DNA from: Bacteroidales bacterium
GTDB taxonomy: Bacteria > Bacteroidota > Bacteroidia > Bacteroidales > UBA932
Assembly: GCA_017509685.1 (NCBI GenBank)
Contig: JAFWPA010000036.1
Location: 21,720-85,719, forward strand
DNA length: 64,000 nt
Direction: 5' to 3'
How positions within the stretch are numbered: position 1 is the stretch's first letter; the number at the start of each line of letters is the position of its first letter. Below are positions 1 to 64,000 of this stretch, one piece after another. The translations under genes were made by a program, and so were the position numbers. The notes under the pieces are model-generated. The model made no database searches. It was not told where the DNA came from and saw only the letters and a list, made by a program, of their open reading frames with translations.

Positions 1-602
1 GGCTGCAATGCCACCTCCTGTGGCAGGCAGTCCATCGCCCACACCACATAACGCACGTTATTGGTATGGCCGATAATGTCAATGTCTGAATACGCCACCG
101 TATGCTCCCCCACTTCCGTCTCTGTCACGCCTTTCGGGAACAACACCTTCGGGGCTTCCTGTTCAATGGCGTGGTCCACGGGATAGTCCAGCACCAAGGA
201 AGGCGGAAGTTCGTCCGGTCGCACGAAGTGACGGGTGCGCTCGTCAATGACCACCCAGGAACTGGTGGCCCGCACGGCGGTGGTTCCGTCGGGGCCTTTC
301 AGGTCGAAGTCACGCAGATAGAACAGGCCGTTAGCGCCCTTGTGCCAGGTATAGAGGCTGGCCGTCTGGTGCCAGCGAAGCATCTCTTCAAAACGGACGT
401 GCATACGGGTAAGCACCCAGGCGGTATGGTGCACGTGCAGATTCTCATAGCCGAATCCCAGCGCCTGCGCCGCCCAGTATGCGATTTCCTGGGCCAAATC
501 CATGAATGCAGCCGGCCGCAGTACGGCGTTGCAATTGGTCTGATAGCAGGGAATGCAAACGTCCTGACGAAACTTATACCCTTCCTGGATCACCGGTTCC
601 AT
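1..602 (-). CDS. Acyl-ACP thioesterase (3' end outside the window)
   Basis: The minus strand is open from an ATG at 602 to the window edge, giving 200 codons with no stop, so the C-terminus is missing. The protein starts MEPVIQEGYKF and continues with hotdog-fold features of the bacterial FatA-like acyl-ACP thioesterases, including an N-terminal helix with DLAQEIAYWAAQ and a second hotdog half with YSDIDIIGHTNNVRYVVW. These enzymes release fatty acids from acyl carrier protein in the cytoplasm. The start lies 7 bp after the stop of the upstream HU-like gene, so the two are probably co-transcribed. The family call rests on the pattern of conserved residues; no search was run. Confidence 0.8.
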   Translation of the reverse strand, partial: MEPVIQEGYKFRQDVCIPCYQTNCNAVLRPAAFMDLAQEIAYWAAQALGFGYENLHVHHTAWVLTRMHVRFEEMLRWHQTASLYTWHKGANGLFYLRDFDLKGPDGTTAVRATSSWVVIDERTRHFVRPDELPPSLVLDYPVDHAIEQEAPKVLFPKGVTETEVGEHTVAYSDIDIIGHTNNVRYVVWAMDCLPQEVALQ

Positions 603-609
603 ACCCTGT

Positions 610-1464
610 CTATTGATGCAAGATTTCCAGCTCTTCGGCAGAATACAGGAAGCTGTCCAGCCACTCCGGTGCCACACGGCCCACCACTGCCAGCGCCACG
701 GCTGCCAGCACCACCAAAGCCACCAGAATCAGCAATATCCAGCCCAGCACCTTCCAGAAAGACTTTTTCTTGGGCGCGGCGACAGGTTCCAGTTCGGGTT
801 CAACAGCAGGTTCGGGCTCGGGTTCCACAACAGGTTCCGGCTCAGGCTCAACGACAGGCTCGGGTTCGGGTTCCACGACAGGTTCGGGCTCGGGTTCAAC
901 AATCGGTTCCGGCTCGGGCTCTGCAACAGGTTCGGGCTCCGGCTCGACAATCGGCTCGGGTTTCGGCTCAACCACAGGTTCGGGTTCAGGCTCTACGATC
1001 GGTTCCGGTTCTACCACCACGGGCGTAGGTTCCGGAGTTTCCTCATGGGTTTTGAGGGAGATAGGCTGCAGGCCGTAGCCGTTGGGATAGATGTCCAGGT
1101 TTTCATCGGCCACAAAGAAGAAGTGATTCTCGCGGGTGGCCCTGAGGCGGCCCAGGCCGGTGAGGACTAAGGTCTTGCGCACCTTGAGGACCTCTTTCAT
1201 CTCGGCCACGAAGTCGGCCAGGATGCGGCTGGCATCGGCCAGCGAGACGTCGTTGGACTTGGCGTACAGTTCTGCCAGCAGATGGTCATCCCCCTGCTTG
1301 GGCGAGAAGTACAGCCTGCGGTAAGGCGGCAGGATGGTGTATCCGCGGTCTGCAAAAGCGGCCGGAACCAGTTCTGCCACAAAGCTGCCCATACCGGGCA
1401 GGGTAACGGAATCGTGGTCCATCACCACTTCTTTCACCATTTTTGCCAGGAGGTCAATATCCAT
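610..1464 (-). CDS. HU-CCDC81-type protein with Pro-Glu repeat stalk and C-terminal membrane helix
   Basis: A 284-residue protein. Residues 1-60 and about 66-135 look like the paired HU-like domains (HU-CCDC81_bac) found in Bacteroidetes, with [12 protein letters not shown] and [20 protein letters not shown] as the beta-arm-like stretches. Residues 149-228 are a run of 8-residue units of the type VVEPEPEP. Residues 236-262 form one hydrophobic transmembrane helix preceded by PKKKS, followed by a 22-residue tail. Bacteroidetes homologues usually carry a SPOR peptidoglycan-binding domain after the membrane helix; here it is absent. Expected topology is cytoplasmic HU domains tethered to the inner membrane. 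Function is inferred only; it might link DNA or division proteins to the envelope. Confidence 0.7.
781..1020 (-). repeat. In-frame 24-bp tandem repeat (Pro-Glu stalk)
   Basis: About ten imperfect 24-bp units encode (V/I/A)VEP(E/K)PEP in the HU-CCDC81 protein. The repeat makes long false open frames on both strands (Gly-Ser repeats when read on the plus strand). Copy number is likely to vary between strains and to be hard to assemble. Confidence 0.9.
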
Positions 1465-1519
1465 TTTGTCTGCTGCTCAATTCAATTTACAAAGATAGTA
1501 AAAAATTTTGCAGAAAAAC

Positions 1520-1550
1520 TTTGGAGAATCCAAAAAAGATTGTACCTTTG
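1520..1550 (+). promoter_or_regulatory. Bacteroidetes-type promoter of tRNA-Asn
   Basis: TTTG at 1520-1523, a 19-bp spacer, then TACCTTTG at 1543-1550 match the -33/-7 pattern (TTTG, 19-20 bp, TAnnTTTG) known for Bacteroides primary-sigma promoters. The tRNA begins 29 bp further on. Confidence 0.8.
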
Positions 1551-1579
1551 CAATCCCGTTCAACAAGAGCGGCAAATAT

Positions 1580-1653
1580 TCCTCCTTAGCTCAGTTGGTT
1601 AGAGCATCTGACTGTTAATCAGAGGGTCGTTGGTTCAAGTCCAACAGGGGGAG
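1580..1653 (+). tRNA. tRNA-Asn (GTT)
   Basis: A full cloverleaf can be folded: acceptor TCCTCCT with AGGGGGA (one G-U pair), D-stem GCTC/GAGC, anticodon stem TCTGA/TCAGA around loop CTGTTAA (anticodon GTT), T-stem GTTGG/CCAAC and discriminator G, which is the asparagine identity base. A complete CCA tail is not encoded. Confidence 0.95.
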
Positions 1654-1654
1654 C

Positions 1655-1690
1655 AAAAGAGCGCCAGCAGCAATGCCGGCGCTCTTTTTT
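1655..1690. terminator. Bidirectional hairpin terminator between tRNA-Asn and the antiporter gene
   Basis: An 11-bp stem, 1655-1665 paired with 1678-1688 (AAAAGAGCGCC with its complement), has T-rich flanks on both strands. It can stop tRNA-Asn transcription rightward and the antiporter mRNA leftward. Confidence 0.85.
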
Positions 1691-1692
1691 GC

Positions 1693-3177
1693 TTAATCAT
1701 CGGATTCGCCGATGATGATGACCAGGTGGTCGCCTTCAAACAGTTGCATGCTGCCGTGGGGGACCAGGAAGCGGCCGTCGCGGCGGACCATCATCACGCG
1801 GACGCCGTGGGGCAGGTGCAGGTCTCGCAGGGTGGAGCCGTTGGCCAGTTCGTCGGGGCCAACGATGTGGTCACGCATGAAGCCCATCTCTTCCGGGATT
1901 TCCATGCCGAAGGTTTCGGCCTGGGGCGTTTCCTCATACGTGAGGCGGAGCCAGCGGGCTACTGTACCCAGGGAGGTACCCTGCAGAACCAGGGAGAAGA
2001 GGGTGATGATGAAGACGATGTTGAACATCTCAGAAGAACGTTCCAAACCGGCCACTACGGGACACAGGGCGAAGAGGATGGGACCGGCGCCCTTGAGACC
2101 CACCCAGGATACGAAGAGCTTGGCCCGGTTGGTGAGTCCCTTGAAGGGAAGCAGGCTCAGGAAAACACTGGCGGGACGGGCCACGAGCAACATGAACGAG
2201 CCGATGGCCAGCGCCGGCAGCAGCACCGACAGCATCTGGGACGGACGGGCCAGGAGACCCAGAACCAGGAACATGAGCAGCTGCATCAGCCAGGTGATTC
2301 CGTCGAAGAAATTGGTGATTTCCTTCCGCTGTTTCAGTTTTACCTTATTACCAATGATGATGGCGGTAATATAAATAGAAAGCAGGCCGTTGCCGTGCAG
2401 GAGGGATGCCAGGCCGTTGGTGAGGAATCCCATGCTTAAGATCAGGATGGACGTGAGGGCGAATCCGTTGAAGGAGACCTTTTCCAGCAGCCATTTGCCT
2501 GCATAGCCCACAGCGAAGCCTACCGCCACGCCCACGACAATCTGGATGATGAGAACCAGGAACAGGGTGAAGAAGACCGTCCAGCCCCCCTGCGTCATCA
2601 GACCGTCCGTGGTAAGGAATTTCACCAGGATGATGGTGAGCATATAGGCCATGGGGTCGTTACTACCGGATTCCAGCTCCAGCATAGGCGCCAGGTTCTC
2701 CCGCAGGTTCAACTTCTTTTCCCGGAGGATGGAGAACACGGAAGCCGAGTCCGTAGAGCCCATGACGGCCGCCAGCATGATGCAGGCCATCAGGTGGAGT
2801 TCTCCGGTGCGGCCGTTCAGCAGCCAGATGAACACGCCGGTGAGCGCTACCGTGAGGAATACGCCCAGTGTAGACAGGGTAATGCCCATCTTGAACATGG
2901 GCCGGGTTTCTTCCATCGAGGTTTCCAGACCGGCCGTGAACAGGATGATGGTCATGGCGAAATGGCCGATGGATTCCGCAGAATGGTAGTCGTCGAAGCG
3001 AAAGCCCAGGCCATCGGCCCCCACTGCCATACCCAGGAGCAGGAACAGGAGCAGGGAAGGCGCTCCCAGTTTACTGCCCACCTTGGTGACCAGGATGGCC
3101 ACAAAAACCAGCAGAGAGGCCAGCAACAGCAAGTTCTCGGAAAGGAAATGACCGGAAACGGCAATAAGTTGATGCAT
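1693..3177 (-). CDS. CPA1-family K+(Na+)/H+ antiporter, NhaP2/CvrA type
   Basis: A 494-residue inner-membrane protein with about 12-13 hydrophobic segments (residues about 13-405). It carries NhaP2-type signature stretches: GSTDSASVFSILREK and MLELESGSNDPMAYMLT in the ion-translocation core. Residues about 424-494 (MGFMRDHIVGPDELANGSTL to EGDHLVIIIG) match the TrkA-C/RCK_C ligand-binding domain that regulates these exchangers. The family exports K+ or Na+ in exchange for protons, helping pH and osmotic control. Cation preference cannot be told from sequence. It stands alone between two tRNA loci and shares a terminator with tRNA-Asn. Confidence 0.85.
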   Translation of the reverse strand: MHQLIAVSGHFLSENLLLLASLLVFVAILVTKVGSKLGAPSLLLFLLLGMAVGADGLGFRFDDYHSAESIGHFAMTIILFTAGLETSMEETRPMFKMGITLSTLGVFLTVALTGVFIWLLNGRTGELHLMACIMLAAVMGSTDSASVFSILREKKLNLRENLAPMLELESGSNDPMAYMLTIILVKFLTTDGLMTQGGWTVFFTLFLVLIIQIVVGVAVGFAVGYAGKWLLEKVSFNGFALTSILILSMGFLTNGLASLLHGNGLLSIYITAIIIGNKVKLKQRKEITNFFDGITWLMQLLMFLVLGLLARPSQMLSVLLPALAIGSFMLLVARPASVFLSLLPFKGLTNRAKLFVSWVGLKGAGPILFALCPVVAGLERSSEMFNIVFIITLFSLVLQGTSLGTVARWLRLTYEETPQAETFGMEIPEEMGFMRDHIVGPDELANGSTLRDLHLPHGVRVMMVRRDGRFLVPHGSMQLFEGDHLVIIIGESDD

Positions 3178-3230
3178 AACGGACAGGCTTAAGCGTAGTT
3201 ATCAGCAGACAAAGTTATGGATTTCGGACG

Positions 3231-3263
3231 AAAAAGCAAAGAGCCAGGCAATCTGCCTGGCTC
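3231..3263 (-). terminator. Terminator of the tRNA-Glu / rpsT / tRNA-Pro cluster
   Basis: A perfect 10-bp stem (GAGCCAGGCA at 3241-3250 with 3254-3263, 3-nt loop) lies just past the 3' end of tRNA-Pro and is followed on the minus strand by a T-rich stretch. Confidence 0.8.
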
Positions 3264-3268
3264 CTTGG

Positions 3269-3344
3269 TGGTCGGGATGACTCGACTCGAACGAGCGACC
3301 CCTACGTCCCGAACGTAGTGCGCTACCAACTGCGCTACATCCCG
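3269..3344 (-). tRNA. tRNA-Pro (CGG)
   Basis: Read on the minus strand: acceptor CGGGATG with CATCCCG, anticodon stem CTACG/CGTAG around loop TTCGGGA (anticodon CGG), a canonical T-loop, discriminator A and an encoded CCA end (3269-3271). Confidence 0.95.
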
Positions 3345-3365
3345 CTCTTGATAAAAAACAAGCTC

Positions 3366-3620
3366 TTAAGCGAGCTTGTTAATGTAAACTTGGAGGCCGC
3401 TCTTAAGGTTGGCCGCTTTGTTCTTGTGAATGACGCCGATCTTGGCGAGTTTGTCAATCATTGCATAGACCTTGGGAGCGCTTTCCTGAGCTGCTGCCTT
3501 GTCTGTTGTGTTACGCAGGTCGCGGATGGCGTTCCTGGTAGTCTTTGCATAATACTTGTTATGCAGGCGGTGACGCTCGCTCTGTCGGGCGGCACGCGCG
3601 GCGGATTTAGTGTTTGCCAT
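3366..3620 (-). CDS. rpsT: 30S ribosomal protein S20
   Basis: An 84-residue basic protein beginning [22 protein letters not shown], the classic bS20 N-terminus, with an all-helical pattern and family-typical length. bS20 binds 16S rRNA early in small-subunit assembly. The gene is sandwiched between tRNA-Glu (19 bp upstream) and tRNA-Pro (21 bp downstream), with no promoter or terminator visible in either gap. All three may come from one transcript driven by the tRNA-Glu promoter, with mRNA released by tRNA processing. Confidence 0.97.
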
Positions 3621-3639
3621 TATTTTACTTTTTTATATC

Positions 3640-3714
3640 TGGTAGTGGGTAGGAGAATCGAACTCCTATTGCGGGAATGAAAATCCCGAGTACTAACCGT
3701 TATACGAACCCACC
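3640..3714 (-). tRNA. tRNA-Glu (TTC)
   Basis: Minus strand: acceptor GGTGGGT with ACCCACT (terminal G-U), anticodon stem CGGGA/TCCCG around loop TTTTCAT (anticodon TTC), T-stem AGGAG/CTCCT, discriminator A and encoded CCA (3640-3642). Confidence 0.95.
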
Positions 3715-3727
3715 AAACTTGGGACTG

Positions 3728-3758
3728 CAAAGGTAGCAAATATTTTTTACCCTGCAAA
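3728..3758 (-). promoter_or_regulatory. Bacteroidetes-type promoter of the tRNA-Glu cluster
   Basis: On the minus strand TTTG (3755-3758), a 19-bp spacer and TACCTTTG (3728-3735) repeat exactly the spacing of the tRNA-Asn and tRNA-His promoters. The -33 box sits against the 3' end of the DUF4837 gene. Confidence 0.8.
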
Positions 3759-3759
3759 A

Positions 3760-4755
3760 TTATTTTTCATCTTTTTTCCACTCGAAAGAATAGAGCAAAG
3801 ACTCTACCTGGCGGAGGTACTGACGTTTGTCATAACGGGGGGCAAAAACAAAGGCTTCCAGCACGATGATGTCCTTTCCGTCGGGGCTGTAGAAGGAGTG
3901 GCTCACGAAGGGACCGCCCATAAAATCGCCTTCCACTTCCCAGAAACCGCGGGTTTCCATAAAGTCACGGCCGTGATAGCGGAGACTGCGGGTGACGGGC
4001 TCCTCCGCCTCGCTGGTGGTCATATAGGATCCCTCTACGGGGCCGGGTACATTGGCCTTCATAATGGCGTTGCGGGCCGCGATGATCTTCTCCAGGGTGA
4101 ATACATCGGGGCCGTCCACGGGATACTTGTAAACCAGGACGGTCTGGTTGGTGTACTGTTTTTCATCGGCAATCCATACGAAATCGTCGGTGTACTTGCG
4201 GCAGCGGTAGCCGGAAGGGAAATGCAGGATGCCGCCCGTCACCTTCTCCACAGGGGCCTGCAGGGCACGCTCCTCGTAAAGTTTGGCGTTGGCAATGATG
4301 CGGTCTCGCTCGTTCTGCTCAAAGTATTCGGCAATGACGGGAGAAGCCTCGCGGAACAGGGCCAGGGCCTGGGCGCCGTCCACGGCGTTCACCTGGACCA
4401 CGGCCTGGGGCTGTGCCCATACGTTGTTCTTGTACACCACGCCACTACTCACGTTCTGCGGGTTAACATTGATGAGCAGCAGGTTGCGGTGCATCTTGAA
4501 CATGTTGCTGAAATTGCCGGGCGTCACGTTGGACAGGGAGAACAGGGGCTCCCGCTGAGCCAGGTAGGGAGTGTCGGAGGCCAGGGCCTCGCGGATGGAT
4601 ACGCCTAAATCGGCCTCCCAGTCGGGGCGCTCGATTACCACAAGCACTTCCCCGGCCTTGCCGCTCACGTTGGGGAGCAGGGGGCGCTTGGTCTTTGTCT
4701 TGCAGCCGGTGAAAACCAGCAGGCAGGCCATCAGGGCCCAAAGAACACGTTTCAT
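3760..4755 (-). CDS. DUF4837-family lipoprotein
   Basis: 331 residues with a lipoprotein signal (MKRVLWALMACLLVFTGC, lipobox VFTGC, acylated Cys18). The body resembles the Bacteroidetes DUF4837 family: N-terminal GKAGEVLVVIERPDWE, central LLLINVNPQNVSSGV, and C-terminal SHSFYSPDGKDIIVLEAFVFAPRYDKRQYLRQVESLLYS. The function of the family is unknown. The start lies 4 bp after the stop of rseP, and it forms the end of an M23-dxr-rseP-DUF4837 minus-strand operon, so a role at the envelope is likely. A tRNA promoter overlaps its 3' flank. Confidence 0.75.
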   Translation of the reverse strand: MKRVLWALMACLLVFTGCKTKTKRPLLPNVSGKAGEVLVVIERPDWEADLGVSIREALASDTPYLAQREPLFSLSNVTPGNFSNMFKMHRNLLLINVNPQNVSSGVVYKNNVWAQPQAVVQVNAVDGAQALALFREASPVIAEYFEQNERDRIIANAKLYEERALQAPVEKVTGGILHFPSGYRCRKYTDDFVWIADEKQYTNQTVLVYKYPVDGPDVFTLEKIIAARNAIMKANVPGPVEGSYMTTSEAEEPVTRSLRYHGRDFMETRGFWEVEGDFMGGPFVSHSFYSPDGKDIIVLEAFVFAPRYDKRQYLRQVESLLYSFEWKKDEK

Positions 4756-4759
4756 ACGC

Positions 4760-6058
4760 TTAATGAATTAGTCTTGCAATGTCGTTCCCGAAAGCCAGGA
4801 ACATAAGGCCGATGAGCAGGATCATTCCTATCATCTGAGCCACCATCAGGAACCGGTCCGACGGCTTGCGGCCGGTAATCATTTCGTACAGACAGAAGAC
4901 AATGTGTCCGCCGTCCAGGGCAGGTATCGGAAGCAGGTTCATCACGCCCAGCATAATGGACAGCAGTGCCAGAATGTAGAGGAACTGCTGCCAGTTCCAG
5001 GTGGCGGGAAAAACCTGGCCGATGGCCACGAAACTGCCCACCGACTTGTAGGCCCCGGTGGAAGGCGTGGCCACCAGACGCAAATCCCGCAAATATCCTG
5101 CCACACTTTCCCAAGCCCAGCTGCAACCGGCCGGAATGGCTTCCAAAACCGTATAATCCCGATGTTTGAGAGACGGATTCAAGAAAAAGACGCCCAGCCG
5201 GCCCAGGGAATCCACCTGAAGCGGGAAGGTAAGGGTATCGGCCCTACGCAGCACCTCCACGGGAATCTCCTCCCCGGGATGTTGCCGCAGGATCTTCTGC
5301 GCGTCCTGCAGGTAGGGGGTGCTCTCCCCTGTCACGCCCACGATGCGGTCCCCTTTCCGGAGCTCCGATGCGGCGTTGGGCCCGCCTGCCATCACGCTGT
5401 CCACCACGAAGGGAAGGGCGATGTCAAACATGTCGGGGCTGTTGAGCACCTGACCCATGAGGGACTGGTCCACGTAGATTTCCAGGGTGTCGGTTCCGCG
5501 GAGAACCGTTGCCTTGCGCACCTGACGACGGGCTAAATCGGCCTGCAGGTCCATGAAATCCGTGGGGGCGTAGTCGTCGTAGAATAGGATGCGGTCGCCG
5601 GTACGGAAGCCCAGTTCCTCGCCCAGCTCGTTCACGTAAACGGGGCATTCGTTGGGCATATAGTTGCGACCCCAACCGGCCAGGAGAGCGACGAACAGTA
5701 TCAGGGCCAGGAGGAAGTTGTTAATGACGCCGCCGGCCATCACCAGCAGGCGCTGCCAGGCGGGTTTGGACCGGAACTCCCAGGGCTGGGGGTCCTGCTT
5801 GAGCTGCTCCGTGTCCAGGGATTCGTCCACCATACCGGCAATCTTGCAGTAGCCGCCCAGGGGCAGCCAGCCAATGCCGTATTCGGTATCCCCTATCTTC
5901 TTGGAGAACAGCTTCACGCCGCCCACGTCAAAGAAGAGGAAAAACTTGTCTACCCTTATCTTGAAGACACGGGCCCAGAAAAAATGTCCGGCCTCATGGA
6001 CGAGGATAAGCACGGACAGCGCCAGGATAACCTGTAAAACTTTGAACAGTACGATCAT
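4760..6058 (-). CDS. rseP: Site-2 zinc metalloprotease RseP (regulated intramembrane proteolysis)
   Basis: 432 residues with the M50 architecture. The zinc motif HEAGH is at residues 21-25 inside the first membrane helix. A PDZ-like region lies near residues 205-270 (PNAASELRKGDRIVGVTGE), with further periplasmic sequence around it. The C-terminal helices contain NLLPIPALDGGHIVF, the second conserved metal-ligand motif. RseP-type proteases cleave membrane-bound anti-sigma factors and leftover signal peptides. The gene overlaps dxr by 4 bp (ATGA) and precedes the DUF4837 gene, indicating tight co-translation. Confidence 0.92.
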   Translation of the reverse strand: MIVLFKVLQVILALSVLILVHEAGHFFWARVFKIRVDKFFLFFDVGGVKLFSKKIGDTEYGIGWLPLGGYCKIAGMVDESLDTEQLKQDPQPWEFRSKPAWQRLLVMAGGVINNFLLALILFVALLAGWGRNYMPNECPVYVNELGEELGFRTGDRILFYDDYAPTDFMDLQADLARRQVRKATVLRGTDTLEIYVDQSLMGQVLNSPDMFDIALPFVVDSVMAGGPNAASELRKGDRIVGVTGESTPYLQDAQKILRQHPGEEIPVEVLRRADTLTFPLQVDSLGRLGVFFLNPSLKHRDYTVLEAIPAGCSWAWESVAGYLRDLRLVATPSTGAYKSVGSFVAIGQVFPATWNWQQFLYILALLSIMLGVMNLLPIPALDGGHIVFCLYEMITGRKPSDRFLMVAQMIGMILLIGLMFLAFGNDIARLIH

Positions 6059-7203
6059 AGGGCAAAGAAAGATTCGGCCAGGCGGTAGGCTTCCTCGTGG
6101 GTGGCGAAGATATCATCCAGCGAAGGATTCTCCACGTAGCCGATGCTGTCCATCACGCGGGAAATGCTGCGGGCGATGTCGTAGAAGCCGATGCGGTCCT
6201 TGAGGTAGGCCGCCACGGCAGCCTCATTGGCCGCATTCATGGCGCAGGGAATGTTGCCGCTCCGCCCGATGGCGTCGAAGGCCAGCTGCAGGCAGGGGAA
6301 CTTCTCCCTGTCCGGCTCGAAGAAAGTAAGACCCTTTAACGCGCTGAAATCCAGTCGCTTGCCGTCCAGCTCCAGACGCTCCGGATAGGCCAGGGCCAGG
6401 GCGATGGGCAGACGCATATCCGGGCAGCCCAACTGCGCGATTACGGCACCGTCCCGGAATTCCACCATGGAGTGGATGACGCTCTCCGGATGCACCACCA
6501 CGTGAATCTGCCCGGCGGGAACGCCGAAAAGCCATTTGGCCTCAATCACCTCGAAGCCCTTGTTCATCATGGTGGCGGAATCGATGGTGATCTTGGCGCC
6601 CATATCCCAGTTGGGATGCTTGAGGGCCTGCTCTTTTCGGGCTTTCACAATCTCTTCCCGCGGCCAGGTGCGGAAAGGACCGCCCGAAGCTGTGAGGTGC
6701 AGCAGATGCACGGGATTGCCTTTAGCAGCCTCCAGGCATTGGAAAATGGCCGAATGCTCCGAGTCCACGGGATAGATGGGGGCGTTGCAGCGAGCTGCTT
6801 CCTCCATCACCAGGGAACCGGCCGCCACCAGCGTCTCCTTGTTGGCCAGGGCGATGGTTTTACCGGCGCGGATGGCCGACAAAGTGGGCCGAAGCCCGCT
6901 GAATCCCACCATAGCCGCCACAACTACGTCCACCTCCGGAGCCTGCACCAGGTCACAGGCGGCCTGGATGCCCAGGTGCACCTGGATGGTTGACGGGAGG
7001 GCGTCCCGTACTTCCTGGAACTTGGCCGGATTGCAGATGACCACGTGCGGCACCTGAAAAGCCAGCGCCTGCTGGATGAGCAGCTGCGCGCTGGAGTTGG
7101 CGCTGATCATGAACACAGAGAAGCGCTGCGGATGCTGACGTACCACGTCCAGCGTCTGCGTGCCGATAGAGCCCGTGGATCCCAGTATAGCGATGGTTTT
7201 CAT
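6055..7203 (-). CDS. dxr: 1-deoxy-D-xylulose 5-phosphate reductoisomerase
   Basis: 382 residues starting MKTIAILGSTGSIGTQTLDV, the NADPH-binding GSTGSIG loop (residues 8-14). Catalytic-domain stretches are present: LANKETLVAAGSLV, YPVDSEHSAIFQCLE (metal and substrate ligands), LTASGGPF and NMGAKITIDSATMMNKGFEVIEA. The enzyme converts DXP to 2-C-methyl-D-erythritol 4-phosphate, committing carbon to isoprenoids and so to undecaprenyl phosphate for the cell wall. Length is normal. The ATG at 7203 touches the stop of the preceding M23 gene and the 3' end overlaps rseP by 4 bp. Confidence 0.97.
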   Translation of the reverse strand: MKTIAILGSTGSIGTQTLDVVRQHPQRFSVFMISANSSAQLLIQQALAFQVPHVVICNPAKFQEVRDALPSTIQVHLGIQAACDLVQAPEVDVVVAAMVGFSGLRPTLSAIRAGKTIALANKETLVAAGSLVMEEAARCNAPIYPVDSEHSAIFQCLEAAKGNPVHLLHLTASGGPFRTWPREEIVKARKEQALKHPNWDMGAKITIDSATMMNKGFEVIEAKWLFGVPAGQIHVVVHPESVIHSMVEFRDGAVIAQLGCPDMRLPIALALAYPERLELDGKRLDFSALKGLTFFEPDREKFPCLQLAFDAIGRSGNIPCAMNAANEAAVAAYLKDRIGFYDIARSISRVMDSIGYVENPSLDDIFATHEEAYRLAESFFAL

Positions 7204-8057
7204 TAGAACTTGATATATTGCACAGGGTCCACGGCCGCGCCCTCGTACCAGAGTTCGAAGTGCAGGTGGTCACCCTTGGTGAGGGAGGAGGACGCCGCCA
7301 GCACACCCACGGGCGTACCGGCCTTGATGGCTTCTCCGGCCTTGTGCAGGAGTTTTTCGTTGTGCTTGTAGATGGAGAGGATGTCTCCGCTGTGCTGGAT
7401 GGCCAGGATGTAGCCGTCTTCCTCTTCCCAACCGGTGTATACCACCGTGCCGTCCAGCACGCTCATCACCATGGAGCCGGCCGGGGCCGTGACGTCTATC
7501 CAGGGATGAAGCGCGCGGTCGAAGCTGGCCGATACCACCCCCTTCACGGGCGTGAAGAAGGACAGGGCCTCGATGGGAAGGTTCTTCCGGAGGGACGAGG
7601 CGGTGATGCCGAACTGCTCCTCCTGCTCTACATCGGCCCGGAGGAGGGAATCGCGTAGCGCGAGGTAGCGGGCGTCCACTTCTTCCCGCGTGGAAGTGCG
7701 GCTGTTCAGGATGAGGCTGTCCATACGGATGGGCTCTGCACCGGAAACTACGCGGCGAAGGTTCTCGGCGTACAGTTCCCACTGCATGATGCGGGTTTCC
7801 AGCGAATCGATGCGCAAGGCGTTCTGCACGGCCTGACGGCGGGAGATGGCGCCCGGATAACCGGGAATGAACGAGCGCACCGGGGTGAAGGCCACCAGGG
7901 AGAAAACGCCTACCACGATGAGCAGCACCGCGGAGATGATGGCGATTATCATAGCCGTGCGGGTATAGCGGAAACTCCAGATACGCTCGTGCGAGATGGC
8001 ATCTACCAGGGCCAGGCGGAACGCTCTGCTCTTTTTCCTCTTGTCGGGTTTATCCAT
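7203..8057 (-). CDS. M23-family (LytM) peptidase, inner-membrane anchored
   Basis: 284 residues. After a basic N-terminus (MDKPDKRKKSRAFR), one transmembrane helix (about residues 34-56, MIIAIISAVLLIVVGVF) anchors the protein. A helical linker leads to a C-terminal LytM domain (about 170-284) with HPWIDVTAP, supplying the first His and Asp zinc ligands, and GDHLHFELW, the HxH motif. The metal ligands appear intact, so endopeptidase activity on peptidoglycan cross-links is plausible. It heads the dxr-rseP-DUF4837 operon, divergent from ruvX. Confidence 0.85.
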   Translation of the reverse strand: MDKPDKRKKSRAFRLALVDAISHERIWSFRYTRTAMIIAIISAVLLIVVGVFSLVAFTPVRSFIPGYPGAISRRQAVQNALRIDSLETRIMQWELYAENLRRVVSGAEPIRMDSLILNSRTSTREEVDARYLALRDSLLRADVEQEEQFGITASSLRKNLPIEALSFFTPVKGVVSASFDRALHPWIDVTAPAGSMVMSVLDGTVVYTGWEEEDGYILAIQHSGDILSIYKHNEKLLHKAGEAIKAGTPVGVLAASSSLTKGDHLHFELWYEGAAVDPVQYIKF

Positions 8058-8067
8058 AATTTATTCG

Positions 8068-8075
8068 TATATTTG
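8068..8075 (+). promoter_or_regulatory. -7 box of the ruvX promoter
   Basis: TATATTTG lies 8 bp before the ruvX ATG and fits the Bacteroidetes -7 box, implying a very short leader. No TTTG is found at the usual distance upstream, so the -33 half is weak. Confidence 0.5.
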
Positions 8076-8083
8076 CAGACTGT

Positions 8084-8515
8084 ATGGACAGAATCATCGG
8101 CATAGACTATGGAAGACGGCGCACCGGCCTCGCTGCCAGTGACCCCTTGGGGATCTTTGCCTCTGCGCTGGATACAGTCGATTCTACAAAGATAATAGAA
8201 TATCTCAAAAATTACACCGAAAAAGAGAGAATCATTCACTTTGTAGTAGGTTATCCGGTGAACATGGACGGGAAGCCCTCCGAGGCCCAGGCCGATGTGG
8301 ATGTTTTCCTGAAGCAACTGGCCAAAGCCTTCCCCGGCATCCCCGTCACCAAGGAAGACGAACGCTTCACTTCCGTACTGGCCCACCGCGCCATGATAGA
8401 CGGCGGTATGAAATACAAGGACCGCCGCAACAAGGCCTCGGTGGACAAGATTGCAGCCGCCATTATCCTCCAGGGATACCTGGACCGTCAAAACAGAAAC
8501 AACACCAACGTATGA
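8084..8515 (+). CDS. ruvX: YqgF/RuvX-type RNase H-fold nuclease (putative Holliday junction resolvase)
   Basis: 143 residues beginning MDRIIGIDYGRRRTGLAASD, the first acidic motif of the YqgF fold (Asp7). It also has FVVGYPVNMDGKPSE, ITKEDERFTS-type glutamate (VTKEDERFTSVLA) and a C-terminal KASVDKIAAAIILQGYLD with the last acidic residue. The family is linked to 16S pre-rRNA processing and to junction resolution. The stop overlaps the def start (ATGA), so the two are co-translated. Confidence 0.92.
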   Translation: MDRIIGIDYGRRRTGLAASDPLGIFASALDTVDSTKIIEYLKNYTEKERIIHFVVGYPVNMDGKPSEAQADVDVFLKQLAKAFPGIPVTKEDERFTSVLAHRAMIDGGMKYKDRRNKASVDKIAAAIILQGYLDRQNRNNTNV

Positions 8516-9066
8516 TACGTCCCATTTACCTTTATGGCGCAGAAGTATTGCGCAAAAAGGCCGTTCCGGCCGATCTGAAAGACAAGGCAGGCATCGCCGC
8601 CCTGGTACAGGACCTCAAGGACACCCTGGTCACGGCCGACGGCTGCGGCCTGGCCGCTCCCCAGATTGGCGTTAGCCAGCGCGTGGTCATCGTGGACGGA
8701 GACGTGGTGTCGGACACCTACGACTATCTCAAGGGCTTCCGCCGCACCCTCATCAACCCGGAGATCCTGGAAGAGAGCCAGGAGCAGGTTACCTATTCCG
8801 AAGGCTGCCTGTCCATCCCCGGCATCTACTGCGACGTAGTGCGTGCCAAAACCATCACCGTCCGCTATTACGACGAAAACCTGGAACAGCAGACGGAAAC
8901 CTTCGACAACTTTGCCGCCCGCATGATCCAGCACGAACTGTCCCACCTGGACGGAGACCTGTTCACGGACCACGCCGCCCCCATCAGAAAAAAGATGCTC
9001 TCCAGCAAGCTGCAGAACATCTCCAAGGGAAAAGTGCATCCGCACTATAATAGCAAACTCCGCTAG
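8512..9066 (+). CDS. def: Peptide deformylase
   Basis: 184 residues with all three deformylase motifs: GCGLAAPQ (44-51), EGCLSIPG (97-104, Cys metal ligand) and HELSH (141-145, two His ligands and catalytic Glu) followed by LDGDLF. The enzyme removes the formyl group from new proteins. A roughly ten-residue stretch (VVSDTYDYLKGF) after the first motif is typical of Bacteroidetes enzymes. The 3' end overlaps the convergent M23-LysM gene by 4 bp. Confidence 0.97.
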   Translation: MIRPIYLYGAEVLRKKAVPADLKDKAGIAALVQDLKDTLVTADGCGLAAPQIGVSQRVVIVDGDVVSDTYDYLKGFRRTLINPEILEESQEQVTYSEGCLSIPGIYCDVVRAKTITVRYYDENLEQQTETFDNFAARMIQHELSHLDGDLFTDHAAPIRKKMLSSKLQNISKGKVHPHYNSKLR

Positions 9067-10103
9067 CGGACTCTTAGGCGTTTGCCTACGCGGAGGACGG
9101 TGGTTTCTTTGATATTGTTCAGGCGGCAGAGTTCCTTCACGGAAGTGTGATACTTGCGGGCAATGCTGGAGAGAGTGTCGCCGGAGCGCACGGTGTGGTA
9201 CCGCATGGCGGCTGCTTCGGCGGCGGCGCGGGCGGCTGCTTCCTTCTTGGCCTGTTCTTCGGCCAGGAGGCGGTCTTCTTCGTCGGTGCGGAAGATTTCG
9301 TCTTCGTCGTCTACGCTCTGCACGTAGCGCTGATTGGGATTGAAGTACCAGGAACGGATGCGGAACAGGCGGTGCCGCAGGGTGCCCGTCTCAAAGTCGA
9401 TGAGCCAGGCGGGGTCGAAGGCCGCACCCTTGTAGCGGGTTTCAAAGTGAAGATGCGGGCCGGTGGAGCGGCCGGTACTGCCACCCAGGCCGATGATATC
9501 CCCTGAACTGACCCAGTCTCCGGCTTCCACGTTGCGCTTGGACAGATGGCCGTAGAAGGTCTCCAGCCCGTTGGCGTGGCGAATCACCACCAGGTTGCCG
9601 TAACCGCCCACATAGTCCGAGATGCGCACCTTCCCGTCGAAGGCGGCCGGTACCGGCGTGCCCGTGGGATACGGAAGGTCAATTCCCTGATGCCGGCGTC
9701 CGTGCCGGTAGCCGAACAGGGAACGGGGCTGCACCACATAGGGGCAGGTATAGGAATCCAGGGTGTCCACCACCCACAGGGAGAAACGGTCCGGAATGGG
9801 ATCCGGATCTTCCCGGTAGGGATTCACGGTGCGGGTGTCCCAGCATTCGGTGAACACGCTGTCGGCGGCCACCAGGGCGGGGTCTTTCACATAACGGTAG
9901 GTACCGTTGTTATACAGGACAACCTTGACACCGGGGTTGCCGGTATCAAGGGTGTCTGCATAGGGGGTACTGCGGTGTGCCAGGTTCTGCACCTGCTGAC
10001 GTCCGTAGACGTAACGCAGGGAATCGGCCTCACGGCCCGGGTCCTGCGCCTGCAGGGAAAGGCCTGCACAGGCAGCGAGAAGGCTCAGGAGAAATCTCTT
10101 CAT
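9063..10103 (-). CDS. Secreted M23 peptidase with C-terminal LysM domain
   Basis: 346 residues with a signal peptide (MKRFLLSLLAACAGLSLQAQ). The M23 domain (about 130-235) is complete: GYRHGRRHQGIDL (His and Asp ligands), FYGHLSKRNVEAGDWV and TGPHLHFE (HxH). An acidic, then Ala/Glu-rich helical linker (about 250-298) precedes a LysM domain (299-346, YHTVRSGDTLSSIARKYHTS). It is an apparent peptidoglycan endopeptidase held on the wall by LysM. It lies 3 bp after the phosphomannomutase gene on the same strand. Confidence 0.9.
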   Translation of the reverse strand: MKRFLLSLLAACAGLSLQAQDPGREADSLRYVYGRQQVQNLAHRSTPYADTLDTGNPGVKVVLYNNGTYRYVKDPALVAADSVFTECWDTRTVNPYREDPDPIPDRFSLWVVDTLDSYTCPYVVQPRSLFGYRHGRRHQGIDLPYPTGTPVPAAFDGKVRISDYVGGYGNLVVIRHANGLETFYGHLSKRNVEAGDWVSSGDIIGLGGSTGRSTGPHLHFETRYKGAAFDPAWLIDFETGTLRHRLFRIRSWYFNPNQRYVQSVDDEDEIFRTDEEDRLLAEEQAKKEAAARAAAEAAAMRYHTVRSGDTLSSIARKYHTSVKELCRLNNIKETTVLRVGKRLRVR

Positions 10104-10106
10104 TCG

Positions 10107-11474
10107 TTAACGTTTACCGCCAAACTGGTCCACGATAATCTTGTCGGCCAGGGCAATCTTTTCTTTCAGCACTTCCTTGGAAGTGGCTTCGCAGATGAAA
10201 CGGAGGTAGGGCTCCGTGTTGGAAGGACGGATGTTGAACCACCAGCCGGGGAATTCCAGACGGTAGCCGTCGAAGTCCATCACCTTGGTGGGCTTTTCCT
10301 GGCTCTCGAAGAAAGCCTTCACGGCATCCATGGCGCCCTTCTTGTCCTCTACCTTGTAATTGATTTCGCCGGAATTCTCATAGCCGGTAAGACGGTCCAT
10401 TTCGTCGGAGAGCTTGATGCCCTTCTTCTTGAGGGCGCTCACGATGCGCAGCACGATGATGCTGGAGAGCATGCCGCTGTCGCTGTAGAAGAAGTCCTTG
10501 AAATAGTAGTGACCGGCCAGTTCACCGCCCCACAGACCGTCGATTTCGCGGAGCTTGGGGGCTGCAAAAGCGCGGCCCACGCGCCAGGTGTGCACCTCGG
10601 CGCCGTAGTTCTTGTTGAGTTCCTCGGCTACGGCCAGGCTGGAGCGGATTTCCTGCAGCACGCGGGGGTTCTTTTCGCCGCGCTCGTCGCAGAAGTAGCG
10701 GGCCATCAGGGCCACCACCAGGTCCGGTGCCACGAAGCGGGCTTTGTCGTCCACGAACATCACGCGGTCGGCGTCTCCGTCGTAGATGACGCCGATATCG
10801 GCCTTGATCTCCGAGACCAGCTTCTTGAGGGGCTCTACGTTCTTGGCCACCAGCGGGTTGGGCTCGTGGTTGGGGAAGCGGCCGTCCATATCGTCGAAGA
10901 GGAACGTGGCGTTTTCTCCTTTGTACACCTCTTTGGCAAAGAGGGTGGCCATGCCGTTGGACAGGTCGAAGGCAATCTTGAGGTTGGAGTAGTCGCCTTT
11001 GTACTTCATGAGGAACTTGAGGTAGTCGGGCTTGATGTCAATCTCCGTTACCTTGCCGGGCTTGGCGGCCTTGGGGGTGGGACGGCCTTCGTCGATCCAC
11101 TGCTTGATCTGGCCCAAACCGGTGTCCAGGCCCACGGGGAGAGCGTTCTCGCGGCTCACCTTCATGCCGTTGTACTCCGGCGGGTTGTGGGAAGCGGTAA
11201 TCTGCACGGAAGCTTTGTAGCCATAATTGGCGGTGCCGAAATACACCAGCGGAGTGCTGCTGTAGCCAATGTCGTCTACATCGGCGCCGGCATCGGTGAT
11301 ACCTTTAATGAGATAGTCGTGAATCTCCTGACCGGAGACGCGGCAGTCGCGGCCCACCAGTACCTTGTCGGCTTTGAGGAGTTCAGGAAGGAAATAACCC
11401 ACCTTGTAGGCAATGTCTTTGTCGAAGTCTACGTTGTAGATGCCTCGGATGTCATATGCATGAAATGCTCCCAT
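10107..11474 (-). CDS. Phosphomannomutase / phosphoglucomutase
   Basis: 455 residues with the four alpha-D-phosphohexomutase landmarks: the phosphoserine loop TASHNPPEYNGMKV (about 93-106), the metal loop YDGDADRVMF (about 235-244), the sugar loop GGELAGHYYF and the C-terminal phosphate-binding RPSNTEPYLRF. It interconverts mannose or glucose 6- and 1-phosphates for sugar nucleotides and surface glycans. A -7 box (TAAATTTG on the minus strand, 11512-11519) lies 38 bp upstream. Substrate preference cannot be settled from sequence alone. Confidence 0.9.
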   Translation of the reverse strand: MGAFHAYDIRGIYNVDFDKDIAYKVGYFLPELLKADKVLVGRDCRVSGQEIHDYLIKGITDAGADVDDIGYSSTPLVYFGTANYGYKASVQITASHNPPEYNGMKVSRENALPVGLDTGLGQIKQWIDEGRPTPKAAKPGKVTEIDIKPDYLKFLMKYKGDYSNLKIAFDLSNGMATLFAKEVYKGENATFLFDDMDGRFPNHEPNPLVAKNVEPLKKLVSEIKADIGVIYDGDADRVMFVDDKARFVAPDLVVALMARYFCDERGEKNPRVLQEIRSSLAVAEELNKNYGAEVHTWRVGRAFAAPKLREIDGLWGGELAGHYYFKDFFYSDSGMLSSIIVLRIVSALKKKGIKLSDEMDRLTGYENSGEINYKVEDKKGAMDAVKAFFESQEKPTKVMDFDGYRLEFPGWWFNIRPSNTEPYLRFICEATSKEVLKEKIALADKIIVDQFGGKR

Positions 11475-11516
11475 AATGATATGTGATTAGTTTTTAGAAT
11501 TCGATATCGTACAAAT

Positions 11517-12269
11517 TTACAAAAAATTCTCTGTTTTCACTATATCCTGCAGCACCAGTGCGGCCAGGGTGTGGCCGAAAATAGCGGTAACGGGAGCCAT
11601 GGTGCCGTTCACGCAGGCCTTTTTGATGATTTCGTCATCGGCGGGCTGCTGAGCCTCTCCCCTGTTCTCCAGCAGTTCGTCGGAAAACACGCAGAGGAAG
11701 GGTTTTCCGGTCTCCCGGCCCCCCTTGCGAATCTTTTTGCGGATAGCCCGGGCCAGCGGATCCCCGTGCACGTCCCAGAATTCGGCCACGCGGATGCGGG
11801 TGGGGTCCAGCTTGAGGGCCGCTCCCATGGAGGAGAAAAAAGTGGCTTGCGTATGGGTGGCCAACTCTATGAGCGCCGTCTTGTCCTTGAGGGAATCGAT
11901 GCAGTCTATGATATAGTCATAGGTGTCCAGCTGGAATTCACCAGCCGTTTCTTCGCTGAATAGGCCCTGTACGGGCGTAATATCGGCCTCCGGGTTGATT
12001 TCCCGCAGACGTTCGGCCATCACTTCCACCTTGGGCCGACCCAACGTTTGGGTTGTAGCCATGAGCTGCCGGTTGATGTTGGTGGGGTTCACGGTATCGG
12101 CATCCACCATGGTAAGATGGATGATGCCCGAACGGACCAGGCTCTCGGCGCACCATGAACCCACGCCGCCCACTCCCAGCAGCAAGACGCGTTTGGAAGC
12201 GATGCTATTGAAAGCGTCTGCGCCCACCAGAAGGCGGGCGCGGGCGAAAATATCTTGCTCTGGTTGCAC
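11517..12269 (-). CDS. tcdA: tRNA threonylcarbamoyladenosine dehydratase (TcdA/CsdL)
   Basis: About 250 residues from a GTG start at 12269, which shares its first G with the TAG stop of the porin gene. A longer frame reaches upstream but only by running through that gene. The E1-like Rossmann motif VLLLGVGGVGSWCAESLVRSG is followed by DADTVNPTNINRQ and the ATP-site DYIIDCIDSLKDK. The family cyclises t6A37 of tRNA to ct6A. The C-terminal PVTAIFGHTLAALVLQDI fits. The gene-to-gene overlap suggests translation coupled to the porin gene. Confidence 0.88.
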   Translation of the reverse strand: MQPEQDIFARARLLVGADAFNSIASKRVLLLGVGGVGSWCAESLVRSGIIHLTMVDADTVNPTNINRQLMATTQTLGRPKVEVMAERLREINPEADITPVQGLFSEETAGEFQLDTYDYIIDCIDSLKDKTALIELATHTQATFFSSMGAALKLDPTRIRVAEFWDVHGDPLARAIRKKIRKGGRETGKPFLCVFSDELLENRGEAQQPADDEIIKKACVNGTMAPVTAIFGHTLAALVLQDIVKTENFL

Positions 12270-13552
12270 TAGAACGTGAACTTGGTCATGCAGATGAAGC
12301 GGTGGTTCAGGATCCACTCCGGCGTGCCGTCGTACATACCGCGGATGTTGCGGGCGCCGCGGCCGAACTGGGCGGCGGTGAGGTCATACTCCAGGGATAC
12401 GGTGAACTTGCCGATGTTCCAGGCCACGGTGGGCGTGGCGCGGAAGGCCTGCTGAATCTTGGTGTCGGCGGCCGTGTTCATCCACAGGGCATATTCCATG
12501 GCACCGGTAGTGGCATTGGTGGTGAGCATGATGTCCTTGGTGGTACCCAGCTGCTTGAAGTAGCCGAAGGTGCACATCAGCTGCGTCTTCTTGCCGTACT
12601 GGAAGCTGATGAAGGAAGCCCAGTCCTGCATGGGAGCGTAGGTGTAGGTATGGGTGGCGGGGTCATAGCTGGCCACGCCGTAACCGGACAGCAGGTTCAT
12701 GTGTTCACCGGCCTGTGCCAGGATGGTCTTGGCGCGCAACTGGAACTTGCCGCTGGTGAACTGCAGGAAGAGGAACGGTGAGAAGGTGCTCAGGAGGCCG
12801 TTGGCCTTCACGGTTTCGCCGCCGTCGACCACCGTGCGGTAGGGTTTCATATTCACCATATCCAAGCCCAGTTTGGCCAGGAAACCGTCGGTCTTGAAGG
12901 CTGCGCCCACATAGAACTCCGGCAGACCGTACTTGTAATACTCTGCGCTCTTGCCGTTGGGGCCGGTGGGCAGGAAGTGGTTCAGATACAGCACACTGGC
13001 GGTAAAGGTGAATTTACCCGCGGTAACGTCCAGGGTGACCTGGGGGCTGCGGTTGAAGGGATTGAACGGAGCGCCGGATTCCAGGTTGGTGATGTGCGGC
13101 AGATCTACGCCCATCGGGTGCCAGGCCTGGCCCAGGGTAAGGGCCAGCGGGTTGTCGTCCCAGGTGAGTTTCACGAACGCCTGACGCAGACGCAGCTGCG
13201 GGATGATGGCGGCCGATGTGGTGCCACTGAGGCTGTAGAAGTCGGCCTCCACCTTACCGGACAGGTTCATGGTGCCGAACTTGTAACCGCTCACATCCAG
13301 GCCCAGACGGGTGGTGAGGGACAGGTAACGCCAGTTGAAACCGGCATTGAGGTCCACGTCACCCTGCATATTCTTGTCCTTGGGCATATACAGGAACAAG
13401 TCGTTGGTACCGGCGTTCACCTCACGGGTGTCCGTGATGACGTAGTTGCGGATAAAGCCGTAAAGCTTGAAGTGGGCAGGCTTCTCTTCCTGCGCAAAGG
13501 CGGCACTGCCGGTGAGCAGCGCTGCCAAAACAATAATGATACCTTTTTTCAT
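12269..13552 (-). CDS. Putative outer-membrane porin-like beta-barrel protein
   Basis: About 427 residues from MKKGIIIVLAALLTGSAAFAQ (signal peptide; ATG at 13552, 1 bp after the upstream stop). The mature protein alternates polar and hydrophobic residues in many short strands (HFKLYGFIRNYVITDT, WRYLSLTTRLGLDVSGY, KVEADFYSL, LRLRQAFVKLTW) and ends HRFICMTKFTF, a terminal aromatic as expected for a Bam substrate. It resembles Bacteroidetes porin-like proteins often labelled hypothetical. It is sandwiched between the dicarboxylate transporter and tcdA; pairing with the transporter may indicate uptake of small anions, which is inference. Confidence 0.7.
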   Translation of the reverse strand: MKKGIIIVLAALLTGSAAFAQEEKPAHFKLYGFIRNYVITDTREVNAGTNDLFLYMPKDKNMQGDVDLNAGFNWRYLSLTTRLGLDVSGYKFGTMNLSGKVEADFYSLSGTTSAAIIPQLRLRQAFVKLTWDDNPLALTLGQAWHPMGVDLPHITNLESGAPFNPFNRSPQVTLDVTAGKFTFTASVLYLNHFLPTGPNGKSAEYYKYGLPEFYVGAAFKTDGFLAKLGLDMVNMKPYRTVVDGGETVKANGLLSTFSPFLFLQFTSGKFQLRAKTILAQAGEHMNLLSGYGVASYDPATHTYTYAPMQDWASFISFQYGKKTQLMCTFGYFKQLGTTKDIMLTTNATTGAMEYALWMNTAADTKIQQAFRATPTVAWNIGKFTVSLEYDLTAAQFGRGARNIRGMYDGTPEWILNHRFICMTKFTF

Positions 13553-13553
13553 A

Positions 13554-14999
13554 CTAAGCAAACGGGAAGAGTTTGGTGAGCCAGAAATAACCCAGCACAA
13601 AGCCGATGATACCCATCACCAGACCCACCTTGGTCATATCCTTGGTCTCTACCATACCGGTAGAGGAAGCGATGGCGTTCGGGGGCGTGGAAATAGGGAA
13701 CAGCATGGCGATGGAGGCGCACACGGCGATGAAGATAATCATGGCGCTGGTGCCGCCCATGGCCAGGAACTGCGCGTTGTTGGCGGCGGCGGGATCGGCC
13801 ATACCGTTGGCAACCACAATCAGAATAGGAATCAGCAGGGCTGCAGTGGCAGAGTTGCTGATGAAGTTGGACAGGAAGTAGCACACCAGACCGGCGATAA
13901 TCAGCACAACCACAACGCTCATGCTGCCGAACGGGATGGCCTGGATGAGCACCTTGGCAAGGCCGGTGTCCTGCAGGCAGTAACCCAGGCAGAAGCCGCC
14001 GGCTACCAGCCACAGCACTGTCCAGTTGATTTCCTTGATTTCCTCTTTACCGAAGAGGCCCGTAGCAGTGAATACGCCCAGCGGAATCAGAGCCACGATG
14101 TTGGAGTTGATATGCGTGAGCTGCTCGGTGGCCCACAGGAGGATGGTACCGATGAAGGTAATCCACACCAGGGTGAGTTTCCAGTCTTTCTGGACCTTGT
14201 TCTCGGGGATTTCCAGGACCAGTTTCTTGGTCTTGAAGGGGAACATGAAGCGCAGTACGATCCAGGCGATCACAATCATGATGATCACGTAGGGAATCAT
14301 GTGCACGCACCATTCGCCGAAACTCACGTCGATACCAGCTTGCTCCAGGGCGCCCTTTGCAGTGGCGTTAGGCGGCGTGCCGATAGGCGTGCCGATACCG
14401 CCGAGGTTCGCGGCCACCGGGATGGACAGCGCCAGGCCTATCTTGCCCTTGTCATCGGCCGGAAGCTTGGAGAGCACAGGGGTGAGGAGGGCCAGCATCA
14501 TGGCGGCCGTGGCGGTGTTGGACATGAACATGGAGAAGACGGAAATCATGATGAGGAAGCCCAGGAGCACAATCTCCGGCTTGGAGCCGAAGAGTTTCAG
14601 CAGGGCACGGGCCATGGTAACGTCCAGACCGTATTTCTCGGCCATGATAGCCAGCACGAAACCGCCCAGGAAGAGCATCACCACGGGGTCGGCCATGGAA
14701 CTCATGATGCGGCCGTAGGGCACCAGGGTGCCATACTGGGGATCGCAGAAGATGCCGATACCCTTGTTGGAAACGGTGAGCAGGGCCACCACAATCACCA
14801 CCAGCGAAGTGCTCCAGTTGGGGATGATTTCGAAAATCCACATGAGGGCGGCAAAGACAAACAGGGCAATCACGCGCTGCTGGACCACGGTGAGAGCGTC
14901 AATGCCGAAGAAACTTACCGGCACGGCCCACAGGAAGATGGTGATGGCCAGTACCAGCGGCAGGAATACCCAATACTTAAGGTTAAATTTTTGAGCCAT
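13554..14999 (-). CDS. DASS/SLC13-family sodium-coupled dicarboxylate transporter
   Basis: 481 residues, about 12 hydrophobic segments. The two substrate-binding hairpin signatures of the family are visible: MFMSNTATAAMMLAL with NLGGIGTPIGTPPNA in the first half, and FISNSATAALLIPI with MLFPISTPPNAIA in the second (paired SNT/SNS and TPPN motifs). Such carriers import succinate, fumarate or citrate with Na+. The gene lies 13 bp after the M49-like lipoprotein gene and 1 bp before the porin-like gene, forming a likely uptake module. Confidence 0.9.
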   Translation of the reverse strand: MAQKFNLKYWVFLPLVLAITIFLWAVPVSFFGIDALTVVQQRVIALFVFAALMWIFEIIPNWSTSLVVIVVALLTVSNKGIGIFCDPQYGTLVPYGRIMSSMADPVVMLFLGGFVLAIMAEKYGLDVTMARALLKLFGSKPEIVLLGFLIMISVFSMFMSNTATAAMMLALLTPVLSKLPADDKGKIGLALSIPVAANLGGIGTPIGTPPNATAKGALEQAGIDVSFGEWCVHMIPYVIIMIVIAWIVLRFMFPFKTKKLVLEIPENKVQKDWKLTLVWITFIGTILLWATEQLTHINSNIVALIPLGVFTATGLFGKEEIKEINWTVLWLVAGGFCLGYCLQDTGLAKVLIQAIPFGSMSVVVVLIIAGLVCYFLSNFISNSATAALLIPILIVVANGMADPAAANNAQFLAMGGTSAMIIFIAVCASIAMLFPISTPPNAIASSTGMVETKDMTKVGLVMGIIGFVLGYFWLTKLFPFA

Positions 15000-15012
15000 T
15001 ATCGTTTAGTTT

Positions 15013-16617
15013 TTAGTATTCATAGGATATACGGATGTCCACGGGAATCTTTTCCAGTTCCAGCTTCACAATGTCGGCCTTGATGGTGGACGGAACCACG
15101 GCATACTTGCTCACGAATTCGTCGGCGGCTTCCCGGTCGCCGGTAGCCTGCATATAGAGAAGCAGTTCTCCCAGCGAGGAGAGGACGCTTTCGGCCTTGG
15201 AATAGTCGATGCTGTAGTGGCCGGTAGACTTACGCTCCAGAATGCCCTGTTCTGCCAGGAAATTGTAGATGATGAGGTTGGCACGGCCGGTGGCGTCGGC
15301 ATTGCCGAAGCGGCAGGCGCGGATGATGTTCACCAGATAGGTGGTTATCACGTCCTTGGTGTCAATGAGGGCATCGATGCGGTGGGCCGATACTTCCCGC
15401 GCACACAGGTAGGCGCCCAGCACGTTGGACTTGACCTTCTCGATGGTGAGGGCCTCATTGCCCAGGGCTTCGACCACGCTCCCCTTCCCGTTCACGGTTT
15501 CCTTCACGCCCAGGGACTGGGCAATCTCGCGGAAGACGACGCCCCAGTAGAAGGCGGAAGCGTCCAGGTGGGCGCATTCATCGGCCTCCAGCAGGAGCAT
15601 GCCGGCCGGGAAAACGGTGCGGTTGAACTTCTCGCGGATGATGTTGTCGAACAGGATGGTGCGGGAACCGAAATCTTCCTGCACACGGACGTCATAGGGC
15701 AGGTTCACGGCGATGTTCTTGTAGCCGGCGTTGGGATAGCCGCCATAATAGATAACGTCGCAGGAGTGAATGTTGGATTTAGCTCCGGGAACGAAGTGGT
15801 GATAGGCAGGGTCTCCGGGCAGGGAGGCCTGGAGTTCCGGCAGACGGTCGCACAGATCCTGCAGGGAGCGGGTGCGGTCCTCGTTCTTCAAGAGGACATA
15901 TGCGCCGTAGGAAGCCTTGATGCCGTAACGGTCGTCGTCAATGGTTTCGGTGGGGCCTATTACAATGTCCATCTTGCTGTCGGTCATTTCCAGCCAGGCA
16001 CGCTGGGCACTGTAGTAGCGGTCTGTCCTGACGGCATGGGCCATCTGCAGCAGGTACTCGCGGACGCTGGCCTTGATGGTGATATCGGCCGCAGCAGTGA
16101 GGAGATTGGCAATCTTCTGCACGTGTTCGGAATAGGCCTCGTGATACCACACAGCCTCAAGGGAACCGTCGGCCTTGCGACGGATAATCGTATAGGGGCT
16201 GTTCTTGGCGGGATTCTTGAAAGCTTCGAACTCTTCGTCGGTCATATCGTCCGGATAGAAACGCGCGCCGGCGGGTTTGGGGCCGAAGCCCTCGATGAAG
16301 GGCTGATTGTCAATCCGGTTCCAGGGACCGTAGTTAACCTCGGCGAAGGTGCGCTCGGCGGGATCGGGCAGAGCGCTGAAGAATTCCTTGGGGCCGAAGT
16401 TCTGTTCCCAGTAAATGGCGTCGGCTTCGTCGGCCGCGAAACGGTACAGATTCAGAACCTCCTTTCCGTTATCGGTGATTCCCGAAAGGTCCGGAGCGGG
16501 AATCACTACCTCGGCATAGTTCTCCAGCAGGCGCTCGGCCTTGCTGCGGCCTTTACCGCAAGAGGCGATAACCAGCGCAACCACCACCAGAGACAGTGCA
16601 ATCGTCAGTTTTTTCAT
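15013..16617 (-). CDS. M49 (dipeptidyl-peptidase III)-like lipoprotein with degenerate active site
   Basis: 534 residues with a lipoprotein signal (lipobox VIASC, Cys20). The fold region resembles the M49/Nudix-3-like peptidases: FGPKEFFSALPDP, FYPDDMTDEEFEAF, YGIKASYGAYVLLKNEDRT and FPAGMLLLEADECAHLDASAFYWGVVF. The zinc motif expected as HExxH reads REIAQ (363-367), and the second motif expected as EEAKAD reads EKVKSN (393-398). Both His ligands and the third Glu ligand are therefore replaced, while the catalytic-position Glu364 remains. The protein is otherwise full length, so it is better seen as a pseudo-peptidase than as a decayed gene. It probably sits in the periplasm or on the outer membrane, upstream of the transporter genes. 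Confidence 0.72.
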   Translation of the reverse strand: MKKLTIALSLVVVALVIASCGKGRSKAERLLENYAEVVIPAPDLSGITDNGKEVLNLYRFAADEADAIYWEQNFGPKEFFSALPDPAERTFAEVNYGPWNRIDNQPFIEGFGPKPAGARFYPDDMTDEEFEAFKNPAKNSPYTIIRRKADGSLEAVWYHEAYSEHVQKIANLLTAAADITIKASVREYLLQMAHAVRTDRYYSAQRAWLEMTDSKMDIVIGPTETIDDDRYGIKASYGAYVLLKNEDRTRSLQDLCDRLPELQASLPGDPAYHHFVPGAKSNIHSCDVIYYGGYPNAGYKNIAVNLPYDVRVQEDFGSRTILFDNIIREKFNRTVFPAGMLLLEADECAHLDASAFYWGVVFREIAQSLGVKETVNGKGSVVEALGNEALTIEKVKSNVLGAYLCAREVSAHRIDALIDTKDVITTYLVNIIRACRFGNADATGRANLIIYNFLAEQGILERKSTGHYSIDYSKAESVLSSLGELLLYMQATGDREAADEFVSKYAVVPSTIKADIVKLELEKIPVDIRISYEY

Positions 16618-16647
16618 TGTAGGTTGGTTTGTTTCACAATTAGTCTA

Positions 16648-16655
16648 CAAAGTTA
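16648..16655 (-). promoter_or_regulatory. -7 box upstream of the M49-like lipoprotein
   Basis: TAACTTTG on the minus strand, 31 bp before the ATG at 16617. No TTTG stands at 19-20 bp, so only half of the promoter is recognisable. Confidence 0.45.
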
Positions 16656-16672
16656 GCAATTTATTCAAAGAA

Positions 16673-16706
16673 TAAAAAAAAGGTTTCGCAGTGGGCGAAA
16701 CCTTTT
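16673..16706 (-). terminator. gdhA terminator
   Basis: A 12-bp perfect stem (AAAAGGTTTCGC at 16678-16689 with 16695-16706, 5-nt loop) is followed on the minus strand by a run of eight T. It lies 22 bp past the gdhA stop. Confidence 0.9.
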
Positions 16707-16727
16707 CAAAACGCAAATAACGGAGAA

Positions 16728-18071
16728 CTAAATGGTTCCCTGCTCCAGCATGGCGGTGGCAACCTTCATGAAGCCGGCGATGTTGGCGCCCTTCACGTAG
16801 TCCACGCTGCCGTCGGGCTGGGTGCCGTACTTCACGCACTGCTCGTGGATGGACTTCATGATGAAGTGGAGTTTGTCGTCCACTTCCTGGCCGCTCCAGG
16901 AGATGTGTTCGGCGTTCTGGGTCATTTCCAGGCCGGAAGTGGCCACACCGCCTGCGTTCACGGCCTTGCCGGGGGCAAAGAGGATGCCGTTGTGCTGGAA
17001 GAAATGGATGGCGCCGGGCTGGCAGCCCATGTTGGAAACCTCGCAGCAGCAGATGCAGCCGTTGGCCTTCAGTTCCTTGGCGTCGTCCTCGGAGAGTTCG
17101 TTCTGGAAGGCGCAAGGGAGGGCGATGTCCACGGGAATGCTCCAGCTCTTCTTGCCGGGCGTGAACACGGCCTTGCCGGGGAACTTGGTGGCCATGTCTT
17201 CCACCTTGTCACGGTTGGAAGCACGCATCACCAGCATATAGTCAATCATTTCCTTGGTAATGCCGTCGGGAATGTGGCATACGCCGTCGGGGCCGGAGAT
17301 GGCCACTACCTTGGCGCCCAGTTCGGTAGCCTTGATGCAGGCACCCCAGGCCACGTTACCGAAACCGGAAACGGCAATCTTCTTACCCTTGATGTCAATG
17401 CCGGCTTTCTCCAGCAGATGATGGGTGAAATAGAGGGCGCCGAAGCCGGTGGCCTCGGGACGGAGGATGGAACCGCCCCAGGTGCCGCCCTTGCCGGTGA
17501 GAACACCGGTGTTGTACTGGCGGGCCAGTTTCTTGTACATACCGTAGAGGTAACCGATTTCACGGCCGCCTACGCCCACGTCGCCGGCAGGAATATCCTG
17601 GTCCGGGCCGATGCAGTTCCACAGCTCCAGCATGAAAGCCTGGCAGAAACGCATGATTTCGTCGTTGGACTTGCCCTTGGGGTCAAAGTCGCTGCCGCCC
17701 TTGGCACCGCCCATCGGGAGGGTGGTGAGGGCGTTCTTGAAGGTCTGTTCAAAGCCCAGGAACTTGAGCATGGAAGGGGTGACGGCGCGATGGAAGCGCA
17801 GGCCGCCCTTATAGGGACCGATGGCACTGTTGAACTGGATACGGTAGCCGGTGTTGGTCTGGACCTCTCCGTTGTCGTCGATCCAGGTTACACGGAAGGT
17901 GAAGATGCGGTCGGGCTCCACGATGCGCTCCACAATCTTGGCCTTCTCAAACTCGGGATGCTGGTTGTAAACATCCTCGATGGATTCCAGAACCTCCTGA
18001 ACGGCCTGCAGGTATTCTTTCTCAAGCGGGTACTTGGCCTGCAGACGTGCCATGATGTCGGTTGTTTTCAT
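16728..18071 (-). CDS. gdhA: Glutamate dehydrogenase, hexameric NADP-type
   Basis: 447 residues, the length of hexameric bacterial enzymes. Seen motifs: GPYKGGLRFHRAVTPSMLKFLGFEQTFKNAL and LPMGGAKGGSDFDPKGKS with the catalytic lysine region, PAGDVGVGGREIGYLYGMYK, and the nucleotide-binding IAVSGFGNVAWGACIKATELGAKVVAISG. It aminates 2-oxoglutarate to glutamate, joining carbon and nitrogen metabolism. It is monocistronic, with its own promoter and terminator. Cofactor preference is assigned from family resemblance only. Confidence 0.95.
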   Translation of the reverse strand: MKTTDIMARLQAKYPLEKEYLQAVQEVLESIEDVYNQHPEFEKAKIVERIVEPDRIFTFRVTWIDDNGEVQTNTGYRIQFNSAIGPYKGGLRFHRAVTPSMLKFLGFEQTFKNALTTLPMGGAKGGSDFDPKGKSNDEIMRFCQAFMLELWNCIGPDQDIPAGDVGVGGREIGYLYGMYKKLARQYNTGVLTGKGGTWGGSILRPEATGFGALYFTHHLLEKAGIDIKGKKIAVSGFGNVAWGACIKATELGAKVVAISGPDGVCHIPDGITKEMIDYMLVMRASNRDKVEDMATKFPGKAVFTPGKKSWSIPVDIALPCAFQNELSEDDAKELKANGCICCCEVSNMGCQPGAIHFFQHNGILFAPGKAVNAGGVATSGLEMTQNAEHISWSGQEVDDKLHFIMKSIHEQCVKYGTQPDGSVDYVKGANIAGFMKVATAMLEQGTI

Positions 18072-18134
18072 GATAAAAATGAAATTTTAGTGTTGTTGGT
18101 TATAATGTTAAAGAATAAATCCGTATTAATCGTA

Positions 18135-18166
18135 CAAATTTAAAGAATAAAAAGGGAAATCACAAA
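18135..18166 (-). promoter_or_regulatory. gdhA promoter
   Basis: Minus strand TTTG (18163-18166), 20-bp spacer, TAAATTTG (18135-18142). The -33 box lies in the T-tract of the ompH terminator, so the two sites share DNA. Confidence 0.65.
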
Positions 18167-18196
18167 AAAATCCGGCCCTCTTTTGAGTACCGGATT
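18163..18196 (-). terminator. Terminator of the nadK-uppS-bamA-ompH operon
   Basis: Stem AATCCGG (18169-18175) with CCGGATT (18190-18196), then a T-run on the minus strand, 25 bp past the ompH stop. Confidence 0.8.
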
Positions 18197-18221
18197 AAAG
18201 ATTTGTAAATGTCCTTGTATA

Positions 18222-18785
18222 CTACTGTGCGGCAGTGGCCTGAGCCTGGGCCTGCAGTTCGGCCTGGAGGGATTCCAGCGTGCGGCCTTCGGGGATGTTC
18301 AGGGCTTTACGGGCCTCGGCGGTGAGGTCAACCACCTTGGACTCGTCGAAGTAGATGGCCTGGGAAACGTCGAACAGGACGGTGACACCCTTAGCCTTGG
18401 CCAGGTCTGTCACGGCCTTGTTGGCTTTCTCCTGGATGGGAGCGGTGAGCTGGTTCTGCTGCTGCTGGAGTTCCTGGGAGATGGACTGCTGGAATTCCTG
18501 GATACGGTTCTGGATTTCCATGAGTTCGCGCTCCTTGGATTCGCGGATGGCGGCGGTCCAGGAAGCCTGCTTCTGCTGATACTGGCTCAGTTTACCCTGG
18601 TATTCTTCCACCATGGCAGAGTAAGTTTCTTCGGCCTCTTTCTGGGAAGCGGCGATGGTTTCGCGGGCAGCGTCCATCTCCGGCATCAGCATCACGAGTT
18701 CCTGGAAATTGACTTTAGCCAGCTGCTGGGCAGAGGCGGTAAGGGTAGCAAGTGCCGCAAGGGCGATAACAAATAGTTTTTTCAT
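18222..18785 (-). CDS. OmpH/Skp-family periplasmic chaperone
   Basis: 187 residues with a signal peptide (MKKLFVIALAALATLTASAQ). The N-terminal strand LAKVNFQELVMLMPEMDAARETIA is followed by a long Gln/Glu/Lys-rich coiled coil (about 45-115) and the closing VTDLAKAKGVTVLFDVSQAIYFD, the Skp layout. Skp chaperones hold unfolded outer-membrane proteins and hand them to the Bam complex; here the gene is directly downstream of bamA (60 bp). A short Ala/Gln tail ends the protein. Confidence 0.88.
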   Translation of the reverse strand: MKKLFVIALAALATLTASAQQLAKVNFQELVMLMPEMDAARETIAASQKEAEETYSAMVEEYQGKLSQYQQKQASWTAAIRESKERELMEIQNRIQEFQQSISQELQQQQNQLTAPIQEKANKAVTDLAKAKGVTVLFDVSQAIYFDESKVVDLTAEARKALNIPEGRTLESLQAELQAQAQATAAQ

Positions 18786-18845
18786 ATTCTTTTATTGTTT
18801 GTTTTCTGAATAAATCCCCATGTTCTCCACAAGTTTCATACCATA

Positions 18846-21431
18846 CTAGAACTGCTGGCCCAGGACGAAGTGGAAATGGCTTCCACCGTTGGTGGTGTCG
18901 TCGAAGCCGTAGCCCCAGTCGACGCCCAGCAGGCCGATCATGGGCAGGAATACACGCACGCCCACACCCGCGCTTCGCTTGATCTGGAACGGATTGAACT
19001 CCCGGATGTCGCTCCAGCAGTTACCGCCTTCCAGGAAGGCCAGGGCATAGATGGTGGACTGAGGCTGCAGGATAACGGGATAGCGGAGTTCCACGGTGAA
19101 CTTGTCGTACACGTTACCCGCGTAGCTGATACCGTTCTGGCTGTACGGGGTGACCTTGCGAGGCGTGAGGGAATAGTCCTCGTAACCGCGCAGGGACACG
19201 ATTTCGGCGCCGTAGGTCATATAGCCCGACATACCGTCGCCGCCCACCTGGAAGTTCTCGAACGGAGAATAACCCCAGTTGCGGTTGTAGTAACCCAGAT
19301 AGCCGAACTGCGCGCGTGTCATCAGCACCAGGTCTCCCACCAGCTTGGTGTACACCGTGCCGTTGAATTTCCACTTGTGGTACTCGATCCACTTGTAGCG
19401 CTGGGCCGACGTCCAGTCGTCGTAGTTCACATCCTTCCAGCTGTTCACGGGCACGCGCTCGCCCAGTTCGTCGTAGGTATACTTCCGGAACAGGGAGTAC
19501 GGCGGCGTAAACTGCAGGGAGAAGGAGAATTCGGAACCCGTACGGGGATAAATCTGCTGGTCCGATGAGTTACGCGTGAGGGAGATGGTATAGCTGAGGT
19601 TGTGGGAAATACCGTCGTTGAACGCGAAGTAACTGTTGGTCCAGTTGGTGAGCTTGTAAGTTTGCCAGCTGAGGTTGTTGTACAGCACGAAGTAGCTGTC
19701 GGGCCACTTGAGGCGCGTACCCAGACCGGCGTTGAAGCCGAACACCTCGAACATCTTGTCCGTGGAGAGGATGCCGATGGCAAGATAGGAGTCCGTCATC
19801 CTGGAATAGTAACCGGAGATACTGAGGGACGTGGGTTTCTTGCCGAAGAGCCAGGGCTCCATAAAGCTGGCGCTGAGGGAAGTGTAGTACTTTCCGTTGG
19901 TCTGGAAACGGAAGGAAAGAGTCTGGGCGTCTCCCAGCGGAACGGGCCGCCAGGCGCCTTTCTCGAAGAACCGGCGGGTAGAGAAGTTGTTGAAACTTAC
20001 GCCGGCCGTGAGCACGAAGGTGTTACCGCCCCAACCGCCGGAGAGTTCCAGCTGGGAAGACGGCTTCTCCGTCACGTGGTACATGATGTCCACGGTATTG
20101 TTGAGCTGGTTGGGCAGGATGCTCCAGCCGCGGTTGGGATCCATGGCAGCCTCGGGGTCGAACTGGCCCATGGAGGAAATCTCACGGATGGAACGCTCGA
20201 AGTCCGTCTGGCTGAAGAGATAGCCGGGACGGGTGGTGAGCTGGCGGCGTACCACTTTCTCGTTGGTGAGGTCGTTGCCGTCGATGATAATCTCGTTGAG
20301 TACGGCGGGCTTGCCTTCGGAGATGCGCATCTCCACGTCCACGGAGTCGTTCTGGATGTTCACCTCCACGGGCGTCACGTTGAAGAAGAGGTAACCGTTG
20401 TCACGGTACAGCTTGGAGACGTCGTATTCGTTCTCCTTGCCGCCGCCGTGCAGGCGCTTCTCCATGGTAACAAGGTCGTACACGTCTCCGCTCTTGATCT
20501 GGAGGATTTCGTTGAGTACATCGGAGGAATACACCGAGTTACCCGTCCAGGTGATGTTGCGGAAATAGTACTTGCGGCCCTGGTCGAAGACCATGTCGAT
20601 GTTCAGGTGCTTGCCGTCTTCCAGGAAGTACACCGAGTCGCGCACCAGGCGGGCGTCGCGGTAACCGGCCTCGTTGAAGGCGTCCAGGACGGTCTTGCGG
20701 TCCTTTTCGTATTCCTTCTCCTTGAACTTCTTGGACTTGAAGAAGTTGTACCACGTTGCGGCGTGGGTCTCCTTCATGTTCTTGGCCAGCTTCATGGGCT
20801 TAACGTCCGTGTTACCGGTGTAGTTGATGTCCTTGATGCGGATTTTCTTGCCGCGGTCCACGTTGAAGGTGACGCGGATGGCGCTCTTGATCATGGTATC
20901 CCGCTGGACATCCACGTCCACGTTCACTTTCAGGAAACCCTTTTCCTTATAGTAACGCTTGATGATGTCCACGGAAGTATTCTTCACATATTCGGAGTAT
21001 TCGCGGCCGGGACGCAGGTTCAGGCGCTCCTGCAGGTCCTTCTTCTCTCCGCTTTTCACGCCGGTGTAGTTCCAGCGGGACACGCGGGGACGTTCCCGTA
21101 CGCTGATGACAAACCAGGCGGTGTCGGCCTGGGCGCTCAGAGAGTCCACCATCACGGCCACGTCCTCGAAGTAGCGCTGGGCCACCAGGCGCTTCACGAT
21201 GCCCGTGACCTCTTCACCGGGGACGGTGATTTCCTGACCGGCCTGCAAACCTGTGAGCTGCAGGATCTGGTGCTGGTTGAAATACTGGTTCCCTTCTACA
21301 CTCACACCACCCACGACGTAGGTCCTGGGACGGTTGTAATCGACCTCGATGCTGCTGCGGGACGTCTGCGCCTGCAGGGACATTCCCGTCAGGAGCAGCA
21401 CGGCAGCGCATAGTATCTTGATTCCTCTCAT
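18846..21431 (-). CDS. bamA: Outer-membrane assembly factor BamA
   Basis: 861 residues: signal peptide (MRGIKILCAAVLLLTGMSLQAQ), five POTRA-like repeats (about 35-430, e.g. VVGGVSVEGNQYFNQHQILQLTGL, IRIKDINYTGNTDVKP, YYFRNITWTGNSVYSSD, PAVLNEIIIDGNDLTNEKVVR) and a C-terminal 16-strand-type barrel ending FHFVLGQQF. The conserved barrel-lid motif is seen as VEMRYPV-like VELRYPVIL. BamA inserts beta-barrel proteins into the outer membrane. It follows uppS by 33 bp and has a -7 box (TATCTTTG, minus strand 21451-21458), so it can also be transcribed alone. Confidence 0.95.
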   Translation of the reverse strand: MRGIKILCAAVLLLTGMSLQAQTSRSSIEVDYNRPRTYVVGGVSVEGNQYFNQHQILQLTGLQAGQEITVPGEEVTGIVKRLVAQRYFEDVAVMVDSLSAQADTAWFVISVRERPRVSRWNYTGVKSGEKKDLQERLNLRPGREYSEYVKNTSVDIIKRYYKEKGFLKVNVDVDVQRDTMIKSAIRVTFNVDRGKKIRIKDINYTGNTDVKPMKLAKNMKETHAATWYNFFKSKKFKEKEYEKDRKTVLDAFNEAGYRDARLVRDSVYFLEDGKHLNIDMVFDQGRKYYFRNITWTGNSVYSSDVLNEILQIKSGDVYDLVTMEKRLHGGGKENEYDVSKLYRDNGYLFFNVTPVEVNIQNDSVDVEMRISEGKPAVLNEIIIDGNDLTNEKVVRRQLTTRPGYLFSQTDFERSIREISSMGQFDPEAAMDPNRGWSILPNQLNNTVDIMYHVTEKPSSQLELSGGWGGNTFVLTAGVSFNNFSTRRFFEKGAWRPVPLGDAQTLSFRFQTNGKYYTSLSASFMEPWLFGKKPTSLSISGYYSRMTDSYLAIGILSTDKMFEVFGFNAGLGTRLKWPDSYFVLYNNLSWQTYKLTNWTNSYFAFNDGISHNLSYTISLTRNSSDQQIYPRTGSEFSFSLQFTPPYSLFRKYTYDELGERVPVNSWKDVNYDDWTSAQRYKWIEYHKWKFNGTVYTKLVGDLVLMTRAQFGYLGYYNRNWGYSPFENFQVGGDGMSGYMTYGAEIVSLRGYEDYSLTPRKVTPYSQNGISYAGNVYDKFTVELRYPVILQPQSTIYALAFLEGGNCWSDIREFNPFQIKRSAGVGVRVFLPMIGLLGVDWGYGFDDTTNGGSHFHFVLGQQF

Positions 21432-21464
21432 TCGCGGTTCAGTTATCTTGCAAAGATAAGCATT

Positions 21465-22166
21465 TTATTTCACTTTACCATAACGGCGGTCCCTGCGGGC
21501 GTATTCCGCCAGGGCTTCCCGGAACTGCGGCTTGCGGAAGTCCGGCCACAGCGTATCGGTAAAATAGAATTCCGTATAGGCGCTCTGCCACAGCAGGTAA
21601 TTGGAGATGCGCAGTTCGCCGGAGGTGCGGATGAGCAGGTCCGGGTCCGGGATGCCGGCGGTGACCAGATACCGGTCGAAGTCCGGCAGTTCCATAGCCT
21701 GGAGCTGCTCGGGAGACAATTGTGCCGCAGCCTTTTTCACAGCCTGCAGGATGTCCCACTTGCCGCTGTAGCTCAGGAAGAGGATCAGGGTGCAACGGAC
21801 ATCGGCCACGTTGGTACGCTCCATCATTTCGTCGATGGTCCGGTTGAGTCCGTCGCTCAGGCGGGCGCGGTTGCCCAGCACCATAAAGCGGATCTTGTTG
21901 TCCAGGAACGTCTTGAGCTCGTTCTTCATGGCCCGCATCATCAGTTCCATCAGGGCGATGACTTCGTCCTGCGGCCTATTCCAGTTTTCCTCCGAGAAGG
22001 CATAGACCGAAAGGTACTTCACGCCGTCTTCGGCGGCGGCTTCCAGGCAGGCACGGACGCTCTCCACGCCTTCGATGTGCCCTTTCACGCGGTCCAGACC
22101 GCGGGCCTTCGCCCATCGGCCGTTACCGTCCATAATAATGGAAACGTGCTGCGGTATTTTCTCCAT
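21465..22166 (-). CDS. uppS: Undecaprenyl diphosphate synthase (isoprenyl transferase)
   Basis: 233 residues. The cis-prenyltransferase start HVSIIMDGNGRWAKARG carries the catalytic Asp13; YAFSEENWNRP and the C-terminal PDPDLLIRTSGELRISNYLLWQSAYTEFYF are the other family signatures. It builds the C55 lipid carrier used by MraY and MurG, encoded elsewhere in this window. The start is 4 bp after the nadK stop. Confidence 0.96.
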   Translation of the reverse strand: MEKIPQHVSIIMDGNGRWAKARGLDRVKGHIEGVESVRACLEAAAEDGVKYLSVYAFSEENWNRPQDEVIALMELMMRAMKNELKTFLDNKIRFMVLGNRARLSDGLNRTIDEMMERTNVADVRCTLILFLSYSGKWDILQAVKKAAAQLSPEQLQAMELPDFDRYLVTAGIPDPDLLIRTSGELRISNYLLWQSAYTEFYFTDTLWPDFRKPQFREALAEYARRDRRYGKVK

Positions 22167-22170
22167 AGAA

Positions 22171-22995
22171 TTACTCGTTGTTGCGCATGTCTTCTCCCCA
22201 GAAAAGGCGTGAGGTAAGGGCCTTCACGAAACCCGATTCCGGGAGCCGGACACGTTTAAGCGAAAACTGTGCCATCTCCACGTGGATGGTCCATTCCGGA
22301 TGAATTTCTTCCACGCGGTTGTCCATGGACATGGTAGCCTTGCCGTCCCGGGACTCGAAGGAGATGTCTATCTTGGCGGTCTCGGGGATCACGATGGGGC
22401 GCACGTTCAGGTTGTGCGGGGAAATAGGGGCCATCACCAGCACCTTGGTCTCCGGCATACAGATGGGACCGCCCACGCTCAGGGAATAGGCCGTGGAGCC
22501 GGAAGGGGTGGCCACCAGGAGACCGTCGGCCCAATAGGTGGGCAGGGGTTCCCCGTTGATGCTCACGTGGATGCCCAGCACGGAAGAGCCACTGCGGTGC
22601 AGGGCCACCTCGTTCACGCTGTAGGGCAGCATGCCGATGGAACGGCGCGCCTCGGGACCCTTGAGCGTAGCGTTGAGCACGGTACGGTACTCGATGCTGA
22701 ATTCTCCCTCCAGGAGGGCTTTCCGCACAGCCTCCGGCTGGTTCTCGCAGAGGAAGCCGATGCGGCCGAAGTTCACGCCCAGGATGGGCAGGCCGATATC
22801 GGCCACAACGTGCGCGGCGCTCAGGAAAGTGCCGTCGCCGCCCATCGAAAGGACCAGGTCAGTGTCCGGGCGGACATCGGCCTTGGTGCGAATCTCGTAT
22901 ACCTCGAAGGTGGCCGATTCCAGGTCCTTCAGCAGCGTAGCCATCCGCTCGTCGCTCCGGAGCTCCTCCTTGAGAATGAAATATCCTATTTTCAT
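22171..22995 (-). CDS. nadK: NAD kinase
   Basis: 274 residues with the GGDGT motif (52-56, MGGDGTFLSAAH), NFGRIGFLCENQPE, and LVATPSGSTAYSLSVGGPI, all NAD-kinase hallmarks. It makes NADP from NAD. It is the first gene of nadK-uppS-bamA-ompH. A -7 box (TAATTTTG, minus strand 23018-23025) lies 23 bp upstream. Confidence 0.96.
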   Translation of the reverse strand: MKIGYFILKEELRSDERMATLLKDLESATFEVYEIRTKADVRPDTDLVLSMGGDGTFLSAAHVVADIGLPILGVNFGRIGFLCENQPEAVRKALLEGEFSIEYRTVLNATLKGPEARRSIGMLPYSVNEVALHRSGSSVLGIHVSINGEPLPTYWADGLLVATPSGSTAYSLSVGGPICMPETKVLVMAPISPHNLNVRPIVIPETAKIDISFESRDGKATMSMDNRVEEIHPEWTIHVEMAQFSLKRVRLPESGFVKALTSRLFWGEDMRNNE

Positions 22996-23081
22996 AGCAT
23001 CCGATTAAATCAACCGACAAAATTAACACATTTCCGTGATTTTTCTTAATATATGGTAGGTATTTGTGGGGAAAATTTCGT

Positions 23082-23089
23082 TATCTTTG
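23082..23089 (+). promoter_or_regulatory. -7 box upstream of the GH31 lipoprotein gene
   Basis: TATCTTTG stands 23 bp before the chosen ATG (23113). A TTTG is present at 23063 but only 15 bp upstream, so the -33 match is weak. The box places transcription start after in-frame codons further upstream and so favours the later start. Confidence 0.5.
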
Positions 23090-23112
23090 TGATAATCATG
23101 AATAATCACACT

Positions 23113-24672
23113 ATGAAGTCTCTGTTGAAAGCCCTGCTGCCCTTGATGCTGGTTTCCTGCACCGGCGGCACCGCCATTCCTGTCGGAACGGATGTTCGTT
23201 ACTGGGGAGGTCATATCAAGGACGGCTCCCGGATGCCGTTCGAGCCCGGATTCCGGACCGCCCTGAATGATAATCTGTCCAACCAGACCGCTCCCCTGCT
23301 GCTGGGCTCCGACGGCACGTACGTCTGGAGCGACGCCCCCTTTGCCTTCGAGGTCACCGGAAAAAGCATCGAAGTGGACCGGAAGGTAGAGGTAGTGAAA
23401 GCCGGCGAGACGCTGGCCGATGCCTACCGCGCAGCGGCCAGGGCACATTTCCCGGCCGATGGCCAGCTGCCCCCGGCGGAATTCTACCGGGCGCCGCAAT
23501 ACAACACCTGGATCGAGCTGATGTACGACCAGAACCAGGAGGGTGTGCTGGCGTATGCCCGCGGCATCCTGGAGAACGGGCTTCCCGCAGGCATCATCAT
23601 GATTGATGACACCTGGCAGGAAGACTACGGCAAGTGGGAGTTCCACCCCGGGCGCTTCCCGGACCCCAAAGCCATGTGCGACGAGCTGCACCGGATGGGC
23701 TTCAAACTGATGCTGTGGATCTGTCCCTTCGTGAGCATGGACCAGTACTTGATTTGCCGGGAGATTAACAGCTTCCAGGGTTTCCTGCACACGGCCGACG
23801 GTCAGCCTTACCCCGTACGCTGGTGGAACGGGACATCGGCCGTCCTGGACTTCTCCAATCCGCAATCGGCTCAATGGTTCGACGGCCGGCTCCGGCACCT
23901 GATGGACAGTTACGGCGTAGACGGTTTCAAGTTCGACGCCGGCGATTTCGATTTTTATCCGGCCGATGCCCTGGCCGCGGGCGGCGACGTTCCCGGCTGG
24001 GAGCAGTGTTCGCTCTTTGTCCAACTGGCCCGCAAATACCCCTACAACGAGCTCCGGGCCGGGTGGCGGAATGCCGGGCAGCCCATCGTCCAGCGCCTGC
24101 ACGACAAAGCGCACTCCTGGGAAGACCTCGCCAAACTCATCCCGGAAATGATGGCCGAAAGCCTGATGGGATACAGCTTCTGCTGTCCCGATATGGTGGG
24201 CGGCGGCAGCTTTGAAACATTTTTAAGCGGCCAGACGGACCAGGACCTGATTGTCCGTTCGGCCCAGGTCCATGCCCTGATGCCCATGATGCAGTTCTCC
24301 CTGGCCCCCTGGCGGGTCCTGTCCCCCGAACGGTACGCCGCCGTGCTGAAAGCGGTTAAAACCCGGGAGAGCCTGCTACCCTATATCGAATCTCTCTACG
24401 CCAAGGCCGCGGCCGAAGGGGAACCCATCGTGGCGCCGCTGGAGTTTTACTTCCCGCACCAGGGTTTTGCCTCCGTCAAAGACGAATTCATGCTGGGCGA
24501 CCGCATCCTGGTAGCCCCCGTCCTGGAGCCCGGCACTTCGCGCACGGTTGTCCTGCCCCAGGGCCGCTGGAAGGCCGATGACGGCACCGAATACGCCGGC
24601 GGAACCCACCGCATCGACGCTCCCCTGGACCGTCTCCCCTATTTCGAGCTGGTGAGCCCCGTCCAGGACTAG
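23113..24672 (+). CDS. Glycoside hydrolase family 31 lipoprotein (NET37/MYORG-like)
   Basis: 519 residues from MKSLLKALLPLMLVSC (lipobox LVSC, Cys16). The GH31 barrel is clear: GIIMIDDTWQEDYGKWEFHPGRF, GFKLMLWICPFVS, and DGFKFDAGDFDFYP with the likely nucleophile Asp275; GYSFCCPDMVGGG carries the likely acid/base Asp360. The DDTW and KFDAGD forms resemble the NET37/MYORG subgroup, in which alpha-galactosidase activity is known, rather than plain alpha-glucosidases. It stands alone, without SusC/SusD genes, so it is not part of a typical polysaccharide locus. Substrate is unknown. Confidence 0.85.
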   Translation: MKSLLKALLPLMLVSCTGGTAIPVGTDVRYWGGHIKDGSRMPFEPGFRTALNDNLSNQTAPLLLGSDGTYVWSDAPFAFEVTGKSIEVDRKVEVVKAGETLADAYRAAARAHFPADGQLPPAEFYRAPQYNTWIELMYDQNQEGVLAYARGILENGLPAGIIMIDDTWQEDYGKWEFHPGRFPDPKAMCDELHRMGFKLMLWICPFVSMDQYLICREINSFQGFLHTADGQPYPVRWWNGTSAVLDFSNPQSAQWFDGRLRHLMDSYGVDGFKFDAGDFDFYPADALAAGGDVPGWEQCSLFVQLARKYPYNELRAGWRNAGQPIVQRLHDKAHSWEDLAKLIPEMMAESLMGYSFCCPDMVGGGSFETFLSGQTDQDLIVRSAQVHALMPMMQFSLAPWRVLSPERYAAVLKAVKTRESLLPYIESLYAKAAAEGEPIVAPLEFYFPHQGFASVKDEFMLGDRILVAPVLEPGTSRTVVLPQGRWKADDGTEYAGGTHRIDAPLDRLPYFELVSPVQD

Positions 24673-24675
24673 GCG

Positions 24676-24765
24676 TAACTGCTTGAGCATCAAATGTTTT
24701 TTGATTTTTCTTTAGGCTCCCGGGGCTAAAGAAAAACGGAAAGAGTGCTGATAGTCAACGACTTA
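24676..24765. repeat. 90-bp palindromic intergenic element, copy 1
   Basis: Left arm TAACTGCTTGAGCATCA (24676-24692) and right arm, on the other strand, TAAGTCGTTGACTATCA (24749-24765). Central inverted repeat TTTTTCTTTAG (24705-24715) with 24726-24736 around CCCGGG. It begins 3 bp after the GH31 stop. It has the same 90-bp length and layout as the copies at 36815 and 40681. Confidence 0.75.
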
Positions 24766-24781
24766 GGGCGCGGGCGAAAAT

Positions 24782-24813
24782 ATTGGGCAATTGGGGAAAA
24801 ATGCGTACTTTTG
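24782..24813 (+). promoter_or_regulatory. pdxJ promoter
   Basis: ATTG (24782-24785), 20-bp spacer, TACTTTTG (24806-24813). The spacing matches the other promoters in the window. Confidence 0.6.
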
Positions 24814-24834
24814 TAGGTTTAAATGAAAGCAGAA

Positions 24835-25557
24835 ATGACCCGACTGAGTGTAAACATCAATAAGATTGCCACCATCCGCAACGCGCGGGGCGGGAATATA
24901 CCGGACGTGGCGCTGGCCGCCCGCAGGTGCGAGGAATTTGGCGCCGAGGGCATCACGGTGCATCCCAGGCCGGACGAACGGCATATCCGCTATGCCGACG
25001 TAAGGGAAATCCGGCCCATGATAACTACGGAATTCAATATCGAGGGCAACCCTACCGTCCAGAGCTTCGTGGACCTGGTGCTGGAAGTGGTGCCGGACCA
25101 GGTGACGCTGGTGCCCGACGGCCATAACGCCATTACCTCCAACGCCGGGTGGGACACCCTGGCCAACAAGGGCCTGCTCACGGACCTGTGCCGGATTTTC
25201 CACAGCAAGGGCATCCGTACGTCCATCTTCATCGACCCGGATCCCAGGATGGCTTACGGCGCCGCCGCCTGTGGGGCCGACCGCGTGGAACTGTATACGG
25301 CCGACTACGCCCTGCTGTACCCCCAGGGACGGGAAGCGGCCATCGCCCCCTATCTGGAGGCGGCCAAGGCGGCCCGCGACGCCGGCCTGGGCCTGAACGC
25401 CGGGCACGACCTCTCCCTGGAAAACCTGGCATACTTCATTGAGACCATCCCCTGGACCGATGAGGTTTCCATCGGCCACGCCCTCATCTCCGACGCCCTG
25501 TATATGGGCCTGGAGAAAACTATTGAGGCATACCTTTCGCAAATCCGCAAAAAATAG
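24835..25557 (+). CDS. pdxJ: Pyridoxine 5'-phosphate synthase
   Basis: 240 residues from MTRLSVNINKIATIRNARGG, the usual Bacteroidetes PdxJ start; an ATG 12 bp upstream (24823) is possible but would be almost leaderless. Conserved PdxJ stretches follow: EGITVHPRPDERHI, TEFNIEGNP, QVTLVPD, SIFIDPDP, GADRVELYTADYA, LGLNAGHDLSLENL and EVSIGHALISDAL. It condenses 3-amino-2-oxopropyl phosphate with DXP to give vitamin B6, sharing DXP with Dxr. The CDS has its own promoter. Confidence 0.96.
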   Translation: MTRLSVNINKIATIRNARGGNIPDVALAARRCEEFGAEGITVHPRPDERHIRYADVREIRPMITTEFNIEGNPTVQSFVDLVLEVVPDQVTLVPDGHNAITSNAGWDTLANKGLLTDLCRIFHSKGIRTSIFIDPDPRMAYGAAACGADRVELYTADYALLYPQGREAAIAPYLEAAKAARDAGLGLNAGHDLSLENLAYFIETIPWTDEVSIGHALISDALYMGLEKTIEAYLSQIRKK

Positions 25558-25558
25558 T

Positions 25559-25566
25559 TAACTTTG
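25559..25566 (+). promoter_or_regulatory. -7 box of the OmpH-like lipoprotein gene
   Basis: TAACTTTG directly after the pdxJ stop and 36 bp before the next ATG; the -33 half is not clear. Confidence 0.45.
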
Positions 25567-25601
25567 CGATTCCTTACGATTTAATTATAATAAACGCAAT
25601 A

Positions 25602-26210
25602 ATGAAAAAGAATCTTATCCTCTTCGGCGCCGCCGCCCTGCTGGCCATCGCCGTTTCCTGCAACCAGAATCAGGCAGCAGCTCCCGCAGGCACCGCCGCC
25701 AAAGACAGCCTGGCCGTAGCCGGCAGCATCGTCTATTTCAATATGGACAAGGTGATGGAAGGCTACGACATGGCCAACGACCTCAACTCTGTCTTCGAGA
25801 CCAAGACCTCCGGCATCCAGGCCGAGATCGACCGTCGCGGCAAGAAACTGGAGAAGGACGCCGCCGATTTCCAGAACAAGGTGGACAAAGGCCTCCTCAC
25901 CCAGTCCGTGGCCCAGGCCCAGTACCAGAAACTGCAGGAACAGCAGCAGAGCTACCAGCAGTATGTGGTGACCAAGCAGCAGGAAATGGCCGAAGAGCAG
26001 CAGGTGATGATGAACCAGATTGCCAACGCCATCTCCGAATACGTGGCCGAGTTCAACCTGGAGCACAACTACGCCATGATCCTGACCACAGCCGGCAGCA
26101 TCCTGTCCACCCCCGTGGTCACCGCCGATCCCAAGCTTGACATCACCGACGAACTCCTGGCCGGCCTGAACGCCGCTTACATCAAAACGAAGGAATCCTC
26201 CAAGAAATAA
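25602..26210 (+). CDS. OmpH/Skp-family lipoprotein
   Basis: 202 residues. The lipoprotein signal MKKNLILFGAAALLAIAVSC (Cys20) is followed by IVYFNMDKVMEGYDMANDLNSVFE, a Gln/Lys-rich coiled coil (about 65-135) and SEYVAEFNLEHNYAMILTTAG. It has the Skp layout but is membrane-anchored, unlike the soluble copy at 18222, from which it differs strongly. It may be a second outer-membrane protein chaperone tied to a membrane. The next gene begins 3 bp later. Confidence 0.82.
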   Translation: MKKNLILFGAAALLAIAVSCNQNQAAAPAGTAAKDSLAVAGSIVYFNMDKVMEGYDMANDLNSVFETKTSGIQAEIDRRGKKLEKDAADFQNKVDKGLLTQSVAQAQYQKLQEQQQSYQQYVVTKQQEMAEEQQVMMNQIANAISEYVAEFNLEHNYAMILTTAGSILSTPVVTADPKLDITDELLAGLNAAYIKTKESSKK

Positions 26211-26213
26211 GTT

Positions 26214-27329
26214 TTGAGGATCGCGCTATTATCCAGCTTCTACCCCTTGCGGGGTGGCATTTCCCAGTTCAACGCTTCAATGCTGATTGGACTGGGAAAA
26301 TGCAATGATGTAAAGGCCTTTTCCTTCTCCCGGCAGTATCCCGACTTCCTGTTCCCCGGCAAAACGCAGTACGTGACGCCGGAGGACGAAGCCACTCCGG
26401 TAGAAGCCGAAGCCCTGCTGGATACGATCAATCCCCTTACCTGGATCAAGACCGCCCGCGCCATCCGCGCCTGGAAACCGGACCTTCTGGTGATGAAGTA
26501 CTGGATGAGCTGGTTCGCCCCTTCGCTGGGCTATGTGGCCCGGCACTGCGGCTGCAAGAGCGTGGTGGTGCTGGATAACGTGATCCCCCATGAGGCCCAT
26601 TGGTTTGACAAGCCCCTCACCCGGTATTTCCTGAAGGGCTGCACCGGCTTCGTTTCCATGTCGGAGAGTGTGGAGAAGGACCTCCTTTCCCTGCGTCCCG
26701 ACGCCCCGCACATCCTGCTCCCTCACCCGCTGTACGCCCATTTCGGCCCCAAACTGCCCCGCGGGGAAGCGGCCGCCACCCTGGGCGTGGATCCTGGCAA
26801 AAAGACCCTCCTGTTCTTCGGCCTTATCCGGGAATACAAAGGGCTGGACATCCTGCTGGAGGCCTTCCGGGACCTTCCCGAAGACTATCAGCTGGTGGTG
26901 GCGGGAGAACCTTACGGTTCCTTCGACAAGTATCAGACAATCATCGACAGCCTTCCCGGCAAAGACCGCGTATACGTGTTCCCGGACTATATCCGGGACT
27001 CGCAGGTGAAACAGTTTTTCAGCGTGGCCGATGTGGCCGTCATTCCCTACCGGAGCGCCACCCAGAGCGGCATCAGCTCCATCGCCTACCACTTCGACGT
27101 ACCCATGGTGGTCACCGATGTGGGCGGGCTGAAGGGAACCATCGGCGCGCGTGGCACGGGAATTGTCGCACCCGAACCCAGCCCGGAAGCCATCCGCACG
27201 GAGGTTCTCCGCTTCTTCCGGGATCCGGCCGTCAGGCAGGGCTGCCTGGAGGCCATCGGCAAAGAGAAAGAGCGTCTGGGATGGGACGTATTTTGCCAAA
27301 ACCTGACGGCCTTTGCCGCCACCTTATAA
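26214..27329 (+). CDS. Glycosyltransferase, GT-B fold (GT4/GT1 type)
   Basis: 371 residues. The best start is TTG at 26214 (MRIALLSSFYPLRGGISQFNASML), since this reproduces the normal N-terminal Rossmann strand. The C-terminal domain has KTLLFFGLIREYKGLDILLEAF, VVAGEPYGSFDKYQ and the EX7E-like IPYRSATQSGISSIAYHFDVPMVVTDVGGL, the nucleotide-sugar site of GT4 enzymes. It is cytoplasmic and probably works on a surface glycan or lipid. No other glycan genes are adjacent, so donor and acceptor are unknown. Confidence 0.8.
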   Translation: MRIALLSSFYPLRGGISQFNASMLIGLGKCNDVKAFSFSRQYPDFLFPGKTQYVTPEDEATPVEAEALLDTINPLTWIKTARAIRAWKPDLLVMKYWMSWFAPSLGYVARHCGCKSVVVLDNVIPHEAHWFDKPLTRYFLKGCTGFVSMSESVEKDLLSLRPDAPHILLPHPLYAHFGPKLPRGEAAATLGVDPGKKTLLFFGLIREYKGLDILLEAFRDLPEDYQLVVAGEPYGSFDKYQTIIDSLPGKDRVYVFPDYIRDSQVKQFFSVADVAVIPYRSATQSGISSIAYHFDVPMVVTDVGGLKGTIGARGTGIVAPEPSPEAIRTEVLRFFRDPAVRQGCLEAIGKEKERLGWDVFCQNLTAFAATL

Positions 27330-27344
27330 TATATGTGTAACGCC

Positions 27345-29024
27345 ATGAAACGACTTCTTACATTCATCGCCGCCCTCGCAGTCCTTGGCTGCGCCCAGGC
27401 CATCGCCCAGGAATACGTGCCCGCGCCGGTCACCGTCTCTCAGGAGAAAGTGAAACTGAACGGCAAGGTTTACCTGTCGCACGTGGTACTGGAAAAGCAG
27501 ACGCTCTACGGTATCGCCCGTGCCTACGGGGTGAGCGAGGAAGAACTGTACGAAGCCAATCCTTCCCTGCGGGAGACCGGCCTGCAGAAAAACGCCATCC
27601 TGCTCATTCCCTACAAGGAGCAGACGCCCGGTGTGGCCAATCCGGCCGATACCCCCGCCTCGGCGCCCCAGGGCTATGTGGAGCACGTGGTCCGCTGGTA
27701 TGAAGACCTGGACGACATTGCCCGCCGATACGGTGTAAGCGCGCAGGAAATCATGGATTACAACGGTCTCAAGACCCGGAAACTGAGCACCCGTCAAGTG
27801 CTGAAGATTCCCTCGAAGCAGGAAGAGGCTCCCGCACCGACCGACCTGCTGCAGGAAGTGGCGGAAGAGGAAAACGCCGTGGAGGTGGTACCCGTGGATA
27901 CCCTGGAGGTATCCCTGCCCGTGCTTCCTGACGTTGCACCGGTGGTGCCCGACAGCGTCCTCCTGGCCCAGCGCGTGAAGGACAAGGCCAACTTTTCCCT
28001 CATCCTCCCCTTGCGCGCCAATGCCGGCGGCAGTGAAATCAACATGGACTTTTACTCCGGCGTCCTCATGGCCCTGCGGGACCTGGAAGCCGAAGGCGTA
28101 AAGGCACAGGTGCACGTGTACGACCTCAATGCCGGCATTCCGCCCATCGAGGACCTGGTGCAGGACGACTTTGTGCTGGGACCCGTGGCCTCCCGTGATA
28201 TCGAGGCCATCCTCCAGCGCGTGGAAGGCCGCGTACCGGTAATCTCTCCCCTGGACCAGAAAGCCGCCGCTCTCAGCGCTTACTACAAGAACTTCGTGCA
28301 GGCGCCGTCGGCCATCGACCATCAGTACGAAGACCTGGCCCAGTGGGTGAAGGAAGACCTGGCCCCCACAGACAAAGTGATCCTGATTACGGAAAAAGGC
28401 GCCGACAACGTGACGGCCCCCGTTGCCATCCGCAGCGCCCTGGCCCGCCGGGAACTCCCCTATGAAATCCTGAACTACGCCATTGCCGACGGCCGCACCA
28501 TCCCCGCCACCCTGGCCGAGATGCTGGCCGGCAAGGACAGCCTGAACCGCGTGATCGTAGCCTCCGAGAACGAGGCCTTCACCGGAGACGTGGTCCGTAA
28601 CCTGGGCATCATGCAGGGCAAGGGCTACGATATCACCATGTACGCCCCGTCCAAGGTGCGCACCTTCGAGACCATCGAGGGAACCGCCTACCACGACGCC
28701 GACCTGCACATCTGCACCTCCTACCACGTGGATTATTCGGACCCGAAGGTAGACCGCTTCGTGCACGCCTACCGCGCCCTCTTCCGTACTGAACCTTCCC
28801 AATTCGCCTTCCAGGGTTACGACACCGCCCGCTTTTTCGTGGTGCGCTGCCTGCGCTACGGTGACGACTGGACCCGCTACCTGGGCATGGAGCGCAGCAG
28901 CGGCCTGCACACGGACTTCCTGTTCATCCCAGACGAAAACGGCAACAACCACAACCGGGCCGTACGCCGCATCGTTTTTGAAAAAGACTATACCACCACC
29001 CTCAACCGTTTATGGAAACAGTAA
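27345..29024 (+). CDS. LysM-repeat protein with periplasmic-binding-protein (PBP1-like) domain
   Basis: About 559 residues from MKRLLTFIAALAVLGCAQAIAQ (an ATG at 27333 is an alternative). The signal may be a lipobox (VLGC) or an ordinary signal peptidase site after AIAQ. Two LysM domains follow (about 33-82, SHVVLEKQTLYGIARAYGVS, and about 103-147, HVVRWYEDLDDIARRYGVS), then a Pro/Val/Glu linker and a type-1 periplasmic-binding fold (about 200-540, FSLILPLRANAGGSEINMDFYSGVLMAL). In Bacteroidetes such fusions have no ABC transporter beside them; a wall-bound sensor or structural role is inferred. It overlaps trxB by 13 bp. Confidence 0.75.
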   Translation: MKRLLTFIAALAVLGCAQAIAQEYVPAPVTVSQEKVKLNGKVYLSHVVLEKQTLYGIARAYGVSEEELYEANPSLRETGLQKNAILLIPYKEQTPGVANPADTPASAPQGYVEHVVRWYEDLDDIARRYGVSAQEIMDYNGLKTRKLSTRQVLKIPSKQEEAPAPTDLLQEVAEEENAVEVVPVDTLEVSLPVLPDVAPVVPDSVLLAQRVKDKANFSLILPLRANAGGSEINMDFYSGVLMALRDLEAEGVKAQVHVYDLNAGIPPIEDLVQDDFVLGPVASRDIEAILQRVEGRVPVISPLDQKAAALSAYYKNFVQAPSAIDHQYEDLAQWVKEDLAPTDKVILITEKGADNVTAPVAIRSALARRELPYEILNYAIADGRTIPATLAEMLAGKDSLNRVIVASENEAFTGDVVRNLGIMQGKGYDITMYAPSKVRTFETIEGTAYHDADLHICTSYHVDYSDPKVDRFVHAYRALFRTEPSQFAFQGYDTARFFVVRCLRYGDDWTRYLGMERSSGLHTDFLFIPDENGNNHNRAVRRIVFEKDYTTTLNRLWKQ

Positions 29025-29941
29025 AGACACTCATTCTGGGCGGTGGCCCCGCCGGATTTACGGCCGCCATCTACGCAGCCCGCGCCAACCTCTCCCCCGT
29101 GGTGTATGAAGGCATCCAGCCCGGAGGCCAGCTTACCACCACCACCGTCGTAGAGAATTTCCCCGGTTTCCCCGGCGGAGTAGACGCCAACACCCTGATG
29201 GATTCCATGCGGGAGCAGGCCAAGAGTTTCGGGGCCGATGTGCGCCGCGGTACGGCCACGGCCGTGGATCTGAGCGCCCGTCCCTTCCGCATCACCATTG
29301 ACGACGAGACGGAAATCCTGGCCCAGACCCTCATCATCGCCACCGGTGCCCAGGCCAAATACCTGGGACTGCCGTCGGAGCAGAAATATATGGGCATGGG
29401 CGTAAGCGCCTGCGCCACCTGCGACGGTTTCTTCTACCGCAAACGCACCGTGGCGGTAGTAGGCGGCGGAGACACTGCCTGCGAGGAAGCCCTGTACCTG
29501 GCCTCCCTGGCCAAGAAGGTCTATATGATTGTACGCCGGGACGTGTTCCGCGCTTCCAAGATTATGGGAGACCGCGTGCTGGCCACCCCCAACATCGAAG
29601 TCCTGTGGAACTGCAACACCCAGGAAGTCCTGGGAGACGGGATGGGCGTCACCGGTGCACGGCTGCTCCGGAAAGACGGCACTGTATTTGATATAGAGCT
29701 GGACGGATTCTTCCTGGGAATCGGCCACGAGCCCGGCTCCAAGCTCTTCGCTCCCTGGCTGGCCCTGGACCAGAACGGCTTCATCCTCACCGAGGGGAAG
29801 AGTTCGCGCACCAGCGTACCCGGCGTCTTTGCCGCCGGAGACGTGCAGGATCCCACGTACAAACAGGCCGTAACGGCCGCCGCTTCGGGTTGTATGGCAG
29901 CCCGGGACGCAGAGAAGTTCCTTTTGGAGAATAATATATAA
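29012..29941 (+). CDS. trxB: Thioredoxin reductase
   Basis: 309 residues: FAD-binding LILGGGPAGFTAAIYAAR, redox pair CATC (134-137) followed by DGFF, NADPH-binding VAVVGGGDTACEEALYLA and the closing GVFAAGDVQDPTYKQAVTAAASGCMAA. It keeps thioredoxin reduced in the cytoplasm. The ATG lies inside the end of the preceding gene, showing translational coupling, and bamD starts 5 bp after its stop. Confidence 0.96.
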   Translation: METVKTLILGGGPAGFTAAIYAARANLSPVVYEGIQPGGQLTTTTVVENFPGFPGGVDANTLMDSMREQAKSFGADVRRGTATAVDLSARPFRITIDDETEILAQTLIIATGAQAKYLGLPSEQKYMGMGVSACATCDGFFYRKRTVAVVGGGDTACEEALYLASLAKKVYMIVRRDVFRASKIMGDRVLATPNIEVLWNCNTQEVLGDGMGVTGARLLRKDGTVFDIELDGFFLGIGHEPGSKLFAPWLALDQNGFILTEGKSSRTSVPGVFAAGDVQDPTYKQAVTAAASGCMAARDAEKFLLENNI

Positions 29942-29946
29942 AAGGT

Positions 29947-30750
29947 ATGAAGAGATCGATAATCATTGCCGCTGCGCTGGGCTTTGCCCTGGCCGTCTTT
30001 TCCTGCGCCAGCCAGTATGAGATGCTGCTGGCCTCCAGCGATGTAGACGCCAAGTACCAGGCCGCCATGGAATACTTCCAGAACAAGAAGTACCAGAAAG
30101 CCGCGCAGCTGTTCGAATCCCTGGCCGTCCTCACCAGCGGCACCGCCCGGGACGATACCGTCCAGTATTACTGGGGCCTGTCCAACTACCGTTACAAGGA
30201 CTACTATACGGCCGAATCCAACTTCGCCCGCTTTGTGGAGAACTTCCCCCGCAGTCCCTTCGCGTCGGACGCCCAGTTCTACCGCCTGGACTGCCTGTAC
30301 CGTGCCACCTATCGCTGGGAGCTGGACCAGACACCCACCAAGGCCTGTATGGTGGCCATCACCCAGTATATGCGCGAGTACCCCGACGACCTTCCGCACA
30401 TGCAGGCCTGCCAGGCCATGATGCACGACCTGCAGGACCGCCTGGACCGCAAGGATTTCGAAGCCGGCAAGCAGTACTACACCATGGAGGACTACCCCGC
30501 CGCCCGCATCAAGCTGCGCAACGTGCTCAAGAACAACTCCGAAAACTTCTACCGGGAAGACGTCCTGTACTACACCGCCATGTCGTCCTATCACTATGCC
30601 CGCCTCAGCGTGCCGGCAAAGATGAAGGAGCGCTATCTCACCTTCGTGGACGACTACCTCAACTTCATCGGCGAATACCCGGAATCCCACTACCGCCACG
30701 AACTGGACGGCCTTTACAGAAAAGTGCAGGACTATTTGAAAAATAATTGA
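29947..30750 (+). CDS. bamD: Outer-membrane assembly lipoprotein BamD
   Basis: 267 residues with a lipoprotein signal (MKRSIIIAAALGFALAVFSC, Cys20), then TPR-like helical pairs: KYQAAMEYFQNKKYQKAAQLFESL, YYWGLSNYRYKDYYTAESNFARFVENFPRSPFASDAQFYRLDCLY and a C-terminal FIGEYPESHYRHELDGLY. This is the YfiO/BamD layout. It partners BamA in inserting outer-membrane proteins and is encoded away from bamA here. Confidence 0.92.
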   Translation: MKRSIIIAAALGFALAVFSCASQYEMLLASSDVDAKYQAAMEYFQNKKYQKAAQLFESLAVLTSGTARDDTVQYYWGLSNYRYKDYYTAESNFARFVENFPRSPFASDAQFYRLDCLYRATYRWELDQTPTKACMVAITQYMREYPDDLPHMQACQAMMHDLQDRLDRKDFEAGKQYYTMEDYPAARIKLRNVLKNNSENFYREDVLYYTAMSSYHYARLSVPAKMKERYLTFVDDYLNFIGEYPESHYRHELDGLYRKVQDYLKNN

Positions 30751-30804
30751 AACTAAGTAGAAACTCACGTTGTACATTATATAGATAACGAATTTTGTAG
30801 AGAA

Positions 30805-31146
30805 ATGGAAAGTAAGAAAAAAGTACCCGTGAACACGGTAACGCGTGACATCAAGAATCTGGCAGCCCCCACCGGCAACATCTATGAATCCGTAGTGATC
30901 CTGTACAAGAGGGCCAACCAGATTGCCGTGGCCGAGAAGAAAGAACTGATGAAGAAACTGGACGAGTTCCGCGGAGACCGCGACACCATGGAAGAAGTGT
31001 TCGAGAACAAGGAGCAGATCGAAATCTCCAAATACTATGAGCGCCAGCCCAAACCGGACCTGGTTGCCATTGCCGAATTCGAGGCCGGAGACCTCTTCTA
31101 CCGCAAGGCTCAGAACGAAAATCCCATCGACATCAACGGAGAATAA
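30805..31146 (+). CDS. rpoZ: RNA polymerase omega subunit, Bacteroidetes type
   Basis: 113 residues. TRDIKNLAAPTGNIYESVVILYKRANQIA corresponds to the omega core in which the N-terminal helix binds beta-prime; the middle is charged, and IAEFEAGDLFYRKA resembles the end of Bacteroidetes omega proteins. It stabilises RNA polymerase. It sits between bamD (54 bp) and recN (6 bp). Confidence 0.85.
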   Translation: MESKKKVPVNTVTRDIKNLAAPTGNIYESVVILYKRANQIAVAEKKELMKKLDEFRGDRDTMEEVFENKEQIEISKYYERQPKPDLVAIAEFEAGDLFYRKAQNENPIDINGE

Positions 31147-31152
31147 GGCGTT

Positions 31153-32799
31153 ATGCTGTACAGCCTCTCCGTCAGCAATTACATTTTGATTGGCTCTCTG
31201 GAAACCCGTTTTCCAGAGGGCCTCAACATTATTAGCGGAGAGACCGGCGCCGGAAAGTCCATCCTGCTGGGCGCGCTGTCCCTTGTGCTGGGCGCCAAGG
31301 CCGATGCCTCCATGGTGGGGCCGGCCGGCGAGAACTGCATCGTGGAGGCCGAGTTCGGCGTGGACGATGTGATCTGCCGCATCCTGGCCGATGCAGACCT
31401 TCCCCTCGAAGATGACCGTCTGATCCTTCGCCGCACCGTAGCCCGCAGCGGACGCTCCCGCAGTTTCGCCAACGACGAACCCGTGAGCGTGAACGTGCTG
31501 CAGGAGTTGTCGGAGCGGCTCATCGACATTCACTCGCAGCACCAGACGCTGCGCCTGCAGGACGCCCGCTTCCGGATGGAAGCCCTGGACCTGCGCGCAG
31601 GCTGTACACAGCTGCGGCAAGACTGCGTCAGTGCGTGGAACGACCTCCTTACGCATCGGCACAACCTGCAGGAACTGGAAGAGCGCCTGGCCGCCGCCCG
31701 GGACCAGCAGGAATACAACCAGAGCCGCTGGCAGCGCCTGGAAGAGGCCAAACTCGTTCCCGGCGAACTGGAAGACCTGGAAGCCGAACAGAAGCAACTG
31801 GCTCACGCCGAGGAAATCAAGCAGATGCTCAGCGAGGCCGACGCAATCCTCTCCCCTTCCGAAGACGACCAGGCGTCCCCCGCCCGGGCACTGCGCGAAT
31901 GCGCCCGCATCCTGGAAAAGGCCGGCCGGTTTATCCCTTCGATGCTGCCCCTCTCGGAGAGGTTGGCATCGGCCAGGCTGGAAGTGGAGGACATTGCGCA
32001 GGAAGTGGCCGATGCCGCCGCCCGCACCGACGTCTCCCCGGAGCGCCTACAGCAGGTGGAAGACCGCCTGTCGCTGCTGTACGGCCTGTTCCAAAAGTAC
32101 GGCGCCACCTCCGTGGAGGAACTCATCGGCGAACGGGACCGCCTGGCTTCCCTGGTAATGGACGCCACGGGCCTGCAGGCCGATGTAGACGCAGCCCGCA
32201 AAGCGCTGGATGCCGCTCAAGAGACGCACACCGCCCTTTGTGACCAGCTGCACGCCAAGCGTCTGGCCGGTTCCGGGCCCTTTGCCGCCGCCATCGAAGA
32301 GCTGCTGCACGGCCTGGATTTGGAAAAAGCTACATTCCAAGTGGTGCTGGAGGATGCCGCCCCCGGTGCAAACGGACGGGACAGCGTCCAGTTCCGCTTC
32401 TCCTCTACCGGCCGCCTCAGCGCCGACGTAGCCAAAGCCGCTTCCGGCGGCGAACTGTCCCGTATCATGCTGGCCATCAAGGCCGAAATGGCCCGGTATC
32501 GGCATATGCCCACGCTGGTCTTCGACGAGATTGACTCCGGCGTGTCCGGCGGTACCGCCGACAAGATGGGCCGCCTGGTATGCGCCATGGGACAGGATAT
32601 GCAGGTTTTCGCCATCACCCATCTGCCGCAGGTGGCCGCCAAGGGCCACGCCCACTTCCTGGTTTCCAAGGCCGGGGGCAGCACCACCATGCACCAGCTG
32701 GACGCCGATGGCCGCGTACAGGAACTGGCCCGGATGCTATCCGGCGCCACCATCACCCCGGAGGCCGTGGCCAACGCCAAGGCCCTGCTAAACGCATAG
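31153..32799 (+). CDS. recN: DNA repair ATPase RecN
   Basis: 548 residues of the SMC-like class: Walker A SGETGAGKSILLG (about 28-40), long coiled coils (about 150-370), the signature FRFSSTGRLSADVAKAASGGELSRIMLAIKA and Walker B TLVFDEIDSGVSGGTADKMG, then FAITHLPQVAAKGHAHFLV. RecN holds broken DNA ends together during double-strand break repair. The next gene, a Fur-family regulator, starts 4 bp later. Confidence 0.96.
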   Translation: MLYSLSVSNYILIGSLETRFPEGLNIISGETGAGKSILLGALSLVLGAKADASMVGPAGENCIVEAEFGVDDVICRILADADLPLEDDRLILRRTVARSGRSRSFANDEPVSVNVLQELSERLIDIHSQHQTLRLQDARFRMEALDLRAGCTQLRQDCVSAWNDLLTHRHNLQELEERLAAARDQQEYNQSRWQRLEEAKLVPGELEDLEAEQKQLAHAEEIKQMLSEADAILSPSEDDQASPARALRECARILEKAGRFIPSMLPLSERLASARLEVEDIAQEVADAAARTDVSPERLQQVEDRLSLLYGLFQKYGATSVEELIGERDRLASLVMDATGLQADVDAARKALDAAQETHTALCDQLHAKRLAGSGPFAAAIEELLHGLDLEKATFQVVLEDAAPGANGRDSVQFRFSSTGRLSADVAKAASGGELSRIMLAIKAEMARYRHMPTLVFDEIDSGVSGGTADKMGRLVCAMGQDMQVFAITHLPQVAAKGHAHFLVSKAGGSTTMHQLDADGRVQELARMLSGATITPEAVANAKALLNA

Positions 32800-32803
32800 C
32801 ACC

Positions 32804-33256
32804 ATGGTACGCGCCCAACATCCCATCTCCACCCTGGAGGACTTCTGCACCCAGCTGCGCCGGCACGGCCTTAAAGCCACCAAGCAGCGCCTGGCGGTGC
32901 ACGGCGCCATGATGGAGCTGGAGCATGCATCGGCCGACATGGTCCGGGAGAAGCTGGCCCTCGAGGGCAGCAAAGTGACATCGGCCTCAGTGTACAACAT
33001 CCTGTCCCAGCTGGCGGACTACCACATCTACAACCGCAGGCTCTCGGCCACCAACAAGATGTTCTTCGACGTGGACGGTTCCAAACACATCCACCTGTAC
33101 GACCGCGAGAACCACTGCTACCGCAACCTGATAGACGAAGAGCTCTCTACTCTGGTGGCGTCCCATCTCAAACGCCGCCGCTTCAAGGGATTCACCGTGG
33201 AAGACATTGACATACAAATCATAGCAAAACCCACCCGTAAAAAGAAAAAGATATGA
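32804..33256 (+). CDS. Fur-family transcriptional regulator
   Basis: 150 residues with the Fur winged helix (about 10-85: LRRHGLKATKQRLAVHGAMME, DMVREKLALEGSKVTSASVYNILSQLADY) and a dimerisation domain with FDVDGSKHIHLYDRENHCYRNLIDEEL. The usual HHDH...C metal loop is reduced to KHIH and the structural CxxC pairs of classical Fur are missing. It may sense iron, peroxide or another metal; which one cannot be told. The last 4 bp overlap the next gene, so the lipoprotein is probably in the same transcript. Confidence 0.85.
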   Translation: MVRAQHPISTLEDFCTQLRRHGLKATKQRLAVHGAMMELEHASADMVREKLALEGSKVTSASVYNILSQLADYHIYNRRLSATNKMFFDVDGSKHIHLYDRENHCYRNLIDEELSTLVASHLKRRRFKGFTVEDIDIQIIAKPTRKKKKI

Positions 33257-33894
33257 AAAAACTGCTGATTCCCCTTTTCTTCAGCCTCATAGCCGCCTGG
33301 TCCTGCGATGTGGGCACCACTTACAGCGCCACCAACGTGCAGGACATCGTTACCATCATCGAGCACCAGCTGGTGAACGACAGCGGGGTGCTGTACACTG
33401 TCACCTCCGCCCCCAAGGATATGCCCGAACTGCAGGAAGGTCATCGCTACTACCTGTTCTTCGACATCCTGAACCAGAATTTCGAGATTGACATCAAGTC
33501 GGTGAGTCCCATCGACATCATCATCCCGCAGGAAGACACCGGCGAAATTGTCGAAGCCCATGACCCTGTGACCATCCAGTTCAATTACATCGGCCCCAAA
33601 TACATTGACCTGGCGTTCAACTACTACTATGACCCCACCAGCAACTGCGCGCACGACGTATTCGTCCGCTCCGAGTATGAGAACAGGATGCTCAAGCTTA
33701 CCCTGTATCACGACGGTAACGACGAGAACCCCACCACCATGTCTGAGGACCTCCTCAAACAGAAAACGCGCATCATCAGCATTTCCCTGGGAGAGAAGGA
33801 AGTCACTTCCGTAAGCCTCACCCTGAACCTCCTGGGAACAGACGAAAAAGGCAACCCCGCCATCATCACCAAAACCTACACTACTGCTAATTAA
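33253..33894 (+). CDS. Lipoprotein, NigD-like (tentative)
   Basis: 213 residues with the signal MKKLLIPLFFSLIAAWSC (Cys18). The rest is predicted to be beta-rich, with HRYYLFFDILNQNFEIDIKSVSPIDIIIP, a central DPVTIQFNYIGPKYIDLAFNYYYDP and C-terminal strands. The two-domain beta layout resembles NigD-like proteins of Bacteroidales, whose role is unknown. It overlaps the Fur-family gene by 4 bp, which hints at metal- or stress-linked expression. Copy 4 of the intergenic element starts 3 bp after the stop. Confidence 0.5.
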   Translation: MKKLLIPLFFSLIAAWSCDVGTTYSATNVQDIVTIIEHQLVNDSGVLYTVTSAPKDMPELQEGHRYYLFFDILNQNFEIDIKSVSPIDIIIPQEDTGEIVEAHDPVTIQFNYIGPKYIDLAFNYYYDPTSNCAHDVFVRSEYENRMLKLTLYHDGNDENPTTMSEDLLKQKTRIISISLGEKEVTSVSLTLNLLGTDEKGNPAIITKTYTTAN

Positions 33895-33897
33895 TAC

Positions 33898-34044
33898 AGA
33901 GGGCGCTGCCCTGCCGGGCGCTCGGTGTTTAAAGTATTGATTACCAAGTATATAAGATTTTTTACATGTCTGATAATCAGCGATTTACGCCATGAGCATG
34001 TCTGCAAAAAAAAACGGCCTGCAATCCTGCAAGCCGTTTTTTTG
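33898..34044 (-). repeat. Intergenic element copy 4 (deleted form) with its flanks, inverted relative to copy 3
   Basis: Core 33930-33987: on the minus strand left arm TAAATCGCTGATTATCA (33971-33987) and right arm, complemented, TAAAGTATTGATTACCA (33930-33946). Only 58 bp separate arm ends: compared with copy 3, exactly 32 bp holding the central palindrome are missing between AAAAAAT direct repeats. Flanks also match copy 3: a terminator on one side and GAGCGCCCGGCAGGGC on the other. Confidence 0.8.
34006..34039 (-). terminator. Terminator of the PycB/OadA-like gene
   Basis: On the minus strand a 12-bp stem (34012-34023 with 34028-34039, one G-U pair, 4-nt loop) is followed by nine T. On the plus strand the same site has a C-A mismatch, so it suits minus-strand transcripts. 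Confidence 0.85.
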
Positions 34045-34047
34045 TTG

Positions 34048-34071
34048 GGGTGGATGATGGGGCTCGAACCC
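34048..34071 (-). other. Displaced 24-nt 3' end of tRNA-His
   Basis: Identical, on the minus strand, to 35995-36018, i.e. the last base pairs of the T-stem, the T-loop and the 3' acceptor strand of the intact tRNA-His. It begins exactly at the stop codon of the PycB/OadA-like gene. No other tRNA arms are present, so it is a fragment. Confidence 0.9.
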
Positions 34072-35856
34072 TTATTGCACAAAGGCAACAATTTCGCCCT
34101 TTTCCACTTTTTCGCCCTGTTTTCCCAGAACGGCAACCAGGAGGCCGTCAACTGCAGCCACAACGTCTTCCAGACCATAGTAGGTCTGAACGTGGCCGAT
34201 GACTTCGCCTGCCTTGACCTTCTTGCCCACTACAGGAGCCTTGGAGGCATCGTCCACATCCACTTCCCACAGCAGCTGGCCCTTGACGGGGCACTGTACG
34301 GGCGTGGCTTTGGGATACTTGGCCACATACTCTTCCACGCTGAACTTGGGCATTTCCACCACGGGACGCTCTATCACGATGGGGGCGCCGGCCTTGGCTT
34401 TCATCTCTTCCAGGTCCTTGTTGAAACGTTCCTTGGCGATGCCGCTGCGGAAGTCACGGTACTGACGCTCGAACATGGCCATGTTCAGGAGTTCTTCGTC
34501 GTCCTCGCCGTAGTCCCAGCCTTCCTCGTCCATCATCTTGCGGAACTTGGGAAGTTCGTCGGGATACATATCCTTCGGGTTGCCGGTGTAGAACTCCATC
34601 CCTTTTTCCTTGGCCAGGGCCACGATTTCGGGGGCCAGTTCTCCGGGCAGCTTGCCCATATTGCCCAGGATCATACCCCAGGTATCCTTGTCGATGGTGG
34701 TCCAACGGGGCTTGTCCTGCAGCATATTGAATACGTTCATCAGAGCCGTATTCTTCACGTACTGGCTGAACGGGGTTACAAGCGGCGGGTAGCCCAGGCG
34801 GGGCCATACGTACTCCACTTCGTCAAAGAGCTTCACCATCAAAGTATCCAGGCTCATTTCCGGACGGCCGTGGGCGCGCTGGGCGGCGTTGATGGCGCCC
34901 TGGAAGCCCTTCAGATCGGCCATCATGGAGCCCATCATACCGCCGGGCAGGCCGCAGCCCACCAGCAGGGAGGTCATCTGGGAGTTGGTAGGGTTGATCC
35001 AGTAGCCCAGGAAGTCGTCGATGAATTCCTGCGTGAGGCGGCGCACTTCCATATAGGCATCCATATTGATGTCCTTTACCTGAAAGCCGTCGGCTTTCAT
35101 CATCTGCTGAACGGTAATGACGTCCGGATGCACCTTGCCCCAGGAGAGAGGCTCTACGGCAACGTCCAGATAATCCGCTCCGGCGCGAGCTACTTCCAGC
35201 ATGGATGCCGGGGAGAAACCGGGGCCGGTGTGACCATGGTACTGTACCTTGATTTCCGGGTGTGCTTTCTTGATGCCGGCCACAATCTGTCCCAGTTCCG
35301 TGGGACGGCCGATACCCGCCATATCCTTGAGGCAGATTTCATCGGTGCCGTATTCCACCAGCTGGTCCACCAGCTTGAGGTAATAATCTACCGTATGAAC
35401 GGGAGAATGCGTGATGGACAGGGCTGCCTGTGAAATCATTCCGCCCTTCTTGGCAAGTTCAATAGACGTCTTGAGGTTGCGGTGGTCGTTGAGGCCGCAG
35501 AAGGAACGGGCGATGTCCGTCCCCTGTTTCTTCTTCACCTTGAACATCAGTTCACGGACGTCTTCCGGAACGGGATACATACGGATGGCATTGAGGCCGC
35601 GCTCCAGCATATGGGTCTGGATGCCCGCCTTATGGAAGGGGGCCGTCCACTTGCGCACAGAGATGTTAGGGTTCTCACCGTACAGCAGATTCACCTGCTC
35701 GAAGGCACCGCCATTGGTTTCCACACGGTCGAAGCAGCCCATATCCACAATAGCGGGGGCTACCCGTACCAACTGGTCCACGCGCGGCTGATATCGGCCG
35801 GAGCTCTGCCACATATCCCTGTAAACAAGGGAGAATTTGATTTCACGTTTTGCCAT
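34072..35856 (-). CDS. PycB/OadA-like carboxyltransferase protein with biotinyl-like domain lacking the acceptor lysine
   Basis: 594 residues from MAKREIKFSLVYRDMWQ (ATG at 35856; an ATG at 35886 is less likely). Residues 1-300 follow the carboxyltransferase barrel of pyruvate carboxylase B and oxaloacetate decarboxylase alpha: VYRDMWQSS in place of LRDAHQS, SITHSPVHTVDYY, EICLKDMAGIGRP with the carbamylation lysine, and the metal ligands YHGHTGPG; then CGLPGGMMGSMMADL. Residues about 520-594 form a biotinyl/lipoyl hammerhead, but where EAMKM is expected the sequence reads HVQTYYGLEDV (555-565). Without that lysine it cannot carry biotin itself and would need a separate carrier protein, or it does another reaction. 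No partner subunits are adjacent. Confidence 0.7.
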   Translation of the reverse strand: MAKREIKFSLVYRDMWQSSGRYQPRVDQLVRVAPAIVDMGCFDRVETNGGAFEQVNLLYGENPNISVRKWTAPFHKAGIQTHMLERGLNAIRMYPVPEDVRELMFKVKKKQGTDIARSFCGLNDHRNLKTSIELAKKGGMISQAALSITHSPVHTVDYYLKLVDQLVEYGTDEICLKDMAGIGRPTELGQIVAGIKKAHPEIKVQYHGHTGPGFSPASMLEVARAGADYLDVAVEPLSWGKVHPDVITVQQMMKADGFQVKDINMDAYMEVRRLTQEFIDDFLGYWINPTNSQMTSLLVGCGLPGGMMGSMMADLKGFQGAINAAQRAHGRPEMSLDTLMVKLFDEVEYVWPRLGYPPLVTPFSQYVKNTALMNVFNMLQDKPRWTTIDKDTWGMILGNMGKLPGELAPEIVALAKEKGMEFYTGNPKDMYPDELPKFRKMMDEEGWDYGEDDEELLNMAMFERQYRDFRSGIAKERFNKDLEEMKAKAGAPIVIERPVVEMPKFSVEEYVAKYPKATPVQCPVKGQLLWEVDVDDASKAPVVGKKVKAGEVIGHVQTYYGLEDVVAAVDGLLVAVLGKQGEKVEKGEIVAFVQ

Positions 35857-35883
35857 ATAGCGAATACTGATTTGACGTATTGA

Positions 35884-35891
35884 CAAAGATA
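35884..35891 (-). promoter_or_regulatory. -7 box of the PycB/OadA-like gene
   Basis: TATCTTTG on the minus strand, 27 bp before the ATG at 35856. It is back to back with the tRNA-His promoter. Confidence 0.5.
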
Positions 35892-35901
35892 CAAAAATTA
35901 T

Positions 35902-35932
35902 TTTGCAAAATCGGAATAAATCCGTACATTTG
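35902..35932 (+). promoter_or_regulatory. Bacteroidetes-type promoter of tRNA-His
   Basis: TTTG (35902-35905), 19-bp spacer, TACATTTG (35925-35932), ending 12 bp before the tRNA. Confidence 0.8.
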
Positions 35933-35944
35933 CAGTCCCAAATG

Positions 35945-36017
35945 GTGGATGTAGTTCAGCTGGTAGAGCATCGGATTGTGGTTCCGAGTGTCGTGGGTTC
36001 GAGCCCCATCATCCACC
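35945..36017 (+). tRNA. tRNA-His (GTG)
   Basis: Acceptor GTGGATG with CATCCAC, anticodon stem TCGGA/TCCGA around loop TTGTGGT (anticodon GTG), T-stem GTGGG/CCCAT, discriminator C. A G at 35944 can serve as the G-1 that marks tRNA-His. Its 3' end is duplicated in inverse orientation at 34048-34071. Confidence 0.95.
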
Positions 36018-36024
36018 CAGATGC

Positions 36025-36060
36025 AACCTTCAGATTTTTCTGAGGGTTGTTTTTATTTTT
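36025..36060 (+). terminator. tRNA-His terminator
   Basis: A 9-bp stem (AACCTTCAG at 36025-36033 with 36040-36048, one G-U) followed by a T-rich run to 36060. Confidence 0.85.
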
Positions 36061-36065
36061 ATTCG

Positions 36066-36073
36066 TATATTTG
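36066..36073 (+). promoter_or_regulatory. -7 box of the hypothetical gene after tRNA-His
   Basis: TATATTTG, 25 bp before the ATG at 36098. It indicates independent transcription after the tRNA terminator. Confidence 0.5.
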
Positions 36074-36097
36074 CATGTATCTAATAATGTGAGCCAT

Positions 36098-36742
36098 ATG
36101 AAAAAATTATTCATTCTCGTAGTATGCATGATGTTCGCACATGCCCTGTTCGCACAAGACATCATTACAAAAGCAGATGGAACCGATATTCAGGCGAAAG
36201 TGACGGAAGTGAGTCAGAACCAGATTTCGTTTAAGAAGTTTTCTAATCTTGACGGCCCCACATACACTATTAACGCATCGGATGTATTGATGATTACCTA
36301 TGAGAATGGAGAGCGTGAAATGTTTAACGTCAAGAATGAGTCATCGATACCGCAAGGCGTGATGACATATAATCCGTGGAGCGGGAAGATTTCCGTCGGT
36401 GGAGTTACAATAGAGGATGGAATGCTGAACAGATATATTTCCCAAGAGGATATTAAGTCCTATAAGGGTAGTAAAACGTGTATGTTAGTCGGTGGTATTG
36501 TTGGTATTGTTGGAGCGGTTCCCTTCGGATGGAGTATCGGTACTGCCATTGCAGGAGCTAAACCGAATTTAGGTATGCTGATCGGAGGTGGCGTTGCTTT
36601 CGTTGGAGGTATTGTTGTTTCCTTAGTCGGTGAAGGTAAAGTGAAATCCATTGTAAATAATTACAACTCGAAACTAGCTTTTCAGCCACAGTTCCAATTT
36701 GGCGCTACAGATAATGGAGTTGGTTTAGCATTAGTGTTTTAA
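36098..36742 (+). CDS. AT-rich secreted/membrane protein, unknown function
   Basis: 214 residues from MKKLFILVVCMMFAHALFAQ (signal peptide). Residues about 21-75 (DIITKADGTDIQAKVTEVSQNQISFKKFSNLDGPTYTI) match a small beta domain often seen at the start of hypothetical Bacteroidetes proteins. Later come two glycine-rich hydrophobic stretches (about 128-150 and 156-175, e.g. MLVGGIVGIVGAVPFG). I recognise no function. Codon use is visibly AT-richer than in all neighbours (AAA, ATT, GTA, TTA), and it lies between tRNA-His and repeat copy 3, which suggests recent acquisition. Confidence 0.75.
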   Translation: MKKLFILVVCMMFAHALFAQDIITKADGTDIQAKVTEVSQNQISFKKFSNLDGPTYTINASDVLMITYENGEREMFNVKNESSIPQGVMTYNPWSGKISVGGVTIEDGMLNRYISQEDIKSYKGSKTCMLVGGIVGIVGAVPFGWSIGTAIAGAKPNLGMLIGGGVAFVGGIVVSLVGEGKVKSIVNNYNSKLAFQPQFQFGATDNGVGLALVF

Positions 36743-36760
36743 CCCCTCCCTAAAACAAAC

Positions 36761-36793
36761 AAACGGCTTGCAAGACTGCAGGCCGTTTTTTTT
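36761..36793 (+). terminator. Terminator of the hypothetical gene, paired with repeat copy 3
   Basis: A 12-bp stem (36761-36772 with 36777-36788, one G-U, loop AGAC) plus eight T. It is nearly identical to the terminator at 34006-34039 read on the opposite strand. Confidence 0.88.
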
Positions 36794-36814
36794 GCCGCAG
36801 ACATACTCATGGCG

Positions 36815-36904
36815 TAAATCACTGACTATCAGGCACATAAAAAATTTTCTTGACTCCCGCGGGAACAAAGAAAAAATCTTATATACTTGGTAATCAGCGC
36901 TTTA
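36815..36904 (+). repeat. 90-bp palindromic intergenic element, copy 3 (full length)
   Basis: Left arm TAAATCACTGACTATCA (36815-36831); right arm complemented TAAAGCGCTGATTACCA (36888-36904). Centre TTTTCTT (36845-36851), CCCGCGGG (36856-36863), AAAGAAAA (36867-36874). Flanked by the terminator at 36761 and by GAGCGCCCGGCAGGGC (from 36911), both shared with copy 4. The rpoN stop is 34 bp beyond the right arm. Confidence 0.8.
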
Positions 36905-36938
36905 TATAACGAGCGCCCGGCAGGGCGCCGGCAGAGGG

Positions 36939-38393
36939 CTACAATTCCCTACGGAGCCGGGCTTTGGGGATGTCAAGTTGGGCGCGGTATTTGGCGATGG
37001 TGCGGCGGGCGACTTTGTAGCCGCGGGCGGCCAGGCCGTCTACCAGTTCGTCGTCGGTGAGGGGGTTGTGCTTGTCTTCGCCGTCTACCATTTCCCGGAG
37101 GGCTTTTTTGATTTCGCGGGTAGAAACTTCTTCGCCTTCGGTGTTTTCCAGTCCTTCGGAGAAGAAATACTTGAGGGGGAAGATGCCGAAGTGGGTTTCG
37201 ATCCACTTGCTGTTGACCACACGGGAGATGGTGGAGATGTCAAAGCCGGTCATTTCGGCAATGTCCTTGAGCACCATGGGGCGCAGGTTGCTTTCGTCGC
37301 CGTCCACGAAGTAGTCGTGCTGGTAGTCGATGATGGCCTGCATGGTGCTTTGCAGGGTGTTCTGCCGCTGACGCAGGGCTTCGATGAACCATTTGGCCGA
37401 ATCAATCTTCTGCTTCACGAACGTGGCGGCTTCCTTGTCGGCCTTGGAGGAAGACAGGCGGCCGGTTTCCATAATCTCGGAGTACCGGCGGTTGATGCGC
37501 AGTTCCGGGATGGAGAAACGCGGCATGGTGAGGATGAGCTGGCCGTTTTCGTAGTCCAGGTGGAAGTCCGGGACCACCTGCTGGGCCTGGTCGTTGTAGG
37601 AGTCGTCCACCTGTCCGCCCGGGGAAGGGTTCAGGCGACGGATCTCGTCCAGGACGCCCTTCATCTCATCCTCGCCCAGGTGCAGGCGGGCCATAATCTT
37701 CTGGAAATGACGGTTCTTGAAAGCCTCGAACTGGGTTTCCAGCACTTTGATAGCGTTCTCTACGGAGGGGGTGCGTTTCTTGTCTTCCAGCTGGATGAGC
37801 AGGCATTCCCGCAGGTCCCGTGCGCCCACGCCGGAGGGCTCGAACTCCTGGATGACCTTGAGCAGTTTCTCCACCTCTTCGGCCGATGATTCCACGCCGG
37901 CGCGGAAGGCGAGGTCGTCCACCAGGGATTCGATGTCCCTGCGCAGATAACCGTCTTCGTCCAGCGAGCCGATGATGAAGGACGCCACCGTGCGCTGATG
38001 ATCCGTGAGATTGCGGTACCCAAGCTGCTCCTGCAGGCTTTGGGTAAAACTCTGTTTGACGGAGAAGGTATTGTATTCCGGACGCTCGTCCTTGCCCCAG
38101 TTGTTCACGTGGAGGTTGTAGGAAGGGATGTCGTCGTCCTGGGGGCCGTAGTTTTCTTCCAGGGAGCCGCCGCTCTGCTCCTTCTCCTCCACTTCGGAGA
38201 TGGAGACGTCACGGGGCTGGTCGTCGTCCCGCTTGGGAGAATCGTCGTCGATGACGGGGTTGTCGTTCAGGACCTCGCGCACATACTGCTCCAGGGCCTG
38301 CACCGGCATCTCGATGACCTTGATGGTCTGGATCTGGAGCGGTGACAGCCTCTGCTGCTGTTTCTGTTCAAGTCCCTGTTTGATGGAAGCCAT
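36939..38393 (-). CDS. rpoN: RNA polymerase sigma-54 factor
   Basis: 484 residues. Region I is the Gln/Leu-rich start (IKQGLEQKQQQRLSPLQIQTIKVIEMPVQALEQYV, activator contact), region II is acidic, and region III has the core-binding part, the helix-turn-helix (VLKDIAEMTGFDISTISRVVNSKW) and the RpoN box near the end (ARRTIAKYRAQL). It directs RNA polymerase to -24/-12 promoters with an enhancer-binding activator. The start overlaps the stop of the SPOR gene (TAATG). Confidence 0.97.
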   Translation of the reverse strand: MASIKQGLEQKQQQRLSPLQIQTIKVIEMPVQALEQYVREVLNDNPVIDDDSPKRDDDQPRDVSISEVEEKEQSGGSLEENYGPQDDDIPSYNLHVNNWGKDERPEYNTFSVKQSFTQSLQEQLGYRNLTDHQRTVASFIIGSLDEDGYLRRDIESLVDDLAFRAGVESSAEEVEKLLKVIQEFEPSGVGARDLRECLLIQLEDKKRTPSVENAIKVLETQFEAFKNRHFQKIMARLHLGEDEMKGVLDEIRRLNPSPGGQVDDSYNDQAQQVVPDFHLDYENGQLILTMPRFSIPELRINRRYSEIMETGRLSSSKADKEAATFVKQKIDSAKWFIEALRQRQNTLQSTMQAIIDYQHDYFVDGDESNLRPMVLKDIAEMTGFDISTISRVVNSKWIETHFGIFPLKYFFSEGLENTEGEEVSTREIKKALREMVDGEDKHNPLTDDELVDGLAARGYKVARRTIAKYRAQLDIPKARLRREL

Positions 38394-38845
38394 TAGCGGG
38401 GATAATTGATGGTCTCCTTAATGATATACGCGGTGGGATAGGTCCACTTGAGGGCGTTGTAGATGCGCAGGGCCTCATCCTTGGTGCGGAAGTCTCCCAC
38501 GGTCACCTTGTAATTGGGGCTCTCGAAGGAGCGGTACACCGCCGCGCGGAACTGCTGCTGCAGCGTTTTCTCGATGGCTTCGGACTTGGCGCGGGCCTGG
38601 GGCCCGTTGTCATAATAGACGCGGATGCGGTAGCCGGTGATGGGCTTGTTGGCATTTTCGCGGACATAGGTGTCCATGGCCTGCTGCACGGCGACACTCT
38701 GGGTAATCTTTACACCGGAACCGATGACAGACAGGATGCTTTTTCCCAGCAGGGTGGAGTCTACGGGAGCGGTTTCGACCTCCTGGGCCTGCAGCGCAGC
38801 AGCGCTCAGGACCAGCAGGGAGAGTATGACGAAGATACGTTTCAT
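38393..38845 (-). CDS. SPOR-domain secreted protein
   Basis: 150 residues with a signal peptide (MKRIFVILSLLVLSAAALQAQ). Residues about 75-150 form a SPOR-like domain: GYRIRVYYDNGPQARAKSEAI, YRSFESPNYKVTVGDFRTKDEALRIYNAL. SPOR domains bind denuded peptidoglycan at division sites. It is the middle gene of a LEA-like / SPOR / rpoN operon, overlapping both neighbours by 1-4 bp. Confidence 0.85.
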   Translation of the reverse strand: MKRIFVILSLLVLSAAALQAQEVETAPVDSTLLGKSILSVIGSGVKITQSVAVQQAMDTYVRENANKPITGYRIRVYYDNGPQARAKSEAIEKTLQQQFRAAVYRSFESPNYKVTVGDFRTKDEALRIYNALKWTYPTAYIIKETINYPR

Positions 38846-39315
38846 TTTCTGGTAAATTGGGAAAGGTCCAGGTCCCGGAACTTGAGCGGAGCCCGGAGAA
38901 CACCGTTTTTCTTGAGGGCGCCCTGTACGTCGATATCGGCCTTGAGGCCGCTCAGGGACTGTTTGGAAGCAATGACCAGCACATCCAGCAGCGAGGCGCC
39001 ATCGGCCAGGGTGACCGTGCAGGGCAGCTCATACACCTGTTCGCACCGGGGGGCCAGTTCTATGCTGCCCGTGACAAAGTGGGCGATGGGCTTGTCTTCA
39101 TAGCGGATGGTTCCGGTGATTTCCTGCACGGCGAGCCCCATGGCGGGGTTGTTGATGCCCAGCAGCAACTTCCCGTCCATAGACCGCAGGGAGGTGGGCA
39201 CAATGTAGGCCACGCCGGCGGAAGTGAGGGAAATCTCCTTGACTTTGGACACGCCGCAGGAGCAGGCCAGCAGGGCCGCTACAAGAAAGATGCCGATATG
39301 CTTAAAAGCTTTCAC
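38842..39315 (-). CDS. LEA-like (LEA2/WHy-type) lipoprotein
   Basis: 157 residues with a lipoprotein signal (MKAFKHIGIFLVAALLACSC, Cys20). The mature part is one beta-sandwich-like domain: VKEISLTSAGVAYIVPTSLRSMDGKLLLGINNPAMGLAVQEITGTIRYEDKPIAHFVTGSI, which resembles LEA2 domains of Bacteroidetes lipoproteins. Function unknown. First gene of the rpoN operon; its promoter is divergent from that of miaB. Confidence 0.65.
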   Translation of the reverse strand: MKAFKHIGIFLVAALLACSCGVSKVKEISLTSAGVAYIVPTSLRSMDGKLLLGINNPAMGLAVQEITGTIRYEDKPIAHFVTGSIELAPRCEQVYELPCTVTLADGASLLDVLVIASKQSLSGLKADIDVQGALKKNGVLRAPLKFRDLDLSQFTRK

Positions 39316-39320
39316 TAACG

Positions 39321-39349
39321 CAAAGGTAGTGATTTTTTTCGTAACTTTG
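39321..39349. promoter_or_regulatory. Divergent -7 boxes for the rpoN operon and miaB
   Basis: TACCTTTG on the minus strand (39321-39328) and TAACTTTG on the plus strand (39342-39349) stand 13 bp apart in the 40-bp gap between the two start codons. RNA polymerase can hardly occupy both at once. Confidence 0.6.
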
Positions 39350-39355
39350 CACCCT

Positions 39356-40669
39356 ATGAAAAAAAGAGCGTATATCGAGACTTACGGGTGTCAGATGAAC
39401 GTGAACGACACCGAGGTGATTTTCTCCATTTTGGCCGATGCCGGCTACGAAAGGACGGAGCAGATGGAAGAGGCAGACCTGGTGATGGCCAACACCTGCA
39501 GCATCCGGGACAACGCGGAGCAGCGCATCTGGGGCCGCATCGAGGTCTTCAACCGGCTGCGCGTGAACCGGCCCGGCCTGGTGGTAGGCATCGTGGGCTG
39601 TATGGCGGAACGCCTGAAGGACAAGCTCCTGGACACGCACAAGGTGGACCTGGTGGTGGGCCCCGACGCTTACCGTTCGCTGCCCCGCCTGCTGGAGGCC
39701 ATCGGCCCCGACAGTCCCCAGATCGACGTACTGCTCTCCCGCGAAGAGACCTACGCCGACATCACTCCCGTGCGCACGGACAAGAACGGGATATCGGCTT
39801 TCATCTCCATCATGCGCGGCTGCAACAACGTATGCTCTTACTGCGTGGTGCCCTATACCCGCGGCGCAGAACGCTCCCGCGACGCCCACTCCATCGTGCG
39901 CGAGGCGTGCGACGTATACGCACGCGGATATAAAGAGGTAACCCTGCTGGGACAGAACGTGGACAGCTATCTGTGGAAATCGGCCACGGAAACCGTGAAC
40001 TTCGCGCGTCTGCTGGAGATGGTGGCCGCCATCGCACCGGACCTGCGCGTGCGCTTCGCCACCTCCCATCCCAAGGATATTAGCGACCAGGTCATCTACA
40101 CCATGGCCGCCCATCCCAATATTTGCAAACATATCCACCTGCCGGTCCAGAGTGGCAGCACCCGGATGCTGGAACTGATGCGGCGCAAGTACAGCCGCGA
40201 ATGGTACCTGGAGCGCGTAGCCAAGATTCGGGAAGTGATGCCGGACTGCGGTCTCACCACGGACGTCATTGCCGGATTCTGCACGGAAACTCCTGAGGAT
40301 CACGCCGATACGCTAAGCCTGATGGAGGAGGTGGGCTTTGACTGGGCCTTTATGTTCGCCTATTCGGACCGCCCCGGCACCCTGGCCAACCGTACCATGA
40401 AAGACGACGTTCCGGCCGATGAAAAGAACCGTCGGCTGAATCAGATCATAGAACTGCAGAACCGCAAGTCCCTGGAACGTTACCGCGCCCAGATTGGCCG
40501 GAAACTGGAGGTGCTGGTAGAAGGCCCTTCCAAGCGGGACCCCGCCATGCTCTGCGGGCGCGCCTCCAACAACATGATGTGCGTCTTCCCCGCCGAAGGC
40601 CGTGCCGCCGGCACCTATACGCAGGTGCGCGTGGTGGACTGCACATCGGCCACCCTCATTTGCGAATAG
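39356..40669 (+). CDS. miaB: tRNA-2-methylthio-N6-dimethylallyladenosine synthase MiaB
   Basis: 437 residues from MKKRAYIETYGCQMNVNDTE (ATG at 39356, 7 bp after the -7 box). Cys12 and two later cysteines (NTCSIRDNAE, GIVGCMAERL) form the UPF0004 cluster; the radical-SAM motif is RGCNNVCSYCVVPYTRGAERSR. A TRAM domain ends the protein (ALCGRASNN... CVFPAE). The enzyme methylthiolates i6A37 of tRNAs that read UNN codons. Confidence 0.95.
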   Translation: MKKRAYIETYGCQMNVNDTEVIFSILADAGYERTEQMEEADLVMANTCSIRDNAEQRIWGRIEVFNRLRVNRPGLVVGIVGCMAERLKDKLLDTHKVDLVVGPDAYRSLPRLLEAIGPDSPQIDVLLSREETYADITPVRTDKNGISAFISIMRGCNNVCSYCVVPYTRGAERSRDAHSIVREACDVYARGYKEVTLLGQNVDSYLWKSATETVNFARLLEMVAAIAPDLRVRFATSHPKDISDQVIYTMAAHPNICKHIHLPVQSGSTRMLELMRRKYSREWYLERVAKIREVMPDCGLTTDVIAGFCTETPEDHADTLSLMEEVGFDWAFMFAYSDRPGTLANRTMKDDVPADEKNRRLNQIIELQNRKSLERYRAQIGRKLEVLVEGPSKRDPAMLCGRASNNMMCVFPAEGRAAGTYTQVRVVDCTSATLICE

Positions 40670-40680
40670 CGCTCTTACCA

Positions 40681-40770
40681 TAAATCGCTGTTTATCAACG
40701 TATTGCATATTTTTCTTTAGCCCGCCCGGCGTAAAGAAAATTCTCAAAGTATCTGTGTATCAACGAGTTA
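40681..40770. repeat. 90-bp palindromic intergenic element, copy 2
   Basis: Left arm TAAATCGCTGTTTATCA (40681-40697); right arm complemented TAACTCGTTGATACACA (40754-40770). Centre TTTTCTTTA (40711-40719) with TAAAGAAAA (40732-40740) around GCCCGCCCGGC. Length and internal offsets equal copies 1 and 3. It fills the miaB-radC gap. Confidence 0.75.
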
Positions 40771-40807
40771 AGCCGCAACCTTCGAAAAGGTAGTGGCGGG
40801 GATGTAT

Positions 40808-40815
40808 TATCTTTG
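40808..40815 (+). promoter_or_regulatory. -7 box of radC
   Basis: TATCTTTG ending 6 bp before the ATG at 40822. A TTG start at 40813 would lie inside this box, so ATG 40822 is chosen. Confidence 0.5.
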
Positions 40816-40821
40816 CCCCGT

Positions 40822-41508
40822 ATGAGAATAAAGGATTTGTGCCCGGACGAGAGGCCCCGGGAAAAACTGCGCCTGCGGGGCGCGAAGGCCTTGTCCAACG
40901 CCGAACTGCTGGCCATCCTGCTGGGCAGCGGCACCGGCGGAAAAAGCGTACTGGAGGTGGCGCAGGAGCTGATGAAGACGGCCGGCGGGCGGCTGAACCT
41001 GCTGGGCGCCATGCCCCTGGAGCGGCTTATCACGCAGAAGGGGGTGGGTGAAGTGCGGGCCATTACCCTGGCGGCGGCGCTGGAACTGGGACGCCGCACG
41101 TTCGAGGAGAGCGCCATTGCCGATAAGCGCTCGCTCACCTCGCCGGAAATGGTGTTCCAGCTGATGCTCCCCACCCTCAAGAACCTGGACCACGAGGAAT
41201 GCTGGGCCCTGTTCTTGAACAAGGCCAACTTCCTCATCAGCAAGGAAATGATTACTTCCGGCAGCCTGGAGAGCACGCTGGTGGACACCGCACGCATCCT
41301 GAAGCGCGCCATTGAAAAGCAGAGCAGCTACGTGATCCTGGTCCACAACCACCCTTCCGGTTCCCCGCTGCCCGGGCCGGCCGATATCCACCAGACAGCG
41401 TGCGTGAAGAAGGCGCTCTCCAGCGTGGGAATCTCCCTGATGGACCACGTGGTGGTAGCCGAGGACAGTTTTTTCTCCTTCTCCGAAGAGCGCACGGGGC
41501 ATCTGTGA
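40822..41508 (+). CDS. radC: RadC/JAB-domain protein
   Basis: 228 residues. Residues about 1-85 include the helix-hairpin-helix-like region (LSNAELLAILLGSGTGG, GVGEVRAITLAAALELGRR); the rest is a JAB1/MPN fold with the zinc motif VILVHNHPSGSPLPGPAD and the upstream catalytic Glu region. RadC is a common chromosomal protein linked loosely to DNA repair and recombination, although its biochemical role is unproven. Confidence 0.9.
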   Translation: MRIKDLCPDERPREKLRLRGAKALSNAELLAILLGSGTGGKSVLEVAQELMKTAGGRLNLLGAMPLERLITQKGVGEVRAITLAAALELGRRTFEESAIADKRSLTSPEMVFQLMLPTLKNLDHEECWALFLNKANFLISKEMITSGSLESTLVDTARILKRAIEKQSSYVILVHNHPSGSPLPGPADIHQTACVKKALSSVGISLMDHVVVAEDSFFSFSEERTGHL

Positions 41509-41511
41509 TTA

Positions 41512-41542
41512 TTTGCTCTTTAACGGGAAAATACTATATTTG
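41512..41542 (+). promoter_or_regulatory. upp promoter
   Basis: TTTG (41512-41515), 19-bp spacer, TATATTTG (41535-41542). The leader before the ATG is about 20 nt. Confidence 0.75.
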
Positions 41543-41567
41543 TATTTCGAAGCAAATCCCTAAGGCC

Positions 41568-42221
41568 ATGAAACTAGTGAATATCGGGGAGAACAATTCC
41601 GTTCTCAACAGCTACATTGCAGAAATCCGCGACGTCCGTATCCAGAAAGACAGCCTGCGCTTCCGCACCAACCTGGAAAGGGTGGGTGCCGTCTTTGCCT
41701 ACGAAATCTCCAAGACACTGGAGTACTCGGAAAAGGAAGTTACCACTCCCCTGGGCGTGGCCAATGTGCAAACATTTGACACGCAGCTGGTTATCGCAGC
41801 CATCCTGCGGGCCGGCCTCCCTATGCAGAACGGCCTGCTGGGCTTCTTTGACCACGCCGAAAGCGCCTTCCTTTCCACCTTCCGCAAGTTTGGCAAGGGA
41901 GACTACTTCAAGGTGCACGCCGACTACTGCACCTGCCCGTCCCTGGAAGGTAAGGTGCTCATTGTGGCCGATCCTATGTTAGCCACCGGTTCCTCCATGG
42001 AAAGCGCCCTGCGCAAACTGGAGGAAGAGGGCGGTCAGGCCCAGCACATCCACATGGTGTGCCCCGTAGCCAGCCGTTATGCCGTGGACCAACTGCTGCA
42101 GCGCCTGGACAGCCACTACACCCTGTGGGTGGCCGCCATCGACGAAGAACTCACCAGCCACAATTACATCATCCCCGGGTTGGGAGACGCCGGAGACCTG
42201 GCCTACGGCGAAAAAGTGTAA
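41568..42221 (+). CDS. upp: Uracil phosphoribosyltransferase
   Basis: 217 residues from MKLVNIGENNSVLNSYIAEIRD (ATG 41568; the frame is open further upstream but that lies in radC and in the promoter). ILRAGLPMQNGLL and the PRPP-binding loop VLIVADPMLATGSSMESAL are the family hallmarks, and the C-terminus YIIPGLGDAGDLAYGEKV matches the uracil site. The enzyme salvages uracil to UMP. Own promoter and terminator. Confidence 0.95.
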   Translation: MKLVNIGENNSVLNSYIAEIRDVRIQKDSLRFRTNLERVGAVFAYEISKTLEYSEKEVTTPLGVANVQTFDTQLVIAAILRAGLPMQNGLLGFFDHAESAFLSTFRKFGKGDYFKVHADYCTCPSLEGKVLIVADPMLATGSSMESALRKLEEEGGQAQHIHMVCPVASRYAVDQLLQRLDSHYTLWVAAIDEELTSHNYIIPGLGDAGDLAYGEKV

Positions 42222-42243
42222 AGCCCTGTTCCATAGACCCTTC

Positions 42244-42271
42244 AAGACTGCCCGCAAGGCAGTCTTTTTTT
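42244..42271 (+). terminator. upp terminator
   Basis: A perfect 9-bp stem (AAGACTGCC at 42244-42252 with 42258-42266, loop CGCAA) followed by a T-run to 42271. It separates upp from the dcw cluster. Confidence 0.92.
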
Positions 42272-42330
42272 GTGTTGAAAAATATGTGGAAAATTTTGGA
42301 AGAATTTGTAAGAAAATGGAAAACTTTTGC

Positions 42331-42338
42331 TACCTTTG
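42331..42338 (+). promoter_or_regulatory. -7 box of the dcw cluster
   Basis: TACCTTTG, 39 bp before the mraZ ATG. A TTTG at 42305 lies 22 bp upstream, longer than the usual 19-20, so this promoter may be weaker or activator-dependent. No second strong promoter is visible before ftsZ. Confidence 0.6.
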
Positions 42339-42377
42339 TACCCAAGCGTGAAAGTATTTTAAACAGACTCTAAAACA

Positions 42378-42839
42378 ATGGTCAGATTCTACGGAACAGC
42401 AGCCGGAAAGGTAGATGACAAGGGGCGCATCGTGCTCCCTGCCACCTTCCGTGAGGCCATGGTCCGCGGCGGCGCCGAGAATATGACCCTCATCGTTAAG
42501 AAAAACGTCCAGCAGCGTTGCATAGACCTGTTCCCCGCAGAGGAATGGGAGCGCCGCAGCGAAAAGGTCCTGGACGGAATAGACCCTGAACTGAATACCG
42601 GAGACGCTGATTTTTGGACCAAGTACAATGACGGCGTTTACACCCTTATCCCGGATGGGAAACTGGGCCGGCTGAACATCCCGTCAGAACTGCTTGAGAG
42701 TGCAGGTATTACCAAAGAGGTAGTATTCGGCGGTGTCGGCTACAAGCTCCAGATCTGGAATCCGGAAACCCGCAGGGCCGACCTTCTCTCCGATGAGAAG
42801 TTCAAAGAAACCGCACTGAGACTATCCGAAAGAAAATAG
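42378..42839 (+). CDS. mraZ: MraZ, transcriptional regulator of the dcw cluster
   Basis: 153 residues with two AbrB-like halves: FYGTAAGKVDDKGRIVLPATFREAM and YNDGVYTLIPDGKLGRLNIPSELLESAG, each with the DxKGR/DGKLGR-type turn. MraZ proteins bind repeats upstream of their own gene and regulate the cluster. First of thirteen genes; rsmH starts 12 bp after its stop. Confidence 0.95.
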   Translation: MVRFYGTAAGKVDDKGRIVLPATFREAMVRGGAENMTLIVKKNVQQRCIDLFPAEEWERRSEKVLDGIDPELNTGDADFWTKYNDGVYTLIPDGKLGRLNIPSELLESAGITKEVVFGGVGYKLQIWNPETRRADLLSDEKFKETALRLSERK

Positions 42840-42851
42840 GAGGTCTCCGGT

Positions 42852-43763
42852 ATGTCTGAATATCATATTCCTGTGCTCCTGACGGAAAGCATTTCCGCCC
42901 TGGTCACGAATCCCCACGGTACATATGCCGATGCCACTTTCGGAGGCGGTGGTCACACCGCTCTCCTACTTTCACGCTTATCCGATGGCGGCCACGTCAT
43001 CGCCTTCGATCGTGACATCGATGCCATAGCCCGGGCTCCCAAGGATCCCAGGCTCACCCTTATCCACAACAACTTCCGCTTCATCGAGAACTACGCCCGC
43101 CACGAAGGTGTCCAGTTCGACGGCATCCTGGCCGATTTAGGCGTAAGCTCCCACCAGTTCGACACCGCCGAGCGCGGCTTCAGCTTCCGCTTCGAGGATG
43201 CGCCGCTGGACATGCGCATGAACCAGGAAGCCCGCCTCACCGCGGAAGAAGTGGTAAACACCTATCCCGAGGCCGACCTGGAGCGCATCCTCCGCCTCTA
43301 CGGAGAGGTGGACGGCGCCCGCAACATGGCCCGCCTCATCGCCGACGCCCGCAGCAAGGAAGCCATCCGCACCACCGGGGACCTGGACCGCGCCATTGCG
43401 CGCATGCTCCCCAAAGGCGCCGAGCACAAAGTGCTGGCCAAGGTGTACCAGGCCCTGCGCATCGAGGTGAACCAGGAAATGCGCTCACTGGAGAAGTTCC
43501 TGGAAGGCGCCGCCCGCAGCCTGAAGCCGGGAGGCCGGCTGGTGGTAATTACCTACCACAGCCTGGAAGACCGCATGGTGAAGAACTTCATCAAGGCCGG
43601 CAACGTGGACGGCCTGGAGCAGAAGGATGTCTTCGGCCACACGGACACTCCCCTGGAGGCCGTGAACCGCAAGCCCATCCTGCCGGAAGAAAGTGAAATC
43701 GCCGGAAACACCCGCGCCCGCAGCGCGAAGCTCCGCATAGCCGAAAGGAGGGCCGAAAAATGA
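42852..43763 (+). CDS. rsmH: 16S rRNA (cytosine-1402-N4)-methyltransferase RsmH
   Basis: 303 residues: YHIPVLLTESISAL, the SAM loop YADATFGGGGHTALLLSRL, FDRDIDAI, ILADLGVSSHQFDTAERGFSFRFEDAPLDMRMNQEA and LVVITYHSLEDRMVKNFIK. It methylates C1402 of 16S rRNA and is a constant member of dcw clusters. It overlaps ftsL by 4 bp. Confidence 0.97.
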   Translation: MSEYHIPVLLTESISALVTNPHGTYADATFGGGGHTALLLSRLSDGGHVIAFDRDIDAIARAPKDPRLTLIHNNFRFIENYARHEGVQFDGILADLGVSSHQFDTAERGFSFRFEDAPLDMRMNQEARLTAEEVVNTYPEADLERILRLYGEVDGARNMARLIADARSKEAIRTTGDLDRAIARMLPKGAEHKVLAKVYQALRIEVNQEMRSLEKFLEGAARSLKPGGRLVVITYHSLEDRMVKNFIKAGNVDGLEQKDVFGHTDTPLEAVNRKPILPEESEIAGNTRARSAKLRIAERRAEK

Positions 43764-44101
43764 GTTTCAAGAGCATCCTCCACTCCATCGGCAACACCTT
43801 CCGGGCCATCCGCAGCGGAGAACTGCTGCTGCGCCTGCGGGCCGACAAATTCTACATGCACATCATGTACCTTTTCCTGCTGATGTGGATGACCATACTC
43901 CTGAGCCTGCAGGTGGACAAAACGCTCACCCGCGTGGGAGACAACAAGGTGGCACTGGAAAAGCTGCGTATCCATCACGCCGAGAAAGAGGCCGCCCTGG
44001 TGAAACTGCACAGTGCATCGGCAGCCCAGATCCGCCTGCAGGAACTGGGCTCGCAAGCCGCCCTTCCCAGTGAACCCGCAACCGTAATCAAGAAGAAATG
44101 A
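43760..44101 (+). CDS. ftsL: FtsL-like divisome protein
   Basis: 113 residues with one transmembrane helix (about 36-53, IMYLFLLMWMTILLSLQ) and a C-terminal heptad-like stretch (VALEKLRIHHAEKEAALVKL). Sequence is poorly conserved, but size, topology and the place between rsmH and ftsI fit Bacteroidetes FtsL. It should act in the complex that activates FtsW-FtsI. It overlaps both neighbours by 4 bp. Confidence 0.8.
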   Translation: MSFKSILHSIGNTFRAIRSGELLLRLRADKFYMHIMYLFLLMWMTILLSLQVDKTLTRVGDNKVALEKLRIHHAEKEAALVKLHSASAAQIRLQELGSQAALPSEPATVIKKK

Positions 44102-46011
44102 GGGAACAGAGTGAAATAAAGGACGATATCGTTGGCCGCGACAGAATTCACGTGGTCATGTTCTTCCTGTCCTTCGTCTTCATGGTGCTGGGCATCCTGA
44201 TCCTGGTGTGGATTGTGAAAATCCAGACCACCTTCACCGTAGATTCCCGCGTCATCGGGCTCTTCCGTCCGGTGGAGCAGCGGCACGTGGATCTGCCCGT
44301 GCGCGGCAGAATCCTCGCCACAGACGGCCGTCCGCTGGCCATATCGGCCCCTCTGTACGACCTCTATATGGACTGCACGGTGCGCAAGGCCGATTATGCC
44401 GAAGACGGGAAGGTGGAGAAGGAGAAGGAATGGCAGGACAAAGCCCGCGAACTGGCCCGCTACCTGAGCGCCGAGTTCCGCGACCGCAGCGCCGCCGAAT
44501 ACGCCGACATCATCCTTAGCGGCCGCCAGAACAACAAACGCCACCTGCGCCTGCAACGCAACCTGGACCTGAGCACCATCCAGCGCGTGAAAACCTTCCC
44601 GCTGTTCAAGGAAGGTCCCTATACCGGCGGCATCATCGTGGAAGAGCACGAGGAACGTATCTATCCCTACGACTCCCTGGCCCGCCGCGTCATCGGCTAC
44701 GTGAAAGAGCAGAACCGCATTGGCCTGGAATCCAGCTTCGACAGCGAACTGCACGGCACCGAAGGCTACGAATGGCGCCGTGTGACGGACAACAAGCGCT
44801 GGATCCGGGACCTGGATTCCACCGCCGTGAAAGTGGAGAACGGGGCCGATATCCGCACCACCCTGAACGTGGACTTCCAGGACATCGCCGACAAAGCCCT
44901 GCGTGCGCAGATCAACGCCAACGAGGACATCCGCGCCGGCATCTGCATCATCATGGAGGCCAAGACGGGCGCCATCCGCGCCATGGTGAACCTGTCCCGC
45001 GGCGCCACGCCGCAGACGGTCCTGTGGGAGCGCGAGAACCTGGCCCTTCGCGAAGTGGGCGAACAGGGCTCCGTGATGAAGACCGTCACCCTGCTCTCCG
45101 TGGTGGAAGACGGCTTTGTCAAAAGCCTGGAGCAGACCGTTCCCACCAACAACGGCCTGGTGCCCAACTATCGCCAGGACGTACACATCCTGGATTATCA
45201 GCGGGAGACCGGCAAGCGCGCCATCACCGTGATGCACGGCTTCGAGATCTCCTCCAACTACGTATTCGCCTACCTGGCCGAGAACTATTACGGCAAGCAG
45301 CCGCAGGAACTCTTCGACCATATATACTCCTACCGCCTGGGCGAAGCCTTTGACTTCGACATCAAAGGGCTGGGCACGCCGGTGGTGAACCGCCCCGGCA
45401 CCCCGGGCTGGTCCAAGACCACCCTGGGCACCACCGCCTACGGCTACGGCCTCAGCGTAACCCCGCTGCACGTAGCCACTTTCTACAACGGCATCGCCAA
45501 CAAGGGCCGCATGATGAAGCCCTACCTGGTGGAAAGCGTAGAGAAGGACGGCCGGGTGCTCAAGCGCTTCCCGCCGTCGGCCCTGAACGAGAGCATCTGC
45601 AGCAAGGCCACGGCCGATACCGTCACCCGCGCCCTCCGCGCCGTGGTGAACAGCGGTACCGCCACCCGCCTGAAGGGCGCCAAACTCCCCGTGTGCGGCA
45701 AGACCGGCACGGCGCAGGTAGTCCTCTCGCCCGAAGAACGAAAAGGCGGACCGGACCCCTACCACGACGCCTATGGCCGCAAGAAGAACCAGGGTACCTT
45801 CGTAGGTTTCTTCCCGGCCGACGACCCCAAGTACACCATCCTGGTAACCGTGTACTCCTACCTCTCCAACAAGAGCTTCTACGGCGGCACCATGCCCGCC
45901 CTGGCCGTACGCGAGATCGTAGACAAAATTTACGCACTGGACAGCGACTGGAGGCCCGAACTCCACCGCACCGCCAGCGTCCCCGACATGAAAGCAGAAA
46001 CAGACAAATGA
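44098..46011 (+). CDS. ftsI: Division-specific peptidoglycan transpeptidase (PBP3/FtsI)
   Basis: 637 residues. One N-terminal membrane helix (about 19-40), a pedestal domain starting DLPVRGRILATDGRPLA, and a transpeptidase domain with all three active-site motifs: SVMK (Ser325), SSN (385-387) and KTGTAQ (Lys535). It cross-links septal peptidoglycan and works with FtsW. Start and end overlap ftsL and murE by 4 bp. Confidence 0.95.
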   Translation: MREQSEIKDDIVGRDRIHVVMFFLSFVFMVLGILILVWIVKIQTTFTVDSRVIGLFRPVEQRHVDLPVRGRILATDGRPLAISAPLYDLYMDCTVRKADYAEDGKVEKEKEWQDKARELARYLSAEFRDRSAAEYADIILSGRQNNKRHLRLQRNLDLSTIQRVKTFPLFKEGPYTGGIIVEEHEERIYPYDSLARRVIGYVKEQNRIGLESSFDSELHGTEGYEWRRVTDNKRWIRDLDSTAVKVENGADIRTTLNVDFQDIADKALRAQINANEDIRAGICIIMEAKTGAIRAMVNLSRGATPQTVLWERENLALREVGEQGSVMKTVTLLSVVEDGFVKSLEQTVPTNNGLVPNYRQDVHILDYQRETGKRAITVMHGFEISSNYVFAYLAENYYGKQPQELFDHIYSYRLGEAFDFDIKGLGTPVVNRPGTPGWSKTTLGTTAYGYGLSVTPLHVATFYNGIANKGRMMKPYLVESVEKDGRVLKRFPPSALNESICSKATADTVTRALRAVVNSGTATRLKGAKLPVCGKTGTAQVVLSPEERKGGPDPYHDAYGRKKNQGTFVGFFPADDPKYTILVTVYSYLSNKSFYGGTMPALAVREIVDKIYALDSDWRPELHRTASVPDMKAETDK

Positions 46012-47420
46012 ACTATAAGGACTTCACATTAATCACCGCCGACTCCCGGAAAGTCATTCCGGGCGCCCTCTTCGTAGCCGTCAAAGGCTACGCCAGCGAT
46101 GGCCACAACTACATCCAGTCCGCCATCGACAAAGGTGCCAAAGGCATTATCTGCGAGCATCTCCCTTCGGGAACTGACATCCCCGAGGGAGTAGAAATCG
46201 AGGTTGTGGAGAACAGCCGGAAGGCGCTGGCGCTGGCGGCGGATGAGTTTTATGACCATCCGTCCAGGAAGCTGACGCTGGTGGGGATTACGGGAACCAA
46301 TGGAAAGACCACTACGGTTACCTTATTATATAATCTGTTCCGGGCATTGGGGTATCAGTGCGGACTGCTGTCCACCATTGCGAATTATGTGGGTGACGAG
46401 CGGTTTGAGACCGAGAACACCACGGTGGATCCGGTGACGCTGAATGAGCTGATGGCCCGGATGGTGAAGAAGGGGTGCCAGTATTGCTTTATGGAAGTGA
46501 GTTCCATCGGCGTGGAACAGGATCGCGTGACGGGCCTGGACTTCAAGCTGGGTATCTTCTCCAACCTCACGCACGACCACCTGGATTACCACAAGACGTT
46601 TGCCGAGTACCTGCGTTGCAAGAAGCTCTTCTTTGACAACCTGTCCAAGGACGCCATCGCCCTCATCAACGTGGACGACAGCCACGGCCAGGTGATGGTG
46701 CAGAACACCCCGGCCAGGGTGGTCACCTATTCCGTGAAGGGATTGGCCGACCACACCGCCCGCGTGCTGGAGCAGAGCTTCGAGGGCATGCTCCTGAAGA
46801 TAGACGGTACGGAGGCCTGGTGCCGGCTCATCGGCGCACACAACGCCTACAACCTGCTGGCTATCTACAGCGCCGCCGTGTGCCTGGGCGCAGACCCCAC
46901 CGAGACGCTGGTGGCCCTCTCCTCCCTGGAGAGCGCGCCCGGACGCCTGGAGAACCTGCGCGGTCCCAAGGACCTGGCCGTGGTCATCGACTACGCCCAC
47001 ACGCCCGACGCCCTGCAGAACGTGCTGGAGACCCTGCGGGCCATCGCCCGTGAACGCCAGCTCATCTGCCTGTTCGGCTGCGGCGGAGACCGTGACAAGA
47101 CCAAACGGCCGGAGATGGCGCAGATTGCCCAGCGCCTGGCCGACCGCCTGGTCATCACCAGCGACAACCCCCGCACGGAGGACCCGGAGGCCATCATCGA
47201 GGACATCAAGGCCGGCCTGGACCCGCAGGGACTGGCCAAGTCCCTGGTCATCACCAACCGCCGGGAAGCCATCCGCACCGCCATCCTCACCGCTCCGGAA
47301 GGCGCCACCATCCTGCTGGCAGGCAAGGGCCACGAGACCTACCAGGTTATCGGCCACGAAAAGACACATTTTGACGAAAAAGAAATAGTAGAAGAAACCT
47401 TCAAACTCATCTTGAAATGA
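46008..47420 (+). CDS. murE: UDP-MurNAc-tripeptide synthetase, meso-diaminopimelate type
   Basis: 470 residues from MNYKDFTLITADSRKVIPGALF (ATG overlapping the ftsI stop; an upstream open frame lies inside ftsI). ATP loop GITGTNGKTTTVTLL, FSNLTHDHLDYHKTF, HNAYNLLAIYSA and FGCGGDRDKTKRPEM are standard Mur-ligase motifs. SDNPRTEDP (DNPR, 386-389) is the signature of enzymes that add meso-diaminopimelate to UDP-MurNAc-L-Ala-D-Glu. Confidence 0.96.
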   Translation: MNYKDFTLITADSRKVIPGALFVAVKGYASDGHNYIQSAIDKGAKGIICEHLPSGTDIPEGVEIEVVENSRKALALAADEFYDHPSRKLTLVGITGTNGKTTTVTLLYNLFRALGYQCGLLSTIANYVGDERFETENTTVDPVTLNELMARMVKKGCQYCFMEVSSIGVEQDRVTGLDFKLGIFSNLTHDHLDYHKTFAEYLRCKKLFFDNLSKDAIALINVDDSHGQVMVQNTPARVVTYSVKGLADHTARVLEQSFEGMLLKIDGTEAWCRLIGAHNAYNLLAIYSAAVCLGADPTETLVALSSLESAPGRLENLRGPKDLAVVIDYAHTPDALQNVLETLRAIARERQLICLFGCGGDRDKTKRPEMAQIAQRLADRLVITSDNPRTEDPEAIIEDIKAGLDPQGLAKSLVITNRREAIRTAILTAPEGATILLAGKGHETYQVIGHEKTHFDEKEIVEETFKLILK

Positions 47421-48709
47421 TTTATCATCTGTTCCAATATCTGGAGTCCATCGGGGCCGATTTCCCGGGCCTGGGCCTGATGCATTACCTGAGCTTCCGC
47501 GCCATGATGGCGGCGGTGACGGCTGTGCTGGTGGCCCTGTTTGCCGGCAAACGCATCATCGCCCTATTGCAGCGCAAGCAGATTGGCGAGACCGTCCGCG
47601 ACCTTGGTCTGGCAGACCAGATCCAGAAGAAAGGAACCCCCACGATGGGCGGCATCATCATCATCCTGAGCATCCTGAGCGGCGTGCTGCTGTTCTGCGA
47701 CCTTACCAATATCTATGTGATCCTGCTGCTGGTGAGTACCCTGTGGTGCGGCGCCCTGGGCTTTGCCGACGACTATATCAAGGTGTTCAAGCACAACAAG
47801 GAAGGGATGAGCGAGAAGGGCAAACTCCTTGGTCAGATCATCCTGGGCTTCATCGTGGGCCTTACCGTGTGGATGAGCCCCGACATCGTGGTCCGCGAGA
47901 AAGTGGAGGTGAAGGAAAGCATAGAGCGTAGCCTGGAGACGGAAACCACCGTGACCACCGGCCGCTTTGTGGAGGAAAACGTGGTGAAAAGCACCAAGAC
48001 CACCATCCCCTTCGTGAAGAACCACGAGTTTGACTACCGCTGGCTGTCGCCGGTGAAGGGCGTATGGGGCTGGTATGCCAAGTGGGCCATCTACGTGCTC
48101 ATGATTGTGCTGGTCATCACCGCCTGCTCCAACGGCACCAACCTCACCGACGGCCTGGACGGCCTGGCGGCGGGGACATCGGCCATCGTGGGCGTGGTAC
48201 TGGGTATCATCGCCTGGCTGGGCGGTAATCTCATCGACTCTAACTTCCTGAACATCATGTACATACCGGGGTCCGGAGAAATGGCCATCTTCATGAGCGC
48301 CTTCGTGGGCGCCCTGGTGGGCTTCCTCTGGTTCAACTCCTTCCCCGCCCAGGTGTTCATGGGAGATACCGGCAGCCTCACCATCGGCGGCATCATCGGC
48401 GTAAGCGCCGTACTCATGCGCAAGGAACTGCTGATTCCGCTGCTGTGCGGTGTATTCTTCGCCGAGAGCCTTTCCGTGCTCATCCAGCGCACCTATTTCA
48501 AGATTACCAAGAAGAAATACGGGCAGGGCCGCCGCGTATGGAGCATGACGCCCCTGCACCACCATTTCCAGGACAAGAAGGCACCCGAGGGCCCGGTGCT
48601 CATCCCCAAACCCGTTCCGGCCCAGCATGAAGCCAAGATCACCGTCCGTTTCTGGATTGTGGAGATTATCCTGGCAGTTAGTACGTTAGCATTGTTGAAG
48701 ATTAGATAG
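47417..48709 (+). CDS. mraY: Phospho-MurNAc-pentapeptide transferase MraY
   Basis: 430 residues with about ten membrane helices. Conserved: KKGTPTMGGIIIILSI, FADDYIKVFKHNKEGMSEKGKLL (catalytic aspartates), NGTNLTDGLDGLAAGTSAI, FPAQVFMGDTGSLTIGG and WSMTPLHHHFQ. It makes lipid I from undecaprenyl phosphate. About 60 extra residues (about 155-215) between two helices lengthen it beyond enterobacterial MraY; such a long form is usual in Bacteroidetes. Confidence 0.96.
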   Translation: MIYHLFQYLESIGADFPGLGLMHYLSFRAMMAAVTAVLVALFAGKRIIALLQRKQIGETVRDLGLADQIQKKGTPTMGGIIIILSILSGVLLFCDLTNIYVILLLVSTLWCGALGFADDYIKVFKHNKEGMSEKGKLLGQIILGFIVGLTVWMSPDIVVREKVEVKESIERSLETETTVTTGRFVEENVVKSTKTTIPFVKNHEFDYRWLSPVKGVWGWYAKWAIYVLMIVLVITACSNGTNLTDGLDGLAAGTSAIVGVVLGIIAWLGGNLIDSNFLNIMYIPGSGEMAIFMSAFVGALVGFLWFNSFPAQVFMGDTGSLTIGGIIGVSAVLMRKELLIPLLCGVFFAESLSVLIQRTYFKITKKKYGQGRRVWSMTPLHHHFQDKKAPEGPVLIPKPVPAQHEAKITVRFWIVEIILAVSTLALLKIR

Positions 48710-48711
48710 TT

Positions 48712-50046
48712 ATGTCAAGAGTAGTTGTATTGGGAGGTGCCGAAAGCGGCGTGGGAGCCGCTGTTCTGGCCAAAGTGAAAGGATTCGATGTGTTCCTGAG
48801 CGACAAGGGACTCATCAAGGAAAGCTATGTGGAAACCCTGAAGAAGTGGGACATTCCCTTCGAGCAGGGCCAGCATACGGAGGAGCTCATCCTCAACGCC
48901 GACGAGGTGGTGAAGAGCCCCGGCATCCCGGGTACCGTTCCCATGGTGCAGAAGATCCGCGAAAAGGGCATCCGCGTGGTTAGCGAAATCGAGTTCGCCA
49001 GCCGTTATGACAGTGCCAAGAAGATCTGCATCACCGGCTCCAACGGCAAAACCACCACCACGTCCCTCATCTACCACCTGCTGCAGCAGGCGGGCCTGAA
49101 CGTGGGCCTGGGCGGTAACATCGGCCAGAGCTACGCTTATCAGGTGGCTACCGAGCACTTTGACTATTACGTGCTGGAAATCAGCAGCTTCCAGCTGGAT
49201 GACATCTACGACTTCCGGCCCGACATCGCCATCATCACCAACATCACGCCGGATCACCTGGACCGCTACGACCACAAGATGGAGAACTACGTGGCCGCCA
49301 AGTTCAAGATTACCAAGAACCTCACGCCGGACGACTGTTTCATCTTTGACTCCGACGACGCCATTACCGTTGGACACTTGTCCAAGATTGTGCTTCGATG
49401 CAAGATGCTTCCCTTCTCCCAGGAGAAGGAAGTGGAGCAGGGCGCTTTCTTGAAGGATGACAAGATTGTCCTCCGTTATGACAAGGAAGAGACCGACATT
49501 TTCCTGCAGGAGCTGGCCCTGGGCGGCAAGCACAATGTGTACAACTCCATGGCCGCGGCCCTGGCCGCCAAGGCTACGGGTATCACCAACGAGGTCATCC
49601 GCAAGTCCCTGGCCACTTTCCAGCCCATCGAACACCGTCTGGAACCGGTTCTGAGCATCAAGGACGTGTTGTACATCAACGACTCCAAGGCCACCAACGT
49701 GGACAGCGCGTGGTATGCCCTGGAATGCCAGAAGCGTCCCGTGGTGTGGATTGTGGGCGGCACCGACAAGGGCAACGACTACAGCGTCCTCAATGACCTG
49801 GTGAAGGAAAAGGTGAAGGCCATCGTGTGCCTGGGCGTGGACAACGCCAAGATCCACGCGGCCTTCGAGGGAATGGTCCCGCAGATGGCCGATGCCGGCA
49901 GCGCTGAGGAAGCCGTGAAGAAGGCGGCCGCCTTCGCCGAGGCCGGAGACGTGGTGCTCCTGAGCCCCTGCTGCGCCAGTTTCGACCTGTTCAAGAATTA
50001 TGAAGACCGTGGCGAGCAGTTCAAGGCTGCCGTCCGCAACCTGTAA
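48712..50046 (+). CDS. murD: UDP-MurNAc-L-alanine:D-glutamate ligase
   Basis: 444 residues: VVVLGGAESGVGAAVLAKVKG, the ATP loop ICITGSNGKTTTTSLIYHLL, LEISSFQLD, ITPDHLDRYDHKMENYVAAKFKI, GKHNVYNSMAAALAAKATG and INDSKATNVDSAWYALE. It adds D-glutamate to UDP-MurNAc-L-Ala in the cytoplasm. Located 2 bp after mraY. Confidence 0.96.
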   Translation: MSRVVVLGGAESGVGAAVLAKVKGFDVFLSDKGLIKESYVETLKKWDIPFEQGQHTEELILNADEVVKSPGIPGTVPMVQKIREKGIRVVSEIEFASRYDSAKKICITGSNGKTTTTSLIYHLLQQAGLNVGLGGNIGQSYAYQVATEHFDYYVLEISSFQLDDIYDFRPDIAIITNITPDHLDRYDHKMENYVAAKFKITKNLTPDDCFIFDSDDAITVGHLSKIVLRCKMLPFSQEKEVEQGAFLKDDKIVLRYDKEETDIFLQELALGGKHNVYNSMAAALAAKATGITNEVIRKSLATFQPIEHRLEPVLSIKDVLYINDSKATNVDSAWYALECQKRPVVWIVGGTDKGNDYSVLNDLVKEKVKAIVCLGVDNAKIHAAFEGMVPQMADAGSAEEAVKKAAAFAEAGDVVLLSPCCASFDLFKNYEDRGEQFKAAVRNL

Positions 50047-50052
50047 AAACGT

Positions 50053-51411
50053 ATGACGGAAGAGAAGAAGCAAACCGGATTCCTGGGGCACGTGGTGAAC
50101 CTGATGGACAGGTTCACGGGAGACAAGGTGATCTTTCTGATTGCCCTGTTCCTCATGCTCATCTCCGTGGTGTCCGTGTTCAGCAGCACCCCGCGTCTGG
50201 CCAACGACACGGGCAGCGACCGTGTGACCATCATGGTGGACCAGCTGAAAGTGGTGGCGCTGGGCTTCTTCCTCATCTTCTCCTTCTACTTCCTGGGCCG
50301 CGTGGAATGGTACCGGAAGCTGTCCATGCTGGGCTATTTTGCCAGCGTGGGCGTGCTCCTGGTCCTGGTGCTGAACCTCAACCTGGGCTTCGTGCGGGCC
50401 GGCGAGATCAACGGCGCCCGCCGTATCCTGCTGGTGGCCGGCAAGCAGATCCACATCTACGAGTTCGTGAAACTGTTCATGATCATGTACCTGGGCTGGG
50501 CCCTGGACACGTTCAAGAACGGCGACTTCAAGTGGCTTCCCCGCATAGCGCAGCGGCATCAGCACCTGGCTTTTCTGGAGAAAGACATCTGGCAGAAGAT
50601 CTTCTACATCTACTTCCCCATCCTGTCCACCACCCTCATGGTGATGATGGGATCCAATTCATCGGCCATCTTCATGGGCGCCATCATGGTACTGATGGTG
50701 CTGGTGGGCGGCATCGACTGGCGGGACATCGGCTGGGTGGTCTTCGTAGGTCTGGTGGGTGTAGGCATCATGTTCGGCGCCTACAAGGCCGGCTGGCTCA
50801 AGGAGAGCCGCATCGGCACGGCCATCGGCCGTATCACGCAGGACGACGACGCCACCATGCGGCAGCTCATCGGCAGCAAGCGCGAGTCCCTGGAATGGAG
50901 ACAGGCGCGCGGCAAGCTGGACCAGCCCGTGGGAGCGCTCCTGGCCATCAAGGAGGGAGGCATCTTCGGCAAGGGAATCGGCAACAGTACGCAGAAGTAC
51001 CAGGTGCCGGTGATCTTCGGAGACTATATGTTCAGCTTCATTGTGGAGGAGACGGGCCTGATTGGCGCCATCATCCTCATCATCCTGTACTTCAGCCTGC
51101 TGGCCCGGGGCACCCTGGTGGCCAAGATGTGCGACAAATATTACGACAAAATGATTGTGACCGGCCTCATCATCCTGGTCACGGGGCAGGCGTTCATGCA
51201 TATGGCCGTGAACGTGCACCTTCCCCTGGTTCCCCAGACGGGACAGACGCTCCCCCTGGTGAGCCACGGTACCAATGCTTTCATCGTCTTCAGCATCGTG
51301 TTCGGCATTCTGCTGTCCATCTCTAAAGACGCCAAGGAAAACATGGCCCGCAAGGAAGCCGAGGCAGCCCCTATCATTGAACACGACTGGACGCAAGACA
51401 CTACTGTATAA
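50053..51411 (+). CDS. ftsW: Septal peptidoglycan polymerase FtsW (SEDS family)
   Basis: 452 residues, about ten membrane helices. NGARRILLVAGKQIHIYEFVKLFMIMYL contains the conserved loop with the membrane-proximal acidic residues; AIKEGGIFGKGIGNSTQKYQVPVIFGDYMFSFIVEE is the large periplasmic loop with the catalytic region, and QTLPLVSHGTNAFIVFSIVFGILLS is the C-terminal signature. It polymerises lipid II at the septum with FtsI. Confidence 0.95.
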   Translation: MTEEKKQTGFLGHVVNLMDRFTGDKVIFLIALFLMLISVVSVFSSTPRLANDTGSDRVTIMVDQLKVVALGFFLIFSFYFLGRVEWYRKLSMLGYFASVGVLLVLVLNLNLGFVRAGEINGARRILLVAGKQIHIYEFVKLFMIMYLGWALDTFKNGDFKWLPRIAQRHQHLAFLEKDIWQKIFYIYFPILSTTLMVMMGSNSSAIFMGAIMVLMVLVGGIDWRDIGWVVFVGLVGVGIMFGAYKAGWLKESRIGTAIGRITQDDDATMRQLIGSKRESLEWRQARGKLDQPVGALLAIKEGGIFGKGIGNSTQKYQVPVIFGDYMFSFIVEETGLIGAIILIILYFSLLARGTLVAKMCDKYYDKMIVTGLIILVTGQAFMHMAVNVHLPLVPQTGQTLPLVSHGTNAFIVFSIVFGILLSISKDAKENMARKEAEAAPIIEHDWTQDTTV

Positions 51412-52541
51412 TGGAATACAAACCTATCAGAGCCATCATCAGCGGAGGCGGTACGGGAGGCCACATCTTCCCGGCCATCTCCATTGCCAACAAGCTGAAG
51501 CAGCTGAATCCGGACACGGAGATCCTCTTCGTGGGGGCCGAGGGCAAAATGGAAATGGAAAAGGTGCCGGCAGAGGGCTACCGCATCGTGGGCCTGCCCA
51601 TCGTGGGCGTGCAGCGGCGTCTCACCGCGAAAAACCTCCTGAACAACGCCACCGTTCCCTTCCGCGTGCTGGACAGCGTGCTGCAGGCCCGGAAGATTGT
51701 GAAGCAGTTCAAGCCCGACGTAGTGATTGGCGTAGGCGGCTATGCCAGCGCTCCCCTTCTGTGGGCTGCCACGGGGATGAAGATTCCCGCCGTCATCCAG
51801 GAGCAGAACGGATTCGCGGGCGTCACCAACAAGATGCTGGGCAAGCGTGTCCAGTCCATCTGCGTTGCTTATGAGGGCATGGAGCGTTTCTTCCCGCAGG
51901 AGAAACTGGTGATGTCCGGCAACCCCATCCGGGAAGCGGTTTCCCAACCGGCCACCCCGGAAATGAAGGCCGAAGCCCTCAAGTTCTATGGCCTGGACCG
52001 GCAGAAGAAACACCTCTTTGTGGTGGGCGGCAGCCTGGGCAGCGGAACGCTGAACAACGCCATGAAACACTGGATCCAGGACGGATGCCCCGGCGGGGAC
52101 GACGTAGAAGTGATCTGGCAGTGCGGCAAGTACTATAAGGCCGGCGTGGACGAATTTATGGCCAGCCACCCGGACGTGAAGGGCGTCACGCCCTACGATT
52201 TCATCGCCCGTATGGACCTGGCGTACGCCGCCGCCGATGTGGTGGTCTCCCGCAGCGGAGCCAGCACGGTGAGCGAGCTCTGCGCCATGGGCAAGGCCAC
52301 CGTATTCGTGCCCTCGCCCAACGTGGCCGAAGACCACCAGACGCACAACGCGATGGCGCTGGTGCGCAAGGACGCCGCTCTCCTGGTGAAGGACAACGAG
52401 GCGGTGGACGAGCTGATGGAAGCGGCCATCGGCCTCATGCACAACGACGAAAGACGCCGTGTGCTGGAAAAGAACGCAGAGGCCATGGCCCTGCGGAATG
52501 CAGCGCAAGTGATTTGTGACCAAGTATATAAACTGGTATGA
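51411..52541 (+). CDS. murG: UDP-GlcNAc:undecaprenyl-PP-MurNAc-pentapeptide GlcNAc transferase
   Basis: 376 residues: ISGGGTGGHIFPAISIANKLK (lipid-binding G-loop), VIGVGGYASAPLLWAA, IQEQNGFAGVTNKML, VVGGSLGSGTLN and VVSRSGASTVSELCAMGKATVFVPSP...EDHQTHNA for the donor site. It makes lipid II at the inner face of the membrane. Start and stop overlap ftsW and murC. Confidence 0.96.
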   Translation: MEYKPIRAIISGGGTGGHIFPAISIANKLKQLNPDTEILFVGAEGKMEMEKVPAEGYRIVGLPIVGVQRRLTAKNLLNNATVPFRVLDSVLQARKIVKQFKPDVVIGVGGYASAPLLWAATGMKIPAVIQEQNGFAGVTNKMLGKRVQSICVAYEGMERFFPQEKLVMSGNPIREAVSQPATPEMKAEALKFYGLDRQKKHLFVVGGSLGSGTLNNAMKHWIQDGCPGGDDVEVIWQCGKYYKAGVDEFMASHPDVKGVTPYDFIARMDLAYAAADVVVSRSGASTVSELCAMGKATVFVPSPNVAEDHQTHNAMALVRKDAALLVKDNEAVDELMEAAIGLMHNDERRRVLEKNAEAMALRNAAQVICDQVYKLV

Positions 52542-53887
52542 AGAACGTTTATTTCATAGGAATCGGCGGCATTGGGATGTCCGCACTGGCACGCTACTAC
52601 AAGTTCAAGGGCTATAACGTGGCGGGGTACGACCGTACGCCGTCGGATCTCACGGCCCAGCTGGAAAAGGAAGGCATCGCCGTGCACTACGAGGACCGGC
52701 CGGAGCTGGTTCCCGCCGACGTAGCCGAGAGTCTCATCGTGTACACCCCGGCCATTCCGCAGGATATGGGCGAGCTCAAGAAGGTGATGAACGGCGGTTA
52801 CACCGTGCTCAAGCGCTCCCGTACGCTGGGCGAAATCACCCGCGGACAGCGCTGCCTGGCCGTTGCCGGCACGCACGGAAAGACCACCACTTCCACCCTC
52901 ACGGCACACATCTTCACCGCCACGGGAGAAGGCTGCAGCGCCTTCCTGGGCGGCATTTCCCGTAACTACGGCACCAACCTGCTCATGTCCAGGAACAACA
53001 CCGTGGTGGTGGAGGCCGATGAATTCGACCGCTCCTTCCTGCAGCTGTTCCCGGAAATCGCCGTGATTACGGCAGTAGACCCCGACCACCTGGACATCTA
53101 CGGTGACTACGAGCACGTGGTGGAAGCCTTCAAAGCCTTCGCCGCCCAGGTGAGCGGCACCCTTATCGCCAAGAAGGGAACGCCCATCGGCCCGTCCGAC
53201 ACCCCCGCGAAATTTCTAACCTATCATTATACCGATACTGGGGCCGATTTCTGCGCGCTGAACCCCCACCCCGACGAGTGCGGCTACTTCCACTATGACC
53301 TGAAGTATCCCGGCGGCGTCCTGAAGGACGTCCGCGTGGGCGCGCCCGGTTGGGTGAACGCCGAGAACAGTGTGGCGGCGGCGGCCATCGCCCTCACCTA
53401 CGGGCTGGATCCGCTGGCTGTGAAAAGCGCCATCGGCACGTTCCAGGGCGTCAAGCGCCGCCTGGAGGTGCACGTGAACAGCCCCAAACTTTCTTACATC
53501 GACGACTACGCGCATCATCCCGCAGAGCTGGCATCGGCCATCTCCTCCATGCGCGACATCTTCCCGGGACGCAGGCTCACGGCCATTTTCCAGCCGCACC
53601 TGTACACCCGCACCCGGGACTTCGCCCAGGAATTCGCCGCGGCGCTGTCCCTGGTGGACAAACTCATCCTGCTGGATATCTATCCGGCGCGCGAGGAGCC
53701 CATCCCCGGCGTCACCTCCGAGATGATTTTCAAGGACGTGACCGCCCCCGAGAAAGTGCTCCTGAAGAAAGAAGAACTGATGGATTACCTCTCCGACGAA
53801 CCGCTGGACGTGCTGGTAACCTTCGGAGCCGGAAATATCGACCGCTTTATTGAACCCATCACCCAACTGTTGAAGAGCCGCCTATGA
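52538..53887 (+). CDS. murC: UDP-N-acetylmuramate:L-alanine ligase
   Basis: 449 residues: YFIGIGGIGMSALARYYKFKG, the ATP loop VAGTHGKTTTSTLTAHI, EADEFDRSFLQLFPE, TAVDPDHLDIYG and YIDDYAHHPAELASAI. It adds the first amino acid to UDP-MurNAc. Overlaps ftsQ by 4 bp. Confidence 0.96.
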   Translation: MKNVYFIGIGGIGMSALARYYKFKGYNVAGYDRTPSDLTAQLEKEGIAVHYEDRPELVPADVAESLIVYTPAIPQDMGELKKVMNGGYTVLKRSRTLGEITRGQRCLAVAGTHGKTTTSTLTAHIFTATGEGCSAFLGGISRNYGTNLLMSRNNTVVVEADEFDRSFLQLFPEIAVITAVDPDHLDIYGDYEHVVEAFKAFAAQVSGTLIAKKGTPIGPSDTPAKFLTYHYTDTGADFCALNPHPDECGYFHYDLKYPGGVLKDVRVGAPGWVNAENSVAAAAIALTYGLDPLAVKSAIGTFQGVKRRLEVHVNSPKLSYIDDYAHHPAELASAISSMRDIFPGRRLTAIFQPHLYTRTRDFAQEFAAALSLVDKLILLDIYPAREEPIPGVTSEMIFKDVTAPEKVLLKKEELMDYLSDEPLDVLVTFGAGNIDRFIEPITQLLKSRL

Positions 53888-54666
53888 AACCTGTCTTCCG
53901 TCGGGGCCTTGGCCTGTTGCTGATTGCCGGTTGCGTGGCAGTCTGGATTGTTACGTCCAGTATGTCGGCGCAGCAGCTGCGGCAGCGTACGTGCCAGGGA
54001 AAAGGCAGCCTGGAAGTGTGCATCACGGATTCGCTGGAGCGGCCGTTCATCGGCAAGGCCGATGTGGCCAAGTGGCTGGAGAAAGAGTACCGGGCCTATG
54101 CCGGACTCCCGCTGGACAGCGTGGACCTGGACAAGATTGAAAAACTGGTATGCGCTCACTCCGTGGTGAGAGACTGCCAGGCCTGGCTCACCGACGACGG
54201 CATCCTGCACCTGGAACTGAGCCAGCGGCAGCCGGTGGTACGGTTCGACGACGGTACCAACGGGTATTATGCCGATGCCACGGGCTTCGTGTTCCCGCTG
54301 CAGTCCCGCGGTACGGTGGACGTGCCCGTAATCGACGGTCACCTCCCGCTGAAGATTCCCCGCGGCTTCAAGGGCACCCCGGAGGATGCGGCCCAGAAGG
54401 TCTGGCTGGACCAGGTAATCGGGATGGTGAATTATATGGGCGGCACTGTATGGGAAGGGAATATCGTGAAGATGACAGTGCGCAAGGACGGCAACTTCGT
54501 ATTCACCCCACGCAGGGGGAACGAGCATTTCATCTTCGGGGAGCCGGTGCGCGTGAAGGAGAAGATGCGCCTGATGAAGGCTTATTATGAGAGTGTGGTG
54601 CCGGTGCATCCGGATTACCGCACCGTGGACCTCCGGTACCGGGGGCAGTTGGTTTGCAGAAAATAA
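53884..54666 (+). CDS. ftsQ: FtsQ/DivIB-type divisome protein
   Basis: 260 residues: a short cytoplasmic part, one membrane helix (about 7-27, GLGLLLIAGCVAVWIVTSSM), then a POTRA-like beginning (VCITDSLERPFIGKADVAKWL, VRDCQAWLTDDGILHLELSQRQPVVRFDDG) and a C-terminal beta domain. Sequence is weakly conserved, but topology and position between murC and ftsA identify it. It holds together the FtsB-FtsL-type subcomplex. Confidence 0.88.
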   Translation: MKPVFRRGLGLLLIAGCVAVWIVTSSMSAQQLRQRTCQGKGSLEVCITDSLERPFIGKADVAKWLEKEYRAYAGLPLDSVDLDKIEKLVCAHSVVRDCQAWLTDDGILHLELSQRQPVVRFDDGTNGYYADATGFVFPLQSRGTVDVPVIDGHLPLKIPRGFKGTPEDAAQKVWLDQVIGMVNYMGGTVWEGNIVKMTVRKDGNFVFTPRRGNEHFIFGEPVRVKEKMRLMKAYYESVVPVHPDYRTVDLRYRGQLVCRK

Positions 54667-54676
54667 AAGACAACAT

Positions 54677-56113
54677 ATGGAAGAAAAGTACATTGCCTCA
54701 ATTGATCTGGGGAGTTCGAAATTCGGACTCTGCGTGGCGCGCGTGAACGGAGACGACGTCCAGATTGTCTACTACAAGGAGACGCCCTCGGAGGGCATCC
54801 GCTACAGTATGATTGCCAACCCGCTCAAGGCTTCCGAAAAGTTGAAGGAAGCCGTGCAGGAGGCCGAAAATGAACTGATGATCAAGATCCTGCAGGTGGT
54901 GGTGGGAATGCCCCGGAGCGAGGTGGCGCAGGTGTCGGCATCGGCCCGCATCGAACGGTCCAACCCCGACGACTACATTACCGAAGAGGAGGTCCAGACC
55001 CTCAAGTCCATCGCGCTGGAGACCTATCCCCTGCCCAACCCCGAAAACCAGATCATGTACGGGGCCGTGGCGCAGTCCTTCTCCATCGACGACGAGATCC
55101 AGCTGGTGGAGAACGACGTGGTGGGCACCCTGTCCAGCTCCCTGGAAGGAAACTTCAAGGTATTCATCGGCAGCCGCAAGGCCACTACCGCGCTGGACAA
55201 GATTTTCAACAGCCTGAACATCGCTGTGGCCAAGAAATACTTCCTGCCGGAAGTGGTGGCCAAGACGGTCCTCAGCGACGAGGAACGGATGGGCGGCGTG
55301 GCCCTGGTGGACGTGGGCGCCGGCGTCACCTCCGTGGCCATCTACCACGGCGGCATCATGCGGTACTACGCTTCCCTGCCCTTCGGCGGCCGGGCTATCA
55401 CCAATGACATCCGCACGGAGTGCTCCATCTCCGAGGATCTGGCTGAAAAGATCAAGAAGCGCTTTGGCGCCTGCCTGCCCGGCAAACTGGCGTCCCTGAG
55501 TGAGAAAGTGCTGCAGATCCGCCTTACTGAGCCCTTCAAGGAAGTGCCGGTGCGCTATATTTCCGAGGTCATCGACTGCCGCGCACGGGAAATCGTGGAG
55601 GCCATCCTGTACTACATCCAGGAAAGCGGCATGCAGAACAGCCTGCGCAGCGGCATCGTCCTCACCGGCGGCGGCGCCCAGCTCACCAACTTCGTGAATC
55701 TGGTCAAGGAGATGTCGGGCTACGACGTGCGCAAGGGATATCCGCGGATGATGTTCTCGGCATCGGCCGGCAGCAGCGTATATTCTACAGCGGCAACGTC
55801 GGCTATCGGCATGGTGTTGTCGGCCAAGGAAGACAAACTGCCGGACTGCGTGAGCGCCCCCGAGAAGCCGGTAGAGAAGGAAGAGGAGATGGTGGAAGTG
55901 GAAGTGACCGACGAGACACCCGAAGATATGCTCTTCGCCCCGTCCGAGTTTGGGGAAGAGGTGAAGCCGGCAGAGAAACCGCAGAAGACCAAGAAGGTGA
56001 AAGTGGCCAAGCCCAAGACCGAAAAGACGGGCATCCTGAGCATTTTCTGGAAGAATGTAGAGGGCACCGCTCTCAAGATTTACGATAAAGCCAATCAAGA
56101 GGAGACCAAATAA
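54677..56113 (+). CDS. ftsA: Cell-division actin homologue FtsA
   Basis: 478 residues from MEEKYIASIDLGSSKFGLCVAR (ATG at 54677; the longer frame lies in ftsQ). Actin-type nucleotide motifs: IASIDLGSSKFG, GGVALVDVGAGVTSVAIYHGG and GIVLTGGGAQLTNF. After about residue 395 comes an acidic, then Lys-rich linker and a C-terminal TGILSIFWKNVEGTALKIYD that can act as the membrane-binding amphipathic helix. It tethers FtsZ to the membrane. The stop overlaps the ftsZ start. Confidence 0.95.
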   Translation: MEEKYIASIDLGSSKFGLCVARVNGDDVQIVYYKETPSEGIRYSMIANPLKASEKLKEAVQEAENELMIKILQVVVGMPRSEVAQVSASARIERSNPDDYITEEEVQTLKSIALETYPLPNPENQIMYGAVAQSFSIDDEIQLVENDVVGTLSSSLEGNFKVFIGSRKATTALDKIFNSLNIAVAKKYFLPEVVAKTVLSDEERMGGVALVDVGAGVTSVAIYHGGIMRYYASLPFGGRAITNDIRTECSISEDLAEKIKKRFGACLPGKLASLSEKVLQIRLTEPFKEVPVRYISEVIDCRAREIVEAILYYIQESGMQNSLRSGIVLTGGGAQLTNFVNLVKEMSGYDVRKGYPRMMFSASAGSSVYSTAATSAIGMVLSAKEDKLPDCVSAPEKPVEKEEEMVEVEVTDETPEDMLFAPSEFGEEVKPAEKPQKTKKVKVAKPKTEKTGILSIFWKNVEGTALKIYDKANQEETK

Positions 56114-57351
56114 TGAACGCAGATATCAACATCATTCCCCGTGACTGGGAAGAAGATACCAGTATCATCAAAGTGATTGGTGTAGGCGGCGGCGGTTGCA
56201 ATGCCGTCAACTACATGTACAAGCAGAACATCCAGGGCTGCAGTTTCATCGTGTGCAACACCGATGCGCAGGCCCTCCAGTCCAGCGAAGTGCCCGTAAA
56301 GATCCAGATGGGCCAGGGCGGCCTGGGTGCGGGAACGGACCCCACCGCCGGCCGTAACGCCGCACTGGAAAGCCAGGACGAGATTGCCAAGAAGGTGATG
56401 GACTGCGGTACCAAGATGCTCTTCATCACCGCCGGCATGGGCGGCGGTACCGGCACCGGCGCCTCCCCCGTCATTGCCAAGATGGCCAAGGACCGGGGTA
56501 TATTGACGGTGGCGGTGGTCACCATCCCCTTCAAGAACGAGGGCAACGAGAGCCAGTCCAAGGCTGTGGACGGTATCCACGAACTGGAGAAGAACGTGGA
56601 CGCGCTCCTCATCATCAACAACGAGAAACTGTATCAGTTCTTCGGGGATACCTTGATTCAGGAGGCCTTCCCAAAGGCCGATGAAGTGCTGGCCACGGCC
56701 GTGCGCGGCATCATCGAGGTCATCAACAACCCCGGCTACATCAACGTGGACTTCCAGGACGTGTGCAAGATGATGCGCAATTCCGGGATGGCCCTGATGG
56801 GCAGCGGCGAAGGCACCGGCAACGACCGTCTGGAGATGGCCGTGAAGGGCGCTTTCGAGAGCCCCCTGCTGAACGACTTTGACCTGAAGACCGCCAAGAA
56901 CGTGCTGGTAAACATCACCACGGGCAACAACGAGCGCGGCGCCAAGATGAGCGACCTGGAGCGCATCGACGACATGATTACGGAATACACCGGCGATGCC
57001 AATCACTTCAAGAAGGGTATCATCTGGGACAACGACCCCGAGTTCGGGGACAAAGTGCGCATCACCGCCATTGTCACGGGCTTCGAAATGGACCTGGGCG
57101 GCCTGGGCCTGAACAAGGACCTGGGCAACCTGGTCATCATTGACGAAAACTACCAGTGGGAACAGCCCGAACACAGCGGCGAAGTCACCATCCCCGCCGG
57201 GGCCGACACCATCAAGATTGGCTACAACAACTCCGACAACGCCAAGCACTTCAACTTCGCCAGCGACAAGCGTCCGGTCCTCTGCATCGAGCCCGGCGCC
57301 CCAAAAGGCGACTTGGAAAATACCCCGGCCATCCGCCGGGTGCATAACTAA
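56113..57351 (+). CDS. ftsZ: Cell-division GTPase FtsZ
   Basis: 412 residues: KVIGVGGGGCNAVNYM, GLGAGTDPTAGRNAA, the tubulin signature AGMGGGTGTGASPVIA, T7-loop NVDFQDVCKMM and a domain-2 end LVNITTGNNERGAKM. The C-terminal linker is short and closes with IRRVHN, a basic tail in place of the longer conserved peptide of Proteobacteria. It assembles the Z-ring. Last gene of the cluster; its stop overlaps the reconstructed convergent gltX stop, with no terminator between. Confidence 0.97.
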   Translation: MNADINIIPRDWEEDTSIIKVIGVGGGGCNAVNYMYKQNIQGCSFIVCNTDAQALQSSEVPVKIQMGQGGLGAGTDPTAGRNAALESQDEIAKKVMDCGTKMLFITAGMGGGTGTGASPVIAKMAKDRGILTVAVVTIPFKNEGNESQSKAVDGIHELEKNVDALLIINNEKLYQFFGDTLIQEAFPKADEVLATAVRGIIEVINNPGYINVDFQDVCKMMRNSGMALMGSGEGTGNDRLEMAVKGAFESPLLNDFDLKTAKNVLVNITTGNNERGAKMSDLERIDDMITEYTGDANHFKKGIIWDNDPEFGDKVRITAIVTGFEMDLGGLGLNKDLGNLVIIDENYQWEQPEHSGEVTIPAGADTIKIGYNNSDNAKHFNFASDKRPVLCIEPGAPKGDLENTPAIRRVHN

Positions 57352-57535
57352 ATACGTCCCAGCCGTTCGGCCACGTAGGTCATGCGGCGGGCGAACTCCC
57401 GGCGGCCGATAAAGCCGAGGATGGCGGCGATGCCCAGGCCGGAAGCGGCACCCGTAAGGGCCAGTCGAAGGCTGTTCATCACCTTGCCCATGGGATATTC
57501 CCGCATCTTGATGTAGTCTTCCAGCACGTGCTCAG
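57348..57535 (-). other. Out-of-frame C-terminal part of gltX
   Basis: Read in the neighbouring minus frame after about 57535, the DNA gives [20 protein letters not shown], then SLRLALTGAASGLGIAAILG and FIGRREFARRMTYVAERLGR, ending at a TAG at 57348-57350. This is the normal end of GluRS (anticodon-binding domain). Restoring one base near 57532-57535 (CTGAGCAC to CTGGAGCAC) joins it to the upstream frame. Confidence 0.88.
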
Positions 57536-59131
57536 TTCTTCGGCGGTCATAGCTCCGCGGTATACGTCCAGGTCGTCAAAACCGAACTCGGCGCCGGAGA
57601 TGTACTGGCATACCTCGAAGCAGTTCTCGTAATGATCTGGGTTCCAGAACTTGTCCACGTCCTTAGCCAGGAAGGGAGCGGTCTTGCTGTCATCGAATAC
57701 TTTGGCGCGGGGATCCACGGGACGGTTGGGATCCACCGGCTTCTGGGCCAGACCGGCTCCGGCCTTCACACCGAAGACCGCAAATTCGGCCGGACTGATA
57801 AAGAGATAGGAGGCAATGTCCCACATATCTTTTACGAAGGTGGCGCGCTCCTTCACCAGTTCCACAACGGCTTCCACGTATTCACGGGTGTAGATGTGAT
57901 TGGCGAAATCGGCTCCCAGGCCTTCGAAAGCGGCACCGGCGGTAAGGGCGTTGCAGGGGCAGTCCACCACCTTGAGGCCATGGCTTTCCAGTACGGGGAT
58001 GAAGAGGTCGGTAAGTTCGGCCGTGGTTTTCAGACGCAGGTATTCCTTGTTATACCATTTGGCTTTGTCCGGATTGAACTTGGCGCCGGCTTTCTGTACC
58101 TTATCCAGGGAGAATGCCTTCACCAGTTCCGGCAGGGTGAACATTTCGCGGTCGTCTCCGGGGTTCCAACCCAGGAAGGCCAGCAGGTTCACGAAGGCCT
58201 CGGGGAAGTAGCCGTCCTCGCGGTAGCCGTGGGATATTTCACCGGTCTCGGGGTTCTTCCAGGCCAGCGGGAACACGGGGAAGCCCAGTTTGTCGCCGTC
58301 GCGCTTGGAAAGCTTGCCGTTGCCGACGGGCTTGAGCAGCAGGGACAGGTGGGCGAAGCGCGGCATGGTATCGGTCCAGCCGAAGGCTTCGTACAGAAGA
58401 TAGTGCAGGGGCAGGGACGGCAGCCACTCTTCTCCTCGGATCACCTCGGTGATTTCCATCAGGTGGTCGTCCACGATATTGGCCAGGTGGTAGGTGGGCA
58501 GTTCATCGGCCCGCTTCCACAACACTTTGTCGTCCAGGGTGTCGGTGTTCACCTCCACGTGGCCGCGGATGAGGTCGTCCATCTTCACCACGCGGTTCTC
58601 CGGCATTTTGAAGCGCACGGTCCAGTCCGTGGTCTCGGCCAGCAGGCGCTTTACTTCATCGGCCGGCAGGGTGAGGGAATTGCGCAGCTCTTTACGGGAA
58701 GTGGCGTTGTACATGAACGTGTCGCCCCTGGCCTCGGCGGCGGCGCGTCGCTCGTTCAGGTCCTCGGCGCTGTCAAAGGCGTAATAGGCCCAGCCGGCGG
58801 CTACCAGCTGTTCGGCATACTGCCGATAGATGGGCCGACGCTGGCTCTGGCGGTACGGTGCGTGCGGGTGCCTCTCGCTGGCAACCTCCACCACCTTGCC
58901 GTTCTCGTCCACGCCTTCGTCGGGGATGATGCCGCACCAGCGGAGGGCTTCGATGATATAGGCCTCGGCTCCCGGCACAAAGCGATGGGAGTCGGTGTCC
59001 TCTATACGGATGATGAAATCGCCGCCTTTCTGCTTGGCGAACAGGTAGTTATACAGTGCCGTACGTACACCGCCCATATGCAGCGGGCCGGTGGGAGACG
59101 GGGCAAATCTTACGCGTGTCCTTCTTTCCAT
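57479..59131 (-). CDS. gltX: Glutamyl-tRNA synthetase, frameshifted near the 3' end
   Basis: As read, 550 residues from [21 protein letters not shown] (ATG 59131; ATG 59137 also possible). The HIGH-type motif [21 protein letters not shown], and [15 protein letters not shown] (KMSKS-type) are intact, so the catalytic half is normal. After MTAEEL the frame changes to [17 protein letters not shown] and stops at 57479, while the true C-terminus continues in another frame to 57348. One missing base explains this. The enzyme is essential, so an assembly or read error is likelier than a real mutation. Length with correction would be about 595 residues. Confidence 0.9.
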
Positions 59132-59216
59132 ATACATATTATGAGAGATGCAAATTTAGCAGATTCCAAGCAGAAATCCAACGGCTGTTTAATCAGCCCA
59201 TTTTGCAGCTGACACG

Positions 59217-59296
59217 TAAATCATTTACTACCAGCAACTTCTTGTTTCTCGGGTGCACCGAGAAGTGCACCCGAGAAATCATAAGTCATTGATTAT
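59217..59296. repeat. Possible diverged relative of the intergenic element (copy 5)
   Basis: Left stretch TAAATCATTTACTACCA (59217-59233) resembles the element arms, and TAAGTCATTGATTATGT (from 59282) resembles them again, but in direct rather than inverted sense. The arms are themselves near-palindromic, so orientation is uncertain. The centre is a strong hairpin unlike the other copies. It lies in the gltX-truB gap of 177 bp. Confidence 0.4.
59245..59278. terminator. Strong hairpin between truB and gltX
   Basis: A perfect 14-bp stem, TTTCTCGGGTGCAC (59245-59258) with 59265-59278, and a 6-nt loop. It lies 37 bp past the truB stop. There is no long T-run on either strand, so it may be an RNA-end stabiliser or a rho-independent terminator of weak type. 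Confidence 0.6.
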
Positions 59297-59314
59297 GTGC
59301 CGATTATTTGGCAG

Positions 59315-60265
59315 CTAAGTCAGCAGCGCCAGGGCCTGGTCCAGGGAAAGGGCGTTTTCTATGCGGTAGTCACCGCTGCGGGAGCGGATGAGGCCGGAAA
59401 GGTGCGCGCCGGAGCCCAGTGCCTCGCCGAGGTCACGGGCGAACGCACGTATATACGTTCCCTTGGAACAAGTGATACGAATCACCACCTCCGGAAGCCC
59501 CAGTGCCGATGTGTCAGCTACGTTAATGCGTGAAGATGCGGAGGAGGCACTCTCGCAGGGGCAAAAGCGCTCATCAGAGCGCCCGGCGGAGGCCGTGTCC
59601 GACGAAGGAGGACTTATAGGCCGGGAGCCGCAGGGGGATAATAGGGGGGCGGAGCCCACCTCAAATGGGCCGAGGGTGGCCACGGATTCCGGAGAGAGAG
59701 TCTCCCCCGAAGGATAAAACCCCAGCAATTCTAGTTCCGAAATCACGATCCTGTTGCGTTGGAGAGATTCCAGGGCGGCGGCATCCAGTTCGTCGAAGCG
59801 GCCGTTGCGGTAGAGTTTGCGGGCCAGTTCGTAGGCGCGGACACCGTCTACGCTTTTGGCGCTGAACAGGGGCGCCACCTGTTCCTGTTCGCCCAGGAAG
59901 GCGGGAAGGGCGGCGCGGACGGCATCGGCCGTGATGTGTTCATAGGGAAAACGGCGGTCTACGTCTTTCTCCAGGTCGTAGGAAGGCGTGGTGGCGCCGA
60001 AGCGGATGCGGGCGATGTACTCCTTGTCGTGGTCCTGTAACTCCTGCGCCCGCTTGCAGGCGTTGCCGATGCATACCAGCAGCACCCCCGTGGCCAGAGG
60101 ATCCAGCGTGCCGGCGTGGCCCACCTTCAGGTTCTTCTTACCGAAGTGCCGGATGGCGCGCCATTTGAGTTTGCGGATGACATCGGCCGATGTCCAGCGG
60201 TACGGTTTGTCCACCGCAAGGACGATGCCTTCCGGGTAATCAGCGATGTCGTGGGTGAAAGCCAT
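59315..60265 (-). CDS. truB: tRNA pseudouridine-55 synthase with an internal 73-residue insertion
   Basis: 316 residues. VLAVDKPYRWTSADVIRKLK and KVGHAGTLDPLATGVLLVCIG (catalytic Asp55) identify TruB, as do the later ITCSKGTYIRAFARDLGEALGSGAHLSGLIRSRSG. Between ELELLGF (ends 183) and LPEVVIR (starts 257) lies a Ser/Pro/Ala-rich segment (184-256) not expected in the family; without it the length is about 243, normal for Bacteroidetes. It modifies U55 in the T-loop. The start overlaps the rpiB stop (TAATG). Confidence 0.9.
   Translation of the reverse strand: MAFTHDIADYPEGIVLAVDKPYRWTSADVIRKLKWRAIRHFGKKNLKVGHAGTLDPLATGVLLVCIGNACKRAQELQDHDKEYIARIRFGATTPSYDLEKDVDRRFPYEHITADAVRAALPAFLGEQEQVAPLFSAKSVDGVRAYELARKLYRNGRFDELDAAALESLQRNRIVISELELLGFYPSGETLSPESVATLGPFEVGSAPLLSPCGSRPISPPSSDTASAGRSDERFCPCESASSASSRINVADTSALGLPEVVIRITCSKGTYIRAFARDLGEALGSGAHLSGLIRSRSGDYRIENALSLDQALALLT
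59498..59716 (-). other. In-frame insertion in truB
   Basis: 219 bp encoding 73 low-complexity residues (for example PISPPSSDTASAGRSDERFC). It contains the hairpin GCGCTCatcaGAGCGC and the run GAGCGCCCGGC, which also occurs beside element copies 3 and 4. Both reading ends stay in frame with truB. Confidence 0.75.
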
Positions 60266-60699
60266 TAGCAGGAGCAGGGCATTTTGTCAATGCGCTTCTG
60301 GTGACGGCCGCCCTCGAAGGGAGTGTCCAGCCATTCGCGCACGATGGCCGATGCCAGGCGGTAGCTGATGAACCGGGCCGGCAGGACCAGGACATTGGCA
60401 TTGTTATGCTGGGCAACCAGGTGGCCGATGGCCGTTCCCCAGGCAAGACCCGCGCGGATACCCTGGTGCTTGTTCAGGGTGATGGCCATTCCGTTGCCGG
60501 TGCCGCAGAGGGCGATACCCAGATCCACCTCTTTGTTCTCCACGGCCTTGGCCAGGGCGTGGGCATAGTCCGGATAGTCTACGCTTGCTTCCGTGTCCGT
60601 GCCGAAATTCACCACTTCGATGCCGCGTTTCTGCAGCATTTTCACCAGTTTAAACTTGTACTCCACGCCAGCGTGGTCATTGCAGATGCCAATTTTCAT
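60265..60699 (-). CDS. rpiB: Ribose-5-phosphate isomerase B
   Basis: 144 residues from MKIGICNDHAGVEYKFKLVKML (ATG 60699). The RpiB/LacAB signatures DHAG, DYPDYAHALAKAV, GIALCGTGNGMAITLNKHQGIRAGL (catalytic Cys and anion loop) and AQHNNANVLVLPARF are complete. It interconverts ribulose- and ribose-5-phosphate. A -7 box (TATCTTTG, minus strand 60723-60730) lies 24 bp upstream. Co-transcribed with truB. Confidence 0.95.
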   Translation of the reverse strand: MKIGICNDHAGVEYKFKLVKMLQKRGIEVVNFGTDTEASVDYPDYAHALAKAVENKEVDLGIALCGTGNGMAITLNKHQGIRAGLAWGTAIGHLVAQHNNANVLVLPARFISYRLASAIVREWLDTPFEGGRHQKRIDKMPCSC

Positions 60700-60753
60700 A
60701 GGTTGATAGATTTTTGTCCGTACAAAGATACAAAAAAGATGAAGCACAGATAC

Positions 60754-60784
60754 TTGGAGTTTTAGAGTATTTATACTATTTTTG
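60754..60784 (+). promoter_or_regulatory. Promoter of the glycosidase-like lipoprotein gene
   Basis: TTG (60754-60756), 20-bp spacer, TATTTTTG (60777-60784), about 40 bp before the ATG. It is divergent from the rpiB promoter. Confidence 0.6.
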
Positions 60785-60823
60785 CTGTTGCAAAATTGAA
60801 AAGTAGTGTTTCATTACCATAAA

Positions 60824-61930
60824 ATGAAGAGTAAAACCCATTTCCTAGTCCTTCTGGCGGCTTTTTTCGTACTGGCCGTTGGTTGCACCTCTAAAAAGGA
60901 GCCCGTTACCGTATACATGTGGCAGCGTCTGAGTTTCAACGAGAATCCGGACACGCTGGCCGCCCGCTTCAAGGAGTGGAAGAGCCACGGCGTCACCGGC
61001 GTCTGCATTGACGGACGCAATCTGGAACAGACCCAGATGGCATCGGCCCTGGCTCACGCCGAAGGCCTGGAATACCACGCCTGGGTCCCTTCTATGCTGC
61101 GCAGCGGTATGCCGCACCACTGGTATGCCGTGAACCGCCTGGGACAGAGCGCCGACGAAAATCCCACCTACGTGAATTCCTACCGTTTCCTGGATCCGGC
61201 CAACCCGGAGGTGCAGGATTACCTTATAGAACAATATTCGGCCGTGGCCAGCCTGCCCGACGTAGATTTCGTGCGCCTGGACTTCATCCGTTACCCGGAT
61301 GTGATTCTGGCCGAGGCCCTGAGCGAGACCTATGGCCTGGAGGACGTAAACGGTGAATATGCACCGGCCGATTACTGCTACTGCGAACACTGCGTGAGCG
61401 CCTTCTTCAAGGAAACCGGCCTGGACATCACCCAGGTGGAGGACCCCGGCAAAGTGGAAGCCTGGGCCCAGTTCCGCTGCGACCAACTCACCTTCTTTGT
61501 GGACAAAGTGGCCGCTGCTGTACACAAACTGGGCAAAAAAGTGAGCGTGGATGTGTTCCCCGGCCCCTATTCCTACGCCGAGCACATGGTGCGCCAGCAG
61601 TGGGACCAGTGGATGGTGGATGCCTTCTTCCCCATGAACTACAACGACCTGTACCAGGAAGGTCCCGAATGGGTGGGACCGGTAGTGGCCGAAGAAGTGG
61701 AGGCAGTGGGCGGCGTTACCGTCATCAGCAGCCTGCGCCTGAGCAAGGACTGGCGTAACAAGAACACAGCCCGTGTAGGCAGCATGGGCCTGCTTCCTTC
61801 CGAGCTGGGCGTAGCCATCCGCGGCTCCGTGGAGTCCGGCGCCAAGGGCGTTTGCCTGTTCAGCGGCGCCCGCATGACCCCGGAATACTGGGAGGCCCTG
61901 GATGAAGTGCTGAAGGACCTGTCTAAATAA
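60824..61930 (+). CDS. Putative glycosidase-like lipoprotein (GHL10/DUF187-like barrel)
   Basis: 368 residues from [21 protein letters not shown] (lipobox LAVGC, Cys21). The body has the beta/alpha-barrel marks of GHL10-type proteins: [40 protein letters not shown] (the conserved D-x-IRYP), [12 protein letters not shown] and [15 protein letters not shown] CxxxC pair (CYCEHC) sits mid-protein. No enzyme activity is proven for most of this group; action on peptidoglycan or host glycan is possible. It is a single-gene unit next to rpsO. Confidence 0.65.
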
Positions 61931-61962
61931 TTTGGCAAATCCAAAATAAATCCCTATATTTG
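61931..61962 (+). promoter_or_regulatory. rpsO promoter
   Basis: TTTG (61931-61934), 20-bp spacer, TATATTTG (61955-61962), giving a leader of about 60 nt before rpsO. The box starts 1 bp after the preceding stop. Confidence 0.75.
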
Positions 61963-62025
61963 CAGGCTTTTTTGCGGGACGGTCCCGTGGAAGAGCCTGT
62001 AACACTTAACAAAACTCATTGCATC

Positions 62026-62301
62026 ATGGCAGAATATTTACAGCCTGAGAAAAAGCAAGAGATTTTCGCGAAGTACGGGAAGTCCAATAAGGACACCGGC
62101 TCCCCTGAGAGTCAGGTTGCTTTATTTTCCTACCGTATCGCTCACCTCACTGAGCACGTGAAGAAGAACAAGAAAGACGTGGTGACGCGTCGCAGCCTTC
62201 TTCGCCTGGTCAGCAAGCGCCGTCAGCTTCTGAACTACCTTCAGAAGGTTGACATTGAGAGATACAGGGCTATCGTGAAGGAGCTGGGTCTCCGCCGATA
62301 A
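62026..62301 (+). CDS. rpsO: 30S ribosomal protein S15
   Basis: 91 residues: [61 protein letters not shown] is textbook uS15. It binds the 16S rRNA central domain. The start at 62026 fits length and N-terminus; a roughly 60-nt leader holds a short GC-rich inverted stretch (GGGACGGTCCC, 61976-61986) that might be a regulatory hairpin. Followed by pnp, the usual order in many bacteria. Confidence 0.97.
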
Positions 62302-62321
62302 GCATCAGGATAGGAAAGAAC

Positions 62322-62356
62322 GGGGGTACGGATGCAAGGCATCCTGCCCCTTTTTT
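62322..62356 (+). terminator. Terminator or attenuator between rpsO and pnp
   Basis: Stem GGATGC (62330-62335) with GCATCC (62339-62344), extended by GGGG/CCCC outer pairs, followed by six T (62351-62356). It lies 57 bp before the pnp start and may let only part of the transcripts continue. Confidence 0.75.
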
Positions 62357-62412
62357 CGAAAAAAGACGGTCCCATTGGGGGACAGACGAAATAAGACGTA
62401 ATAATAGAACCA

Positions 62413-64000
62413 ATGAACATTATCAAAAAGACCATTGTATTACCCGACGGTCGGGTAATCGAGATCGAGACCGGAAAACTGGCCAAACAGGCCGCCGGTT
62501 CTGCCGTTGTGAAAATGGGTGGCACCATGCTGCTGGCCACCGTCACCTGCGCCACGGAGGTGAAAGAGGGCACCGACTTCATGCCCCTTACCGTGGATTA
62601 CCGCGAAAAGTATTATGCCGCCGGCCGTTTCCCCGGTGGTTTCCTCAAGCGTGAGAGCCGCCCCAGCGATTATGAGGTGCTCATCGCCCGCCTGGTGGAC
62701 CGTCCCATCCGTCCCCTGTGGCCGTCCGACTTCCATCTGGAAGTGTTCGTGAACGTGATGCTCATCAGCGCCGAAAAGGACATCCAGCCCGATGCCCTGG
62801 CCGGTCTGGCAGCATCGGCCGCCCTGGCCTCCAGCGACCTCCCCTTCGGCGGTCCTGTGAGCGAGGTGCGCGTTTCCCGCATCGACGGCCAGTTCGTGAT
62901 CAACCCCGGTTTCGAAGACAACAAGCGCGCCGACCTTGACCTGATGGTGGCCGCTACCGAGGAGAACATCATGATGGTGGAAGGCGAAATGAACGAGGTT
63001 TCCGAGCACGATATGCTGGAGGCCATCAAGTTTGCCCACGAAGAAATCAAGAAGCACTGCCGCGTGCAGAAAGAACTGATGCACGAGCTGGGCACCGACG
63101 CCCAGAAGCGTGACTATCCGCACGACGAAGAGGACGAGGCCCTGAAGACCGCCGTCCACGAGGCTTGCTATAACAAGTGCTACGAGCTTGCCAAGAGCGC
63201 CAAGCCCAAGCACGAGCGCGAAGACGGATTCAACGCCATCCGCGACGAATTCAAGGCCCAGTTCTCCGAAGAAGACCTGGAGCTCAAGGGTGCCATGATC
63301 GACCGCTACTACCACGACGTAGAGAAAGAGGCCATGCGCAACCTGGTACTGGACGAGGGCAAGCGACTGGACGGCCGTGCCACCAACGAGGTGCGTCCCA
63401 TCTGGTGCGAGGTAGACTACCTGCCTTGCGCTCACGGCAGCGCCATCTTCACCCGCGGTGAAACCCAGTCCCTGGCTTCCGTGACCCTGGGCACCAAGAT
63501 GGACATGAAGGAAATGGACGAAGTCCTCATCCAGGACGACCAGCAGTTTGTCCTGCACTACAACTTCCCTCCGTTTGCCACCGGTGAGGCCAAGCCTCAG
63601 CGCAGCACCGGCCGCCGCGAAATCGGCCATGGCAACCTGGCCATGCGCGCCCTCAAACCCGTGATCCCCACGGCTCCCGAATTCCCCTACGCCGTACGCG
63701 TAGTTTCCGATATCCTGGAATCCAACGGTTCCTCCTCCATGGCTTCTGTCTGCGGCGGCTGCCTGGCCCTGATGGACGCCGGTGTGAAAATCAAGAAGCC
63801 GGTGGCCGGTGTGGCCATGGGCCTGATCACCGACGCAGAGCGCCCCAACGACCGCTACGCCATCCTCACCGACATCCTGGGCGACGAGGATCACCTGGGA
63901 GACATGGACTTCAAGGTGACCGGCACCAAGGACGGCATCACTGCCACCCAGATGGACATCAAGGTGGACGGCCTGTCCTACGAAGTGCTGGAGAAGGCCC
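62413..64000 (+). CDS. pnp: Polyribonucleotide nucleotidyltransferase (3' end outside the window)
   Basis: From ATG 62413 the frame is open to the window edge (529 codons). The first RNase PH domain ([30 protein letters not shown] to about 225), the helical linker (HGREDGF-type [15 protein letters not shown]) and most of the second RNase PH domain ([96 protein letters not shown]) are present. KH and S1 domains must lie beyond. It degrades RNA 3' to 5' using phosphate. Confidence 0.97.

Follow-up and report, generated by a model that had tools for sequence, protein, structure and literature searches.

The 90-bp palindromes of the analysed stretch of DNA (64,000 nucleotides, hereafter the window) are copies of a small repeat dispersed in this gut bacterium and its relatives. 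Based on the sequence comparisons below, the element very probably belongs, as its non-autonomous repeat, to a system of the RAYT/REP kind (similar to a REPtron or TIRtron) and is mobilised in trans by an HUH/Y1 transposase, an enzyme of a single-strand-cutting type. A transposase gene framed by the same repeat could be found, and this gene probably spreads the repeat.

Copies of the element in the window and in the genus

Three copies in the window are exactly 90 bp long and consist of two arms and a central inverted repeat, as the earlier note had described. Copy 1 (24676..24765; arms 24676-24700 and 24741-24765; model R2, E 1e-8) carries a hairpin stem-loop of the TTTTCTTTAG type at 24706-24735 and is flanked by a GH31-domain gene and pdxJ, starting 3 nt past the TAG of the GH31 gene. 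Copy 2 (36815..36904; arms 36815-36839 and 36880-36904; E 5.5e-8), with a TTTTCTTGA variant of the hairpin at 36845-36874, adjoins rpoN (sigma-54). Copy 3 (40681..40770; arms 40681-40705 and 40746-40770; E 9.5e-10) has its hairpin at 40711-40740 and is flanked by a UPF0004/radical-SAM (miaB-like) gene and radC, 11 nt past the TAG of the former. The copy at 33930..33987 (E 9.4e-5), reported as deleted, is 58 bp long and retains the two outer arms without the central hairpin. All four copies of the earlier note thus stood, and R2 revealed another one of 90 bp that it had missed (59217..59306; E 1.5e-7), which has a different hairpin, of the TTTCTCGGGTGCAC type, and is flanked by a truB-like gene and a tRNA-synthetase gene, minus strand. 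The location directly past a stop codon, claimed for the copies in general, holds at 24676 and 40681, more loosely at 33930 and 36815, and not at 59217. Searching the window against Rfam produced four tRNA matches and nothing else.

Whole-genome searches gave 31 strand-matches to the arm pattern with up to two mismatches, compared to 0 for the reversed-pattern control, and 47 strand-matches to the exact central pattern, compared to 0 in its control. At least three of the 31 arm matches (L011, L021, and L025) have no surrounding element. Since both patterns are abundant genome-wide and the controls are empty, the element family is not a product of chance. Covariance model R1, built on the copies, detected at least 108 strand-matches at E ≤ 1, representing at least 55 places in the own genome, which are lower bounds from 150 scored candidates out of 626; 53 of these places are 90 bp long, one is 58 bp, and one is 48 bp. 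The genome-wide profile scan therefore yielded a widespread family and not a few weak matches. R2, which was built from 42 elements (19 of them adjoining transposase genes), produced matches in 79 of 101 genomes of the genus, and its counts per genome are lower bounds from at most 43 scored candidates each. This genome set consisted for the most part of drafts, including many MAGs.

Architecture and conservation of the element

The element has a fixed layout of a 25-bp arm, a hairpin of approximately 40 nt, and a second 25-bp arm. The arms are conserved in sequence, with five free positions on either side of the arm middle, and represent a degenerate motif, as the strict centre TGA...TCA occurs on only 37 of 178 strands. 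In the hairpin, pairing is conserved (84% of cells paired compared to 47% when shuffled), and the sequence differs completely among lineages while the pairing is retained. The structural constraint suggested earlier for the family is thus borne out for the central hairpin. Among 35 own-genome copies collected with their flanks, some of them picked by that very pattern, 27 have a CTTTAG hairpin. The fixed length of 90 bp, also claimed earlier, describes the best-conserved part, but weak conservation (at most 0.70 bit) runs approximately 14 nt past the ends of the own-genome copies. The tetranucleotide GT[AG]G was found 5' of the hairpin on 0 of 178 strands, where shuffles predict 3.0.

Three further folds were rejected. 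The arms do not behave as stems, their five free positions pairing near background. In the own genome, neither the whole 90-mer as a single long helix (74.0% of cells paired compared to 72.9% when shuffled) nor an outer stem (3.06 of 10 paired compared to 3.29) could be retained. The covariation score of the whole 90-mer in these copies was nevertheless 0.173 compared to 0.150, and only 3 of the 500 shuffles scored as high as the real copies. Outer inverted repeats are visible by eye in some relatives (G019, G001, and G005).

The outer palindromic ends of the own-genome copies start with TA, as would be seen in an ordinary MITE of a classical TIR transposase, for example of the IS630 type, with a TA target duplication (outer TAA...TTA). 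Such an origin is considered very unlikely, as the outer T is weakly conserved in the wider set (56%) and the linked gene encodes a Y1 enzyme and not a DDE enzyme.

The RAYT-like transposase and its linkage to the element

The candidate mobiliser is a divergent HUH/Y1 transposase of approximately 310 aa, similar to REP-associated tyrosine transposases (RAYTs). Its single gene in the own genome lies outside the window (G000:C51:33129-34049). Alignment of 18 proteins revealed His58, His60, Tyr118, Asn121, and Asn122 as invariant in all of them, including the HUH motif and the catalytic Tyr of Y1 enzymes (H58, H60, Y118), with [DN]H.H and Y..NN[PAH] as family signatures. PF01797 was above its cut-off in five of the six proteins scanned, and none of the six matched a DnaA_C or HTH profile. 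The best NCBIfam profile in all five transposases scanned was the REP-associated tyrosine transposase (NF047646), at 26.0-44.7 bits and thus under its cut-off of 80 bits in each; the IS200 profile match, where present, was far under its cut-off. In the AF2 model (pLDDT 91.4), the predicted fold is of the Y1, TnpAREP-like kind, with the best PDB match (E 4.5e-5) being 4er8, the complex of a RAYT with a REP hairpin. A PDB sequence search also returned Y1 transposases at E 0.0007-0.7. The C-terminal part is without a structural match (folded alone, pTM 0.48 and best PDB match at E 4.0), and the 14-3-3 chains it received in the PDB sequence search (E 0.2) were taken as chance. The own transposase had no match among phage records.

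The linkage of gene and element is evident from the loci compared. The element was located within 500 bp of the transposase gene in 78 of 80 loci, compared to 0 of 29 radC loci of other species, and on both sides of the transposase gene, at narrow distances, in 50 of 80, with a density of 1.68 per kb close to the gene compared to 0.085 per kb farther off. Beside other Bacteroidales Y1 genes, the element was found in 0 of 40 loci at E<0.1 (best E 0.14; 40 of 44 loci were used, leaving out L133-L135 and L146). The RAYT-type gene with matching sequence for which the earlier note proposed a search thus appeared as a RAYT-like gene framed by the element. A RhuM-type unit (L105), considered as autonomous partner, was dropped on discovery of the Y1 genes. 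Among the 58 genomes in which the transposase was strongly matched, 55 had at least 10 strand-matches to the element, compared to 10 of the 43 other genomes, by a Fisher test that ignores genome relatedness; the latter 10 include G030, which is 97% complete and whose count is at its cap. In the own genome, approximately 760 bp separate the transposase gene from the closest element, another frame lies in between, and no element was found on the far side of the gene. The hairpin of this closest element is of the TTTTCTTTAG type, which is frequent in the dispersed copies.

The element-gene-element order at narrow distances in the 50 loci could also be produced by a composite unit, in which an IS-like transposon has the two elements as its ends and the dispersed copies are its left-overs or end-derived MITEs. 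However, every element is a full palindrome with its own hairpin and no half, the transposases inside one assembly have a mean identity of only 55%, and the dispersed elements of the own genome greatly exceed its one gene, which makes a composite unit very unlikely.

Matching of hairpin and transposase, and comparison with known systems

Hairpins of the two elements framing one gene were alike at 23.7 of 28 positions compared to 11.6 (48 genes; 28 fixed positions compared ungapped), and 6 of the 48 pairs do not pass the 95th percentile of unrelated pairs. Transposase orthologues in different assemblies had hairpins alike at 24.9 of 28 positions (38 pairs), and hairpins within one assembly at 12.4 of 28 (22 pairs). 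In these sequence comparisons, the hairpin tracks the transposase lineage and not the host genome. Taken overall, the similarity of the proteins correlates only modestly with that of the hairpins (Spearman 0.20) because hairpins are unrelated once protein identity is under approximately 65%.

This matching bears on whether the element is a domesticated site, kept mainly as a host structure (an mRNA 3'-end hairpin, a bidirectional terminator, or a protein-binding site), with the transposase as a partner protein by which it is moved seldom or not at all. Several observations would agree with such a site: the length is constant and the changes in the hairpin are strongly compensatory, two window copies lie 3 and 11 nt past stop codons, and the transposase genes, one to a few in most genomes, are diverged and do not form identical multicopy insertions. 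RAYTs are reported as domesticated in PMC8266576. A hairpin that follows the transposase and not the host is, however, unexpected from host function alone, and the element is missing from the miaB-like/radC gap of the relative G028, the sole element-free gap found, with unresolvable junctions and no readable direction. Domestication in any of these forms is considered unlikely, and mobilisation in trans is the preferred reading.

REPtrons (RAYT/TnpAREP with REP, BIME, or REPIN), as described in PMC6006769 and PMC8266576, likewise combine a Y1 HUH enzyme with a repeat that occurs next to the gene and at dispersed, mostly intergenic places, with several diverged enzymes in one genome that each have a repeat type of their own. 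The present repeat flanks its gene (78 of 80 loci) and is dispersed (at least 55 places in the own genome), and the best PDB fold match of the enzyme is the RAYT-REP complex. Unlike REPtrons, the element is without a GT[AG]G foot and has one hairpin between two palindromic arms at a fixed length of approximately 90 bp, compared to a REP of 20-40 nt; the enzyme is approximately twice as long, with W in 1 of 18 proteins at the W[QE] position by alignment reading. Compared with a REPIN, the element has two inverted arms around one hairpin, and the arms are not hairpin REPs.

RAYT subclass 2.6 (RAYT group 5, Bacteroidetes) is described in PMC6006769 as having 'atypical secondary structures' on the flanks of its genes and further copies of them in other places, a median length of 179 aa, and the signatures NH[LIV]H, WQ, and YIH[QN]NP. 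Compared by this text description, the present system agrees in its occurrence in Bacteroidetes and in the structures flanking the gene with copies elsewhere, whereas its proteins (approximately 310 aa, [DN]H.H, Y..NN[PAH]) have neither the signatures nor the length given there, and the other Bacteroidales Y1 loci tested are without the present element. The long family forms its own clade (support 98/99) in a tree without subclass 2.6 reference sequences, and the nearest outside relatives found by search carry the NH.H and YIH[NQ]NP signatures of that subclass.

TIRtrons have a RAYT-like gene between terminal inverted repeats, part of which are self-complementary and part of which form repeat families (PMC3733652), and several TIRYTs have additional C-terminal domains (PMC6006769). 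The elements on both sides of a RAYT-like gene in 50 of 80 loci, without GT[AG]G, conform to this arrangement, but the GGGGWSAS consensus of TIRtrons was not found in the present element alignments, nor DnaA_C/HTH in the six proteins.

The IS200/IS605 family (IS608, ISDra2) is similar in its Y1 HUH fold and in hairpins with a tetranucleotide on the 5' side, and differs in that the ends of the present element are symmetric and the IS200 profile match is so low. The target of IS608 is TTAC. By analogy, the present system appears to act like a REPtron/TIRtron, as a variant without the GT[AG]G foot and with an extra C-terminal part.

We infer that the HUH/Y1 transposase would bind the element as single-stranded DNA, with the central hairpin as the lineage-specific recognition structure and with two common signals, the arms and a foot TTAY(R) next to the hairpin, cleave at or near the element ends, and move the entire palindrome in trans. 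Mobilisation of the whole palindrome would let copies hold one length while unconstrained positions drift. The earlier suggestion that a transposase acting in trans copies a MITE- or REP-like unit has thus gained a RAYT-like gene and lineage-matched hairpins, and the copying is what we infer. More tentatively, and with some doubt, a two-part code may exist, in which the C-terminal domain reads the common arms as a family signature and the HUH domain reads the fast-changing hairpin.

RAYT-REP systems are regarded as domesticated transposons, and the joint change of enzyme and repeat in them is poorly known. Here, a single genus contains numerous transposase lineages, of which one genome often has several, with their own hairpins and common arms and length, and enzyme-hairpin co-evolution and orthogonality are directly testable in it. 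The system would be an example of a RAYT-like system lacking the GTAG guide and would account for one class of the palindromes that lie between genes in genomes of Bacteroidales, many of these genomes being from ruminants. If the two-part code is true, several transposases per cell would run separate, non-interfering repeat populations, a hairpin switch would found a new repeat population, and the genus would offer a natural experiment on the joint change of a nuclease and its DNA hairpin.

Copies of the 90-bp element in the source genome and its genus

The earlier note had placed three 90-bp palindromic copies (24676–24765, 36815–36904 and 40681–40770) and one 58-bp copy (33930–33987) in the window, and these coordinates were borne out. 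The source genome comprises 2,307,727 bases on 91 contigs and is 79% complete. Allowing at most two mismatches, the arm pattern gave 31 strand-matches in it against 0 for a reversed control, and the central pattern gave 47 against 0 for its control. A covariance model (R1) built from an alignment of 28 copies revealed at least 108 strand-matches at E ≤ 1, representing at least 55 places, 53 of which were exactly 90 bp long; further copies may be present, as scoring covered 150 of the 626 candidates. In the window, a model built later for the whole genus (R2) revealed a fifth copy at 59217–59306, with a hairpin unlike the others. The flanks of the copies at 33930 and 36815 (33920–34035 and 36755–36930) were similar in inverted orientation and shared a GC-rich palindrome and a hairpin resembling a terminator, giving the appearance that one copy had arisen by inverted duplication of the other.

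R1 matches occurred in 14 of 61 genomes, namely the source genome and 13 from the same genus. Among the matches listed, the element measured 90 bp in genome G030, 89 bp in G005 and 88 bp in G008; its length therefore seems fixed inside one genome and slightly different from species to species. Direct reading of the relatives' loci showed that the arms were kept and that the central hairpin sequence differed in each genome. In an alignment of 42 elements spanning 85–92 bp (six from the source genome, 17 found via R1 or the arm pattern and 19 beside transposase genes), 84.2% of cells in the 13-bp central helix were paired compared to 46.8% after shuffling, and 204 cells were changed on both sides compared to 73. 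Covariation of this helix was 0.850 against 0.205 for shuffles, none of 500 reaching the observed value, and sliding the partner along the helix gave at most 0.256. R2 matched 79 of 101 genus genomes at E ≤ 0.01, the source genome included, with per-genome counts limited to 43 scored candidates. The palindromic family proposed from the window is confirmed and enlarged.

Motifs were counted on both strands of 89 elements (178 strands) from the best 150 R2 rows around transposase loci, and the counts therefore lean toward the model. TTAY occupied positions 23–26 on 122 strands and TTAYR on 106; positions 1–3 read TAA on 84 and.AA on 148, and the strict arm centre TGA...TCA occurred on 37. GT[AG]G was absent from the 14 nt 5' of the hairpin on both strands of all 89 elements, with 3.0 expected from shuffles. 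Over 59 of 61 genomes of the order, the arm motif TAAN5TGATNATCAN5TTA (at most one mismatch) was in most cases more frequent than the reversed pattern, with 20 versus 0 in G039 and, as an exception, 4 versus 7 in G040. In G055, from another Bacteroidales family, inverted 25-bp arm-like ends enclosed a 332-aa open frame (locus L105, 1501–2791), which we take to resemble RhuM-type proteins; TTTTGTCATGTACT lay beside one end of this unit and likewise in locus L092.

A divergent HUH/Y1 transposase beside the element

Pfam Y1_Tnp (PF01797) had matches in 46 of 61 genomes; those in the source genus were weak and mostly inside open frames of about 280–380 aa. Two of them lay close to elements already picked up by R1, a model of source-genome copies only: contig C80 of G028 (element 5387–5476, gene 5519–6436) and contig C37 of G021, where the two lay 1.4 kb apart. 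A long family of about 310 aa was present in 18 of 20 fetched stretches, and 17 of these carried an R2 element (exception L158); the stretches with other Y1-like genes, L162 and L165, carried none. In the source genome, the element was about 760 bp from the transposase gene. A 197-aa open frame between this gene and the nearest element (L043, 835–1428, minus strand) had no match in Pfam or NCBIfam.

His58, His60, Tyr118, Asn121 and Asn122 were kept in all 18 long-family proteins. The top NCBIfam profile was the REP-associated tyrosine transposase (RAYT) in five of five proteins scanned, at 26–45 bits, below the cut-off of 80. The AF2 model (pLDDT 91.4, pTM 0.92) best matched the RAYT–REP complex 4er8 in the PDB (E 4.5e-5), followed by IS608. 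The C-terminal part folded alone gave no meaningful structural match. A protein profile matched 22 of 198 genomes of the order at E ≤ 1e-10, full-length in the source genome only and over the HUH core in the other 21. In a tree of 46 rows, a branch supported at 98/99 separated the long family from the remainder.

Linkage of element and gene

Linkage was assessed at the best 80 of 282 relatives found by scanning named genomes, all of them under Bacteroidales or Bacteroidia titles and many from ruminant stomachs. An R2 element lay within 500 bp of the transposase gene at 78 loci (exceptions L247 and L250): upstream at 62, downstream at 66 and on both sides at 50, some genes sitting at contig ends. 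Element density was 130 in 77,197 bp near genes against 24 in 283,139 bp further out. Among controls, 30 genus radC loci (107,909 bp, R2 E ≤ 0.1) had the element only at the source genome's own locus, and around other Bacteroidales Y1 genes (40 loci) no element scored better than E 0.14. Across the 101 genus genomes, at least 10 element strand-matches occurred in 55 of 58 with a strong transposase match (E < 1e-50) compared to 10 of 43 without, with exceptions both ways (G015, G036 and G070; G030 and nine others). G030, 97% complete, had at least 43 element strand-matches and no transposase match at E ≤ 1e-10; its partner may have been lost or may lie within an assembly gap.

Measured from the stop codon, the 66 downstream elements began at −33 to +118 nt, apart from one at +368, and in 24 that codon started inside the element's first 12 nt. 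PMC3733652 describes REP ends able to supply stop codons, as well as TIRtrons. In G005, three elements stood in tandem about 45 bp apart directly 3' of a transposase gene (L164, 3549–3905), resembling a repeat cluster.

Cognate hairpins and relation to known systems

Hairpins of two elements framing one gene agreed at 23.7 of 28 positions compared to 11.6 between loci (48 genes), and in 42 of the 48 pairs agreement was above 18, the value at the 95th percentile for unrelated pairs. Among 55 genes, hairpin similarity was 25.0 at ≥80% protein identity (27 pairs) and fell to 10.9–13.0 below 65%, arm similarity remaining steady at 27–28 of 50 below 80%. Protein and hairpin similarity had a rank correlation of 0.20 overall, a value reached in 0 of 999 permutations. 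With 78 genes, agreement was 24.9 for transposases ≥80% identical in different assemblies (38 pairs), 12.4 for different transposases within one assembly (22 pairs; maximum 23, where the two transposases shared 79% identity) and 11.7 for the remaining 2,943 pairs. The hairpin tracks the enzyme and not the genome.

In the source genome, a miaB-like gene and radC are separated by an element; in G028, read by eye, the two genes are adjacent without it, which shows a difference and not its direction. No description of the 90-bp element or the long family was found in the literature searched, in which few subscription papers were covered, and neither appears in the accessible parts of PMC6006769, PMC8266576, PMC3733652, PMC5771137, PMC12306157 and PMC8049555. 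The earlier suggestion of a REP-like unit copied by a transposase is supported, and a RAYT-type partner gene, through which copying would take place, is identified. The element and its transposase constitute a novel variation on RAYT/REP systems, in which the enzyme would bind, cut and move the element.
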